From NCBI GenBank assembly GCA_026225565.1, contig JAMFTA010000078.1, positions 1 to 48,874 on the forward strand: a stretch of 48,874 nucleotides of DNA. Reading direction: 5' to 3'. Of this stretch, positions 1 to 48,874 are shown piece by piece. This stretch comes from Caulobacter sp. (GTDB taxonomy: Bacteria; Pseudomonadota; Alphaproteobacteria; Caulobacterales; Caulobacteraceae). The notes below the pieces were generated by a model. That model searched no databases, was not told the origin of the DNA, and saw nothing but the letters and a program-made list of their open reading frames with translations. The position numbers and the translations under genes were made by a program. The first letter of the stretch is position 1, and each line of letters starts with the position of its first letter.

Positions 1-657
1 CCAGAACGGATCGAACATCGGATCGGCCGGCGAACGCATTCCATCGCGCGTATAGGCCGGTCCATTGCGCAGGGTGACGACGCGCGCTCCGCGCGAGAGC
101 GCCCATTCCAGCTCGCTGATCGCGAAATCCAAATCGGAGAGCGTGAGCAACGGGGTCGCGAAGATACGATCCTGATAAGCAAAGCCCCAGTCGTCATCAA
201 CCCAGCGGTTGAACGCGCCGATGATGTGCATCGCGGCTTCGATATCGGGCTGCATCGGGCCCTCGATGCACACGCCGTGTGAGGGGAAAATCCAGGTGGC
301 CTGGATGCCCTGATCGTCCATGCATTTCAGCCGCGCGTCGCGATTGTACCACTCCGGATGCTCCAGCGGCTGTTCAGACCACAGCGCAGGGTCGTTGGGG
401 TTGTTTGCGGCCTTGCCGGCGAAATAATCATACAGCGCACCCGGCACGGGACGTCCGTGCATGTCGCCTGGGCCGGGGAGAATCTGATGCGGTTTGTCGC
501 CGATAAAGTAACGGGTCTGGCCGTCCTGCTCGACCAGCCGTAAGCCCCGGTCGCGAAACGCGGGGGAGCGATGGCGTGTGAAGGCGTCGGCGGACTCCCA
601 GTAATGGTTGTCGGCATCGAAGATCGGGCCGAACTCAGGCCGAATATTCTTATCCAT
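1..657 (-). CDS. Amidohydrolase-2 family metal hydrolase, N-terminal 219 residues (cut by window edge)
   Basis: The reading frame is open from an ATG at 657 to base 1, so only the N-terminal part is present. The protein starts MDKNIRPEFGPIFDADNHYW; the D-x-D/N-H pattern at about residues 14-17 matches the first metal-binding strand of amidohydrolase_2 (ACMSD-like) proteins. Further along are the pieces DARLKCMDDQGIQATWIFPS and VVTLRNGPAYTRDG, usual for this family (known group: metal-dependent decarboxylases and hydrolases with a TIM-barrel). It lies 16 bp downstream of the next amidohydrolase on the same strand, so the two are probably co-transcribed. A second member of the family sits at 38546-39859. 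Substrate unknown. Confidence 0.75.
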   Translation of the reverse strand, partial: MDKNIRPEFGPIFDADNHYWESADAFTRHRSPAFRDRGLRLVEQDGQTRYFIGDKPHQILPGPGDMHGRPVPGALYDYFAGKAANNPNDPALWSEQPLEHPEWYNRDARLKCMDDQGIQATWIFPSHGVCIEGPMQPDIEAAMHIIGAFNRWVDDDWGFAYQDRIFATPLLTLSDLDFAISELEWALSRGARVVTLRNGPAYTRDGMRSPADPMFDPFW

Positions 658-673
658 GACAGATCCTCCCAGA

Positions 674-2401
674 TTACGCGACGCCGTGGCGAAGAAGCTT
701 GCCCGGTGTCGCTTGCGTGCATTCGCCGTTGATGAAGGTCGTTTCGCCGTTGACGATGATCCGCTCATAGCCCTTGGCTTTCTGGATCAGACGCCATTCG
801 CCGGCGGGATAATCCCAAACGCGCTCAGCGGGTAGGCTGCCCAGCTCCTCGAAATCATAGACGATGACGTCGGCGGGCATATCCTCGGCGATGTACCCGC
901 GACCCTTGAGTCCCGCAGCTTGCGCCGGCAGTGCGGAGAGCCGCCAATGCGCCTCCTCCAGCGACATGATTTCGTGCTTTCGGACCCAGTAGGAGAGAAG
1001 CTCGGTAGGGAAGCGCGCCGTGGTGACGAATTTGGTGTGTGCGCCGCCGTCGCTCACGCCCGGCAGCGAAACCGGTCCCGTGGCGATCTGCTTCATCGCC
1101 GCAACCGGGGTTTCGATAAGTTCCGTCTCGTAGCCCGTCTTTAGCTCGCCGGCGAGCGACGTGTCGAGCAGCACGTCGATCGGGTGCTTGTTCTCACGCT
1201 CGGCGATTTCGCCGATCGTGAAGCCCTCATATTCTTCCTGCAGCGCCAGGCCGTTGGGCACGTCGAGCGGAATCCAGCCAAGTTTGATCTTCGTCAGCAC
1301 ATAGCCGGACCCGAACAGGCCGCCCCGCTGCTCGTGGATCTCCTTGAGCCTTTTACGACGTTCGGGATCGCGGAACTTGTCCATCTTTTCCGCGATCGTG
1401 CCCATGCAGATATCCTTCCAGGTGGGGATTGCATCGGCGAGGTTGTAATCCTCGAAGGTGAACTGTGAGGCGAAGTTGGTGGTCAGCGCCTGGGCATAGA
1501 CGCGCACACCCTCCACCTCGTTGAGATGCTTGAGCCTATCCAGCGCGGCTTTGGGCGTCATCCGGGCGGCGCCGTGCTGATTGAGAGCGCCCTCGGCGAG
1601 CAGCGCGTTCCAGATTGTCGGCCGGCCGCTCTCTCGCGCCATGATTTCGGCCTTCTGCAAGTCTCCGGTCATCTGCGCCACACCGCGGCCAGTGCTTCCC
1701 ATTGCGCGTGAAAACGCTTTGAGATCGCGCTCGCTCATCTCGTCGGTCACCATAGGCGTGCCGTCATAGTCGAGCTGAACGTTACCCTCGCGGCCGAGAA
1801 TCTGCGCAGAAATCCCACAGCCGCCCGCTTCCATCCCCTGGACAACAAGATTGCACATCCGCGCCAATTCCTCGTCGGTAGCCTGACGCCTCTTGGCCTC
1901 TTCGATGCCGACGACATAGCCGTAAAGCGGCGCGAGGGGCACGAACGACATCACGTTGACGCCCTTTGGGATTTGGTCAACGCTATCGAGATATTCCGAG
2001 AACGTCTCCCAGTTCCATGGAAGACCGGCGCGCATCGTTTCGAGCGGCACCGCTTCGTTACGGACGAGCGAGAGCATCGCGCGCTCGCGATCCTTTGGCT
2101 TCACTGGCGCGAAGCCAAAGCCACAATTGCCGATCACGACGCTCGTCACGCCGTGCCAACCGGACATTGTGCACCAGGGGTCCCAGTAGATCTGGCTGTC
2201 ATAGTGGGTATGGAGATCGACGACGCCTGGCGCCACGATCTTGCCCGTCGCGTCGATCACCTCGGCGGCGTCGGCCGCCGAGATGTTGCCGCCTATCTCA
2301 ACGATCTTGCCGTTCTTGATGCCGATATCGCTGCGAAAGCGCGGGGTTTGCAGCCCGTCGATGATCATGCCGCTTTTGATGACTATGTCGTACTTCGCCA
2401 T
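674..2401 (-). CDS. D-aminoacylase-like amidohydrolase (amidohydrolase_3 family)
   Basis: Predicted 575-residue cytosolic metal hydrolase. The N-terminal beta-sandwich (MAKYDIVIKSGMIIDG) is followed by the metal motif HTHYD (His64, His66), the NCGFGFAP segment with the bridging cysteine (Cys93) and, near the C-terminus, SDGGAH containing the catalytic aspartate. This layout is that of N-acyl-D-amino-acid deacylases and dihydropyrimidinase relatives. The frame is open upstream to 2494, but the homologous N-terminus begins at the ATG at 2401, preceded by GGAAGCGG. A paralogue is at 23760-25496. No peptide or amino-acid genes are nearby, so in this catabolic setting it more likely cleaves an amide, ester or cyclic intermediate; that is inference. 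Confidence 0.85.
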   Translation of the reverse strand: MAKYDIVIKSGMIIDGLQTPRFRSDIGIKNGKIVEIGGNISAADAAEVIDATGKIVAPGVVDLHTHYDSQIYWDPWCTMSGWHGVTSVVIGNCGFGFAPVKPKDRERAMLSLVRNEAVPLETMRAGLPWNWETFSEYLDSVDQIPKGVNVMSFVPLAPLYGYVVGIEEAKRRQATDEELARMCNLVVQGMEAGGCGISAQILGREGNVQLDYDGTPMVTDEMSERDLKAFSRAMGSTGRGVAQMTGDLQKAEIMARESGRPTIWNALLAEGALNQHGAARMTPKAALDRLKHLNEVEGVRVYAQALTTNFASQFTFEDYNLADAIPTWKDICMGTIAEKMDKFRDPERRKRLKEIHEQRGGLFGSGYVLTKIKLGWIPLDVPNGLALQEEYEGFTIGEIAERENKHPIDVLLDTSLAGELKTGYETELIETPVAAMKQIATGPVSLPGVSDGGAHTKFVTTARFPTELLSYWVRKHEIMSLEEAHWRLSALPAQAAGLKGRGYIAEDMPADVIVYDFEELGSLPAERVWDYPAGEWRLIQKAKGYERIIVNGETTFINGECTQATPGKLLRHGVA

Positions 2402-2441
2402 TGGTGGACCCGCTTCCTGCACTAGATCAGCCCGGCGGCCT

Positions 2442-2464
2442 AAACCATGCAACCTGTATGGTTT
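2442..2464. promoter_or_regulatory. Palindrome AAACCAT-N9-ATGGTTT upstream of the amidohydrolase
   Basis: Perfect 7-bp arms, 2442-2448 and 2458-2464, separated by 9 bp, 40 bp before the amidohydrolase start at 2401. Size and symmetry fit a dimeric repressor site. It differs from the AATGCA-N10-TGCATT element found elsewhere in the window. Confidence 0.5.
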
Positions 2465-2833
2465 TGTGTTACGACTCATCGTGCTGGAGGTCAAGGGTAT
2501 GGCGAGGGGGCGCCAAAAATCTGGACTGAGGCTAACGCGGCTTTGGGATTGATCGGGCTTTGACGATCGAGCACATCGCCGAACATCTCGGTTATGGCGG
2601 CGCCCGCGATTACTCGGTGATGCCGGCGTGATCGTTTTCGTCGGCGGGCCGAATTTCGACCGGCCGCCTTATTTGACATCGCGATAGCATAGCCCGCCTT
2701 CGGCCATTTCGCGTAGACAAGTACCTCTCGCGGCAACATGCGAGCGTCATCTCGGCGTTTGCTCAGAGCGACGGATTGGGCGGCAAGTCGACAGTTCGCA
2801 CCGTTCTCAACGCCGGCCGGAGCGGTACGGAGT
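2465..2833. other. Intergenic stretch with no convincing gene
   Basis: No intact gene is seen here. On the plus strand around 2557-2631 a short frame reads LTIEHIAEHLGYGGARDYS and then stops; it resembles the second helix-turn-helix of AraC-family regulators and may be a relic. The rest is unassigned. Confidence 0.3.
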
Positions 2834-3640
2834 CTACGCGGCCGCCTTTGCGGAGCGGGCGCGCTTACGGTCGGTGGCTGGCCCATCCTCGGCCTGCGGT
2901 GGCGTCGGCTTGGACGCCTTGAGTGTCCGCGCCCGCTTGGCAATATGCGGGCCGTAGCGCCCGAGGATGAAGAGCTCGACCTTCTCCTCGAGCTCGGCTT
3001 CGCTGGGGCGCGAGGAGGCCCATCCGGCGTAGACCAGCAGCGGCGTCGTGCCGAGGACCAGGTCGACCAAGAGGCTGGCCGACCGGGCGGAGTCGCCTGC
3101 GGGTGCGAGCTTTCGGTCGGCGAGCTCGTCGAGCATTGCCGCGACATTCGTCCGAAAGTGCGCAAACGTCTTCTGGGTCAGGTTCATCATGAAATCGGGG
3201 AAGCGGCGGCTCTCGGCGATTGCGAGCCGCATGAGATCGACGGAGCGGGGCCGGAACGATACCTCGCCGATATAGCGCGCGATGTTCATTACGCCGTCGA
3301 AGAGGGTTTCGACATCTGCGAGAGCGGTTTCGAACACGGCTCCATCTTCGCGCGCCGTGACCACCTCCATGAAGATGGCTTCCTTGTCGCCGAAGTGCTG
3401 GTAGAGCGTGCGGGTGGCGACCCCGGCCGCCTTGGCGATGTCGACGAGGGAGGTGGCCGCGTATCCATGCTGCACGAACAGCGCGGTGGCGACTTGCATG
3501 ACCTTGGCCTTGCGGCGCTCGAGCTCAGCAAGGGTCGGTCTTCCAGCGCGCGGGGACTTCGATCGCGTCGGCTTTCGCGCCATGGACCCCGCACGGCCGG
3601 CGAGGGAACGGGCCCGGGCGTTGGAGAAGGTCGATTTCAT
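2834..3640 (-). CDS. TetR-family transcriptional regulator (paralogue 1)
   Basis: Predicted 268-residue TetR repressor. After a basic N-terminal stretch the helix-turn-helix domain (about residues 35-85) contains GYAATSLVDIAKAAGVATRT and the recognition helix TRTLYQHFGDKEA. The rest is an alpha-helical ligand domain with a basic, Ala-rich tail. The gene at 4896-5639 encodes a close paralogue with the same recognition helix, so both should bind the same DNA sequence. Start uncertain: the ATG at 3583 (MARKPTRSK) is an alternative that would remove 19 residues. Upstream there is a short inverted repeat GCAA-N11-TTGC near 3671-3689. By family habit it is a ligand-released repressor; a CoA thioester ligand is a guess from context. 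Confidence 0.88.
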   Translation of the reverse strand: MKSTFSNARARSLAGRAGSMARKPTRSKSPRAGRPTLAELERRKAKVMQVATALFVQHGYAATSLVDIAKAAGVATRTLYQHFGDKEAIFMEVVTAREDGAVFETALADVETLFDGVMNIARYIGEVSFRPRSVDLMRLAIAESRRFPDFMMNLTQKTFAHFRTNVAAMLDELADRKLAPAGDSARSASLLVDLVLGTTPLLVYAGWASSRPSEAELEEKVELFILGRYGPHIAKRARTLKASKPTPPQAEDGPATDRKRARSAKAAA

Positions 3641-3759
3641 GGCAGTTCCACTCTGGAGAAGTCTGTTGTCGCAACGGCGACCATATTGCTAGTCACTGAA
3701 GGATGAAATTTCGATTGCGCCGCCCACACCTGGCCCGTCCCGGCTGCAAGCATAGGGCG

Positions 3760-4668
3760 TCAACCGGCCAGGCGCGCGTCATCGATGCCTTTCACGCCGG
3801 CTTCGACGGAATATAGGGCGCCGTTGAGTTCTGCTCCGGCGACGCCTGGCAGGGTGATCGGCAAGCGGGTAGTGGTCAGATAGAGGATGTCGAGGTTGGG
3901 CCCCCCGAACGCGGGCTTGGTCGGGTTTGAGAACGGGAGCTGGATGGTGCGGTCGAGGCTGCCGTCGGGCGCATAGCGTCGCAGCTGTCCAAAGCCGACG
4001 ACAGCCAGCCAATAGCCGCCATCGACATCGACCGTAGCTCCATCCACGAAGCCTTCGCCTTCTTCGAGCTGGATGAAGAGCCGTCGGTTGGAGGTCGCGC
4101 CGACTTGCGGGTCGAGGTCGAACGCGTCCACGCGCCTCAGCGGGGAATCTGCAGCATAGAGCGTTCGGCCGTCCGGGCTGACGGCGAGTCCGTTGGCGAC
4201 GCTGATTCTCGTGATCACCGGAACGAGCTCGTCGTTATCGAGGCGAAAGTAGGCGGCGTTTTGGGAGGTTCGGTTGGTGGGCGACCATTCATGGTCATAG
4301 GCGCCCACCCAAAGTCGGCCCTGGCGGTCGCAGATGCATTCGTGAAGCATCACGTGGGACGGGAGGGGAGAGGCGACCCGGAGCGTCAGCTCCCCGTTCG
4401 AGGGATCGAAGTCGTAGAGGCCATCGGAGAGAACGACGAGAAGTCCGCCTTCGGATTTCAGCACGAGGCCGCCGATCCGTTTCGGCATGGGCCAAGTCTG
4501 ATGGACGCCGTCGGCTGGACACCACCGGTGCATGGTCGCGGACTTCTCACAGTTGATCCAATAGAGCGCCTGTTCAGCCGAAGACCAGACAGGGGTCTCC
4601 CCGATGTAGTCGTCGGCTTCGAACACGCGCTCGATGCGGATATCGGTTTTTAGCCTTATGGGCACCAC
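3760..4668 (-). CDS. SMP-30/gluconolactonase/LRE-family lactonase
   Basis: A 302-residue six-bladed beta-propeller protein of the SMP-30/gluconolactonase family, which hydrolyses lactones using one divalent metal. Visible family marks are GETPVW near the N-terminus (metal-ligand Glu about residue 24), LHECICDRQGRLWVGAYDHE, SVANGLAVSPDGRTLYAADS (metal-ligand Asn) and DGATVDVDGGYWLAVV. The frame is open to 4707, but the GTG at 4668 has GGAG 6 bp upstream and fits the family's N-terminus. In a cluster with two Baeyer-Villiger monooxygenases, a lactone-opening role is plausible (inference). A copy of the shared operator-like element (4736-4757) lies 67 bp upstream. Confidence 0.85.
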   Translation of the reverse strand: MVPIRLKTDIRIERVFEADDYIGETPVWSSAEQALYWINCEKSATMHRWCPADGVHQTWPMPKRIGGLVLKSEGGLLVVLSDGLYDFDPSNGELTLRVASPLPSHVMLHECICDRQGRLWVGAYDHEWSPTNRTSQNAAYFRLDNDELVPVITRISVANGLAVSPDGRTLYAADSPLRRVDAFDLDPQVGATSNRRLFIQLEEGEGFVDGATVDVDGGYWLAVVGFGQLRRYAPDGSLDRTIQLPFSNPTKPAFGGPNLDILYLTTTRLPITLPGVAGAELNGALYSVEAGVKGIDDARLAG

Positions 4669-4735
4669 TCGAGTCTCCGTCAGGGCCGTTCGGCTTGTGC
4701 AATCCACTAACGCAGATCGTGGGGGTCACAGAGGC

Positions 4736-4757
4736 AATGCGCAAGGTGAATTTCATA
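4736..4757. promoter_or_regulatory. Operator-like element A (AATGCg-N10-TtCATa)
   Basis: Degenerate copy, 9 of 12 arm positions, of the AATGCA-N10-TGCATT palindrome; 67 bp upstream of the SMP-30 gene start. Confidence 0.45.
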
Positions 4758-4895
4758 TTGCGGGCGCGCCGGACAGGGAAATGCACGGTGCGCTTCGACA
4801 GGGAGCAGGCGTTCGGGGGTGTCGTCGCATAGGGCGGCAGCGGCCATCCCGCCTCTGCGAGCAAGCGGGGGATCTCGCGATCCGTCAGGCAAGTT

Positions 4896-5639
4896 TCAGG
4901 CGGCGGCCTTCGCGGACTTGGCGACCCGGGCGCGTTTCGCGACAGCAGGGCCGAAGCGGCCGAGAATGAAAAGCTCCACGCGCTCCTCGAGTTCGGCGTC
5001 CGTGGGCTGGGACGAGGACCAACCCGCGTAGACCAAGAGTGGCGTGGTCCCGAGGATGAGATCGACGAAGAGCGCAGCCGACTTTGCTGTATCGGTCTGA
5101 GGGGCGAGCTTGCGCTTCTCGAGCTCGCTGAACATGGACGCCACCGAGGCCCTGAAATAGGCGAAGGTCTTCTGGATCAGACGCATCATGAAATCAGGAA
5201 AGCGCTGGCTTTCAGCGATGGTCAGACGCATCAGGTTGACGGAGTGCGGGCGATAGGACACCTCGCAGACATAGCGAGCCACCTGCATCAGGCCGTCGAA
5301 AAGCGTCTCGCATTCCGCCAGCGAGTGGGGAAGGAACACAGCGCCGCTCTTGCGGGCCGTCACGACCTCAATGAACAGCGCTTCCTTGTCGCCGAAGTGT
5401 TGGTAGAGCGTGCGAGTCGCCACCCCGGCGGCCTTGGCGACGTCGACGAGCGAAGTCGCCGCATATCCGTTGTGAACGAAGAGGTCGGTGGCGACCTCCA
5501 TCACCTTGGCCTTGCGCCGTTCGAGTTCGTCCAGCGTCGGACGTCCTGCTTTTTGGGCCTTCCTCTGCCCTGTCTTGCGTCCATAGGGCCTGGAGCGACC
5601 AGCGCCGCGGGTGCTGCTGAGCTGAGACTGAGGCTTCAT
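4896..5639 (-). CDS. TetR-family transcriptional regulator (paralogue 2)
   Basis: Predicted 247-residue TetR repressor, closely related along its whole length to the protein at 2834-3640. Both share AGRPTL.ELERRKAKVM, GYAATSLVD, AKAAGVATRTLYQHFGDKEA and a C-terminal lysine/alanine tail. The ATG at 5639 is preferred over a GTG at 5642; GGAAG precedes it. A well-conserved copy of the 22-bp palindrome (5661-5682) sits 21 bp upstream, the usual place for autoregulation. Because the same palindrome occurs upstream of most operons here, this protein and its paralogue are the leading candidates for the cluster's repressor (inference). Confidence 0.9.
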   Translation of the reverse strand: MKPQSQLSSTRGAGRSRPYGRKTGQRKAQKAGRPTLDELERRKAKVMEVATDLFVHNGYAATSLVDVAKAAGVATRTLYQHFGDKEALFIEVVTARKSGAVFLPHSLAECETLFDGLMQVARYVCEVSYRPHSVNLMRLTIAESQRFPDFMMRLIQKTFAYFRASVASMFSELEKRKLAPQTDTAKSAALFVDLILGTTPLLVYAGWSSSQPTDAELEERVELFILGRFGPAVAKRARVAKSAKAAA

Positions 5640-5660
5640 CACGCTTCCCGAAGAACATTC

Positions 5661-5682
5661 AATGCAGCAACCTTATTGCAAG
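5661..5682. promoter_or_regulatory. Operator-like element B (AATGCA-N10-TGCAag)
   Basis: 10 of 12 arm positions match the shared palindrome. It lies 21 bp before the start of the TetR gene that ends at 4896, consistent with autoregulation. Confidence 0.65.
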
Positions 5683-5824
5683 TAGCGCGCCAGGGAAATT
5701 GGGATTTTCAGCCGGCTTCGTAAGAGCGGGGATCGCCTGAATATTCAGCAGGTCGACAAATCGTGCTTGCGCGATCCGACATCTGAACTGGAGCACCGTC
5801 GAATCCCTGCTCGATTCGTATTGT

Positions 5825-7006
5825 TCAGGCGGCGCGCGGCAGTCCGGGCCGGCAGGGTAGGGTGTCCATGCCCCGCACATTGGAGAGCACCTTCCGCGTC
5901 CCCCGCTCGGTGAAGATCTCGAACGCCGGGAAGCGCAAGAGCAGTTCCTCGAACGCCACACGAATTTCCAGGCGGGCCAGATGGATGCCGAGGCAGCGGT
6001 GGATGCCGTATCCAAAATAGATCGACACCACGTCATTCTCGCGGCTTACGTCGAAAACGTCGGGCGCTTCGAACCGGCGCTCGTCGCGCGTGGCGGCGCC
6101 GGTCAATAACATCACCTTGACGTCTTTGGGGATGGTCACGCCACGCAGCATCACTTCGCGTGTGGTGGTGCGCCCTTGCAGCTGGGAAGGCGGGTCGAAA
6201 CGCATGATCTCCTCCACCGCATTCGGGATGCGCGTGGGATCCGTCAAAAGCTTCTCGCGCTCGGACGGAAAGGCCTGGAGCGCCATGGCGCCGTTGGGGA
6301 TGGCCTTCGCGACTGTCTCGTGTCCGGCGGTGGCGAGCTCCATGAACCGGGCCGCAAGCTCGTCGTCGGTCAGCCTGCGCACGACGCCTTCGTCGTCCTC
6401 GAGCTCGGCGTTGATCAGGAGGGTGATCACGTCCTCACGCGGGCGCGCGCGGCGGTTGCGGATCAAATCGAGGTAGACCTCATCGGCCGTGAGTTTGGCC
6501 TGATAGACCTGCATGAGATCCACGTCGCCACGGGAGAGAAGGAGATTGGCGAAGTGATGAATATCGCCCCGAACTTCCTCGGGAATGCCGATCAGCTCGC
6601 TGATGACGTTCAGGGGAAGCTGAACCGCGAAATCCTTGACGAAATCGAACTCATCCTTTTCCGCCGCCTCTGTGAGCGTCTTGGCGCACCGATCGCGAAC
6701 GAAGGCCTCCATTCCGTTCATGCGATCGCGGGTGAAGACCTTGGTGACGAGATTCTTGTGCCAGCGGTGTTCGGGATTGTCCTTCATGATCAGGAGCCCA
6801 ATGTCTGGCATCGGCTCAATCATCACGCCGCCGGCGCTGGAGAAGGTCTCGTTGTCCTGGTGCGCCGCGACGACGTCCGCATAGCGCGACAAGGCCCAGA
6901 AGTTCAGCCCCTCATGGAAGTACACGGGCGCCTCGTCGCGCAACGCCTTGTAGACTGAGTAGGGGTTGTTGGCGAACTCGATCGAGTAGGGGTCGAAATC
7001 GATCAT
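5825..7006 (-). CDS. Cytochrome P450 (bacterial class I type)
   Basis: A 393-residue soluble P450. All core motifs are visible: I-helix AGHET (residues 227-231, with the acid-threonine pair for O2 activation), K-helix EEIMR (265-269) and the heme loop FGYGIHRCLG with ligand Cys338. The frame is open to 7099, but the ATG at 7006 has AGGA 5 bp upstream and gives the usual P450 N-terminus MIDFDPYS. Electrons probably come from the 2Fe-2S ferredoxin at 19641-19961; no ferredoxin reductase gene lies in the window. Likely role: hydroxylation of the growth substrate (inference). A shared operator-like element (7104-7125) is upstream. Confidence 0.95.
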   Translation of the reverse strand: MIDFDPYSIEFANNPYSVYKALRDEAPVYFHEGLNFWALSRYADVVAAHQDNETFSSAGGVMIEPMPDIGLLIMKDNPEHRWHKNLVTKVFTRDRMNGMEAFVRDRCAKTLTEAAEKDEFDFVKDFAVQLPLNVISELIGIPEEVRGDIHHFANLLLSRGDVDLMQVYQAKLTADEVYLDLIRNRRARPREDVITLLINAELEDDEGVVRRLTDDELAARFMELATAGHETVAKAIPNGAMALQAFPSEREKLLTDPTRIPNAVEEIMRFDPPSQLQGRTTTREVMLRGVTIPKDVKVMLLTGAATRDERRFEAPDVFDVSRENDVVSIYFGYGIHRCLGIHLARLEIRVAFEELLLRFPAFEIFTERGTRKVLSNVRGMDTLPCRPGLPRAA

Positions 7007-7103
7007 CTGTCCTGGCGCCCTTGCCTGTCGCCGGGCGCACACGGCGTCCGCTTCCAACAGGACCGTCCTTGCCGATCCGGCAGGTAAATGCAAGCTCATC
7101 GAT

Positions 7104-7125
7104 AATGCGCCTGGGTCAATTCATT
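7104..7125. promoter_or_regulatory. Operator-like element C (AATGCg-N10-TtCATT)
   Basis: 10 of 12 arm positions match; the outer arms extend to ATAATG and CATTAT. It lies between the divergent P450 gene (start 7006) and the NTF2-like gene (start 7292) and could control both. Confidence 0.6.
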
Positions 7126-7291
7126 ATGGTGGCTGTGTAAGAAGCTCAGCGATAGTGGGTCCGCCAGACCCAATACCCACCTACACAAAATGAGCTGTGG
7201 TCAATGCAATTGTCGCGGCGATCGGCTTGTGCAAAAAGAAGGGGGTGGAGATGGTTCGTTCCCGCATGCCGGATCGCGAAGGAGCAGAAAA

Positions 7292-7675
7292 ATGCACCCT
7301 GTCCAGGAACTACAGAAGATTGCCGACGATCTCGCGATCCGCTCGGTCCTCGCCGAGTACTGCCTGCGGCTCGAAGTCAATCCGTTCGAAGAGTGGCTGG
7401 ATCTCTTCACCGAGGACACGGTCTACGAGGTCTTCCGCCGTACACTCCGGGGACGCCAGGAGGTTTCGGATATGCTTTCTAAAGCGCCGCACGGCGTGCA
7501 CCTAGGCGGTCCCATCAGGATCGAGCTCAACGGCGACTCCGCCAATACCGTCCAGAACTACCTGTTCATCGCCAACGAAACGCGGGACTGGAATGCTGGA
7601 TGGTACTATCGCACGCTGGTACGGGCCGACCTGGGCTGGAAGATCTCCCATACACGGGTGAAGATTCAGAAATAG
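7292..7675 (+). CDS. NTF2-like/SnoaL-type small protein
   Basis: A 127-residue protein with the cone-shaped NTF2/SnoaL fold pattern: N-terminal helices (IADDLAIRSVLAEYCLRL), the W-L-D-L-F-T-E-D turn typical of the fold, and C-terminal strands ending in WKISHTRVKIQK. The family includes small isomerases, cyclases, hydrolases and ring-dioxygenase beta-like proteins; it resembles delta5-3-ketosteroid isomerase only in fold. The ATG at 7292 is chosen because AAGGAG lies 7 bp upstream. It is divergent from the P450 and convergent with the cyclase-family gene. Function unassigned. Confidence 0.75.
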   Translation: MHPVQELQKIADDLAIRSVLAEYCLRLEVNPFEEWLDLFTEDTVYEVFRRTLRGRQEVSDMLSKAPHGVHLGGPIRIELNGDSANTVQNYLFIANETRDWNAGWYYRTLVRADLGWKISHTRVKIQK

Positions 7676-7707
7676 TCTTCGGCCAGCGCCAACCGCCGCG
7701 CGAAGGA

Positions 7708-8748
7708 TCACACAGTTCCAACGCCCGTCACGGGCGAGCCGACGGCGCCCGGCAGGCGCAGGGGCGGGGCGGTGAACAGAAAGCGCGAACGGCCACGCGC
7801 GCGGAGCCAGTCTGCGAGATCGCTGAGCAGGAACATCTCGCCGAGCGGAACGCCGAGCTTGAAGAGGCAGAGGTTGTGAAGCGGGATGCGGGTGCCCCGG
7901 CCATGGATGGCGGCGTGATCCGGCAGCAGCTCCACCGCTTCGTTATCCGAGACCAGCGCCGAGGCGCCGCAGTCGTCGATCCACCGCAGGAGCCTCAGGT
8001 CCGTCCCGTCGAGTCCTGAGCATCGGTGCTGGTCGAACGGCGCCGAAGGGTCGTGGTAGCGCGCCAGGAGCGCGCGGTCGAAGCCGGTGCGAAAGCAAAG
8101 CACATCCCCGGGCTCGACCTCCACCTGGTCCGCTTCGAATATCCGCATAAGTTGGTCATAGCCGACCGCGATTTTTTCGAGGCCTACGTGAGCGTGGAGG
8201 TCGATCATCACGCCACGAGCCTGCAGGGCCGTCTCGGCGATCCTTTCGATGCCTAGAGCGTTTGCGCCGAAAGGTCCCTGCATGGGCGCCCGGTCCTTCA
8301 GATAGTCGAAGGGGCCACGGACGTGAACATGGGCGCAGAAGCCATTGTAATAGGTCGCTTCCTCGACCCCGTCGCCCTGAGCGTCGTAGAGTTCCCCGAT
8401 ATGGCAGAGGCTGTCCCATTGGGTGGAGAACTGAAGGCTGAGGGTCGCGCGATCGTCGCACACCACGTCGGTCTGGTCGGGCGCCAGCTTCTGGAATGGG
8501 TAGTTCATAGCCGGATCCTCGCCGCGCATGGAATAGGCGAGGATGGGGGGAAGGCGACGCGGGTTGAGCTGGACGTTCGGACAGTCGAGGGGCAGCGACA
8601 GGCAGAAGGCGATACCTTCGCGCACTTCCAGCGCCGCTTGTCGCCGGCGCTCCGGCGTGATGAGATTGAGGCGGCCGAGCTGGTCGTCGGCGCCGAACTC
8701 ACCCCAGTTGGAGCCCTCCGGCCTCACCGACCAGCGTTTTTCCGACAT
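7708..8748 (-). CDS. Cyclase-family (kynurenine-formamidase-like) metal hydrolase
   Basis: A 346-residue member of the 'putative cyclase' family (PF04199), which includes arylformamidases and other metal-dependent hydrolases. Recognisable pieces are the N-terminal WGEFGADDQLGRLNLITPE, the metal region STQWDSLCHIG (variant of the family's H-x-G-T-H motif), EPGDVLCFRTGFDR and the C-terminal FTAPPLRLPGAVGSPV. The ATG at 8748 has GAGAGG upstream; a GTG two codons earlier is possible. It is the last gene of an operon with the crotonase and CoA ligase upstream. A role in opening a ring or lactone is inferred from context. Confidence 0.85.
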   Translation of the reverse strand: MSEKRWSVRPEGSNWGEFGADDQLGRLNLITPERRRQAALEVREGIAFCLSLPLDCPNVQLNPRRLPPILAYSMRGEDPAMNYPFQKLAPDQTDVVCDDRATLSLQFSTQWDSLCHIGELYDAQGDGVEEATYYNGFCAHVHVRGPFDYLKDRAPMQGPFGANALGIERIAETALQARGVMIDLHAHVGLEKIAVGYDQLMRIFEADQVEVEPGDVLCFRTGFDRALLARYHDPSAPFDQHRCSGLDGTDLRLLRWIDDCGASALVSDNEAVELLPDHAAIHGRGTRIPLHNLCLFKLGVPLGEMFLLSDLADWLRARGRSRFLFTAPPLRLPGAVGSPVTGVGTV

Positions 8749-8767
8749 GGCCACCTCTCGGTTCCGG

Positions 8768-9640
8768 TCAGCCGTCGGCCTTTGGACGCTCCGGCACCTT
8801 AGCGAGGCCGGGAACGTTGGTCGGATCCATGCCCCAGCCGTACACGCGGAAGTTCTGAGTGTGGCAGAGATGGTGGAGGGAGAAGGCGGCGTCGATGGCG
8901 GTGGCCTGGCCCTGGATGTCGAGGGTCTTGTTGATGGCTTCCTTGGTCATCTTCAGGGCGAAGGCGGGCTTGGCTGCGATCTTCCGGGCCATCGCCAAAG
9001 TGAAGTCTGCGAGCTGGTCGAGCTGTACCACGTGGTTGACCATGCCGAGACGCCAAGCCTCCTCGGCGCTCCACGTGTCGGACGTGAACAGGAACTCTTT
9101 CGCCTTACGCGCGCCGAGCTCCCAGGGATGGGCGAGCCATTCGACGCCCGAGACGCCGAAGGTCACGACCGGATCGGAAAAGACCGCGTTGTTCGCAGCG
9201 ATGATGAGATCGCAGACCCAGGGAAAGATCAGGGCCCCGGCGATGCATTTACCCTGAACCGCGCAGATCGTCGGTTTGGCGATGTTGCGCCAGCGCCTAG
9301 CGGTCTCGAGATAGCCCTCCTTTTCGGCGGCGTACCATCCGTGGGTGGCTTCTTCCTGGAAACCGCTCCAGTGGCCGACCTTGCGCGGATGGGCCTGCAT
9401 TGCGGCCATGTACTCCTCCACCGTCCCGGCTATGTCGTGGCCGGCAGAGAAATTCCGTCCGTCCGCGGCGAGGATGATCACCTTGATCGCATCGTCGTAG
9501 AGGGCGCGATTGAAGGCGTCGTTCATGTCGAAGATCATTTGCGGGTCGATGGCGTTGTGCTTTTCGGAACGCGCCAGGACAATGCGGGCGATGCCCGTCT
9601 CGGGCTGCTCGTAACGGACGGTGGGGGCGGCGTCGGTCAT
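8768..9640 (-). CDS. Crotonase-superfamily protein lacking the hydratase glutamates (copy 1)
   Basis: A 290-residue crotonase fold protein. The oxyanion-hole segment NFSAGHDI and the CIAGALIFPWVCDLIIA stretch are clear. At the two positions where enoyl-CoA hydratases carry catalytic glutamates (GGGCEL and FGQPE in typical members) it has hydrophobic residues (IF and FSDPV). It shares the unusual segment GVEWLAHPWEL with the second crotonase at 15984-16874 (GVEYWAHPFEL). It is therefore probably not a standard hydratase; hydrolysis, isomerisation or C-C cleavage of a CoA ester are options. It overlaps the upstream CoA ligase by ATGA, so translation is coupled. Confidence 0.85.
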   Translation of the reverse strand: MTDAAPTVRYEQPETGIARIVLARSEKHNAIDPQMIFDMNDAFNRALYDDAIKVIILAADGRNFSAGHDIAGTVEEYMAAMQAHPRKVGHWSGFQEEATHGWYAAEKEGYLETARRWRNIAKPTICAVQGKCIAGALIFPWVCDLIIAANNAVFSDPVVTFGVSGVEWLAHPWELGARKAKEFLFTSDTWSAEEAWRLGMVNHVVQLDQLADFTLAMARKIAAKPAFALKMTKEAINKTLDIQGQATAIDAAFSLHHLCHTQNFRVYGWGMDPTNVPGLAKVPERPKADG

Positions 9641-11298
9641 GACATCTCTACTTTGGCGAGGGCGTGGGCCTGACGGCGGAGCTCGTCCTTCCGAACCTTC
9701 CCGGAAGGAACACGCGGAAGGTCGTCGACGATGACGAGGCGCTCAGGAAACTTCTGCTTGGCCAGCCCTGACTCGGTCAGAAAGCGCTGCATTTCGGGAA
9801 GATCGAGCGCAGCCCCGCGTCTAAGCATCACGAAGGCGCAGCCGGCTTCGCCCGTTGTCGGGCTCGGCATGGCAACGATGGCCACCTCGGCGATCGCGAG
9901 ATGATTGAACAGTACGTCCTCCACCTCCTTGGGACTTATGTTCTCGCCCGAGCGAATGATGATATCCTTCTTACGCCCAGTAATGACAAGATAGTCGCGA
10001 TACACACGGCGGCCGAGGTCGCCGGTCCGGAAGAAGCCATCGGCGGCGAAAGCGCCCTCGTTGTCCTCCGGGTGCAGGTAGCCCACGAAAAGGCTGGGCC
10101 CGAGCCCCAGGATCTCGCCCTCGGCGCCCTCAGCCACCGGGGTGTCCCCGGCGGGATCGACGAGCCGGAGCTCTGTTGGTGCGAGGATCTCCCCGTCGGT
10201 CTCCGCGCCCATCTCGGACTGGCTCAGGCTGCGGATGCCGGCGGTCGCCAGAGTATGCTCGGTCGAGCCGTAAGCCCGGAAGAAGAGGCAGTGCGGAAAG
10301 GCCCGCGACGCGGCGCGAATGAGGTCGGGCGAGACCGTGGTGCCGCCGCAGAAGAACAGGCGCAGGGTGTCGAGCGCGTTCGGCCTTGCGCCGCCTACGT
10401 CGAGTAGCTGCTGCAGGAAGGGTGTAGCGCCGCCACTCACGGTGCAGCGGTTGTTCTCGATCAGGCTGATGGCTTCGTTCGGCGACCAGATGTCGACGAG
10501 GACGCTCGTGCATCCACGAACCCAGGGCATGTCGAAGGCCCAGAAGGCACCCGTGATGTGCGTGACGGGAGAGGGCATGAACACGACGTCCCTGGGACCG
10601 ATGCTCCAAATTTCGCCCATGTCGCGCACGCGAAAGTCGAAGGTGTGGTGGGTGTGAAGAACGCCTTTCGGCCGGCCCGTTGTTCCCGACGTGTACATGA
10701 CCATCATCACGCCCGCCGCCTCGACCCTGGGGAGGCTCGACTCCAGTGCGGGCTCATGGGCGAGGGCTTCGGCGTAGGCGTTGCCTACGCCCGCCTTTCC
10801 CCTTACGACCACGACGTCACGAAGGGCCGGGAGCGCCCCCTTCAGACGCTGGATCATCGCGGCGTGGTCATGCTTGCGGAACACGTCAGGGACAAAGATC
10901 AGCTTCGCGCCGCAATCCTTGAGAATATAGCCCATCTCGGCTTCCCGGTAGATCGGGGGGATCGGGTTGACGATCAGGCCGGCCATTCGGGCGGCGAGGG
11001 CTATGACAGCGGTCTCGATCCAATTTGGCAGCTGGAAGGAGACGACGTCCCCTGCCTTGAGCCCCTGGGCGCGAAAGAAGGCGACCAGACGCAGGGCGTC
11101 GTCCCAGACCTGCCGTCGGGAGACCCTTTTTTTTCCTTCGATCAGAAGCGCACGATCGGGATCTTCGCGAAGGGCCGACCTCGCCGCATCCACCAGGGTC
11201 GTCTCGCGCCAGTAGCCTGCCGCCGAGTAGCGCTGCGCCATCTCCTCCGACCAGCGGACCACGAATCCGCTAGGGTCTGTTCGCAAGCTCCAGCTCAT
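9637..11298 (-). CDS. AMP-forming acyl-CoA ligase (ANL superfamily)
   Basis: A 553-residue acyl/aryl-CoA synthetase that would activate a carboxylate with ATP and CoA. The P-loop YTSGTTGRPKGV, the A5-type motif YGSTE, the A7 region FRTGDLGRR, the hinge ITGRKKDIIIRSGENISPKE and the C-terminal A10 lysine (PSGKVRKDELR) are all present, so the enzyme looks active. The frame is open to 11412, but the ATG at 11298 has GGAGG 4 bp upstream. It is the first gene of an operon with the downstream crotonase and cyclase-family hydrolase. An operator-like element lies at 11376-11397. Confidence 0.92.
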   Translation of the reverse strand: MSWSLRTDPSGFVVRWSEEMAQRYSAAGYWRETTLVDAARSALREDPDRALLIEGKKRVSRRQVWDDALRLVAFFRAQGLKAGDVVSFQLPNWIETAVIALAARMAGLIVNPIPPIYREAEMGYILKDCGAKLIFVPDVFRKHDHAAMIQRLKGALPALRDVVVVRGKAGVGNAYAEALAHEPALESSLPRVEAAGVMMVMYTSGTTGRPKGVLHTHHTFDFRVRDMGEIWSIGPRDVVFMPSPVTHITGAFWAFDMPWVRGCTSVLVDIWSPNEAISLIENNRCTVSGGATPFLQQLLDVGGARPNALDTLRLFFCGGTTVSPDLIRAASRAFPHCLFFRAYGSTEHTLATAGIRSLSQSEMGAETDGEILAPTELRLVDPAGDTPVAEGAEGEILGLGPSLFVGYLHPEDNEGAFAADGFFRTGDLGRRVYRDYLVITGRKKDIIIRSGENISPKEVEDVLFNHLAIAEVAIVAMPSPTTGEAGCAFVMLRRGAALDLPEMQRFLTESGLAKQKFPERLVIVDDLPRVPSGKVRKDELRRQAHALAKVEMS

Positions 11299-11375
11299 CG
11301 ACCCTCCGTCAAGGCGCATGTTTCCGTCGGCGCCGCGGCAGCTGCAGCACGGGACACTATGCGTGCGCATCCGGT

Positions 11376-11397
11376 AATGGCAACTACGCATTTCATT
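11376..11397. promoter_or_regulatory. Operator-like element D (AATGgc-N10-TtCATT)
   Basis: 9 of 12 arm positions match, with the outer arms TAATG and CATTA perfect. It is 77 bp upstream of the CoA ligase start at 11298. Confidence 0.5.
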
Positions 11398-11592
11398 AAT
11401 TTGCGGGGCCACCCCTTAGGGTGCTCTGCGCTCGAGAATCGCGGACACTCAGGCGATGGCCTGCTTAGGGCCCTCCTTGAGGCGGCGGGGATCGATGACC
11501 TCAAGGTCAACGGGGGCTCCACATCCGGCGGCGAGGATCAGCCCTAGAGGTCTGTGCGAGACGCCTCGTTGCGCGTTCCGCGGTTCTATAAG

Positions 11593-11614
11593 AATGCAAC
11601 AAAGGAATTCTATT
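11593..11614. promoter_or_regulatory. Operator-like element E (AATGCA-N10-TcTATT)
   Basis: 10 of 12 arm positions match the shared palindrome; it is upstream of the plus-strand operon that starts with the BVMO gene. Confidence 0.6.
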
Positions 11615-11749
11615 AAACTGTCAAGCGTGCTTGTCAATCCGGGGCGGCGCCCGCTCGATCGCAACGCTGGACGAGGGTGGGCGAGAGGCGGGGGCATGCC
11701 CCGGACGCCCCAGCCTTGCGCCCTGGGTCGACGCTGGCGCGGTATTGTA

Positions 11750-11769
11750 TTGCACATGCTGATGTGCAA
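11750..11769. repeat. Perfect 8-bp inverted repeat (TTGCACAT/ATGTGCAA, 4-base loop)
   Basis: Arms 11750-11757 and 11762-11769. It could be a regulator site or, in the BVMO leader transcript, a hairpin. It differs in spacing from the 22-bp element. Confidence 0.5.
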
Positions 11770-11872
11770 AGAGCGATCCGTAGTGGAGGGTGTTCCGGCC
11801 GCCACGACCGAGCGGGCGCCCGTTCGCGCCGCCCCCCGGCCCGGCTCACGACAGGTGAGGGCCATTCTTGCG

Positions 11873-13870
11873 ATGGGCATGATGACGGTGAACCACCAGG
11901 ATGTTTCGCAGGCTGCTCTGCCGGAATTGCGGCCAGGCGCGCTCGAGAGCCTCTTGCGGGACGAGGCCGGACTCATTGAGCAGTTGCGCGGCGTGCACAT
12001 CGTTCCGCTCCTGCTGGTGCATACGCACCTGACGAGCGACGAAAGTTGGCTCGAGCGGTTCTCCCCGCACATCAAGGGGCCGTGGACCTTTGACGAGCAC
12101 GCGCCGGAGGACCTGAAGGAGGCCCTGCGTCAGTCTCTGGTTGCGGTGCTCCGCGACTACCGGGACAGCGGCCGGCTGTCGCCACCGCGCCCGCCCGAGC
12201 CGTTGTTGCGCCGAATGCTCGACGTGGCGGTAGGCCAGCCGGTGACGGACGAATATTTCGCCCTGGTTCTGGAGGAGATGAATTTCGAGGGCGGCGATCC
12301 GAAGTCGGTCCGCTGGCGCAACAAACCGTCTGAGAAAACCCTTGGCGATTTCAAGGTCGTGGTCATCGGCGCGGGCTTCTCCGGCCTCGATATGGCCGCC
12401 AAGCTGAAAGAGGCCGGGATCAGCTTCGTCTTGATTGAAAAGAATGAAGAAGTCGGGGGAACCTGGTACGAAAACAGTTATCCGGGCTGTGCCGTCGATA
12501 CACCAAACCATTTCTATTCGTATTCATTCCGGCTGAACCCTGACTGGGACTACTATTTCGCGCGACGTGATGAAATATATAATTATATCAAGACCTGCTA
12601 TGCTGAAATGAACATAGCTGAGCACATCCGCTTTGAGGAAGAAGTGGTCGCGGCTCGATGGGACGGAGAGCGCGCGCACTGGGTGGTGCAGGTGCGTCGC
12701 GCCGACGGCTCGGAGTACGCCATCGAGGCCAACGTAGTCGTGAGTGCGACAGGGCTTTTGAACCGCCCGGCCTACCCTAACATCCCGGGCATGGAGACCT
12801 TCAGGGGCGGGATGTTCCACTCGGCCCGTTGGAATCATTCCGTCGACCTCAGGAGCAGGCGGGTCGTGATGATCGGGACGGGCGCCAGCGGCTTGCAGAT
12901 CGGTCCCAACATCGCTCCAATCGTCGAGAAGCTGACGATCTTCCAGCGCTCCCCGCCCTGGGCGATCGAGAACAAGCTTCTGTTCGAGCCGGTCAGCGAG
13001 GACGTGAAGTGGGCGCTGAATAACATCCCGTTCTACGCCAAGTGGTTCCGGCTGCTGTTCATCTGGGCGTCTTCCGACGCCCTCTATCACGCCTTGCAGA
13101 TCGACCCTGATTGGTCTGAGCCCGAGACGTCCTTGAACGCGGCGAGCAAGGAGATTCGCGAAAGGCTGGTCGCACACATTACCCGCCAGGTGAACGGCGA
13201 TCCGGGACTTCTGGCCAAGGTGATCCCGACCTATCCGCCGTATGGCAAGCGCATGCTGCGCGACGCCAACTGGTACAGGACGCTGACGCGCGAGAATGTA
13301 GAGCTGTTGACCGAGCGGATAGCGCGGATCACCCCTACGGGCGTAGTCGACGAAGCAGGGGGCGAACACGCCGCGGACGTGATCATCCTCGCTACCGGCT
13401 TCAAGGCGCAGGCCCCGTTGGCGCCGATGGAGATCGTCGGCAAGAACGGCAGCATCCGCGACCACTGGGGAGAAGATGACCCGCGCGCTCACCTCGGGAT
13501 CACCGTGCCCGACTTCCCGAACTTCTTCATCATCTATGGCCCCAACACCAACGGCGGACACGGCGGCAGCGCGGTATTCCACAGCGAATGCCAAGTCCGC
13601 TACATCATGCAGGCGCTTCGCGAGGCCCTTGAGCGCGGGGCGGACGCGGTGGAGGTCCGCCGTAAGCCGTTCGAGGACTACAATGCGCGCGTCGACGCCA
13701 AGCACCGGGGGATGGTCTGGTCCCATCCCGGCGTAAGTAACTGGTATCGCAACAAATCAGGGCGTGTCGTCACGAACTCGCCGTGGCGACTTGTCGACTA
13801 CCGCAATCTCACCGCCGAGTTCGATCCGTCGGAATACGAATTCCATCGCGCATCCGGCGAGGCCGCATGA
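11873..13870 (+). CDS. Flavin-dependent Baeyer-Villiger monooxygenase with N-terminal extension (HAPMO-like)
   Basis: About 665 residues. An N-terminal helical extension of roughly 150 residues (LLLVHTHLTSDESWLERFSP) precedes the FAD-binding motif GAGFSG (166-171), VGGTWYENSYPGCAVD, the Baeyer-Villiger fingerprint F-R-G-G-M-F-H-S-A-R-W and a second Rossmann motif GTGASG for NADPH. The extension is like that of 4-hydroxyacetophenone monooxygenases. Such enzymes insert oxygen next to a ketone to give an ester or lactone. The start is uncertain: the frame is open back to 11456 with further in-frame ATGs (for example 11756); 11873 is chosen because it precedes the conserved part and follows AGGTGAGG at 12 bp. 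It is first in a tightly overlapping operon. Confidence 0.9.
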   Translation: MGMMTVNHQDVSQAALPELRPGALESLLRDEAGLIEQLRGVHIVPLLLVHTHLTSDESWLERFSPHIKGPWTFDEHAPEDLKEALRQSLVAVLRDYRDSGRLSPPRPPEPLLRRMLDVAVGQPVTDEYFALVLEEMNFEGGDPKSVRWRNKPSEKTLGDFKVVVIGAGFSGLDMAAKLKEAGISFVLIEKNEEVGGTWYENSYPGCAVDTPNHFYSYSFRLNPDWDYYFARRDEIYNYIKTCYAEMNIAEHIRFEEEVVAARWDGERAHWVVQVRRADGSEYAIEANVVVSATGLLNRPAYPNIPGMETFRGGMFHSARWNHSVDLRSRRVVMIGTGASGLQIGPNIAPIVEKLTIFQRSPPWAIENKLLFEPVSEDVKWALNNIPFYAKWFRLLFIWASSDALYHALQIDPDWSEPETSLNAASKEIRERLVAHITRQVNGDPGLLAKVIPTYPPYGKRMLRDANWYRTLTRENVELLTERIARITPTGVVDEAGGEHAADVIILATGFKAQAPLAPMEIVGKNGSIRDHWGEDDPRAHLGITVPDFPNFFIIYGPNTNGGHGGSAVFHSECQVRYIMQALREALERGADAVEVRRKPFEDYNARVDAKHRGMVWSHPGVSNWYRNKSGRVVTNSPWRLVDYRNLTAEFDPSEYEFHRASGEAA

Positions 13871-15984
13871 AACCATCCTTGAAGCCGCTGCTCGAGCCAG
13901 CCTCGATCGCGATAATCGGCGCCTCGGACAACCCCAAGCGGATCGGCGGCATTCCACTCGAGCTCCTGATCCGCGCAGGGTTCGAACGGGTCTATCCGGT
14001 CAATCCGCGCTACCCGGTGATCCAGGGCCTCACGGGCTATCCCGATATCGAGGCCGTTCCTGAGGTGGTGGACTTGGCCATTCTCGCGGTCAATGCGGAG
14101 AACACCCTCGCGCAGCTCGAGCGCTGCCATGCGCGCGGTGTCAAGGCCGCCGTTCTGTTCGCGTCGGGATTCAGCGAAGAGGCCACGGCGCAGGGCCAGC
14201 GCCGTCAAGCCGAGCTCGCCGCTTTCGCTGAACGAACCGGCATGCCGATCGCCGGGCCCAACTGCATGGGCAACGCGCACCTGCAGAGCGGGATCTTCAC
14301 TACCTTCGGCACTTCCTTCCAGCCCGGCGATGCGCCGGGAGCGGCTGCGCTGGTGACCCAGAGCGGCAACATGTGCGCCACCATCTATCGGATCGCGCGC
14401 CGGTTCGGAGTGAACTTCAACCACGTCATCAACACCGGGAACGAAGCCGGCGTCGAGCTGACCGACTACCTGCGCTTCCTCGCCGATGATCCCGGAACTG
14501 ATTCCGCGCTCTGCTATGTCGAGGGCCTGCGCGACGGGAAGGCCTTCCTTGAGGCGGCGGACGCCTTCCGCGAAAAGGGTAAGCTTTTGGCCCTCTACAA
14601 GGTGGGCACCTCAGAGAAGGGCGCTGCGGCGACCCAGTCCCACACCGCGGCGCTTGCGGGCGATCGGCACGCCTACGAGGCGGCGATTCAGTGCGTCGGC
14701 GCGGTGAGGGCAGGCTCCCTCGCGGAGCTCGCCGACGTCGCCTATCTGCACCGTTTCAGGACACGCCAATTCGGGCGGCGCGTGGCCGTCCTCAGCGTTT
14801 CCGGCGCAGCCGGCGCCATCCTCGCGGACGCACTGAGCCACGCCGGGGCGCAACTGCCCACACTTTCGGACGCCGTCCAGGCGACATTGCAGGCCGCTAT
14901 CCCCGGCCGCAGCATGGTTAGCAATCCGGTGGATCTCACCGGCAATCTGGCGAACGACAACGACTTCCTGCGAAATGTCCTGTCGAAAGTCGCTGAGGCG
15001 CCCAACGTGGATGTGCTCCTGGTCTATCTGCCAGGCTATTTCCTGACCCGCGCCCTGCCCCAGCTCGCCGCCCTGGCCGAGCGGACCGACAAGGGCGTCG
15101 TCGTGATCGACACCTTTGCGCAGGCTGATCGAGCGGCGGTGGAGGCGGCAGGGCTCGCTCTGTTCGAGGATTTCGACCGGGCGGCGACGGCGATCGCCCA
15201 GTATGGCCGCTGGCGCGAATGGCGCCCAAAGGCCGCCGGCACTCGCCGTACTCCGGTGAAGGCGCGCTGGCCTAGCCCCAGCTTCAAGGGCGCTGCCCTC
15301 AGCGAAGTCGAAGGCAAGGCCGAGCTCGTCGCCTTCGGCATGCCTGTCGCCGATGGCCGCCTGGCGAGGAGCGAGGGCGAGGCCCGCGCCATCGCCGAAG
15401 GCCTGCCAGGACCTCTGGTGGTCAAGCTCGTGAGCCCTGACGTGCAGCACAAGAGCGAGCACGGCTTCGTGCGCCTCGGCGTCGAGGGGCCGGATCAGGC
15501 CGCCGCAGTGTACGCGGACATGACGCTTCGCGCGTCCCAGATGCCGGGGGTACGGGTCGAGGGTGTCACCGTGGGGCCGCAGCTCGTCGGCGGGGTGGAG
15601 CTCCTGTGCGGCTGCACGCACGACCCGGTGTTCGGCTGGATGATGACCGTCGGGCTTGGCGGTGTCTTCACTGAAGTGATGGCGGACGTCAGCCATCGCC
15701 TTCTGCCGGTCGATGCGACGGAGGCCGAGACCATGCTGCGGGAACTCAAGGGCTTCCGCCTGCTTGCTGGTTTCCGCGGCGCCCAGCCGGCCGACGTCGC
15801 CGCCGCCGCCCGGGCGATCGCCAGCCTGTCGGACGCGGCGCTCCAGGCTGACGCGCGGGTCAGGGAAATTGAGGTCAATCCGCTGATCGTCCTGCCGGAG
15901 GGCTGCGGCGCCTTCGCCGCAGACGCCCTGGTCCTGTTGGATCAGCCGGCCGAACAAGAACAATTCGAGAAGGTGGTCGCGTGA
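13867..15984 (+). CDS. ADP-forming acyl-CoA synthetase (acetate-CoA ligase family, single chain)
   Basis: A 705-residue fusion with the order CoA-binding Rossmann domain (SIAIIGASDNPKRIGGIP), succinyl-CoA-ligase-like domain with the phospho-histidine motif TQSHTAALAG, and C-terminal ATP-grasp domain (VVKLVSPDVQHKSEHG; IEVNPLIVLPEG). These enzymes make acyl-CoA from acid, CoA and ATP, yielding ADP and phosphate. The substrate in this cluster is unknown. The ATG overlaps the BVMO stop (ATGA), and the stop overlaps the next start (TGATG), so the operon is translationally coupled. Confidence 0.92.
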   Translation: MKPSLKPLLEPASIAIIGASDNPKRIGGIPLELLIRAGFERVYPVNPRYPVIQGLTGYPDIEAVPEVVDLAILAVNAENTLAQLERCHARGVKAAVLFASGFSEEATAQGQRRQAELAAFAERTGMPIAGPNCMGNAHLQSGIFTTFGTSFQPGDAPGAAALVTQSGNMCATIYRIARRFGVNFNHVINTGNEAGVELTDYLRFLADDPGTDSALCYVEGLRDGKAFLEAADAFREKGKLLALYKVGTSEKGAAATQSHTAALAGDRHAYEAAIQCVGAVRAGSLAELADVAYLHRFRTRQFGRRVAVLSVSGAAGAILADALSHAGAQLPTLSDAVQATLQAAIPGRSMVSNPVDLTGNLANDNDFLRNVLSKVAEAPNVDVLLVYLPGYFLTRALPQLAALAERTDKGVVVIDTFAQADRAAVEAAGLALFEDFDRAATAIAQYGRWREWRPKAAGTRRTPVKARWPSPSFKGAALSEVEGKAELVAFGMPVADGRLARSEGEARAIAEGLPGPLVVKLVSPDVQHKSEHGFVRLGVEGPDQAAAVYADMTLRASQMPGVRVEGVTVGPQLVGGVELLCGCTHDPVFGWMMTVGLGGVFTEVMADVSHRLLPVDATEAETMLRELKGFRLLAGFRGAQPADVAAAARAIASLSDAALQADARVREIEVNPLIVLPEGCGAFAADALVLLDQPAEQEQFEKVVA

Positions 15985-16874
15985 TGGACGACGCTGTGAA
16001 CCCGCCACGCCCTGTCTACGAGACCGACGAGCCGGTGCTCTACACGGTCGAGGGACAGACTGCCTGGGTCATGCTGAACCGCCCGCGCTTCAACAACGCG
16101 CAGAACGGCCAAATGCTTTACGCTCTGGACGCCGCCTTCCGCCGAGCCGTCGACGACGAGACCGTGCGGGCCATCGTGCTGGGCGGGGAGGGGAAGCATT
16201 TCTCGGCGGGACACGACATCGGCACGCCTGGCAGGGATGTCGCGGTGAGCCATGATCGCGCCCACCTCTTCCCGGACCACCTGGGCAAGCCGCACGCGGA
16301 GTTCCTCTATACCCGAGAGCAGGAGGTCTACCTCGGGCTTTGCCGGCGCTGGCGCGAGGCGTCTAAACCGACGATAGCCATGGTGCAGGGGGGATGTATC
16401 GCCGGCGGCCTCATGCTGGCTTGGGTCTGCGACCTGATCGTGGCCTCCGACGACGCCTACTTCCAGGATCCAGTTCTGCTCATGGGGATACCGGGCGTCG
16501 AGTACTGGGCCCACCCGTTCGAGCTGCCGCCCCGCGTCGCCGCCGAGTTCCTGATGCTCGGCGAGCGCATGCCTGCCCAGCGCGCCTACCAGTTCGGCAT
16601 GGTCAACCGCGTGGTCCCTCGCGACCGGCTCCGCGCCGAATGCGCTGGCATGGCCGCCAAGCTGGCCGAGCGCCCGCCCCTCGGCCTCTGGCTCACCAAG
16701 CAGGCCATCGCCCAGGCCGAGGACCTACGCGGCAAGCGCACCGCGATGGACGCCGTGTTCCATATGCACCACTTCGCCCACGCCCAAAATGATCTCGCAA
16801 TGGGGAACGCCATCGCCAAGATGGACGCCAAGGCCATGGCGGCGGCGAACAAGAAGCAGGCCGGTGAAGTCTGA
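15984..16874 (+). CDS. Crotonase-superfamily protein lacking the hydratase glutamates (copy 2)
   Basis: A 296-residue paralogue of the protein at 8768-9640. HFSAGHDI forms the oxyanion-hole strand and GGCIAGGLMLAWVCDLIVA the core. The two catalytic glutamates of true enoyl-CoA hydratases are replaced: methionine in GGLMLAW and valine in FQDPVLL. It also carries GVEYWAHPFEL in place of the family's PGAGG turn, and ends in an Ala/Lys-rich tail. It is embedded between the acyl-CoA synthetase and two ACADs, so it should act on an acyl-CoA of the same pathway. The reaction is open: isomerase, hydrolase or lyase are all possible in this fold. A GTG at 15981 is an alternative start. Confidence 0.87.
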   Translation: MDDAVNPPRPVYETDEPVLYTVEGQTAWVMLNRPRFNNAQNGQMLYALDAAFRRAVDDETVRAIVLGGEGKHFSAGHDIGTPGRDVAVSHDRAHLFPDHLGKPHAEFLYTREQEVYLGLCRRWREASKPTIAMVQGGCIAGGLMLAWVCDLIVASDDAYFQDPVLLMGIPGVEYWAHPFELPPRVAAEFLMLGERMPAQRAYQFGMVNRVVPRDRLRAECAGMAAKLAERPPLGLWLTKQAIAQAEDLRGKRTAMDAVFHMHHFAHAQNDLAMGNAIAKMDAKAMAAANKKQAGEV

Positions 16875-16889
16875 ACATGGGCGCCCTCC

Positions 16890-18044
16890 ATGAAGCTTGA
16901 GTATACCCCCGCCCAGCAAGCGCTGCGCGCCGAAGCCCGCGCGTGGCTCGAGGCCCACGCGCCGACGACGGCTCTGTCGTCCTTCGACCTCACGCGCGAG
17001 GGCTTCGAGGCCCATCGCCAGTGGGAGCGCACCCTAGATAGCGGCCGGTGGGGAATGGTCACCTGGCCGGCCGAATATGGCGGTCGGGGCCTCTGCCTGA
17101 TCGAATGGCTGATCTTCGAGGAGGAGTACTACCGCGCCGACGCGCCGGTCCGGGTCAACCAGAACGGAATCTTTCTCCTGGGGCCGACGCTGATGGAGTT
17201 CGGGACGCCCGAGCAGAAGGCGCGTTTTCTTCCGGCCATGGCCCGCGGCGACGAGATCTGGGCCCAGGCCTGGTCGGAGCCGCAGGCCGGCAGTGATCTT
17301 GCGGCCGTAAGCTCGACGGTTGTCCAAGACGGCGACGACTATGTCCTGAATGGCCAAAAGATCTGGTCCTCGCGCGCCGTCTTCGCTGATTGGGCGTTCG
17401 GTCTATTCCGCGCGCCGGGCTCCGCCCGTCACCAGGGCCTGTCGCTGATCCTGTTCCCGCTGACCGCGCCCGGCGTGAAGGTCCGCCCTATCGAGCGCAT
17501 GGACGGCGAGAAGGTATTCGCCGAGATCTTCCTCGATGAGGTCCGCGTGCCGGCGTTCAATCGGCTCGGTGAGGAAGGGCAGGGGTGGGAGGTCTGCATG
17601 TCGACAGCCGGCTTCGAGCGCGGCCTGATGCTGCGGAGCCCCGCCCGCTACCAGCAGGCGGCCCAGCGGCTTGTGAAACTGTTCAAAGCACGCGGTTGCG
17701 ACCTTGGGCAGGGGATGCGCGACGCCGTGGTGCAGCACTGGATGGATGCTGACGCCTACGCCCTTTCCGTCTACGAGATGGCGAGCCGGCTCGACGCCGG
17801 TGGCAAGATCGGACCGGAGAGCAGCACCAACAAGATCTTCTGGTCTGAGCTCGACATCGGGCTCCAGCGGACCGGTCTCGAGATCCTGGGCCCGCTGGCG
17901 GAACTCGCAGCTCACCAGGACACCGGTCTCGGGGGCTGGCTCGACGACTACCTCTTCTCCCTGGCCGGCCCGATCTACGCCGGATCGAACGAGATTCAGC
18001 GCAACATCATCTCCGAGCGCGTGCTCGGCCTGCCGAGGCGCTAA
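16890..18044 (+). CDS. Acyl-CoA dehydrogenase, probable large partner of a heteromeric pair
   Basis: A 384-residue FAD-dependent acyl-CoA dehydrogenase. It shows WAQAWSEPQAGSDLAAV (FAD/substrate loop), NGQKIWSS, and the C-terminal IYAGSNEIQRNIISERVLGL. The usual catalytic-glutamate position of medium-chain enzymes (YEG-T-S) is Ala here; a glutamate in the helix-G segment TAGFERGLM aligns with the alternative base position of isovaleryl-CoA dehydrogenase. The next ACAD gene starts 2 bp after this stop, the arrangement of the alpha2-beta2 FadE pairs used on steroid side chains. That similarity is at family level only. Confidence 0.92.
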   Translation: MKLEYTPAQQALRAEARAWLEAHAPTTALSSFDLTREGFEAHRQWERTLDSGRWGMVTWPAEYGGRGLCLIEWLIFEEEYYRADAPVRVNQNGIFLLGPTLMEFGTPEQKARFLPAMARGDEIWAQAWSEPQAGSDLAAVSSTVVQDGDDYVLNGQKIWSSRAVFADWAFGLFRAPGSARHQGLSLILFPLTAPGVKVRPIERMDGEKVFAEIFLDEVRVPAFNRLGEEGQGWEVCMSTAGFERGLMLRSPARYQQAAQRLVKLFKARGCDLGQGMRDAVVQHWMDADAYALSVYEMASRLDAGGKIGPESSTNKIFWSELDIGLQRTGLEILGPLAELAAHQDTGLGGWLDDYLFSLAGPIYAGSNEIQRNIISERVLGLPRR

Positions 18045-18046
18045 CC

Positions 18047-19102
18047 ATGGATTTCCGCCTCTCAGAAGAAGCCCTGATGCTGGCCGAAACGGTCGAGCGC
18101 ATGATGTGGGAGACCTGCTCGTTGGCGAATTTGCGGGCGCTCGTCCTGTCCGGCGAACCCTATGATCGCGGACGATGGGGGCAGATCATCGCCCTGGGCC
18201 TCCCCGGCATGCTCGCGCCCGTGGAGGCGGGCGGGAGCGGGCTCGATGAGCTGGCCGGGGTGCTGGTGGCCGAGGCTTGTGGTCGGGTGGCCCTTCCCGA
18301 ACCCCTTATCGAGCATGCCGGCGTAGCCATTCCCCTACTTGCTGCCGCCAAGCCCGACGCGGACGTTCTTACAGCTGCGGTTCAGGGCGAGGCGCAGTTG
18401 GCGATCGGCCATCCGGCCAACCCGTTTGTCGCCAACGCTGACACCGCTGAGGCGATCCTCCTGCCGCATGGCGATGAGGTTCACCTCGTGCCGTCGAGCG
18501 CCGTCGAGCTTCGGCGTCATGAGAGCTTCGACGAATTCCGCCGACTGTTCGCGGTCTCCTGGAATCCAGGGGCCGCCACCCGCATCGCGGACGCCTCTCT
18601 TGGCCGCCGGCTCTGGGCGAAGGCGCTAGAACGGGGCGCCTTGCTGGCCGCCGGACAGGCCCTTGGGCTGGCGAAAGGGGCGATCGATCTCGCCGTCGAC
18701 TACGCCAAGGTGCGAGAGCAGTTCGGCAGGCCGATTGGAACCAATCAGGCGGTCAAGCACATCTTGGCCGACCAGCAGGTCCACCTGAGCTTCGCGCGGC
18801 CGGTCGTCCTGGCCGCGGCCGCGGATTTCGCCGCGGGGGACAACGTCTCTTTGGCGCGCGTGAGCCATGCGAAGCTGGCCGCATGCGCCGCCGCGGAGAG
18901 CGCCAGCCGCGCGGCCGTCCAGGTCCTGGGCGCCATCGGGATGACCGCAGAGGCCGGCGCCCATTTCTATGTTAAGCGCGCCCTGGCGCTGTCCGCCGCC
19001 TGGGGGACGAAGGCCTTCCATCGCGAGCAGGTCGCCGAACGGGTTTTCGAAGCGCAGATCGGCCCTGCGAACACCTTTCCGCGCGGAGGAGCTGCTGCAT
19101 GA
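18047..19102 (+). CDS. Acyl-CoA dehydrogenase, probable small partner of a heteromeric pair
   Basis: A 351-residue divergent ACAD. The C-terminal half is clear (YAKVREQFGRPIGTNQAVKH; QVLGAIGMTAEAGAHFYVKR), while the middle domain is shortened and lacks the SEPxAGSD loop. This is typical of the second subunit of heteromeric ACADs. It follows the previous ACAD by 2 bp and overlaps the next gene by ATGA, so the pair is very likely made together. Confidence 0.9.
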   Translation: MDFRLSEEALMLAETVERMMWETCSLANLRALVLSGEPYDRGRWGQIIALGLPGMLAPVEAGGSGLDELAGVLVAEACGRVALPEPLIEHAGVAIPLLAAAKPDADVLTAAVQGEAQLAIGHPANPFVANADTAEAILLPHGDEVHLVPSSAVELRRHESFDEFRRLFAVSWNPGAATRIADASLGRRLWAKALERGALLAAGQALGLAKGAIDLAVDYAKVREQFGRPIGTNQAVKHILADQQVHLSFARPVVLAAAADFAAGDNVSLARVSHAKLAACAAAESASRAAVQVLGAIGMTAEAGAHFYVKRALALSAAWGTKAFHREQVAERVFEAQIGPANTFPRGGAAA

Positions 19103-19476
19103 GCGCAGAGGATGGGGTGCGTAATGCTGAGGCGAACCGCTGCACCGCCATGCTCGCGGGCGACGTCGCGGCGCTCGACGCCCTGCTGTCCGAAAACCTC
19201 ACCTTCGTTCATGCAACGGGAGCGGTTGACGGTAAGGCCGTCTTCTTGCAGAAGGTGGCGGCGGCGGCCATCCTCTATCATTCGATCGATTGGACCGAGC
19301 CGCAGATCGACGTCCTGGGCGGGATCGTCGCCATGCACGGGATCATGATGCTGGAGGTCACCGTCGCTGGCGTCGTCAAGATCCTACACAATCGGGTGAT
19401 CATGCTCTGGGAAGCCGAAGGGGGCGCCTGGCGGCTTCGCTACTTCCAATCCACTCCAAGCATCCAGAAGTACTGA
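19099..19476 (+). CDS. NTF2-like/DUF4440-type small protein
   Basis: A 125-residue protein with the NTF2-like pattern: ANRCTAMLAGDVAALDALLS followed by LTFVHATGAVDGKAVFLQKV and strands ending WRLRYFQSTPSIQKY. The WRLRYFQSTPS ending is usual in DUF4440 proteins. Its ATG overlaps the ACAD stop, making it the last gene of the BVMO operon. Members of the fold can be isomerases or hydrolases, or may have no catalysis; no function is assigned. Confidence 0.8.
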   Translation: MSAEDGVRNAEANRCTAMLAGDVAALDALLSENLTFVHATGAVDGKAVFLQKVAAAAILYHSIDWTEPQIDVLGGIVAMHGIMMLEVTVAGVVKILHNRVIMLWEAEGGAWRLRYFQSTPSIQKY

Positions 19477-19640
19477 TGGGACGTTTCGGTGTCGCGGCGT
19501 CGAGGGTCTGACGGCGTTCAACAGTTCCCATGCCGCCTGCGGCGCCGCGCTCACTGGATCAGCATCTGCGTCGCGCCTTTCAAGCTGAACACCCCTGTAT
19601 CGCTAATTCCATCCGAGGAGACAGAGGAGGAAGCGTGTGT

Positions 19641-19961
19641 TCAGTGCTGGCTTTCCGGGGTGCGCATCACCAGCCCGTCGAGCTCATCCGTGACCTTGAT
19701 CTGGCAGGACAGGCGTGAGTTCGGTTGAACGCCTTCGGCGAAGTCAAGCATGGATTCCTCCATTGCATTGGCCGGGCCAACCTTTTCTATCCAGGCCTCG
19801 TCTACATAGACGTGGCAGGTCGCGCAGGCGCACGCGCCGCCGCAGTCCGCGTCTATGCCGGGGACGTTGTTCTTGATTGCCCCTTCCATCACCGAATATC
19901 CCGGGTTCACCTCGATGGTGCGCGAAGAGCCGTCGTGGGCGACGTAGGTAATTTTGGCCAT
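19641..19961 (-). CDS. 2Fe-2S ferredoxin (adrenodoxin/putidaredoxin type)
   Basis: A 106-residue ferredoxin. The cluster ligands are visible as C40-x5-C46-x2-C49 in [19 protein letters not shown] and Cys86 in LSCQIKV; the [18 protein letters not shown] region is standard for the P450-partner class. It probably delivers electrons to the P450s at 5825-7006 and 30659-31900 (inference). It is transcribed from the same direction as the ACAD at 20144-21322 and likely belongs to that operon, controlled by the perfect palindrome at 21470-21491. Confidence 0.95.
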
Positions 19962-19995
19962 AACTCTGTGTGTCCCTTGATCGTTCGTGTACTGT

Positions 19996-20088
19996 CTACT
20001 CGGCAGCGGCCGGGGCGGCTGTCTTCTCGCCCTCGGCGCGACGAAGTTTGCCGTCGATGTGGAGCTTGGCTTCGGGAAGCACAGTCAC
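19996..20088 (-). pseudogene. 30-codon remnant of an aldehyde dehydrogenase N-terminus
   Basis: A GTG at 20088, with AGGAG 8 bp upstream, opens a 30-residue frame that ends in TAG. The sequence [20 protein letters not shown] looks like the start of an ALDH (strand-turn-strand 'LxIDGxLxxAEGGKT'), then gives way to an Ala-rich tail. It sits between the ferredoxin and ACAD genes. Most likely the 5' end of a deleted gene that keeps its ribosome-binding site; it may still be translated. Confidence 0.45.
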
Positions 20089-20143
20089 AGTCGTTTCTCC
20101 TGTTTCATTCCCGCTGGCGCGGGCGGCTCGAATATCTGAGGAC

Positions 20144-21322
20144 TCAGCGGCCGCGCGGCAGGCCGAGCAGCCGATCTGCGGTGATCTCCCGCTGGATCTC
20201 GGACGTCCCGCCCGAGATAGTGAAGACCCAGCTCCAGAGATAGTCGTAGGTCCACGGATAGTGGCTGCGGTCGCCGTCGAACTCCAGGAACTCCCAGCCC
20301 AGAACTTCCGAAACCAGCTGCATGAGCGCCTTGTGGACGCTGGTGACCATTAGCTTCGTGAGCGATCCCTTGGGGCCTGGCACGCCGGTGAGGTCGGTCT
20401 CGCTAATGTCGGCGAGCGTCATCGCGCGGATCGCCATCGTCTCGGCTTTCAGGCTCGCCAGGCGCCGGGCCACCTCGCTGTCGGTGATCGCCGGTTGACC
20501 GTTCTCGAGCTTGACCCGGTGGGCCAGTTCGATCGCCCGTTCCACGCGTTCGAACAGCTCAAGCTGGTCGGCGATGAAGCCGAGCCCACGCTCGAACGCC
20601 AGGGTGGATAGAGCGGTCGACCAGCCGCCGCCGATCGCGCCCACGACGTTCGACCGCGGAATCCGCACATTGTCGTAGAAGACCGTGTTCACATGCTCGT
20701 CGTTGAGCATGGTGCGGATCGGCTGGATCTCGATGCCCGGGGAGCGCATGTCGCAGATGAGCCAGGTCAGGCCTTTGTGACGTTCCGATCCGGGCTCGGT
20801 GCGGATCAGGAGCTCCTGGAAGTCCGCATGCTGTGCGTCCGTCGTCCACATCTTGGCGCCATTGACCACGATCCAATCGCCGTCCACTTCGCCTCGCGTG
20901 CTGAGCGCGGCGAGATCAGAGCCGGCGCCAGGTTCGGAGAATCCCTGGCACCAGAGTGATCTGCCGTTAAGGATACTGGACAGGTGTTCGGTCTTCTGCG
21001 CCTCCGTCCCCTTTGCGATCAGCGTCGGCCCTGCATGCATCAGGGCGACATAGGTGGTGTTGATGTGATGCGGTGCGTTGGCCCTAGTCATCTCCTCGTA
21101 CCAGATGACCTGCTGCAGCCCGCTCAGACCAAGGCCCCCGAACGCCTTCGGCCAGGCGACCCCGGCCCACCCATGCTCATAGAGCTTCCTCTGCCAGTCG
21201 CGGTCGAACTGCGCTGCGGCTTGGCCTCCCAACGGGCGAGGCTGGCTTGGAATGTTTCGACTGACCCAGGCGCGCGCGCGGGCGCGGAACTCGCGATCTT
21301 CGTCAGAGTAGTCCAGGTCCAA
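20144..21322 (-). CDS. Acyl-CoA dehydrogenase (FadE-like, large type)
   Basis: A 392-residue ACAD with the full set of motifs: WCQGFSEPGAGSDLAAL, NGAKMWTTDAQHADF, TLAFERGLGF and, at the C-terminus, ISGGTSEIQREITADRLLGL. The medium-chain glutamate position is Gly, so the base is probably the glutamate of the AFERG segment, as in isovaleryl-CoA dehydrogenase-like enzymes (inference). No small partner is adjacent; the ACAD at 33027-34037 is of the small type and could pair with it. The gene is divergent from the esterase operon across a region with a perfect 22-bp palindrome. Confidence 0.93.
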   Translation of the reverse strand: MDLDYSDEDREFRARARAWVSRNIPSQPRPLGGQAAAQFDRDWQRKLYEHGWAGVAWPKAFGGLGLSGLQQVIWYEEMTRANAPHHINTTYVALMHAGPTLIAKGTEAQKTEHLSSILNGRSLWCQGFSEPGAGSDLAALSTRGEVDGDWIVVNGAKMWTTDAQHADFQELLIRTEPGSERHKGLTWLICDMRSPGIEIQPIRTMLNDEHVNTVFYDNVRIPRSNVVGAIGGGWSTALSTLAFERGLGFIADQLELFERVERAIELAHRVKLENGQPAITDSEVARRLASLKAETMAIRAMTLADISETDLTGVPGPKGSLTKLMVTSVHKALMQLVSEVLGWEFLEFDGDRSHYPWTYDYLWSWVFTISGGTSEIQREITADRLLGLPRGR

Positions 21323-21469
21323 AACAGAATTCCTCGAAGACCAGGGGCGCCCCGGCGCCGCGGGACCGCTGGCGCATTGGGTCTGGCGCGCAAGCCCTTT
21401 TGATGACCGAGCCCTCGTCAGCGCACATAGTTTGGCCTCTCCGCGCCAATACTAGCCGCGCGGACATGT

Positions 21470-21491
21470 AATGCAAGGGGTGAGTTGCATT
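21470..21491. promoter_or_regulatory. Operator-like element F (perfect AATGCA-N10-TGCATT)
   Basis: All 12 arm positions match, and the arms extend to TAATGCA/TGCATTA. It is central between the divergent ACAD and esterase operons. One of the two perfect copies. Confidence 0.8.
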
Positions 21492-21585
21492 ATGACCGCG
21501 AGCGGCGACCCATAGTCGCATGTCCCTTTTTCTCGTTGAGGAATTGGAACTGGGCGCGCCGATCCAATTGGCCTGGAAACAAAAC

Positions 21586-21607
21586 AATGAGAATGTTGTG
21601 TTGCGAT
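21586..21607. promoter_or_regulatory. Operator-like element G (AATGag-N10-TGCgaT)
   Basis: Weak copy (8 of 12), 63 bp upstream of the esterase start. It may be a second site for the plus-strand promoter or chance. Confidence 0.3.
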
Positions 21608-21670
21608 TAGCGCAAGGCCTCCATTGTGTAAGCTCCGGTCGATTGGGACCGAATAGCCGATGAGGAAGCT

Positions 21671-22606
21671 GTGGACGGATATCCTCGGGTGCACCCCTAC
21701 TATCAGGCCATTCTCGATCGGTATGCGGAAGCGCAGCGTCCCTACTTTCACCAGGTCAGCCCCGCCGTGGCGCGCGAGATGCTGCGTGCAGGCGTAGCGG
21801 CCGCGCCGCCGGAACTCGAGGAGATTCTCGATGAGGCGGCGCCGGGCCCGGGCGGCGGCGTACCTATCCGTCGTTGCCGGCCGAAGGGCGAAGTCGTCGG
21901 CGTCTGCCTCTACCTGCACTCAGGCGGCTGGATCATGGGCGGTCTGGATTTCGCCGACGCCACCTGTCGGCGGCTTGCGGCGGGGGCAGGTTGCGAGCTG
22001 ATCAGCGTCGACTACCGACTGGCGCCCGAACATCCGTTTCCGGCCGCTCTCGAAGATGCCTGGGCCGTGCTGGACTGGGTCTCCTCGACGACGGGCGGAC
22101 CGGTGCTGCTCGCTGGCGAGAGCGCTGGCGGAAACCTCGCTGCGGCCTTGGCCATCTTCGCGCGGGACGCCGGCGGTCCCGAGGTCGTTGGACAGTTTCT
22201 GGCCTATCCGGTTGCCGACCACGGTCTGGACACACCCTCCCATCGCGAGATTGGCCCGCGAAACTGGCTGCTCTCAACGCAAGACATGGCGAGCTACTTG
22301 GACCACTATTGCCCGCCCGATCTTGATCGCAACAATCCGCTGGTGTCGCCTTTGCGGGTGGCCGATGCTGCAGGGCTCCCTCCATCTCTGATCTTCGTCG
22401 CCGAGCTCGATCCGCTGCGGGACGAAGGCTTGGCTTATGCGGCTCGGCTCTCGGATGCGGGCGTGCCGGTCGGAACGCGCCTGGATTGCGGTATGCTGCA
22501 CGGCTATCTCGCCGCCGCTGCCGATGTCGACCTGGCGGGCGAAGCCTTGGCTCAAGCCGCAGCCTGGATGCGCGGGCGGGTTCGACAAGGGAAGGACGCG
22601 GCATGA
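21671..22606 (+). CDS. Alpha/beta-hydrolase of the hormone-sensitive-lipase family
   Basis: A 311-residue serine esterase. Motifs: HSGGW (83-87, variant of HGGG oxyanion hole), DYRLAPEHPFPAALEDA, nucleophile GESAGGN (Ser151), acid Asp247 in AELDPLRDEG and His277 in MLHGY. The start is the GTG at 21671 with GAGGAA 3 bp upstream. Such enzymes cleave short-chain esters or lactones; in this cluster they could hydrolyse a Baeyer-Villiger product (inference). The stop overlaps the SDR start (ATGA). Confidence 0.92.
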   Translation: MDGYPRVHPYYQAILDRYAEAQRPYFHQVSPAVAREMLRAGVAAAPPELEEILDEAAPGPGGGVPIRRCRPKGEVVGVCLYLHSGGWIMGGLDFADATCRRLAAGAGCELISVDYRLAPEHPFPAALEDAWAVLDWVSSTTGGPVLLAGESAGGNLAAALAIFARDAGGPEVVGQFLAYPVADHGLDTPSHREIGPRNWLLSTQDMASYLDHYCPPDLDRNNPLVSPLRVADAAGLPPSLIFVAELDPLRDEGLAYAARLSDAGVPVGTRLDCGMLHGYLAAAADVDLAGEALAQAAAWMRGRVRQGKDAA

Positions 22607-23340
22607 CTGGACGATTGGCGGGACGCCGCGTGCTGATCACGGGCGCGGCGAGCGGGATGGGCAAGGCGGTTGCCGAGCTGTTTGCGGGGGAGGGGGCGAG
22701 CCTCGCCCTCCTGGATTGTGACGCGGCAAAGCTGTCGGATGTCGCGGCCTTCCTGGGCGCGTTCGCGAGGGTATGTGATGTCGCCGAAGCGGGATCGGTC
22801 GAGACCGTTGTGGCCGAGGCTGCCAAAAGCCTTGGCGGCCTCGACGGTGTCGTGAGCGCGGCGGGGATCCTGGCCACCAAGCCCTTCGCGGACTTTGATC
22901 GCGCGACCTGGGACCGGCTGATCGCGGTGAACCTGACCGGCCCGTTCAACGTGATCCACTCCGCTCTTCCGGCCCTGCAGGCCGCTCCGAGTGCGACAAT
23001 CGTCAATATCGCGTCCGTCAGCGGATACCTGCCGATGGCCGGAACCACCGGCTATTCCGCGAGCAAGGGCGGCCTGATCATGTTCACCAAGAGCCTGGCC
23101 TTCGACCTTGGTCCCAATATCCGGGCGAACTGCATATGCCCGGGCGTGATCCGCACAGAGATGACGCGCTACATCTGGGAAAGCCCGGAGCATTCCCAGA
23201 GGGCCTCCGATCGCGTCGCTCTGAAGCGGCTAGGCGCCCCGGAAGATGTTTCGCGTGCGGCCCTCTACCTCAGCAGCGAGGACTCGGCGTTTACGACGGG
23301 AACCGAGATCGTCGTCGACGGAGGCTTCTGTTGGCGTTGA
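22603..23340 (+). CDS. Short-chain dehydrogenase/reductase
   Basis: A 245-residue classical SDR. TGAASGMG (13-20) binds the cofactor, NIASVSG holds the catalytic Ser138 and YSASK the Tyr151/Lys155 pair; the end VDGGFCWR is typical. LLDCD after strand 2 favours NAD(H). The start ATG overlaps the esterase stop; the frame is open further upstream, but that part is inside the esterase gene. Probable alcohol/ketone oxidoreductase on the pathway substrate. Confidence 0.93.
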   Translation: MTGRLAGRRVLITGAASGMGKAVAELFAGEGASLALLDCDAAKLSDVAAFLGAFARVCDVAEAGSVETVVAEAAKSLGGLDGVVSAAGILATKPFADFDRATWDRLIAVNLTGPFNVIHSALPALQAAPSATIVNIASVSGYLPMAGTTGYSASKGGLIMFTKSLAFDLGPNIRANCICPGVIRTEMTRYIWESPEHSQRASDRVALKRLGAPEDVSRAALYLSSEDSAFTTGTEIVVDGGFCWR

Positions 23341-23759
23341 GCCGACCCCATTCCGGAAGGTCGAGGCGGGTGCGAGGGCGCCGGCTTATGGCGCGCCGTC
23401 GCCCTATTATATCATCGGCTTCGGTTGAGAACGCTTCGCTAAGGTCGAGATAGGCGATCTATGAGCAGATGCTCGCCCGCATGCGGTCGTTCCGGCCCGG
23501 CGAGGAATAGCCCGCGATCTTCAACGCGGGTAAGATCGTCGCGTTCGCCTTCTTGCCGCTACACTGGGACTGATCTCTACAGTTCGGCCCTTGAATGTCC
23601 GCTCAGCCGGTCGTTACTCGTGGCGCCGCGCCCCTGCGCGCTGGCGCCCAGCCGGACCAGTTATGCATCGCATGACAAGCATTGCGTCGATGCGCGAATG
23701 CCTATTACACATTGTAACCAACAATGGGCTCCGAGCCCGGAAGCGAGCGGGAGGGCGAC
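23341..23759. other. Intergenic region with possible gene fragments
   Basis: No intact gene. A plus frame at 23457-23573 reads YEQMLARMRSFRPGEE, TAG, then PAIFNAGKIVAFAFLPLHWD and stop; it looks protein-like but was not identified. Near the end are element H and a short repeat TTACA-cat-TGTAA (23704-23716). Confidence 0.3.
23697..23718. promoter_or_regulatory. Operator-like element H (AATGCc-N10-TGtAac), weak
   Basis: 8 of 12 arm positions match; 41 bp upstream of the amidohydrolase start. Overlaps the repeat TTACA-cat-TGTAA, so its identity is doubtful. Confidence 0.3.
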
Positions 23760-25496
23760 ATGAACTTCAAGATCTTGATCAAGAACGGCGAAGTCGTCGA
23801 CGGATCCGGTGCGCCGGCGTTCCGAGCCGACGTGCGAATCCGCGACGGGCGTATCGTGGAGGTCGGGTCAGCCCTCGCGCCCGGCGTGGGAGAGCGTGAG
23901 ATCGACGCGAGCGGCTGTTATGTAACCCCCGGCTTCATCGAGACCCACAACCACTGGGACGGTGGGGTGTGGTGGTCTCCCAATATGGAGCCGCTGCCGG
24001 CCTACGGGATCACAACGTCGATCAACGGCAACTGCGGATTCTCCATGGCGCCGGCCAGACCGGAGATCCGAGAGGACGTCATCGACATCTTCAACTTCTT
24101 CGAGGACATCCCGGAGCCGCCGATGCGCTCGCTGGTCCCCTGGGACTGGCGCAAGTGGAGTGAGTACAAGGCGTCCTTCCTCAGGAACGTGAAGACGCCC
24201 GTGAATTTCGCGGCCTTCTGCGGGCATATCCCGGTCCGGCTCTACGTGATGGGCGAGGAGGCGTGGACCCGGGCTGCGCGCCCCGAAGAGATCGAGCAGA
24301 TGTGCGCCTTGCTCGACGATGCGCTTTCGGCTGGCGCGATGGGCCTGTCCTCGAACTGGCTCGACTACGACAAACGAGAGCGGCCCTTGCCGTCCCAGCA
24401 AGCCAACGACGCGGAATACTCTGCGCTCCTTGCCGTGCTCTCTAAATACCCGGGCGCGACCTTCCAAATCATCGTCGACCATTTCATGCGTATGACCGGT
24501 CCCGACACCGTGGAGCGGATGGGCCGCCTGGCCAAGGCGGCGGGCGTGCGCATGCAATGGGCCGGTCTTCCCACGCTCAAGTACCAGGCGAAGGTCAAGG
24601 TGCGCTCGCAAGTTCTGCACGAGCATTTCAAGACCGAGGGCCTCGATTTCTGGACCGGCTTCCATCACGTGTCGCCGACGTCGGTGATCAACTTCGTTCG
24701 TTCCTTAGTCTTCGCGCAGAACGGCAATCCGGTCTGGCAGGAACTGGTCAATGCGCCGACCTGGGAGGAGAAGGAGGCGATGCTGTCCTCCTCGGAGTGG
24801 CGAGACCGCGCCCGCGACGCCTGGAACAACCAGTTCGCCCACTCCTATCTGCATGATCCGACGGCCCTGACCCTCAGGGAGAGCGAGAGCGGCTACGGTC
24901 CAACAGGTGTGACCCTTGCCGATTACATGGCGTTGACGGGCGTCAATCATGCATCAGACGCCATGGCTCAATGGGTACTCAACAACGGCGGCGAATCGGT
25001 AGTATTCAAGAAGTCGTGGGAATGCGACGAGGATGTCGTCGTGCAACTCCTCAAGGATCCCCGTTCCGTGGGCAACATCTCGGACGCCGGCGCCCACGGC
25101 AAGATGTTCTGCGGCGCGGGCGACAATGTCTATTTGCTGACGGACTTTGTGCGCGAGCGGAACCTTCTGACCATCGAAGAGGGTATTCATGTGCTCACCG
25201 GCAAGCTCGCCCACTTCTTCGGCCTGCATGATCGGGGGCTGATCCAGGTCGGCAAGGTCGCGGACATCACAGTTTTCAACCTTGCCGAGATCGAGCGGCG
25301 GCCTGAGGAGCGGATCTGGGATGTGTGGGACGGAGCGGGCGGCCGGACCTATCGCTATACCCGGGCGCCGGCCCCGATGCGGCTCACCCTGGTGAACGGT
25401 ATACCAACCTTTGACAATGGTGCGTTCACAGGACGCTTCCCAGGACAGTTCGTTGGGCCGGAGGCCGAGACGCCCCTCGCGATGGCGGCCGAGTAA
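23760..25496 (+). CDS. D-aminoacylase-like amidohydrolase (amidohydrolase_3 family), copy 2
   Basis: A 578-residue metal hydrolase and paralogue of the gene at 674-2401. After MNFKILIKNGEVVDGSG it has the metal motif HNHWD (His63, His65; HTH in the paralogue), INGNCGFSMAP with Cys92, and ISDAGAHGKM with the catalytic Asp. The C-terminal VGKVADITVFNLAEI closes the beta-sandwich. The ATG at 23760 follows GGGAGGGCGAC. Family members hydrolyse N-acyl amino acids or cyclic amides, but this context suggests another C-N or C-O bond. Followed directly by a TetR gene. Confidence 0.88.
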   Translation: MNFKILIKNGEVVDGSGAPAFRADVRIRDGRIVEVGSALAPGVGEREIDASGCYVTPGFIETHNHWDGGVWWSPNMEPLPAYGITTSINGNCGFSMAPARPEIREDVIDIFNFFEDIPEPPMRSLVPWDWRKWSEYKASFLRNVKTPVNFAAFCGHIPVRLYVMGEEAWTRAARPEEIEQMCALLDDALSAGAMGLSSNWLDYDKRERPLPSQQANDAEYSALLAVLSKYPGATFQIIVDHFMRMTGPDTVERMGRLAKAAGVRMQWAGLPTLKYQAKVKVRSQVLHEHFKTEGLDFWTGFHHVSPTSVINFVRSLVFAQNGNPVWQELVNAPTWEEKEAMLSSSEWRDRARDAWNNQFAHSYLHDPTALTLRESESGYGPTGVTLADYMALTGVNHASDAMAQWVLNNGGESVVFKKSWECDEDVVVQLLKDPRSVGNISDAGAHGKMFCGAGDNVYLLTDFVRERNLLTIEEGIHVLTGKLAHFFGLHDRGLIQVGKVADITVFNLAEIERRPEERIWDVWDGAGGRTYRYTRAPAPMRLTLVNGIPTFDNGAFTGRFPGQFVGPEAETPLAMAAE

Positions 25497-25500
25497 GTCA

Positions 25501-26145
25501 TTGAGAAGGGTGGGGGCAGCGGCAGCGGCATGGCGATCTGAGGGCCTTGCCGCCTATTCCCAGCGTCGCAAACAGGACAGCCGCGAACGGCTCCTGGCGG
25601 CGGCGGTCGAGACCTTCTGCGCGGAGGGTTATGTCGGCGTGTCCGTCGAGGAGATCGCCGCGGCGGCCGGGCTCAGCCGCATAACCTTCTATCGCCACTT
25701 CAGCTGCAAGGTCGACCTGGCGGTCGAGGTGTTCCGCGGTGCGGCCGGCGCGGCTATGCCGCGCTTTCTGGCGATCCGCGAAGCCGGCGCTCTGGACGGT
25801 CCCGCCATCCGTTCCTGGATCGCCCAACTCTTTGCGTCGGACCGGCTCAATCGAAGACTGCTGCGGGCGTTCACGCAGGCTGCCGGCGTCGATCCGGACT
25901 TCACGGAGCAGGCGCAGGCGCTGATCACCGACATCATCGCCGGCCTCGGCGAGGGCGTTCCGGCATTCGCTATAGACCCTGACGAGCCGGGCGATCGGCG
26001 TCGCTGGCTCGAGGCCTGGCTCCTGATCTATGAGATCCTCGACCAGAGCAATCACTCGGCGCTCGAGTCGGGCATCGCGGGCGATCCCTTGGTGATCGAC
26101 ATCCTCGCCGATCGGTTCCTCGGCTTCATCCGGGCGGCCCATTGA
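25501..26145 (+). CDS. TetR-family transcriptional regulator (distinct type)
   Basis: About 214 residues. The helix-turn-helix is VEEIAAAAGLSRITFYRHFS after RERLLAAAVETFCAEGYVGV. It is not a close relative of the two TetR proteins at 2.8-5.6 kb; its recognition helix differs, so it should have other targets. The start is unclear: the frame is open to 25411 inside the amidohydrolase; TTG at 25501 (used here) and GTG at 25510 are candidates. It is 4 bp after the amidohydrolase stop, so probably co-transcribed. Confidence 0.82.
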   Translation: MRRVGAAAAAWRSEGLAAYSQRRKQDSRERLLAAAVETFCAEGYVGVSVEEIAAAAGLSRITFYRHFSCKVDLAVEVFRGAAGAAMPRFLAIREAGALDGPAIRSWIAQLFASDRLNRRLLRAFTQAAGVDPDFTEQAQALITDIIAGLGEGVPAFAIDPDEPGDRRRWLEAWLLIYEILDQSNHSALESGIAGDPLVIDILADRFLGFIRAAH

Positions 26146-26164
26146 TCTCGGCGCAGTCCTTGCC

Positions 26165-27328
26165 ATGATCCGCGATCACGATGTCCTGGGCTATGCTGGC
26201 AAGCGGGTGGTCGTCAGCGGCTGCCGATCCGGGATCGGCCTGGCGGCGGCTCAGGCTCTGACCGCCCTCGGTGCGGAGGTCCACGGGCTGGATTGGAAGC
26301 CCTGCGCTCTCGCGCTGCATGGTTTCGTCGAGACGGACCTGCGTGAACCGCGATCGATCGACGCCGCGGTCGACCGGATCGGGGGCCAGGTGGACGCCCT
26401 GTTCAACTGCGCGGGTATTCCGCCGGGCGCTCCGCCTCTTGACGTGGTGAAGGTCAACTTCATCGGCGGCAGGCATCTGACGGAGCGGATCGCGCCGCTG
26501 ATGGCTCCCGGCGGAGCGATCGCCAATATCGCGTCGACGGGCGGCATGGGGTGGCGCAGGCGCTTTCAGGAGCTTCTCGCCTTGTTGAGGATATCGTCCT
26601 ACGAGGAAGCTGCGGCTTGGTGTGGGCAGCACCTGGACACGATCGACGAAGGCTATCGGTTCTCCAAGGAGGCCATCGTCGTTTGGACGATGGTCGCCTC
26701 CGCCGACCTCATCAAGCGTGGGATACGGATGAACGCAATCAGTCCCGGCGCCGTCGATACACCCATGCTCGCCGAGATCGAGAAGACGCCCCTAAGCGCC
26801 GCGATTGACGCCATCGCAAGACCAATCGGGCGGCGCTCCACGCCTGAGGAACAGGCTCTGCCCCTGCTGAATAGTCCGGCGGCGAGCTACATTAACGGGG
26901 TGGTCTTGCCCGTTGACGGCGGATTCGCCGCCCAGGCGACGCGCCGTGAGTTTGACAGGCCCCGGGGGCGCCGTCGAGCGTCTGATGGTCCCGCCGGAAT
27001 TCATCGCCGAAACAGGGCGGCTTGGGCCGCTTTCAGGCGGGAATTTGCATCAGTTTCCGAAGAACTCGTAGTCCTCGACCTGCGGCTTGGACATCGCCTC
27101 GACGAAGTGGGCGTAGCTCCACGGCCAGACTTGCGGCGCCCCTTCGGCGTCGAGGTACCAGCTCTTGCATCCGCTCGCGAACACCGTGCGCTTTGCGGCT
27201 TCAGTCCGTTGCGCTTCGTAGGTCTCGAGGGCCCTCAGGGTTGGCGCAACGCCGACGGAGCGGCGGACGCGAACCTCCTCGATCAATTGCTCGATATAGG
27301 ACCATTGCTTCTCCGCGATATCGATTAG
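26165..27328 (+). CDS. 3-alpha-hydroxysteroid-dehydrogenase-like SDR with an extra C-terminal tail
   Basis: The first 260 residues are a complete SDR: SGCRSGIG (18-25), NIAST with Ser124, catalytic YRFSK (Tyr164, Lys168), ISPGAVDTPM and the ending PVDGGFAAQ. The SGC glycine motif, the short segment GIPPGAPPLDVVKVNFIGG and PAASYINGVVLPVDGG resemble bacterial 3-alpha-HSD/carbonyl reductases. No stop follows: the frame runs on for about 127 residues rich in Arg, and its last 279 bp are antisense to the BVMO at 27050-28537. A stop (TGA at 26946-26948) exists in another frame just after the SDR end, so a small indel could have removed the natural terminus. The annotated end is the actual stop codon. 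Confidence 0.82.
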   Translation: MIRDHDVLGYAGKRVVVSGCRSGIGLAAAQALTALGAEVHGLDWKPCALALHGFVETDLREPRSIDAAVDRIGGQVDALFNCAGIPPGAPPLDVVKVNFIGGRHLTERIAPLMAPGGAIANIASTGGMGWRRRFQELLALLRISSYEEAAAWCGQHLDTIDEGYRFSKEAIVVWTMVASADLIKRGIRMNAISPGAVDTPMLAEIEKTPLSAAIDAIARPIGRRSTPEEQALPLLNSPAASYINGVVLPVDGGFAAQATRREFDRPRGRRRASDGPAGIHRRNRAAWAAFRREFASVSEELVVLDLRLGHRLDEVGVAPRPDLRRPFGVEVPALASAREHRALCGFSPLRFVGLEGPQGWRNADGAADANLLDQLLDIGPLLLRDID

Positions 27329-28537
27329 CGAAAAGTTGCCGACAGGTCCGGTGGGGCCGTTCAGGAGGAAGAAGTTGGGGAACTCCGGGATGGTCACGGC
27401 GTAATAGGCGCGAGGATGGATGCGCCACAGCGCCTCGAGGTCCGCGCCATTGTGTCCAGTGACGACCATCGGCCGCACGAACTGGTCGACTCTGAACCCC
27501 GTCGCCAGCACGATCACGTCGAGCGGATGGAGCGTTCCATCCTCGGCGCGCACGCCGCCGGCCTCCACCTGCTCGATACCGCTGGCTTCGACATAGACGT
27601 TGGGCGCCTGCGCGGCTTTGTAATAGTGGGCCGCGAAGATCAGGCGCTTGCAGGCGGCGCGATAGTTGGGGCGAAGCTTTTCTCGAAGAGCGGGATCGCG
27701 GACGCTGTTCTCGAGGTTGTCCTCGACGATCTTCTGGATTTCCGCCAGCTCGGGGGAGTCAATGTCGATGATGGCGGAGGTGAACCTGGCCCGCCGCGCC
27801 GCGGCCTCGGGGCCGTTGCGGACCTCTTCGATCCGAGCCGGATCATCGCGAAACGCCCGTTTCTCCTCGCTGGTGTACTGGATGTCGGGACACGGCATGA
27901 TCCACTGCGGCGAGCGCTGGAAATGGACCAGGCGCTCGACCTTGCGGGCCAGGGCCGAGACGATCTGTACGCCCGTCGAGCCGTTGCCGATGACGCCGAT
28001 GCGAAGGCCCTCGACGGAGAGGCCCTCAGGCCATCGCGCGCTGTGCAGCCACCGGCCTTTGAAGTCGGCAAGACCAGGGATCTCGGGGATGTTCGGGTGG
28101 TGCAGCACGCCGGTGGCCGCCACGACGACGTCGGCAATGTCCTTGCACCCGTCCGTCGTGTCGATCCGCCAGCGGCCGTCGATGTAGCGGCAGCTCGCGA
28201 TCTCGGTGTTGAAGACGATGTGATCGCCCAGGGCGTAGCGGTCCGACATCGCGCCGAAGTAGCGTTGGATCTCTGGACCCGGAGCGTAGTAGGCGCCCCA
28301 GTCCGGGTTCGGGGCGAAGCTGTAAGTGTAGGAGTGCGCCGGTGTGTCGCAGGCCAGGCCGGGGTATCGGTTCTCCCTCCAGGTGCCGCCGACGCGATCC
28401 CCCTTTTCGTAGATCACGAAGTCGGTTTCGCCCCGCGCCTTGAGCTTGATCCCCGCTAGCAGCCCCGCCATTCCTGCGCCGATGATGACATACCTCAAGG
28501 AGGCGGCGCGCGCGGGCTCCTCATTCGCGGAAGGCAT
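27050..28537 (-). CDS. Flavin-dependent Baeyer-Villiger-type monooxygenase (copy 2)
   Basis: A 495-residue class B flavoprotein monooxygenase without the N-terminal extension of the first BVMO. FAD motif GAGMAG (20-25), VGGTWRENRYPGLACDTPAH, the fingerprint F-K-G-R-W-L-H-S-A-R-W-P (about 159-170), the NADPH motif GNGSTG and VIVLATGFRVDQFV are visible. It should oxygenate a ketone. The ATG at 28537 follows AAGGAG at 12 bp. Its 3' end overlaps the convergent SDR tail. Element I is 85 bp upstream. Confidence 0.93.
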   Translation of the reverse strand: MPSANEEPARAASLRYVIIGAGMAGLLAGIKLKARGETDFVIYEKGDRVGGTWRENRYPGLACDTPAHSYTYSFAPNPDWGAYYAPGPEIQRYFGAMSDRYALGDHIVFNTEIASCRYIDGRWRIDTTDGCKDIADVVVAATGVLHHPNIPEIPGLADFKGRWLHSARWPEGLSVEGLRIGVIGNGSTGVQIVSALARKVERLVHFQRSPQWIMPCPDIQYTSEEKRAFRDDPARIEEVRNGPEAAARRARFTSAIIDIDSPELAEIQKIVEDNLENSVRDPALREKLRPNYRAACKRLIFAAHYYKAAQAPNVYVEASGIEQVEAGGVRAEDGTLHPLDVIVLATGFRVDQFVRPMVVTGHNGADLEALWRIHPRAYYAVTIPEFPNFFLLNGPTGPVGNFSLIDIAEKQWSYIEQLIEEVRVRRSVGVAPTLRALETYEAQRTEAAKRTVFASGCKSWYLDAEGAPQVWPWSYAHFVEAMSKPQVEDYEFFGN

Positions 28538-28622
28538 TCCTTATTCTCCTTCCCAACCGTACTCGCCGAGGTCCGGCAAGCTGCCTGGCGGCCAAGACCT
28601 AAACCGACACGGAATTCCGAAC

Positions 28623-28644
28623 AATGCTTCTCGTGCGTTGCAAA
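28623..28644. promoter_or_regulatory. Operator-like element I (AATGCt-N10-TGCAaa)
   Basis: 9 of 12 arm positions match; same form as element O. It is 85 bp upstream of the BVMO start at 28537. Confidence 0.5.
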
Positions 28645-28710
28645 ATACCACGTGAGCCGCGAGGGGCGGCCGACGTTGGACAAGCCACGTTTCCTCGCGC
28701 GAGACCGCCG

Positions 28711-30330
28711 TCACCGTGACGCATGCAAATCGGCAAGGATGAAGTCCGCGGCGCGCAGCCCGATCATCATCGCTGGACCGTTCGTGTTGCCTGAAACGAG
28801 CGTCGGCATGATTGAAGTGTCGGCGACGCGCAATCCCTCGGCGCCGCGGACGCGGAGCTGGGAATCGACCACGGCCTTGGCGTCGGCGCCCATCCGGGCC
28901 GTGCCAGCCGTATGGAAGCAGGAGCCGCCCAAGGCCATGGCGTTGGAGAGGATCTCGTCGTCGGTCTCCACGCTGGCGGCGGGATAGGTCTCCTCGACCA
29001 CCCAGTCCTTCAGCGCCGGCTGCGCCGCCAGCCGGCGATTCCAGCGGAAAGCGGCGACGAACTTGCGGCGATCGATTTCGGCGAAGAGATGATTGATCCT
29101 TACGAGAGGCGGCGCATCGGGGTCGGCCGATTGGATGCGGATATCGCCCTGGCTTTCAGGGCGCGTGAAGTAGGTCACGAAGGTGATGCCCGAGTGGGGA
29201 TCGAGCGCGATATCCCCCTCCTTGCCGGTGCTGCTGGCCGAAAGGGACATGAGGCCAAACTGGAGATCGGCGTGCTCCAGCGCCGGCTCTGACTTGGGGA
29301 AGCCGCCGATCTCGTGAGCCGCGTGCGTCATCGGGCCCGAACGGGCGAACAGATATCTGATGAGCGACCACAGGGCGCCGAGGCTGCTCAGCTCGCTGTT
29401 CTGACTGTGGCTGCGGACCTTCAACCGAAGGTCCGTATGCCGATGGTCACGCAGGTTCCGGCCCACCTCAGGGGCGTCCACCAGCACGTCGATCCCGAGC
29501 CCCTTGAGCAGTGGCGCTGGCCCAATTCCCGGGAGCTGCAGAAGCTTCGGCGTCTGGATGGCGCCGGCCGACAAGATGATCTCCTTCCTGGCGGCGACGC
29601 TTCGCACGCCCGCTTTGTCGCGAAGCTTGACGCCGCTCGCCCGTTCGCCCTCGAACTCGATCTTCAGAACGTCCGTCTCCGTCGCGACCTCAAGATTTAG
29701 CCGTGCGCGAGCCTCGGTTAGGAAGGCGCGCGCCGCACTGAAGCGCTGTCCTTTGAAGCGGGTGCTGGGCTGATAGCCCATGCCGCCGTTGCGTACCGAC
29801 GAGATTGCGTTGACGTCATGTACCCGCGATATCCCCATCTCCGTGCCGGCGTCCAGGATGGCCTCGCAAAGGGCGTCGCCTTTGGGGTGGGTCGTGATCC
29901 GCTGCGGTCCGCCAACGCCGCGATCGGCGGCGGGGCCGAGATCGTGGTTCTCCAGTTCGATGAACGCCGGAAGGACGTCCGCCCAGCTCCATCCTTCGCA
30001 CCCGAGATGCGCCCAGCCGTCATAGTCGAGCGGCGCGCCGCGCATGTAGACCATGCCGTTGACCGAGCTCGAACCGCCGAGCGTTTTGCCGCGATACCAG
30101 CGTTCGGCCGGATAGTTGTCCCCGGTCTGGACCTCGTATTCCCAGATGTATTTGCTGCCCGGGTTCAAGATGCGGCCAAGGCCGCGCGGCATGTGGACGA
30201 ACAGGCTGTCGTCCGGAGGCCCGCTCTCGATCAACAGGACGGATAAGGCCGGATCTGCCGACAGGCGGTTCGCGACCGCGCAACCTGCCGAGCCCGCGCC
30301 GACGACGATATAGTCGTAGCTGTCTTTCAT
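28711..30330 (-). CDS. GMC-family FAD-dependent oxidoreductase (choline-dehydrogenase-like)
   Basis: A 539-residue glucose-methanol-choline oxidoreductase. It has the FAD motif GAGSAG (11-16), the signature GKTLGGSSSVNGMVYMRG, SAGAIQTPKLLQLPGIGP, and at the C-terminus GSCFHTAGTARMG and DTSIMPTLVSGNTNGPAMMI with the active-site His/Asn region. It oxidises an alcohol to a carbonyl compound. A P450 gene lies upstream on the same strand, separated by a gene remnant; the pair could hydroxylate and then oxidise the same carbon (inference). Confidence 0.94.
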   Translation of the reverse strand: MKDSYDYIVVGAGSAGCAVANRLSADPALSVLLIESGPPDDSLFVHMPRGLGRILNPGSKYIWEYEVQTGDNYPAERWYRGKTLGGSSSVNGMVYMRGAPLDYDGWAHLGCEGWSWADVLPAFIELENHDLGPAADRGVGGPQRITTHPKGDALCEAILDAGTEMGISRVHDVNAISSVRNGGMGYQPSTRFKGQRFSAARAFLTEARARLNLEVATETDVLKIEFEGERASGVKLRDKAGVRSVAARKEIILSAGAIQTPKLLQLPGIGPAPLLKGLGIDVLVDAPEVGRNLRDHRHTDLRLKVRSHSQNSELSSLGALWSLIRYLFARSGPMTHAAHEIGGFPKSEPALEHADLQFGLMSLSASSTGKEGDIALDPHSGITFVTYFTRPESQGDIRIQSADPDAPPLVRINHLFAEIDRRKFVAAFRWNRRLAAQPALKDWVVEETYPAASVETDDEILSNAMALGGSCFHTAGTARMGADAKAVVDSQLRVRGAEGLRVADTSIMPTLVSGNTNGPAMMIGLRAADFILADLHASR

Positions 30331-30337
30331 CCGATCC

Positions 30338-30548
30338 GATCTGTCTGCTGGCGTCGAAGCCCGCGCTTTTGTAGACGGCGACGTTTTTGGCTAGGTTGCG
30401 GAAATCGAAGGCTCCTGCATGGCGGAACTCCAACACCTCTACCCCATCCGGCCGTGGGCGGTCCTGATAGGCGGCGTTCGCCGGGACGAAAAAGGAGCCG
30501 CCCGAAGACAGATGTTCCGTCCCCATCTGGAGGGAACCGGTTCATGGC
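30338..30548 (-). pseudogene. C-terminal remnant of a cupin-like gene
   Basis: Between the P450 and GMC genes, a minus frame entered just after a TGA reads GSLQMGTEHLSSGGSFFVPA, continues to PDGVEVLEFRHAGAFDFRNL and then loses sense where the GMC gene begins. This looks like the last strands of a cupin-domain protein without its N-terminal half or its own stop. A different frame with a good ribosome-binding site (AAGGAG before the ATG at 30614) covers the same DNA but has no recognisable sequence. Confidence 0.4.
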
Positions 30549-30658
30549 GCCCATCTCCATCAGCGGCCGCGCTTGCTTCTTTCGGCAGATCTGTAGTCTC
30601 CGCTCGTTCTCCATCCCAATCTCCTTCTACTCGGCGGACGGCGGCGCCCCAGCCGTCT

Positions 30659-31900
30659 TCAGTGTGCTTCGCCGATCACGATGGGGAGGCTGTTCCAACC
30701 CCATTGGAAGCTCGACATGGGTCGAATGGCGTTGTCCATGTCGAAGCTGAAGCTCTGCGCGCGCCGCAGGAAGACGTCGACGAGGATCCGGATCTCGAGC
30801 CGCGCGAGATGGGCGCCGATGCAGAAGTGGACGCCCTGGCCGAAGGCAAGCGTCCGATGGATCTTCCGGTCCCAGTGGAATTCGTTGGGGTTCTCGAACT
30901 CCCTCTCGTCGCGAAGGGCGGAAGCCACGAGGGCGAAGACGCGTTGCCCTGGGGCGATCGGCTGGCCCGCGATGGTGACCGGCTTTTGGGCGGTGCGCAT
31001 GAACCATTGTGCCGGTGCGCAATAGCGGATCATCTCTTCCGTGGCCGAGGGTATGTTGGCGTCCAGATCAGCGCGCACCGCTTCGAGCTGGCCAGGCCGT
31101 TTGGAGAGTTCCAATAGGCCGTGCGCCACAATCTTGGGAACGGTCTCTATTCCCCCGATGAAGGCGCAGACCAACTGCTGTGCAACCTGCGTGGGCGTAA
31201 GGTCACGGCCATTATAGCGATAATTGATCATGCCGTCGACCATGGGCACGCTGCCGTCAGCCCCGGCGTCGAAGCGCGCCTGTACATACGGCTGATAGTA
31301 CTCGATCGCCTGCTTGGCGACCGCGCCCGAATCGAAGCCTCCTGTCTCGGGGTCGGTACGCGTGCCAGAATTGATGATGTCGAGCGACTGTTCCGCGAGT
31401 TCGAGGGGCATGCCCATCAGGTGCATGATCACCCCCGAGCTCATGAAGCCCCCATAGTCTCGCGTTAGATTGAAGCGACGCTTGGGCAGGAGTTCGTCGA
31501 GGCGGTCGTTCGCGCGATTGCGGATGAAGTCGCCGAGCTTCTTCACATCGCGGGGCATGATTGGCTTCACGTGGGCGCGGCGAACCTCGCCGTAGGTGGG
31601 CATGCCCAGGCGTTGGGCGAGCGGAAACGGATCATCCGGCGGTATGGCTGGGGCGGCGCTGTTCCTCACTCTCAGCGTGGCTGGCGTCGGCAGTGATCCC
31701 TCCAGCTCCATCAGGCCGTTGTCGGCGATCGAAAGCAATTCGACGATGTCGTCGAACCGGGAGAAAAAGAAGCCGTCGTATTTCTCGTTGTAATAGACCG
31801 GGTGATCGCGCCGGAGAATCTCATAGAAGGGAAGGGGGTTGCTCATCACGGGGGGCGAAAACGGATCGTACTCGAATTTGCGCTCGACGGCGTGGTTCAT
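30659..31900 (-). CDS. Cytochrome P450 (copy 2)
   Basis: A 413-residue soluble P450, only distantly related to the one at 5825-7006. The I-helix carries GGIET (249-253) instead of AGxDT, the K-helix is EEMIR (288-292) and the heme loop FGQGVHFCIG supplies Cys360. The frame is open to 31951; the ATG at 31900 (MNHAVERK) with GGGAG 8 bp upstream is chosen, and an ATG at 31915 is possible. Partner ferredoxin probably at 19641-19961. Element J lies 26 bp upstream of the start. Confidence 0.94.
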   Translation of the reverse strand: MNHAVERKFEYDPFSPPVMSNPLPFYEILRRDHPVYYNEKYDGFFFSRFDDIVELLSIADNGLMELEGSLPTPATLRVRNSAAPAIPPDDPFPLAQRLGMPTYGEVRRAHVKPIMPRDVKKLGDFIRNRANDRLDELLPKRRFNLTRDYGGFMSSGVIMHLMGMPLELAEQSLDIINSGTRTDPETGGFDSGAVAKQAIEYYQPYVQARFDAGADGSVPMVDGMINYRYNGRDLTPTQVAQQLVCAFIGGIETVPKIVAHGLLELSKRPGQLEAVRADLDANIPSATEEMIRYCAPAQWFMRTAQKPVTIAGQPIAPGQRVFALVASALRDEREFENPNEFHWDRKIHRTLAFGQGVHFCIGAHLARLEIRILVDVFLRRAQSFSFDMDNAIRPMSSFQWGWNSLPIVIGEAH

Positions 31901-31926
31901 TCGACGCGCTCCCATATTCTTTTTAT

Positions 31927-31948
31927 AATGCAACGGCTGTGGTGTATT
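31927..31948. promoter_or_regulatory. Operator-like element J (AATGCA-N10-TGtATT)
   Basis: 11 of 12 arm positions match. It lies just upstream of the P450 gene, in the divergent region shared with the aldolase gene. Confidence 0.68.
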
Positions 31949-32049
31949 CACTAGGTTTCCGTTTGGCCCAAGTCAATCTGAGCGCGGCTCCTCGCTGAAG
32001 CGCGGTCGACAGCGGGGCGGCTGACGGCGGGAGCGACTGTCAGCTTGAT

Positions 32050-32071
32050 AATGCATGCTTATCGTTGCATT
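32050..32071. promoter_or_regulatory. Operator-like element K (perfect AATGCA-N10-TGCATT) within a promoter-like spacer
   Basis: All 12 arm positions match and the arms extend to 8 bp (ATAATGCA/TGCATTAT). On the plus strand TTGATA (32045-32050) and CATTAT (32068-32073) are 17 bp apart, like -35 and -10 boxes, so the element fills the spacer of the likely aldolase promoter. Confidence 0.8.
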
Positions 32072-32145
32072 ATGGGCGCTCCAAACCCGCGCTCGGCCTT
32101 GTCGGGCGGCGCCAGAAACAAGCGACCGGGAGGATAGGCGGATGC

Positions 32146-32901
32146 ATGGATAAGGTGCGGGCGGCCGTTGCGGCGGCGCAGCCTTCGTTCGCCGCCTGGG
32201 CGACACTGGCCGATCCGATCAGTGTCGAGGCGATGGGACGGGTCGGCTACGACTGCGTGATCCTGGACGCCCAGCATGGCGGCGTGAACTGGGCCAACCT
32301 GCTGTCCGCGATCCAGGCGCTGGACCTTGGCGGGACGCGGGCGCTCGTTCGTGTCGGCTCGGTGGACCAGCCGGAGATCATGCGAGCCCTTGATCTCGGC
32401 GCCCTGGGCGTGATCGTCCCCATGGTGTCGACCGGGGTGCAGGCGCGGCTGGCGGCGGAGGCGTCCCGCTTTCCGCCGCACGGCGTCCGCTCGTTCGGTC
32501 CCGTGCGCAATTATTACGGCGTGGAGCTTATGGCCTTCCAACCCCTGTGTTTTGTCATGATCGAGACGGCCGAGGGACTAGACAACGTGGAGGCGATTGC
32601 CGCTACGCCCGGCGTGGACGGCCTGTTCGTCGGGCCCGTAGATCTGGGCCTCAGCCTCGGCCTCGGCGCCCAATTGCAGATGGGCCCCGAGGTTCTCTCT
32701 GCGATCGACAAGGTCGTGGCCGTTTCCAGGGCGCACGGCAAGATCAGTGGAAGCGCGAGCCTGGGTCTTGCCTGTGCTGAAGACCTGGTCCGGCACGGCG
32801 TCCAGTTGGTCGCCCAGGGCGCCGACATCGGCTTCATCCGTCGGGGCGCTTCGGATGAACTCCACAAGCTCAGGGCCTTCGGGGCCGGCGCATCGTTCTG
32901 A
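32146..32901 (+). CDS. HpcH/HpaI-family class II aldolase
   Basis: A 251-residue TIM-barrel aldolase of the HpcH/HpaI (2-oxo-hept-ene-dioate aldolase/citrate lyase beta) family. Seen: CVILDAQHGGVNWANL, GALGVIVPMVSTGVQARLAA, VMIETAEGLDNVEAIAATPG (metal-binding Glu) and GLFVGPVDLGLSLGLG (metal-binding Asp). Such enzymes cleave 4-hydroxy-2-oxo acids to pyruvate and an aldehyde. The ATG at 32146 follows GGGAGGATAGG; the frame is open upstream through element K. It would handle a late ring-cleavage fragment (inference). Confidence 0.9.
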   Translation: MDKVRAAVAAAQPSFAAWATLADPISVEAMGRVGYDCVILDAQHGGVNWANLLSAIQALDLGGTRALVRVGSVDQPEIMRALDLGALGVIVPMVSTGVQARLAAEASRFPPHGVRSFGPVRNYYGVELMAFQPLCFVMIETAEGLDNVEAIAATPGVDGLFVGPVDLGLSLGLGAQLQMGPEVLSAIDKVVAVSRAHGKISGSASLGLACAEDLVRHGVQLVAQGADIGFIRRGASDELHKLRAFGAGASF

Positions 32902-32953
32902 TGGGGCGGCTGATCCTATGTTCCGCTGGCGGACAAGGGGTGTGTCATTTCAG

Positions 32954-32975
32954 AATGCTCGTGAGGGATTGCATT
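32954..32975. promoter_or_regulatory. Operator-like element L (AATGCt-N10-TGCATT)
   Basis: 11 of 12 arm positions match. Its right arm is also part of a second exact repeat TTGCAT-N6-ATGCAA (32969-32986), giving three half-sites upstream of the ACAD at 33027. Confidence 0.68.
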
Positions 32976-33026
32976 TTTGGATGCAAACTCTAGAACGCGG
33001 GGTGGGTGAGCAGCCGAAGGTCCGAG

Positions 33027-34037
33027 ATGCCTGACGATATGACGGCGCAGGGAGTTCGCTCGACATTCCTCACGTTCACGTCGGAAGAAAACGGGATCAT
33101 GAACGCGGCGGCCGGCCTCGCCGCCGATTTGCTGCCGATCGAGCGGCTGCACGGTCTGGGGGCTTTCGACCTGACGCCCGCTGCTCGCGCGACCCTGGGG
33201 GAGCTTGGCTGGTTCGCCCTTTCGCTGCCCGAGCAGTTCGGCGGCTCAGCCCTGTCTGCCGTAGAGCAGGCGTTGTTCTTCCGGGAGATGGGCCGCCAGT
33301 GCGCGCCCATCGACATTCTCGCCCAATCCCTTGCCGTACATGTCGCGACCGAGAATACGGTCCTGCGCAGGAGGCTGCTCGGCGGCGCCTGCTCCGTCGC
33401 TTTAGCCGAGCCGGCGGGCGGGGGGGTGCGCCTGGTGGGCGGCGCCGACGCCGAGTTCGCCCTGCTCGCCGATCCGCAAGGGGCTGGTCTCTACGCTCTC
33501 GCGGGGCTCGCGCCCGAGACCCGGCCTGGGCTCGATCCGGCCACGACGCTTCGCATCATCTCGAGCCTGGCCGATCCGGTAGCGCAGCTGGATACGGCGA
33601 CAGTGTGGGAGTTCGGTCAGCTGAGCGTTGCTGCTATGCTCGTCGGGGTTGCGGAGGCGGCCCTCGACCTGATCGTGGAATACGCAAAGGTGCGCGAGAC
33701 CTTCGGGCGGAAGATCGGCGCCTACCAGGCCGTGCGCCATCCCTGCGCCGACATGGCCGTGCGCGTCGAAGCGGCGCGATCCCAGCTCTGGTACGCGGCG
33801 GCAGCTTTGAAGGCGGGCCGTGGTGATGCACGCACTCACTTGATCGCCGCCAAGCATCTTGCCAACGAGGCGGCCTTGGCGAACGCCGACACCAACATTC
33901 AGCTCCACGGTGGGATCGGAGTCACGGACGAGCACCACGCGCACCTGCTGCTCAAACGCGCCCTTCTTCTTGGCCGGTTGTTTGGAGCGAAGCGCACCCT
34001 TCTGGCGGAACTTCTTCACGCTAGGATCGAAGACTAG
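33027..34037 (+). CDS. Acyl-CoA dehydrogenase, small/divergent type
   Basis: A 336-residue ACAD of the shortened class. The N-terminal helical domain (LGELGWFALSLPEQFGGSAL) and C-terminal domain (YAKVRETFGRKIGAYQAVRH; NIQLHGGIGVTDEHHAHLLL) are recognisable, while the SEPxAGSD loop of the middle domain is missing. These features fit the non-catalytic partner of a heteromeric ACAD; the large-type ACAD at 20144-21322 has no adjacent partner and is a candidate. The ATG at 33027 follows GAAGG. Confidence 0.88.
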   Translation: MPDDMTAQGVRSTFLTFTSEENGIMNAAAGLAADLLPIERLHGLGAFDLTPAARATLGELGWFALSLPEQFGGSALSAVEQALFFREMGRQCAPIDILAQSLAVHVATENTVLRRRLLGGACSVALAEPAGGGVRLVGGADAEFALLADPQGAGLYALAGLAPETRPGLDPATTLRIISSLADPVAQLDTATVWEFGQLSVAAMLVGVAEAALDLIVEYAKVRETFGRKIGAYQAVRHPCADMAVRVEAARSQLWYAAAALKAGRGDARTHLIAAKHLANEAALANADTNIQLHGGIGVTDEHHAHLLLKRALLLGRLFGAKRTLLAELLHARIED

Positions 34038-34070
34038 GCTGGGGCGCAGACAAGCGCGGAACCGATCGTG

Positions 34071-35471
34071 ATGTCAAACCTCCAATCCGCCCTTGCCGTC
34101 GTCGTCGGTCAGGGCCAACTCTTCCTTGATGGCGACATCGGCGAGCGCTATCGCGTCGATACCACTCGTCGCCATACCTCAAGGCCGTGCTGTCTGGTGC
34201 GGCCGGCGACGACGGCCGAGGTGGCGGCGGTGATCAAGATCGCGGCCATTCACGATCTACCGGTCACCGTCGTCGGCGGCCAGACAGGCACGGTCGGCGG
34301 AGCAGTGCCGCGGGATGGCGGCCTCGCCCTCTCGCTCGAGCGAATGAACCAGATCGTCGAGACCGATCCCATGTCGATGACCATGACGGTCGAGGCTGGG
34401 TGCATTCTTCAGCATGTCCAGGAGGCGGCGGAGGCCGAGCGGCTGTTCCTGCCGCTGGATCTCGGCTCTCGTGGGTCGGCCACGATCGGAGGCGTGATCG
34501 CAGCCAACGCCGGGGGCAACCGGGTGCTCCGCTGGGGCATGATGCGCGACATGGTGCTGGGGCTCGAGGTGGTGCTCGCGGACGGGACGATCATCTCCTC
34601 CCTCACCAAGATGCTCAAGGACAATGCGGGGTACAACTGGAAGCACTTGCTGATCGGCAGCGAGGGCACGCTGGGCGTCGTCACCCGCGCGGTGCTGCGC
34701 CTACGCCCGGCACCGACGACCCGGCAGACCGCGATCATAGCGATGGACTCGTTCGAGGAGGCGGCCCGGGTCCTGCACAGGCTCGAGGTCGGCCTCTCCG
34801 GACGGCTCTCGTCCTTCGAGTTGATGTGGCAAGAGTTTTTTGCCCGCATGACCGAGGGGCAGCTGGGCCGCAGGCCGAGACCGCTGCCGCTCGACCACGG
34901 TTACTACGCCGTCGTGGAAGCCATGGGCGGCGACCCGGAGGGGGACGCCGCCCAGTTCGAGCGCGTTCTAGGCGCTCTGATCGAGGAGGGTTTGATGCGG
35001 GACGCAGTGATCGCCCAGTCGGATCGGGAAGCCGAAGGTCTCTGGGCCGTGCGGGAGGAGATGGAGGCTGGTCTGCGATCGCTGCGGCCTTTCTCGGTCT
35101 ACGACGTCAGCATGGGTCTCGGCGACATGAGGCGTTTCGTCGACCACGCCGAGGAGCGCCTGAAGGCCGCCTTTCCCGAAGCCGTCGTCCTATTCTACGG
35201 CCACGCCGGGGACGGCAATCTCCACGCCATCGTAAGCATCGGCCGGATGAGCGCTGAGATTCAGCGCGCCTACGACGAGATCATCTACGGCGCCGTTCGA
35301 GAGGTGAACGGATCGATTGCCGCGGAGCATGGGATCGGCGTTTCGCGCGCACCCTTCCTGCCCTGGACCCGCTCGACCTCCGAGCTCGCCCTGATGCGCC
35401 AGCTCAAGGCGACCCTGGACCCGCTGGGCATCCTCAATCGGGGGAAGCTCCTGGACGCACTCGACACCTAG
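34071..35471 (+). CDS. GlcD/D-lactate-dehydrogenase-type FAD-linked oxidoreductase
   Basis: A 466-residue PCMH-type flavoprotein. The FAD-binding half shows VVGGQTGTVGGAVPRDGG, DLGSRGSATIGGVIAANAGG and LLIGSEGTLGVVTRAVLRLR; the C-terminal half has FYGHAGDGNLHAIV and IAAEHGIG with the histidine of the active site. The family oxidises 2-hydroxy acids to 2-oxo acids. The ATG at 34071 is used; a GTG one codon earlier is possible. Located after the ACAD in the same direction (33 bp gap). With the HpcH/HpaI aldolase it may process hydroxy/oxo-acid fragments (inference). Confidence 0.92.
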   Translation: MSNLQSALAVVVGQGQLFLDGDIGERYRVDTTRRHTSRPCCLVRPATTAEVAAVIKIAAIHDLPVTVVGGQTGTVGGAVPRDGGLALSLERMNQIVETDPMSMTMTVEAGCILQHVQEAAEAERLFLPLDLGSRGSATIGGVIAANAGGNRVLRWGMMRDMVLGLEVVLADGTIISSLTKMLKDNAGYNWKHLLIGSEGTLGVVTRAVLRLRPAPTTRQTAIIAMDSFEEAARVLHRLEVGLSGRLSSFELMWQEFFARMTEGQLGRRPRPLPLDHGYYAVVEAMGGDPEGDAAQFERVLGALIEEGLMRDAVIAQSDREAEGLWAVREEMEAGLRSLRPFSVYDVSMGLGDMRRFVDHAEERLKAAFPEAVVLFYGHAGDGNLHAIVSIGRMSAEIQRAYDEIIYGAVREVNGSIAAEHGIGVSRAPFLPWTRSTSELALMRQLKATLDPLGILNRGKLLDALDT

Positions 35472-35501
35472 CGGTCGCCATCGGTGCGGCCCCGCATGGA
35501 G

Positions 35502-35523
35502 AATGCATGGGCGGCGTTGCAAA
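35502..35523. promoter_or_regulatory. Operator-like element M (AATGCA-N10-TGCAaa)
   Basis: 10 of 12 arm positions match; 56 bp upstream of the KstD-like gene. Confidence 0.62.
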
Positions 35524-35579
35524 AAGCGCGCTTAGGCCGATAGGCTCGCGCCGAAGAACAAGAGGGACGAGGCGGCGCC

Positions 35580-37283
35580 ATGGACGAAGCAGGAATGGAC
35601 GAAGTGTTCGATTTCGTGGTCGTCGGCAGCGGCGGCGGCTCGATGTGCGCCGGTTTGTTCATGCGCTCGGTGGGCAAGAGCGTCGTCATCCTCGAGAAGA
35701 CTGAACTCGTCGGCGGATCGACCGCGCGATCAGGCGGGGTGATGTGGATTCCCAACAACCGCTTCATGGCTGAGCACGGGGTGGAAGACAGTTTCGAGAA
35801 GGCAAGCGCCTACCTCGATGCGACGTCGGGCCAATCCGTCGATGCGCCGTGCGCGAGCCCCGAACGCCGGCGCGCCTACCTGACGGAAGCGCCGAGGATG
35901 GTGGACTTCCTCGTCGCCCAGGGAGTGAGGCTGCGCCGCATCAAGTCCTGGCCCGACTATTACGACGAGCGTCCCGGCGGATCGGTTCCAGGCCGGACCG
36001 TGGTTGCGGAACTCTTCAACCTCAATGAGCTCGGCGCCTGGGCCAGGAGGCTCAGGCCCAACTTCCTGCAACTACCGGCCACCCTCGACGAGTCCTTCGT
36101 GCTCGGAACGTTCAAGCAATCCTGGATCGGCAAGGCCATGCTGGCCAAGGTTGGTCTTCGAGGGCTGCTCGCTAGGCTCACCGGCAAGCATTGGGTGACG
36201 GCCGGCGCCGCCCTGCAGGGACGCATGCTCCAGGCAGCGCTCAAAGCGGGCGTGGACATCCGGCTGAACTCGGGGGTCGCGCGTTTCGTGGTCAAAAACG
36301 GGGCGGTCGCCGGCGCGGCCATCGTGCGGGACGAGCGCGAGCACAGGATCGGGGCGAGGCTCGGGGTGCTCGTAAACGCAGGCGGGTTCGCCCACAATCA
36401 GGTGATGCTCGACAAGTACATACCGGGGGCTTCGGCCAAGTGGACCGCTTCCAATCCCGGTGACATGGGCGAGATGCTCGAGGCACTGATCAACCTCGGC
36501 GCCGCCACAGCTCAGCTCGAGGAGATGGTCGGAAACCAGATGGCCATTCCGCCCGGACGCGAGAGCCAGGGCGATGGGGTCGAGCTTGCCAACATCGGCG
36601 GCTAGATGAACATCGCCAAGCCGCATTCGATCATCGTCGATCGGTCGGGCGCCCGGTACATGAACGAGGGCGGCTCCTACATGGCGTTCTGCAAGAATAT
36701 GCTGGAGCGGAATAGGCAGGTTCCTGCGATCCCGAGCTGGTGGATCATGGATGAAGAGTACATGCAGGATTATATGTTCTGCGGCGCCATGCCTGGCGCC
36801 AAGAAGTCAGAGGGGTGGTTCGTCTCGGGTTTCCTCAAGAAGGGGGATACCCTTGAGGATCTGGCGCGGGCCTGCGGCGTGGACGCCGCGGGGTTGACGG
36901 CTACGATCGAAGGATTCAATGCCAATGTCGATCGAGGCAAGGATGCGGAATTTGGGCGCGGCGACCGGGCTTACGACCGATGGCTCGGGGATCCATTCCA
37001 TCGTCCGTCTGAGACCCTCGGCAAGATTGAGAAGGCCCCTTTTTACGCCACCCCCGTCGCGCCAGGGAACGTGGGCATCTTTGGCGGCGTCGTGACCGAT
37101 ACCTACGCCCGCGTGCTCCGCGAGGACGGAACGCCGATCCCGGGCCTCTATGCCACCGGCAACACGACGGCATCGGTCATGGGGCGCATCTATCCCGGCG
37201 CTGGGGCCAGCATTGGTCCGTCGTTCACCTGGGGCTATGTGGCGGCCAAGCACGCAGCCGACGCCGGCAATTCGGCGGTGTGA
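35580..37283 (+). pseudogene. KstD-like FAD-dependent dehydrogenase interrupted by an in-frame TAG
   Basis: One continuous frame of 568 codons with an amber stop at 36603-36605 splits a 3-ketosteroid-delta1-dehydrogenase-like protein into 341 and 225 residues. Before the stop: GSGGGSMCAG (FAD), GGVMWIPNNRFM, WPDYYDERPGG. After it: AKPHSIIVDRSGARYMNEGG, GLYATGNTTASVMG, IYPGAGASIGPSF. The intact paralogue at 41636-43321 aligns across the break without a gap, and its length (561) matches the sum. An ATG directly follows the TAG, so re-initiation could make a separate C-terminal chain, but the FAD fold would be split. A CAG-to-TAG change is the simplest cause; a base-call error or readthrough are alternatives. 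The second Tyr-Pro-Gly motif (IYPGAG) is conserved. Confidence 0.88.
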
Positions 37284-37334
37284 GATCGTCCGCCGATCGC
37301 GGTGCTCGACTCCGATTCGGGCGTCAGCCGCCTA

Positions 37335-37680
37335 TCAGGCGGGCGACAGAGGAATCTGGCGTTTGCGGCTCAAAGCCCGCTTGGGGGGTCGAAGGGCCGG
37401 CGTGACGTCGGTGAACGGGACAACCGTGCCGGCGGGATAGGCCAGGATGGCAGCATTCAGGTCAAAGTCGGCACCGAACAGAGCGCTTCGGATATCTTCC
37501 TTCAGCTGGGCATAGCTGATGATGTTCTTGACGGAGAGATCGCTGCTCACCCGCCACCTCGTGGTGTTGATGATCTTCCACTGCTCCGACACGGCGTCGG
37601 GCGTTATGTGCAATCGCCAACACCATATCTGGCGTCAGCCGATCTTCGTCAGAACCTCCTTCGCGAAATGTTCGGCGCCG
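37335..37680 (-). pseudogene. Frameshifted fragment of a TonB-dependent receptor
   Basis: A minus frame (37335-37613) contains VSEQWKIINTTRWRVSSDLS, then VKNIISYAQLKEDIRSALFG, the pattern of plug/barrel strands in sphingomonad-type TonB-dependent receptors (N-T-T-x-W-x-x-x-x-D-L-x-x-K-N-I-x-S-Y). Just upstream, in another frame, DRLTPDMVLAIAHNARRRVG continues the same similarity, which points to a frameshift near 37615. The downstream tail is basic and unrelated. Only about 100 of the usual 700 or more residues remain. Confidence 0.5.
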
Positions 37681-37889
37681 TCGCACCAAGCCTCGAGACT
37701 GTGGCCGGGAATATTGGCGCCGACGACCTCGACGCCGAGCGCCGCCATCTTCGACGCCTTCTCGATCAGCACCTCCTCAAGGCGAGCCATCATCCCGTCG
37801 CTGATGACGTTGAGTTTTTCCGGCCGGTTCGGGGTTGCGATCTGCACGCCGTCTTCGCGGGCGACAGTCAGGTGAGGCGCTTCGCTCAT
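37635..37889 (-). CDS. 84-residue chimeric ORF: crotonase N-terminus joined to unrelated C-terminus
   Basis: An ATG at 37889 with AGGGAAG 4 bp upstream opens an 84-residue frame. Residues 1-40 (VAREDGVQIATPNRPEKLNV) look like the first strands of an enoyl-CoA hydratase. Residues 41-84 (ALGVEVVGANIPGHSLEAWC) do not belong to that fold and resemble the C-terminal end of another enzyme, perhaps a flavin/F420-dependent LLM-type oxidoreductase. Probably a deletion joint between two genes that kept the frame; whether the product is stable is unknown. Confidence 0.45.
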   Translation of the reverse strand: MSEAPHLTVAREDGVQIATPNRPEKLNVISDGMMARLEEVLIEKASKMAALGVEVVGANIPGHSLEAWCDGAEHFAKEVLTKIG

Positions 37890-38102
37890 CGATCTTCCCT
37901 GGGCGGAATTCCAGCTCTGGCGCGGGCCGCGGCAGGACCTCGACGGGCGCGCCTTGTGCGTGCGCGCCGGCATTTAGGGCGCGTGGGCATTAGATTGCAA
38001 TGATAGAAAGCCAATCCTATATTGGGCCTTGCGCGAACCCGATGGCGACCGACATGTCGTTGCGGCGAGGCGGGATCGCTTCGGCGGCGCCCGGGAGGAC
38101 GA

Positions 38103-38456
38103 ATGGCTAGATACTACTATCTGGTGCTGGGGAAGGCGACGTCCGGCAACGAGGAAGCCTTTCAGAGCTGGTACGACGAGCAGCATCTCGGCGACTGCGT
38201 GAAGGTTCCAGGCGTGAAGTCGGCGAAGCGCTTTCGCATCCTGGAGGGGGTTGGTCAGGGGTCGGTCGTTCTGGAGCCTGACTTCCACTCCTTCGCTATC
38301 TACGAGATGGAGACCGATGATCCGATCGCCGTGGCGCAGGAGCTGCGCCTACGAGCGGGGACCGAGGTCATGCCGCTGAGTCTGGCCTGCGACCGCGACG
38401 CCTCGGTGAAATACCTGGCCGTGGCCGCGGGCGAGATCGTCGATCGTGAAGGGTAG
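38103..38456 (+). CDS. Small dimeric alpha-beta-barrel protein (EthD/DUF4286-like)
   Basis: A 117-residue protein beginning MARYYYLVLGKATSGNEEAF followed by WYDEQHLGDCVKVPGVKSAK and FHSFAIYEMETDDP. The first strand, W-Y-x-x-x-H helix and P-G-V turn are typical of ferredoxin-like dimeric alpha-beta-barrel proteins found in degradation clusters, some of which help dehydratase or ether-cleaving systems. Start ATG preceded by GGGAGGACGA. No specific reaction can be given. Confidence 0.8.
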   Translation: MARYYYLVLGKATSGNEEAFQSWYDEQHLGDCVKVPGVKSAKRFRILEGVGQGSVVLEPDFHSFAIYEMETDDPIAVAQELRLRAGTEVMPLSLACDRDASVKYLAVAAGEIVDREG

Positions 38457-38545
38457 GACGGCGTTCCCCAAGGCCTCGGCGGCTACGCTGCGCCATCCGT
38501 ACTGAAGACCATTTCGCGAACCTCTGTGTTGGAAGGAGCCTTCGG

Positions 38546-39859
38546 ATGCAAATGAACGACATGGTGATCGTCAGCGTCGATGATCACATCTCCGAGCCGC
38601 CCGACCTGTTCCAAGACCATTTGCAGGGCGAAGCTCTGGCGACGGCTCCGACGCTCAAGACGACCGAAGCTGGAACCGACTACTGGGAATATCAGGGCAT
38701 GAAGATGCCCTCGATCGGCCTGAACGCGGTCGTGGGGCGTCCGCTCGACGAATACGGCATGGAACCGACCAGCCTCGGCCAGATGCGCCAGGGCGTCTAT
38801 GATGTGCATGAGCGCGTCAAGGACATGGACGTTAACGGCATGGCCGCGTCCCTGAATTTTGGCAGCGCCGTCGGCTTTGACGGCGGCGTTTTCAACCGGG
38901 CGCCCGACAAGGACAAGGCGCTCATCCATCTGCGCGCCTACAACGACTGGCACATCGATGATTGGTGCGCCGCTTATCCAGGCCGCTTCATCCCCTGCGG
39001 CCTCCTGCCGACCTGGGACATGGACGCCACCGTGGCGGAGATCAAACGCCTAGCGGCCAAGGGCTGCACGGCGGCCTCCCTGAACGAAAACCCCACAGTC
39101 CAAAAGCTACCGTCAATCCACAACGCCTACTGGGAACCTATGTGGAAGGCGATCGCCGATGCGGACGTGGTGATGTGCCTGCACATCGGCGCCGGCAATC
39201 CGGCGCCTCACGCCTCGATGGAGACCCCCATCGAGGCTTGGATCACCACCATGCCCATGTCGATCTCGGTCGGCGCCTCGGACTGGCTCCACCTGACCGC
39301 GCTGCAGCGCTATCCGACCATGAAGATCGCCCTCTCCGAGGGCGGAATCGGCTGGATCCCCTATTTCATGGAGCGGGCCGATTTCAGCCATGAGCGCCAC
39401 AAGGCCTGGACCCACTCGCATTTCCGCGGGGAGAAGCCGTCGGATACATTCAAGAAGCACTTCATGTGCTGCTTCATCGACGACATCTTTGGGCTGCAAA
39501 GCCTGAAGTTTCTGAACGAGGACATGGTGTCCTATGAATGCGACTACCCTCACTCCGACACCTTATGGCCCGAGGTCCCCGAGCATCTGTGGGAATCGGT
39601 CAAGCATCTGACCGATGTTCAGATCGATAAGGTGACCCACGTGAACGCCATGCATTTCTGGAACTTCGACCTGTTCAAGCATTTCAAGCGCGAAGAGGTG
39701 ACGGTCGGCGCGCTCAGGGCCAGGGCTAAGGCCGCGGGCGTAGACACCTCGCCCAAGTCCTGCGGGGGCGCCGCGCCGCTGGCCGAGGGCGAAGAGCCGC
39801 GGGAAGTCACGTCAGGCGATATCGTCCAAATGTTCACCCGCCACGCCGAGGCGGCGTGA
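38546..39859 (+). CDS. Amidohydrolase-2 family metal hydrolase/decarboxylase
   Basis: A 437-residue TIM-barrel amidohydrolase_2 protein. It starts MQMNDMVIVSVDDHISEPPD (metal motif D-D-H rather than the classical H-x-H), followed by AYNDWHIDDWCAAYPGRFIP, VMCLHIGAGNPAPHAS (metal-ligand His) and YECDYPHSDTLWP (catalytic Asp). The family contains ACMSD-like decarboxylases and ring-cleavage hydrolases. It shares family and general form with the truncated gene at 1-657. Good ribosome-binding site GGAAGGAG. Substrate unknown; it sits one gene before the Rieske oxygenase. Confidence 0.9.
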   Translation: MQMNDMVIVSVDDHISEPPDLFQDHLQGEALATAPTLKTTEAGTDYWEYQGMKMPSIGLNAVVGRPLDEYGMEPTSLGQMRQGVYDVHERVKDMDVNGMAASLNFGSAVGFDGGVFNRAPDKDKALIHLRAYNDWHIDDWCAAYPGRFIPCGLLPTWDMDATVAEIKRLAAKGCTAASLNENPTVQKLPSIHNAYWEPMWKAIADADVVMCLHIGAGNPAPHASMETPIEAWITTMPMSISVGASDWLHLTALQRYPTMKIALSEGGIGWIPYFMERADFSHERHKAWTHSHFRGEKPSDTFKKHFMCCFIDDIFGLQSLKFLNEDMVSYECDYPHSDTLWPEVPEHLWESVKHLTDVQIDKVTHVNAMHFWNFDLFKHFKREEVTVGALRARAKAAGVDTSPKSCGGAAPLAEGEEPREVTSGDIVQMFTRHAEAA

Positions 39860-39864
39860 TCGGC

Positions 39865-39938
39865 GCGGCGGCGAAGCGCTGCGCCAGGTGTTTTCCATGC
39901 CCCGATCCGGCTCCAGTGATGACGATGACCTTGGACGT
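39865..39938 (-). pseudogene. N-terminal remnant of an SDR gene (start codon now ACG)
   Basis: The minus strand reads SKVIVITGAGSGHGKHLAQR directly after an ACG codon at 39938, where an SDR would begin with ATG. Only the first strand and the TGxGxGxG cofactor turn remain; the frame leaves the family pattern and runs into the 3' end of the amidohydrolase gene. Confidence 0.45.
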
Positions 39939-39945
39939 GATGTTC

Positions 39946-40238
39946 GACCTTCGGAAGTGGGGGAAGGGAGGAAATACGATCTTGGGGCGAGGGCGCAGGA
40001 GCAGCGCCGTCCATCCAGGGCGTCCATACCGTGAATTTGATTAAATTCAATGGCTCGGTGTCATTAGAATTAAATAGCCTGGATCGGATGTTCAGCAGTC
40101 GGGACCTAGGGGCCGAAGGGCAGGAGGACGGCCCGCGGGGTCGATCATCGCGAAGATGTTTCGCGCGCATTGGCGGATGGCGCGCAGCCGGCTATCAAAC
40201 GCTATAGGTCCGTTGCAATAATCAAATGGAGACGCACG
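39946..40238. promoter_or_regulatory. Leader region of the Rieske oxygenase gene
   Basis: AT-richer, non-coding stretch. It holds element N at 40198-40219 and a second degenerate match AATtCA-N10-gtCATT at 40044-40065 (9 of 12). Confidence 0.4.
40198..40219. promoter_or_regulatory. Operator-like element N (AAcGCt-N10-TGCAaT)
   Basis: 9 of 12 arm positions match. It is 19 bp before the Rieske oxygenase start at 40239. Confidence 0.45.
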
Positions 40239-41633
40239 ATGGGGCAAACTTTCCCGGCGCCGAAGACGGGTGAAGTTCCGTTCAAGGTCACCCATCCCAA
40301 GCGCATCCCCGCGCAACGGTACTATGACCAGACCTTTTCCGAGCTTGAGCGCGAGCTGTTGTGGCCGCGGGTTTGGCAGATGGCGTGCCGCCTGGAGGAG
40401 ATCCCCGAGGTGGGCGACTGGGTCGAGTACAAGAATCTCGACAAGTCGGTCATCGTCGTCCGCACCAAGGCGGGAGTGAAGGCTTTTCACAACGCCTGCC
40501 GCCACCGTGGCGTCAAGCTCGCCGACGGCCATGGCAGCTGCGAGGTTCAGGGCTTCCAGTGCCCATTCCACGGCTGGCGCTGGAGCATCGACGGCGAGAA
40601 CACCTTCGTCTTCGGCCGCCATCTCTTCGACCAGGAGGATCTCGATCCGACGGAGATTGACCTGAAGCCCTGCCGCGTTGAGTTCTGGGGCGGCTGCGCC
40701 TTCATCAACTTCGACGATCACGCATCGCCGCTGCTCGAGACCTTGAAGCCGGTGGCCGACGCGCTCGACCCGAGGCATGCGGACAAGCTCCGGGTGGAAT
40801 GGTGGAGCTCGGCTATTCTGCCGACCAACTGGAAGCTGGCGATGGAAGCCTTCATGGAAGGCTATCACGTCATGCGCACCCATCCGCAGCTGCAGGCCGT
40901 GAACTTGCCGCTCCCAGGCTATGACCGTTATTCCGCGCCGCCGGACGCGACGGGCCCATCGTTGGGCTCGCTCACGACGCGCAAGCTCGTCGAAATGTTC
41001 ATCCAATACAACGCTGTGCTGAGCGAAGGCATGGCCGGCATGGTTCACGCCAACGACGTGGCGATCATGAACGACCTCAAGGACAAGGTGCAGCTGGCCG
41101 ACGATCCGCAGGTCGGGTTTATGCAGTGGTACGGGCTGCTCAACGAGGAGATCACCAAGTGCAACCGCGCGCGCGGCGTCGACTTCCCGGACCTGAACAC
41201 GACGCCACTCGCCTCGCCGGTGCAGTTCGTGTTTCCGCACTACTTCCTGCTGCCGATGTTCGGCAACATGGCCTCCTATCGAATCCGGCCGTTGACCGCC
41301 GAGACCTGTCTGTTTGAGATCTGGTCGTTGGTGCTCTACCCTGAAGGCGAGGCGCGCCCGCGCCCGACGGCGCCGGCTCCCATAGGCCACGACGACCCGC
41401 GTTTCCCGCCGATCCCTCAGCAGGACTACAGCAACCTGCCGCGCCAGCAGGAGGGGCTGCACGCCGGCGGCTTCGAATACATGCGCCTGACGCCCAAGGT
41501 CGAGGGCATGATCAGCAACTACCAGCGCGTGATCGACGGCTTTCTCGGCGGCGTCGACCAGGCCACGCTGACCAACGGCCTTGTGCTGGCCAGCGGCGGG
41601 TTCGATGCGCCGGTAAAGGACATCGGCTTCTAG
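40239..41633 (+). CDS. Rieske non-heme iron oxygenase, alpha subunit
   Basis: A 464-residue ring-hydroxylating oxygenase. The Rieske centre is C87-x-H89 (CRHRGV) and C108-x2-H111 (CPFHGW). The catalytic iron site appears as NWKLAMEAFMEGYHVMRTHP with His210 and His215. It activates O2 for mono- or dihydroxylation and needs a reductase and ferredoxin not encoded next to it. The ATG at 40239 follows GGAGAC; the frame is open to 40170. KshA, the Rieske partner of KstD in steroid ring opening, is shorter; equating the two would go beyond the sequence. The stop faces the convergent KstD-like gene with a 2-bp gap. Confidence 0.94.
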   Translation: MGQTFPAPKTGEVPFKVTHPKRIPAQRYYDQTFSELERELLWPRVWQMACRLEEIPEVGDWVEYKNLDKSVIVVRTKAGVKAFHNACRHRGVKLADGHGSCEVQGFQCPFHGWRWSIDGENTFVFGRHLFDQEDLDPTEIDLKPCRVEFWGGCAFINFDDHASPLLETLKPVADALDPRHADKLRVEWWSSAILPTNWKLAMEAFMEGYHVMRTHPQLQAVNLPLPGYDRYSAPPDATGPSLGSLTTRKLVEMFIQYNAVLSEGMAGMVHANDVAIMNDLKDKVQLADDPQVGFMQWYGLLNEEITKCNRARGVDFPDLNTTPLASPVQFVFPHYFLLPMFGNMASYRIRPLTAETCLFEIWSLVLYPEGEARPRPTAPAPIGHDDPRFPPIPQQDYSNLPRQQEGLHAGGFEYMRLTPKVEGMISNYQRVIDGFLGGVDQATLTNGLVLASGGFDAPVKDIGF

Positions 41634-41635
41634 GG

Positions 41636-43321
41636 TCAGACTCCGGCGAGGTTGCTGGCGTTCGCGGCGTGCTTGGCGGCGATATAGCCGAAGGCGAGGC
41701 CGGGCCCGACGCTGGCGCCCGCACCGGGGCTTCGGCCGCCCATCACCGCCGCCGTAGTGGTCCCCGTCGCATAGAGACCCGGAATCGGTGATCCATCCGC
41801 CTTCAGCACCCTGGCGTCAGCATCGGTGACGAGGCCGCCGAAGGTGCTGACATCGCCGGGGTAGATCGGAACGGCGTAGAAGGGGCCTTGCTCGAGCATC
41901 CCAAGGGTCTGGGCGGGCCCCTCGAGGGTCGGGTCCCCGAGCCAGCGATGATAGATCCAGTCGCCCCGGTGGAAGTCCTCATCCCGCCCATTCCGCACGG
42001 AGCCGTTGAACCGCTCGATGGTGTTCCTGAGAGCGAGCGGCGGCAGCCCGCAGGCGCGCGCCAAATCCTCGATCGTCTCGCCCTTGTGCAGGAAGCCCTG
42101 GTCGTACCATGACTGGGGCTTGGCCGAGCCCGCCATGGTGCCGAGGAACATGTAGTCGCGGACGAACTGGCTGTCGACGATCAGCCAGCTCGGGATGGCC
42201 AGCGCCGATTTGTGGCGCTCGCGCAGGCCACGGCCCAACTCAACGTAGGACTGAGCCTCGTTCATGAAGCGCCCACCGCTCTGGTCGACGAGGATGGCGT
42301 GCGGTTTGGCCATGTCGCCCTGTAGCATGGGCTTGATCGGGCCCGCGCCCGGCGGCACCGTGACCGGCTGGCCCACCGTCTCGCCCATCTGGCCCACGGC
42401 CGCCCCGATCCGAATGGCCTCGAGGATGATTTCCCCGGTGTCGCCGGGTGCGGTGTTGGTCCAATCCACCGAGGTGCCCGGGATGTAGCTGTCGCGCATG
42501 GCCTGATTGCGCGAGAAGCCGCCGGCGTTCAGCAGCACGCCGAGGCGGGCGGTGACCCGCCGCTCCGTGCCGTCGATCACGGCGCGCACGCCCACCACCC
42601 GCTCGCCGTCCGTGAGGAGCTGTTTCACCGGAGCGTTCAGACGCAGCTCGACGCCCGCCTTCAGGGCGGCGGCGAGCATCTGGCCCTGAAGCGCTGCGCC
42701 GCCGGTGACGTACTGCCTGCCTGTGAGCTTCGACAGCAGGATGCGAAACATCATCTTGGCCAAAACCAGCTTGGCCGCGTTGGATTTTTTGATCCACGGC
42801 AGGTGCATGGCCTCGTCGATGGTCACGGGGAAGGGCAGGAAGTTCGGCCTGAGCTTTGATTTCCACGGACCGAGCTTGCGCAGGTCGAATAGTTCCGACG
42901 TCACGGTCCGGCTGGCTTCCGAGGCGCCCGGGCGATCATAGTAGTCCGGCCAGGATGGCATCCGGCGCAGCCGCACGCCCTGGCCGACGAGGAAGTCGAG
43001 CATTCGGGGCGCTTCCTCGAGGTAGACCATGCGCCGCGCCCGTGTCGCGCCGGGTGCCGCAGCCTCGTCCTCCTGGAGTGCGTCGAGGTAAGTGGCGGCC
43101 TTCTCGGGAGTGTCCTTAGTCCCGGCCGCCGCCATGAAGCGGTTGTTGGGGATCCACATGACGCCGCCCGAGGTCGAGGTGGTGCCGCCCAGGAGCTCGG
43201 TCTTCTCGAGCACGACCACGCTCTTGCTCCGGGCCCGCATCATCAGAGCTGCGATCAGGGAGCCCGCGCCGCTCCCCACTATCACGAAGTCGAAGGTCTC
43301 GTCGGCTTCTGGCTTGCTCAT
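41636..43321 (-). CDS. KstD-like FAD-dependent dehydrogenase (intact copy)
   Basis: A 561-residue flavoprotein of the fumarate reductase/3-ketosteroid-delta1-dehydrogenase family. FAD motif GSGAGS (16-21), GGTTSTSGGVMWIPNNRFM, MPSWPDYYDRPG (candidate for the first active-site Tyr), SGGRFMNEAQSY and the C-terminal FAD segment DGSPIPGLYATGTTTAAVMG. In KstD enzymes a Tyr-Pro-Gly-x-Gly motif near the end supplies Tyr and Gly that hold the 3-keto group; here it reads SPGAG, with Ser for Tyr, so substrate or mechanism may differ. It is paralogous to the broken gene at 35580-37283. Element O is 57 bp upstream. Confidence 0.92.
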   Translation of the reverse strand: MSKPEADETFDFVIVGSGAGSLIAALMMRARSKSVVVLEKTELLGGTTSTSGGVMWIPNNRFMAAAGTKDTPEKAATYLDALQEDEAAAPGATRARRMVYLEEAPRMLDFLVGQGVRLRRMPSWPDYYDRPGASEASRTVTSELFDLRKLGPWKSKLRPNFLPFPVTIDEAMHLPWIKKSNAAKLVLAKMMFRILLSKLTGRQYVTGGAALQGQMLAAALKAGVELRLNAPVKQLLTDGERVVGVRAVIDGTERRVTARLGVLLNAGGFSRNQAMRDSYIPGTSVDWTNTAPGDTGEIILEAIRIGAAVGQMGETVGQPVTVPPGAGPIKPMLQGDMAKPHAILVDQSGGRFMNEAQSYVELGRGLRERHKSALAIPSWLIVDSQFVRDYMFLGTMAGSAKPQSWYDQGFLHKGETIEDLARACGLPPLALRNTIERFNGSVRNGRDEDFHRGDWIYHRWLGDPTLEGPAQTLGMLEQGPFYAVPIYPGDVSTFGGLVTDADARVLKADGSPIPGLYATGTTTAAVMGGRSPGAGASVGPGLAFGYIAAKHAANASNLAGV

Positions 43322-43378
43322 CGGAGGGACCCACCCATTCGGTTTCAGATTGGCGTGATATTAGCGGCAGGCCGCTCC

Positions 43379-43400
43379 TTTGCAACGAGCTCGGAGCATT
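43379..43400. promoter_or_regulatory. Operator-like element O (minus orientation AATGCt-N10-TGCAaa)
   Basis: 9 of 12 arm positions match; same arm variants as element I. 57 bp upstream of the KstD-like gene start at 43321. Confidence 0.52.
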
Positions 43401-43478
43401 GTGCGCTCGGTCTCGCTTCGTGGCAGAAGCCGAAACCCTGAAGCCGATGCTCCTCGTCGCCCTACCGCCAGGGGCCGT

Positions 43479-43889
43479 TTAGGATTTCCCGAATACGGGC
43501 AGCCGGAAGGCTCCTGTTTCGTCTTCGCAATCGATAAAAACCAGCCGCACTGGCAGGTCGAGCCTGGCCTCGCCCGGATCGAACTCATGCGGATTGGCGA
43601 TGAACGGCGTTCCCTCCTCGAGTTCGACGAGGATGGCGTCGTAGGGTAGGGGAAGCAGGCCATTGTAATAGTCGTTCATGAAGCGGCACCAGCTGATAAT
43701 CTTCGCGCGACCCGACATCCGCTCCCAAGTGAGCTTGGGGCTCGCGCAGTGCTCGCAGGCTTCGACGGGCGGCCAAGCGAGATGGCCGCAGGCCTGGCAG
43801 CGCTGGAGCCGGAGTTCTCCCTTCCCGCACCAGGTCCAGAATGCATCGTGGACCGGGCCTCGCACGCGATTAGGCCGTCTGTGCGTCAT
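43479..43889 (-). CDS. DUF35 OB-fold protein with zinc ribbon
   Basis: A 136-residue acyl-CoA-associated protein. The zinc ribbon is C31-x2-C34 and C45-x2-C48 (RCQACGHLAWPPVEACEHC), followed by the OB-fold domain ending VRLVFIDCEDETGAFRLPVF. DUF35 proteins partner SCP2-type thiolases and retro-aldolases (for example the Ltp2/ChsH2 DUF35 complex in steroid side-chain removal). The thiolase-like gene ends 2 bp upstream on the same strand, so a complex is very likely. Confidence 0.93.
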   Translation of the reverse strand: MTHRRPNRVRGPVHDAFWTWCGKGELRLQRCQACGHLAWPPVEACEHCASPKLTWERMSGRAKIISWCRFMNDYYNGLLPLPYDAILVELEEGTPFIANPHEFDPGEARLDLPVRLVFIDCEDETGAFRLPVFGKS

Positions 43890-43891
43890 CC

Positions 43892-45109
43892 CTAGCCTCC
43901 GCGCCGGAAGACAAGGCTATGGACCTGGTCGGTCTCGGCCAGAGAGAACATGGAGACCTCCACGTCGGCGATTTGACGGACGCCAGCCTCACGCCGCAGT
44001 TGGCGCGTGATCTCGGCGATGTGGCTCCAGCCGTGCATGTAGGAACCAGACAGCATGCCGCCGGCCACATTGACCGGAAGGGCGCCGCTCACAGCCATGG
44101 CTCCGCTCTTGCAGAACTCAAGCCCGGCGCCAGGCTCGACGAAACCGTAGCCCTCGACCTGGTTGATCAGATGGATTGTCGAGGCGTCATAGCCTTCGAA
44201 ATGCTGGATTTCGGAGAGGCCGACGCCGGCCATGGCGAAGGCCTCCTCGCCCGCGCGCCTGATTTGGGGCTGCAACCGCTCGCGCACGAGGGCGTGCAGT
44301 TTGTCGCTTGTCACCTTCGCCTTGCCCCAGCCCTCGACCTGCACGGGCGTATGGGGAAGATCGCGCGCCTTGTCGGTCCGCCTGACGATTAGGCACACGC
44401 CGCCGTCATTCACCAAGCAAAGGTCGAGCAGACGCAACGGCTGCACAATGTAGCGCGAGGCGAGATAATCAGCAATCGAAAGGGGCGTCTGCATCACGGA
44501 ATTTGGATTGGTTATGGCGTTCTTGCGAAGCTGGACCGCGACGGCACCAAGATCGGTCTCAGACGCGTTGTAGGTCGCCTGGTAGCGGCTCCAGATGAAG
44601 GCCCAGTGCGCGGCCTGGGAGCTCCAGCCCCACGGATGGTAGTAGTAATAGGAGGTGGGTGCGCCTCCGCCTGCAAAGCGGTAGCCGCCGTACTTGAGGC
44701 CAAGCGAGCGCGACGCCACGGCGTAGACCATGGCGACCGTATCGCACTCGCTGGCGGCGATCGCGGCGCTGACGATCGGCAACGGGTCGGTCATGATGCC
44801 GCCGCTCTCGAAGAGCCGCCGAGGCTGGAGGCCCAGCGCCGGCGCGAGCTCAGCCGCGTTGGGGCCGCCATAGAGGAAAGAGACCGAAAGGCCGTCGATG
44901 TCCTGACGCGCGAGGCCTGAGTCGGCGAGCGCGCGCTCGAAGGCGGTCTGGGCCAGGCTTTCGGCGGTGGGCGCCGCGTAGCCCGGCGGCTTCGCACGGG
45001 CGGCCTTGTAGTCCAGGTGGTAGTCGGTCTCGCCCACACCCACGATCGCAGCCGCGCCTCTGAGTTCCTGGACGGATGGCGGCATCTCCGAAGTATCAAG
45101 TTTTGACAT
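43892..45109 (-). CDS. SCP2-type thiolase-fold protein, probable retro-aldolase (Ltp2-like)
   Basis: A 405-residue lipid-transfer thiolase-family protein. It has AAIVGVGETDYH, FERALADSGLARQDIDGLSV, AMAGVGLSEIQHFEGYDAST and the C-terminal GGMLSGSYMHGWSHIAEITR. The nucleophilic cysteine of true thiolases is absent: the region reads RRLFESGGIMTD. This and the adjacent DUF35 gene are the marks of Ltp2-type retro-aldolases, which split a beta-hydroxyacyl-CoA side chain from a ring ketone; extension to this substrate is inference. The upstream gene is a CoA ligase, 19 bp away. Confidence 0.92.
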   Translation of the reverse strand: MSKLDTSEMPPSVQELRGAAAIVGVGETDYHLDYKAARAKPPGYAAPTAESLAQTAFERALADSGLARQDIDGLSVSFLYGGPNAAELAPALGLQPRRLFESGGIMTDPLPIVSAAIAASECDTVAMVYAVASRSLGLKYGGYRFAGGGAPTSYYYYHPWGWSSQAAHWAFIWSRYQATYNASETDLGAVAVQLRKNAITNPNSVMQTPLSIADYLASRYIVQPLRLLDLCLVNDGGVCLIVRRTDKARDLPHTPVQVEGWGKAKVTSDKLHALVRERLQPQIRRAGEEAFAMAGVGLSEIQHFEGYDASTIHLINQVEGYGFVEPGAGLEFCKSGAMAVSGALPVNVAGGMLSGSYMHGWSHIAEITRQLRREAGVRQIADVEVSMFSLAETDQVHSLVFRRGG

Positions 45110-45128
45110 GGGGGCTCCGGTCTAAGGT

Positions 45129-46628
45129 CTAGCGCTCACCGGCGGCGTCCCGCTCTTCGAACAGACGTTTGACGCCGCGCAGATCGATTTTGAATGACGG
45201 CGTCCTCGGCAGCTCATTGACAAAGGCCCACTTGACCGGGACATGGGTAGCGTAGACGCGATCGCGAAGGTGGGCTTCCAGTTCGGAGATCGAAGGAGTG
45301 GCAGAGCCCGACTTCAGTTGGATGGCTGCGGCCGGGCATTCGCCAAGCCGTTCATCCTTGACGCCCACGACGGAGGCCGCGGCTATGCAGTCGTGCACCA
45401 GCAGAGCGCGCTCGATCACATCCGGAAGGAGCTTGAAGCCGCCGCGCATGATCGCGCCGTCGGCGCGTCCGCAATGCCAGAGGAAACCTTCCGCATCGAT
45501 CCGCGCGATGTCGCTGGTCCGGATCCAGTCAGGTCCGATCCGCGGCGAGATTACTTCGAGCAATCCCTCTTGGTCGGGCGGTAGTTCCTCTCCCGACTCG
45601 AGATCGACGATTCTCAATTTCGAGCCGGCGAAGGGGCGTCCGACACTACCGAGCTTCTTCTGGCCGAACCGGGCGTAGAGATCCGGCGTCATAAAGGTGA
45701 CGGGCCCGCCGAACTCGGTGGCGCCGTAGGAGAGGAGGATCGGAATCCCATAGGTGTCTTCGAAGGCGCGGTGCACGGTGGGATCCAGCGGCGCGGCGCC
45801 GGTCACGACGACCTTGATCCCGGCCAGCTCAGCCTTCGGAACCTTGGCGTCCAAGACCATGCGAACTCCAGCAGGCGGCATGGACGCGGATTGCGGCTTG
45901 TGACGGCGCACATAGTCGAGCCAGCCGTCCACGTTGAACCGGTCTAGCAGCACGGCGCGAGCGCCACTGAGCAGGGGTGGGAGCACCGAATAGACGCCGG
46001 ACACATTCCCGAGTGGAAAATAGAGCAGGGGGGGAGGAGCCTGTACGCCCGCCGATCCCGCCTTCTGGCTGATGTCCGCCCCCACTATGTGTTTGAAGAT
46101 CAGGTCGTAGCTGAAATCCACATGTTTTGGCGGGCCTGTCGTGCCGCTGGTCAGGATCTTGATATGCGGGGGATCGTCGGTCTGCGGCGAGGTGGGCGAA
46201 GGCTGGCGGCCACGAGCCTCCGACGCCTCTTCCACTGCAAGGCCTTCGAGGATAACGCCGACCTGACCGGTCGCCCTGATGGCTTCCTGGACCTCTGGAC
46301 TGAGATCTTCGCGGTGCATGATCACGGCGTCGAGCCGATGCTTTCCGAGATCGCGCACGATGCCTGCGGGCGATTGAAATGCATAGATCATCACGATGGT
46401 CCGACCTCGCGCCAGAAGGCCGAGTTCGGTAGCGATCGCCGAGGGCCGGTTGCGTGGAACAAAACCGATCGCGGCGTTGGACGGGACCCTCGCCGCGTCC
46501 AGCAAAGCGTCCACCTGGTCAACGACCTTCCGCAATTCGCCCCAGGTGTGCCACCGTCCATCATACTCGATGGCTTCCGCAGTGGCGCTTTGCGCCAGGG
46601 CGTTTTCACAGGCTTCCTGGAGGGTCAT
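45129..46628 (-). CDS. AMP-forming acyl-CoA ligase (ANL superfamily), copy 2
   Basis: A 499-residue ANL ligase that would CoA-activate the acid used by the downstream retro-aldolase. It has the P-loop ILTSGTTGPPKHVDFS (His where most have Gly), the A5 motif YGATEFGGP, IRTSDIARIDAEGFLWHCGR and an A10 region TPSFKIDLRGVKRLF that keeps the lysine but has Phe for the usual Gly before it. The ATG at 46628 is chosen because the ANL homology begins there (MTLQEACENALAQS) and it overlaps the stop of a 60-codon frame by ATGA. The frame stays open to 46895 with no recognisable sequence. Confidence 0.88.
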   Translation of the reverse strand: MTLQEACENALAQSATAEAIEYDGRWHTWGELRKVVDQVDALLDAARVPSNAAIGFVPRNRPSAIATELGLLARGRTIVMIYAFQSPAGIVRDLGKHRLDAVIMHREDLSPEVQEAIRATGQVGVILEGLAVEEASEARGRQPSPTSPQTDDPPHIKILTSGTTGPPKHVDFSYDLIFKHIVGADISQKAGSAGVQAPPPLLYFPLGNVSGVYSVLPPLLSGARAVLLDRFNVDGWLDYVRRHKPQSASMPPAGVRMVLDAKVPKAELAGIKVVVTGAAPLDPTVHRAFEDTYGIPILLSYGATEFGGPVTFMTPDLYARFGQKKLGSVGRPFAGSKLRIVDLESGEELPPDQEGLLEVISPRIGPDWIRTSDIARIDAEGFLWHCGRADGAIMRGGFKLLPDVIERALLVHDCIAAASVVGVKDERLGECPAAAIQLKSGSATPSISELEAHLRDRVYATHVPVKWAFVNELPRTPSFKIDLRGVKRLFEERDAAGER

Positions 46629-46807
46629 GGGTTCGTATGTGGGCTGGTTTTCAGCGCCCGCGCAATGGACGACAAGCACAGGAAAGGCCGGGCCAGATCG
46701 CAATCGTCCGGATTGTCCCAGCGCACCGGATCGGTGGGATTCCATCGCGCGGATTCCTCGGTCACCGCCTCGATGAGGTATCGGTCCGCCTTGGGGGCTT
46801 CGGTCAT
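46625..46807 (-). CDS. Possible 60-residue small protein coupled to the CoA ligase
   Basis: Starts at ATG 46807 (MTEAPKADRYLIEAVTEESA) and ends at the TGA that overlaps the CoA ligase start. It is acidic, then has a WNPTDPVRWDNPDD segment and a Leu/Ser-rich end. No known family was recognised. The overlap with the next start favours a real upstream gene; the lack of a clear ribosome-binding site speaks against it. It may be a truncated gene. Confidence 0.4.
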   Translation of the reverse strand: MTEAPKADRYLIEAVTEESARWNPTDPVRWDNPDDCDLARPFLCLSSIARALKTSPHTNP

Positions 46808-46895
46808 GGTGTCTGCTTACTTTGGGGCAGGGCGCGGCCTGAGTCGGGAGGCCTTGCCTTAAAAGGCGACGAAGGCGTCGGAGCGATGCGATCAT

Positions 46896-47062
46896 GGGTG
46901 GGCCGGGTCATGTCTTGTTCCGCTGGCAGCGCTCGCGCGACCCTAAATTCGAAATAGAATATATATTTATCGGATAATTGACGGGCATGGACCTAAATGC
47001 AATGAGCGACATATAATAATTTGCCATGGCGGCAATTGCCACGGCGTTCTTGGAAACGGCTG
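46896..47062. promoter_or_regulatory. Divergent AT-rich promoter region before the aldehyde dehydrogenase
   Basis: The stretch 46951-47025 is unusually AT-rich (GAATATATATTTATC). At 46996-47017 AATGCA-N10-TatAaT matches 9 of 12 arm positions of the shared palindrome, 45 bp before the ALDH start. Confidence 0.4.
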
Positions 47063-48568
47063 ATGTCGCAGCAATCGCTATTCGCGACCCTCGGCGACCT
47101 CAGCGATGAGGCGCGGCACTTCATCGACGGGGAAAGGCGGGCGGGGGAGGGCGAGAGGCTGAAGGTCGTCAATCCGGGAACCGAGGAGGTTCTCGCGGAA
47201 TTTGGCGGAGCCTCGGCGGCTCAGCTTGAAACGGCGGTGGCTGCTGCCCGGAGAGCCTTCGATTCGGGGATCTGGAGCGAGCGGCCCGCGACCCAGCGAG
47301 CTGAGATTCTACGCCGGCTCGTGGGCTATCTGGCCTCCCAACGGGAACGCCTCATCGACCTCGCTGTCCGTGAGGCGGGGTGCCCTCTCGGATCGGCAGT
47401 CATGGCGGCGCAGGTGGATGCACCGCTCAAACACGGCTTCGATGTGGTGGACCTCTACCTCAGTCTGCCTGAACTCGAGGACAATCCCCTGCCGCTAGAC
47501 GAACGGACGCCTCAACGCGGAGGCACGCTGCAGAGCGTCCGGCGCCATTTGCCGATGGGGGTCGTGGCAGGAATATCCGCGTACAACTTTCCCTTCTATA
47601 CCAACCTCTGGAAGGTGCTTCCGGCCCTGCTCGCAGGCAACTGCATGGTACTGCGGCCAAACCCGATGACGCCCCTCGCCGCGCTCATCTTCGGGGAAGC
47701 CGCTCAGGCCGCCGAATTGCCGGCAGGCGTGCTCAACATCGTCGCTGATCCCGGCGTGGCTGGCGGCGTCGCGCTTTCGACCCATCCTCACGTGGACATG
47801 GTGGCCTTCACGGGATCATCGAGCGTCGGCAGGCAAGTTGCCATCCAGGCCGCGCCGACCATGAAGCGGCTCCAGCTTGAACTTGGCGGCAAGTCGGCCC
47901 AGATCTTCCTGCCAGACAGCATTGTGGAAGCCAGGATGGCCGCCGCGATGGTGTGCATGGCGCACGCCGGGCAAGGCTGCGCCCTTGGAACGCGCATCTT
48001 CGTCCCCGAGGCGGACAAGGCCGACGTAGTGCAGGCGATGGCCGCAGTCCTCGCTCACGCCCGGATCGGCGATCCCGCGGATCCCGCGACGACGGTGGGG
48101 CCCGTCATCAGCGCCGCCCAGCGCGACCGTTGCCAACGCTTTGTCGATCTGGCGGTCGAGGCGGGCGCCCGGGTGGTCTGCGGCGGCAAGCCGCCACCCG
48201 GCCTAGCCAAGGGCTTCTACTTCGAGCCCACAGTCCTCGACACGCCCGACAACCGCAATCCAGCCGCCCAGGAGGAGATCTTCGGGCCGGTCGTCACCGT
48301 CATCGGCTATCGCGACCTCGACCACGCGGTCGAAATGGCCAACGACAGCGTCTACGGCCTGTCAGGTTACGTCTACGGCAAGAAGCCCAATGAGGCGCTC
48401 GCCGTCGCCCGCCGACTTCGCACTGGAACCGTGAACATAAATGGGGGCGGCGCCAGCGCCTACACTTCGTCCGGCGGCTGGCGTTCAAGCGGGATCGGAC
48501 GCGAGCGCGGAATCGAAGGCCTCAGAATCTACCAGCAAATCCAGGGTCTCAATATTCTCGGAGAATGA
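47063..48568 (+). CDS. NAD(P)-dependent aldehyde dehydrogenase
   Basis: A 501-residue ALDH. Seen: AYNFPFYTNLWKVLPALLAG, the cofactor turn FTGSSSVGR, general-base Glu273 in LELGGKSAQ, nucleophile Cys306 in HAGQGCALGTR and EEIFGPVVTVIGY. The lysine that usually holds the cofactor ribose (KPxxxTP) is Arg in LRPNPMTP. The ATG at 47063 follows GGAAACGG; the frame opens earlier at 47021. It would oxidise an aldehyde from alcohol oxidation or an aldolase. The next gene starts 6 bp downstream. Confidence 0.93.
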   Translation: MSQQSLFATLGDLSDEARHFIDGERRAGEGERLKVVNPGTEEVLAEFGGASAAQLETAVAAARRAFDSGIWSERPATQRAEILRRLVGYLASQRERLIDLAVREAGCPLGSAVMAAQVDAPLKHGFDVVDLYLSLPELEDNPLPLDERTPQRGGTLQSVRRHLPMGVVAGISAYNFPFYTNLWKVLPALLAGNCMVLRPNPMTPLAALIFGEAAQAAELPAGVLNIVADPGVAGGVALSTHPHVDMVAFTGSSSVGRQVAIQAAPTMKRLQLELGGKSAQIFLPDSIVEARMAAAMVCMAHAGQGCALGTRIFVPEADKADVVQAMAAVLAHARIGDPADPATTVGPVISAAQRDRCQRFVDLAVEAGARVVCGGKPPPGLAKGFYFEPTVLDTPDNRNPAAQEEIFGPVVTVIGYRDLDHAVEMANDSVYGLSGYVYGKKPNEALAVARRLRTGTVNINGGGASAYTSSGGWRSSGIGRERGIEGLRIYQQIQGLNILGE

Positions 48569-48574
48569 TCAAAT

Positions 48575-48874
48575 ATGCCGCATAGCAAGCTCGAAGACCT
48601 GCCCAACGGCGGTGACCGGTGGCCTGCCATCGGCACGGAGGGCTTTCGCACCGTGCAGTGGGGCGACATGGAAGTCGGCTATACCACCGTCCAGCAGCCG
48701 CTCGACTGCACGGAGGCGTACAAGTTTGGCCGCCTGCCCGGCGGGGTCTGCCCCTGTCCGCACTATGGATACATATTCGAAGGCCGGATGCGAGCGTGCT
48801 ATCCGGGCTCGGACTGGCCTGACGAAGTGATTGAAGCCGGGGAGGCCTACTTCATTCCGTCCGGCCATGTGCTC
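48575..48874 (+). CDS. Cupin-like protein, N-terminal 100 residues (cut by window edge)
   Basis: Starts at ATG 48575 and stays open to the right edge. The sequence shows CPHYGYIFEGRMRACYPGSD and GEAYFIPSGHVL, which fit the central strands and G-x-x-x-x-x-P-x-x-x-H turn of small cupin-domain proteins. The product is probably a beta-barrel of unknown role. GGAG lies 11 bp upstream, inside the ALDH 3' end, so the two genes are probably co-transcribed. Confidence 0.7.
   Translation, partial: MPHSKLEDLPNGGDRWPAIGTEGFRTVQWGDMEVGYTTVQQPLDCTEAYKFGRLPGGVCPCPHYGYIFEGRMRACYPGSDWPDEVIEAGEAYFIPSGHVL

Follow-up and report, generated by a model that had tools for sequence, protein, structure and literature searches.

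A conserved AATGCA-N10-TGCATT palindrome at the heads of catabolic operons in Caulobacteraceae and Sphingomonadaceae, a putative operator of TetR-type regulators

Genes and palindromic sites of the island

The DNA analysed here (the window) is a stretch of 48,874 bp from Caulobacter sp. (contig JAMFTA010000078.1, assembly GCA_026225565.1). Pfam matches identified a P450 gene (P450a; 5825–7099, minus strand), an AMP-binding CoA ligase gene (ligase a; 9637–11412, minus) heading a unit with ECHa and a cyclase gene, a Baeyer–Villiger-type monooxygenase gene (BVMO; 11456–13870, plus; these are the coordinates of the longest ORF, and the true start is probably further in), and a Rieske ring-hydroxylating oxygenase gene (40170–41633, plus). 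Solved relatives of the BVMO include OTEMO, cyclohexanone monooxygenase, and steroid monooxygenase. The acyl-CoA dehydrogenase gene ACAD3 (20144–21322, minus) stands alone in the window; for ACAD4 (33006–34037, plus), also an acyl-CoA dehydrogenase, the best NCBIfam match was IpdE2, far under the cut-off of that model. KstDb (41636–43321, minus) is 3-ketosteroid-1-dehydrogenase-like (match to 7p18, 9.6e-89), and the region 43479–45109 (minus) encodes a ChsH2-like OB protein and an Ltp2-like thiolase, a side-chain aldolase-like pair (match to 6ok1, 4e-44).

The preliminary description of this DNA counted two TetR proteins, but the window encodes three: TetR_B (4896–5642, minus), the candidate regulator, its paralogue and candidate co-regulator TetR_A (2834–3640, minus), and TetR_C (25411–26145, plus). 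In Pfam, TetR_A and TetR_B matched the TetR_N helix-turn-helix (HTH; PF00440) over the gathering score, at 3.6e-16 and 8.6e-16, and the AefR-like C-terminal domain TetR_C_7 at 5.5e-9 and 1.6e-10, respectively. The two proteins are 71% identical over the matched stretch and share 49 of 56 HTH residues.

A direct check of the window located all 16 previously listed 22-mers of the form AATGCA-N10-TGCATT at their positions. Two are perfect (12/12 arm letters; scores in brackets refer to the external matrix introduced below): 21470–21491, between ACAD3 (minus) and an alpha/beta hydrolase gene (plus) [25.6], with a weaker 8/12 partner at 21586–21607 [11.9], and 32050–32071, before an HpcH-type aldolase gene (plus) [23.0]. 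The latter is 123 bp from an 11/12 site at the 5′ end of the P450b ORF (31927–31948, minus) [20.7]; the other 11/12 site (32954–32975) lies 31 bp before ACAD4 (plus) [19.0]. Sites with 10/12 matches are found between P450a (minus) and a SnoaL-like gene (plus) at 7104–7125 [18.8], between ligase a (minus) and BVMO (plus) at 11593–11614 [17.3], 19 bp before TetR_B at 5661–5682 [11.9], and 57 bp before a split KstD-like gene at 35502–35523 [14.7]. The listed 9/12 sites are at 4736–4757, 29 bp before an SMP-30/gluconolactonase gene (SGL) that precedes TetR_A [15.8]; at 11376–11397, near ligase a and BVMO [14.8]; at 28623–28644, 86 bp before the flavin monooxygenase gene FMO2 (minus) [14.0]; at 40198–40219 [11.7]; and, as weak sites, at 43379–43400, 58 bp before KstDb (minus) [11.1], and 46996–47017, between CoA ligase b (minus) and an aldehyde dehydrogenase gene (plus) [11.1]. 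A further listed site, at 23697, has 8/12 matches. Four sites can be added to that list: a 10/12 site at 23662–23683, 41 bp before the ORF of amidohydrolase-3, which is followed by TetR_C [15.9], and 9/12 sites at 7189–7210, the second of the P450a/SnoaL-like interval [16.0], at 11749–11770, near BVMO [14.1], and at 40044–40065, 105 bp before the Rieske oxygenase ORF [15.2], with the 40198 site as its weaker partner.

The sites do precede the P450, BVMO, CoA ligase, ACAD, aldolase, KstD-like, and Rieske units, as had been proposed. They had also been placed entirely outside coding sequence, but those at 11376, 11593, 31927, and 40198 fall within the longest possible ORF, close to its 5′ end. 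Other 9/12 matches, absent from the earlier list, lie inside genes (1428, 9380, 39401, 43840, 44474, 44488).

Recurrence and spacing of the palindrome

Local dinucleotide simulations (200 runs) of the window supplied the chance expectations. The claim that the arms recur beyond chance was borne out for strong matches, with 2 perfect sites against 0 expected, 4 against 0.02 at ≥11/12, and 9 against 0.99 at ≥10/12 (simulation maximum, 4), but not at the lower end: the 82 matches of ≥8/12 compare with 75.8 expected, and 8/12 matches by themselves are therefore at chance level. The 9/12 matches are a mixed class (25 observed versus 10.2 expected at ≥9/12). The shared spacing proved specific, since all four window sites of ≥11/12 have the N10 gap and none has any other gap from 2 to 20; at ≥10/12, nine have N10 and 0–5 have each other gap.

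A count of 4+4 dyads in the non-coding DNA of the window (9.8 kb, with 150 bp trimmed from each ORF start) ranked AATG-N12-TGCA first (7 versus 0.17 expected), which passes Bonferroni correction and exceeds the best of 10 simulations. The dyad TAAT-N16-ATTA suggests slightly longer arms. When symmetric dyads were counted by spacing alone, N10 was not separable from other gaps; the arm letters are required.

A matrix built from 44 distinct sites of other genomes, to which the window contributed none, found 13 window sites at scores ≥14 (0.23 expected) and 21 at ≥10 (1.5 expected). Almost all of these stand at heads of transcription units, and nearly every unit is headed by one. It is very unlikely that the palindrome is a product of chance or of the base composition of AT-rich intergenic DNA: such an origin would suit the 8/12 matches, and about half of the sites with ≤1 mismatch are background at the genome scale, but for the strong sites it is contradicted by the spacing, the external matrix, the position at unit heads with operon-internal negatives, and the conservation before orthologues described below.

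Distribution within the genome and in other genomes

The genome of the strain (3.69 Mb, 242 contigs) was also searched. The contig of the window, 1.3% of the DNA, carries 9 of the 30 sites with ≤2 mismatches (binomial P 1.4e-10) and 4 of the 5 with ≤1 mismatch (P 1.5e-7). Twenty of the 21 sites beyond the window were inspected: nine are deep in genes, including the sole other site with ≤1 mismatch, and eight are near a gene start, about the chance level (41% of random positions in other loci). The genome-wide scan named in the preliminary description as a check on the regulon, run here in part, found strong window sites heading operons and outside sites placed at about chance. One 10/12 site, on a small contig (C190), is 8 bp from a TonB-receptor gene.

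The regulon had been called local; however, the palindrome, with unchanged spacing, also flags orthologous genes near homologous TetR genes in other Sphingomonadaceae and Caulobacteraceae. In 20 genomes selected for a TetR homologue of 49–67% identity, site density was 57 per Mb near the TetR gene versus 2 per Mb elsewhere (29-fold). In 21 TetR homologue loci (349 kb), 20 sites of ≥11/12 have the N10 gap versus 0–3 for each other gap from 2 to 20, while the same scan found none at N10 in 16 other loci (L066–L081), representing 15 more distant TetR matches and one partial close match. Across the whole 20 genomes N10 exceeds N11 only about two-fold (166 versus 80 sites with ≤1 mismatch); three genomes had fewer sites at N10 than at N11 and one had equal numbers. 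The N11 control replaced a reversed-pattern control (166 versus 4), which was poor and misleading.

Among 79 Novosphingobium genomes, the 7 with the TetR homologue carry on average 10.0 sites and the 72 without it 2.7 (P 1.7e-4). ACAD4 co-occurs with TetR, being present in 5 of the 7 and in 2 of the 72, respectively (P 2e-5). Since TetR-positive genomes were chosen by the presence of TetR and some are close relatives, not every site counts as an independent observation. Other families of the same order (G036–G059), where the best TetR_B match is only 26% identical (2.6e-17), have 0–13 sites per genome, and base composition may be guessed to lie behind these counts.

It is unlikely, if less so than the other alternatives considered here, that a transcription factor from another part of the genome, such as an IclR or LysR family member, reads the palindrome and that the TetR pair merely belongs to the same island and regulon. 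A 10/12 site is found 163 bp upstream of an IclR-type HTH gene of N. malaysiense (L084), the IclR repressor PheR acts in sphingomonad catabolism (PMC13273656), and sites occur without a close TetR homologue in three genomes: G102, a fragmented assembly with two sites before ACAD4 (best TetR match, 31%), and G146 and G131, with 10 and 8 sites. On the other hand, the three TetRs were the only regulators among the window proteins scanned with Pfam, and both the enrichment around TetR genes and the conservation of the HTH together with the motif point to the TetR proteins themselves.

TetR regulators

Among 23 TetR homologues, mean identity is 81% in the HTH and 54% in the C-terminal part, which in this family holds the divergent ligand/dimer domain. 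The recognition-helix stretch GVATRTLYQHFGDKE is the same in 22 of them, with an L to I replacement in the other. TetR_B matched 552 plasmid records, all below 60% identity (27–34% among the 20 matches listed).

Upstream matrix matches at P ≤ 0.03 were found for 10 of 21 TetR genes, N10 fitting better there than other gaps, and with a different start definition the score reached 12 for 7 of 21; some of the site-positive upstream regions are identical by descent. No significant upstream site was found for the other 11 (L045, the nearest homologue, and L047, L048, L049, L050, L052, L056, L057, L059, L061, and L065). In the window, TetR_B has its own upstream site (P 0.03), and TetR_A has one only via the preceding gene. 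A site at the regulator's own promoter is frequent, not obligatory, in TetR-type regulons, and the 5661 site possibly reflects autoregulation of TetR_B.

TetR_C is a most improbable general reader of the motif, because it was undetected in 11 of the 20 genomes (no match at 1e-20). It is an island gene behind amidohydrolase-3, whose promoter has a site, and its homologues are present in nine of these genomes, one at only 27% identity; however, genomes without it show a clear excess of N10 over N11 sites (7 versus 1 in G065, 10 versus 4 in G074, and 13 versus 4 in G077).

Position of the sites relative to genes and operons

The position of sites of ≥11/12 was tallied in 39 loci, with L053 and L057 omitted because of their overlap with L082/L083 and L089. 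Upstream of genes lie 43 of the 45 sites, in a generous class for which 41% of random positions qualify and with loci L082–L101 chosen around sites among the matches listed, out of 166. Of the 43, 26 precede the ORF start by 0–100 bp, and another 12 run over the 5′ end of the longest ORF, by at most 150 bp. The genes that follow strong sites in other genomes encode orthologues of island enzymes, TonB receptors, a KshA-like Rieske oxygenase, and sometimes TetR itself. Seven neighbour proteins have 741–872 aa, and all six of those scanned are TonB receptors; one more was found in the genome of the window.

TetR proteins usually repress by promoter overlap (PMC12882949), and most sites lie where repressors act. 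It is therefore improbable that TetR_A and TetR_B bind the sites but activate, or act both ways depending on position, although some sites precede their gene by over 100 bp and several promoters have two sites 50–155 bp apart, an arrangement compatible with looping or activation. For promoter geometry, the −10-like signal seen at offset −3 was uninformative, as the AAT of the arm largely dictates it, and no claim on geometry is made.

Sites mark the heads of units: ACAD4 in 8 of 8 cases, Rieske in 4 of 5, cyclase in 3 of 5, and SnoaL in 2 of 2. None was found before 25 operon-internal genes in other loci (ACAD3, 0/7; ligase a, 0/6; ECHb, ACAD1, and ACAD2, 0/4 each), an assignment based on the order of tblastn matches; 22 of the 25 are ≤26 bp behind their neighbour, and the other three, all ligase a, are 0.7–1.1 kb behind a same-strand neighbour. 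A mechanical ORF test of operon-internal position gave a partial answer, its outcome being confused by overlapping ORF calls. ACAD3 is directly behind ACAD4 in all seven other loci; in the window, ACAD3 and ligase a each head their own unit and there have sites. Likewise, the ATP-grasp ligase gene lacks a site when directly next to the BVMO gene (L087, L089) but carries one in L048, where the two are not adjacent.

For several window genes with a site, the orthologues seen had none: SGL (0/8), alpha/beta hydrolase (0/4), FMO2 (0/2), and HpcH, P450b, and amidohydrolase-3b (0/1 each). BVMO scored 0/3 because the over-long window ORF misplaces the start; by ORF start, all three have a site at the 5′ end. 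In this ortholog tally the rows for KstDa and KstDb refer to one and the same set of genes, the TetR of L082 is counted twice, and part of the training set of the matrix came from these loci.

Proposed regulon

The sites, their spacing, their position at unit heads, the clustering and co-occurrence with TetR, and the conservation of the HTH are directly supported, and the proposal that one regulon unites the scattered units is well supported by spacing, external matrix, unit-head placement, and conservation. The same signal and a matching TetR gene recur together in about twenty relatives, and the palindrome is therefore probably the shared switch of a conserved, unstudied degradation programme. 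We consider it quite probable that AATGCAH-N8-DTGCATT is the operator of TetR_A and TetR_B, whose homologues would control a scattered alicyclic-catabolism regulon in Sphingomonadaceae and Caulobacteraceae.

From these data we infer physical binding of TetR_A/TetR_B to the palindrome, repression, an inducer, and a substrate. A TetR dimer, or two dimers, would occupy the palindrome immediately ahead of each gene and block transcription, with repression favoured over activation, until released by a pathway compound, perhaps an acyl-CoA intermediate; in some genomes, TetR may limit its own expression too. The substrate would be an alicyclic, steroid- or terpenoid-like compound, with TonB-dependent uptake included in the regulon. 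One could more tentatively hypothesise, at less than even likelihood, that an alphaproteobacterial, functional counterpart of the KstR regulon moves from genome to genome as operators plus TetR, that TetRs duplicated in the lineage of the window compete for about 14–20 sites and integrate two signals, and that the substrate is polycyclic and degraded without canonical KshA. The duplicated proteins would have nearly the same DNA-reading head and diverged ligand domains.

One sequence handle would tie P450, BVMO, acyl-CoA dehydrogenase, KstD-like, Rieske, and TonB-receptor genes into one programme spanning environmental sphingomonads and Caulobacteraceae. A candidate regulator is named and co-induced genes are predicted, which narrows the search for the substrate. 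Operator gain where a gene becomes the head of its own unit offers a clean natural case of regulon rewiring.

Comparison with known systems

A regulon of the classical steroid 9,10-seco core was considered and dropped. Thirty of 46 KshA_C matches were given loci, with L109, L110, and L118 excluded for too little upstream sequence; a matrix match of ≥12 was found for 0 of 6 usable high-scoring KshA_C genes versus 9 of 21 usable low-scoring KshA-like genes, canonical KshA being taken, by inference, as KshA_C above 140 bits. The genome of the window itself gave no KshA_C match at 1e-10.

The operator of KstR and KstR2 differs from AATGCA-N10-TGCATT. KstR structures are deposited in the PDB; TetR_B matched 19 PDB sequences at 1e-6 (best, 3bhq), with no entry named KstR among them. 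KstR and KstR2 are TetR repressors of actinobacterial cholesterol catabolism (PMC8700777); the present system resembles theirs in the TetR family, in many scattered operons of steroid-type ring and side-chain degradation sharing one palindrome, and possibly in autoregulation in some genomes, predicted here from sites, but it belongs to a different phylum and has TonB receptors among its putative targets.

EdcR of Caenibius tardaugens is an estrogen-responsive TetR repressor of two catabolic operons with the operator TnnCnnTACnAnTnGTAnnGnnA (PMC8700777). It parallels the proposed system in being a TetR of a sphingomonad that governs operons for steroid catabolism, with a palindrome close to the −10 box. 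An EdcR-type regulator was rejected, as neither operator nor C-terminal domain fits: EdcR has TnnCnnTACnAnTnGTAnnGnnA rather than AATGCA-N10-TGCATT and TetR_C_11 rather than TetR_C_7. The bile-salt side-chain cluster bsd I of the same species resembles part of the island, with the TetR gene EGO55_16300 beside genes for an amidohydrolase, a two-subunit acyl-CoA dehydrogenase, a CoA ligase, and an alpha/beta hydrolase, but the palindromes proposed for it, ATAGGGCCATTG and GCATGCGGGATGC, are different (PMC12882949). Deletion of PheR in Sphingobium SHPJ-2 raises catabolic and TonB-uptake genes, a likeness in sphingomonad catabolism with TonB uptake in the regulon; unlike TetR_A/TetR_B, PheR is of the IclR family with a GCAACG core, and no N10 palindrome is seen in its description in the available portion of PMC13273656.

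The preliminary description had called the regulon undescribed, and searches of an open-licence library found no account of the motif; among the papers listed for its arms together with TetR, none dealt with such a regulator. While the motif itself is new in that sense, its kind is already known, namely a TetR-type operator and regulon with an inverted-repeat site of fixed spacing upstream of target operons.

Recurrence and Specificity of the Palindrome

The preliminary description had placed sixteen 22-bp copies of the palindrome AATGCA-N10-TGCATT in the window, and all 16 were present with the arm-match counts assigned to them. The proposed recurrence beyond chance held at the stricter levels, with nine sites of at least 10/12 arm matches versus 0.99 expected and four of at least 11/12 versus 0.02 expected, but 8/12 sites were at chance level (200 dinucleotide simulations of the window). 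Counts of arm matches at other gaps indicated that the gap of ten is specific to the palindrome, and the same dyad ranked first in a motif-blind dyad count across the non-coding DNA of the window. In the window's own genome, 30 sites have no more than two mismatches and 5 have no more than one; 9 and 4 of these, respectively, are carried by the contig forming the window, which comprises 1.3% of the DNA. A position matrix built from sites of other genomes only detected 13 window sites versus 0.23 expected at the same threshold. Position 7 of the half-site disfavours G, a feature independent of the criteria used for choosing sites.

Candidate Regulators and the Motif in Other Genomes

The island carries two paralogous TetR genes with near-identical HTH, TetR_A (2834–3640) and TetR_B (4896–5642), whose products share 71% identity over the match (49/56 identical positions in the HTH and 97/139 in the C-terminal part); two-signal control by this pair is possible. 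For 59 relatives, the best TetR_B match among those listed had 26% identity (9.5e-18), and short HTH-only matches among those listed reached 44%. Scanning of species genomes with the TetR_A/B alignment revealed 21 loci at 49–67% identity as well as 16 further matches, 15 of them distant and one close but partial. The records containing the 21 loci carry the labels Novosphingobium, Sphingomonas, Sphingomonadaceae, Caulobacteraceae, Brevundimonas, and, in one case, Pseudomonadota. The partial homologue (L066, 56–61% identity) lies in a MAG labelled Verrucomicrobiia; contamination and transfer are both possibilities. Among the 20 other genomes chosen, 19 have one close homologue and G070 has two, and G068 has an additional distant one (31% identity).

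The 21 TetR loci contained 20 sites with at least 11/12 matches at N10 versus 0–3 at other gaps, and no such N10 site was found in the other 16 loci. In the 20 genomes, 166 sites with up to one mismatch were found, at least two in each; about half of these genome-wide sites are background, since the N11 control gave 80. Per genome, the N10 count was higher than the N11 count in 16, equal in one, and lower in three (Wilcoxon P 3e-4).

Since the 20 genomes had been selected via TetR_A/B, the presence of homologues in 20/20 would by itself be circular as evidence; TetR_C (25411–26145), the third TetR of the window, was matched in nine of the 20, once weakly. Four lines of support for the candidate regulator pair are independent of this selection: the site density around the TetR gene (57 versus 2 sites/Mb, a 29-fold enrichment across the 20 genomes), the contrast within Novosphingobium (mean 10.0 sites in seven TetR-positive genomes versus 2.7 in 72 TetR-negative ones), the conserved HTH, and the sites preceding 10 of the 21 TetR genes. 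Against TetR_A/B as readers of the motif, the remaining 11 TetR genes have no significant upstream site, and in one genome, G102, sites persist although a close TetR homologue is absent. In the window's own family, 35 genomes without a close TetR homologue had only 10 sites altogether, and 24 genomes from other families of the order had 0 to 13 each. Two of the TetR-negative Novosphingobium genomes, G146 and G131, contain 10 and 8 sites with up to one mismatch although no TetR_A/B homologue was matched in them at 1e-12.

Gene Content and Position of the Sites

Comparison of window proteins with Pfam, NCBIfam, and PDB identified, besides the three TetR regulators, two P450s, a Baeyer–Villiger-type monooxygenase (BVMO), a second flavin monooxygenase, a Rieske oxygenase, two AMP-binding CoA ligases and one ATP-grasp CoA ligase, four acyl-CoA dehydrogenases (ACAD1–4), two enoyl-CoA hydratases (ECHa, ECHb), two KstD-like flavoproteins, a GMC oxidoreductase, an HpcH-type aldolase, a ChsH2-like/Ltp2-like pair (nearest PDB structure 6ok1), amidohydrolases, a gluconolactonase-like protein (SGL), hydrolases, and dehydrogenases. 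Among the NCBIfam matches listed for the 20 proteins scanned, none reached the cut-off. Judged from these assignments, the gene set resembles one for degradation of an alicyclic, putatively steroid- or terpenoid-like compound. An in-frame TAG (36603–36605) interrupts the first KstD-like gene (35580–37283), leaving two abutting ORFs that cover FAD_binding_2 positions 1–247 and 272–414; a broken gene, an assembly error, and read-through are possibilities.

In 39 loci, 43 of the 45 sites with at least 11/12 matches lie upstream of a gene, a class that as defined takes in 41% of random positions; 26 are located 0–100 bp before the ORF start, 12 extend into the longest ORF at its 5' end, with an overlap of at most 150 bp, and five are farther away. 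Sites precede genes heading a unit, namely ACAD4 (8/8), Rieske (4/5), cyclase (3/5), SnoaL (2/2), ATP-grasp CoA ligase (2/4), KstDb (2/4), and ECHa (2/5). The ACAD4 orthologues of G064 and G102 also have sites, and none was found for that of G127, where the upstream sequence ends at 141 bp. No sites were found at the operon-internal genes ACAD3 (0/7), AMP-binding ligase a (0/6), ECHb (0/4), ACAD1 (0/4), and ACAD2 (0/4), 22 of these 25 genes being within 26 bp of the preceding neighbour and the other three, all ligase a, 0.7–1.1 kb behind it. ACAD3 and ligase a do not follow ACAD4 in the window but head units of their own, and each has a site; likewise, a site is missing from the ATP-grasp ligase in L087 and L089, where the gene directly adjoins that of the BVMO, and present in L048, where the two are not adjacent. 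Of all observations, this placement points most strongly to selection for regulation. The pattern of sites at unit heads is weakened by the orthologues of SGL (0/8), the alpha/beta hydrolase (0/4), FMO2 (0/2), HpcH (0/1), P450b (0/1), and amidohydrolase-3b (0/1), in which the window's site was absent.

Further Putative Members of the Regulon

Of seven neighbours of 741–872 aa, six were scanned, and each proved to be a TonB-dependent receptor; another neighbour, of 680 aa, is an old-yellow-enzyme-type reductase. On a 4-kb contig of the window's own genome (C190, 1200–3800), a 10/12 site separates a TonB-receptor ORF from an alpha/beta hydrolase gene. The site is 8 bp from the ORF, which has a TonB plug domain and extends past the stretch examined, and the hydrolase opposite is 38% identical to that of the island; this contig is probably another piece of the regulon. 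KshA-like Rieske genes occur downstream of sites in several genomes. Among usable genes of this kind, a matrix match of at least 12 was found for 9 of the 21 KshA-like genes with low scores and for none of the six with high scores, which are probably canonical KshA; the own genome gave no KshA_C match. In N. malaysiense, an IclR-type regulator gene (L084, 17410–18207) lies 163 bp behind a 10/12 site and may itself be a target.

Proposed Mechanism and Comparison with Known Systems

The position of the sites and the family of the candidate regulators suggest repression by a TetR-family protein, which would be relieved by a pathway compound. Several genes are preceded by paired sites 50–155 bp apart, at which binding could be cooperative. 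No paper with this motif was found among open-licence publications, and the available portions of PMC8700777, PMC9736018, PMC12239570, PMC13273656, and PMC12882949 give operators other than AATGCA-N10-TGCATT, or none. A TetR regulon for catabolism is a known kind of system, while the operator, the regulator subfamily, and the gene set appear to be new.
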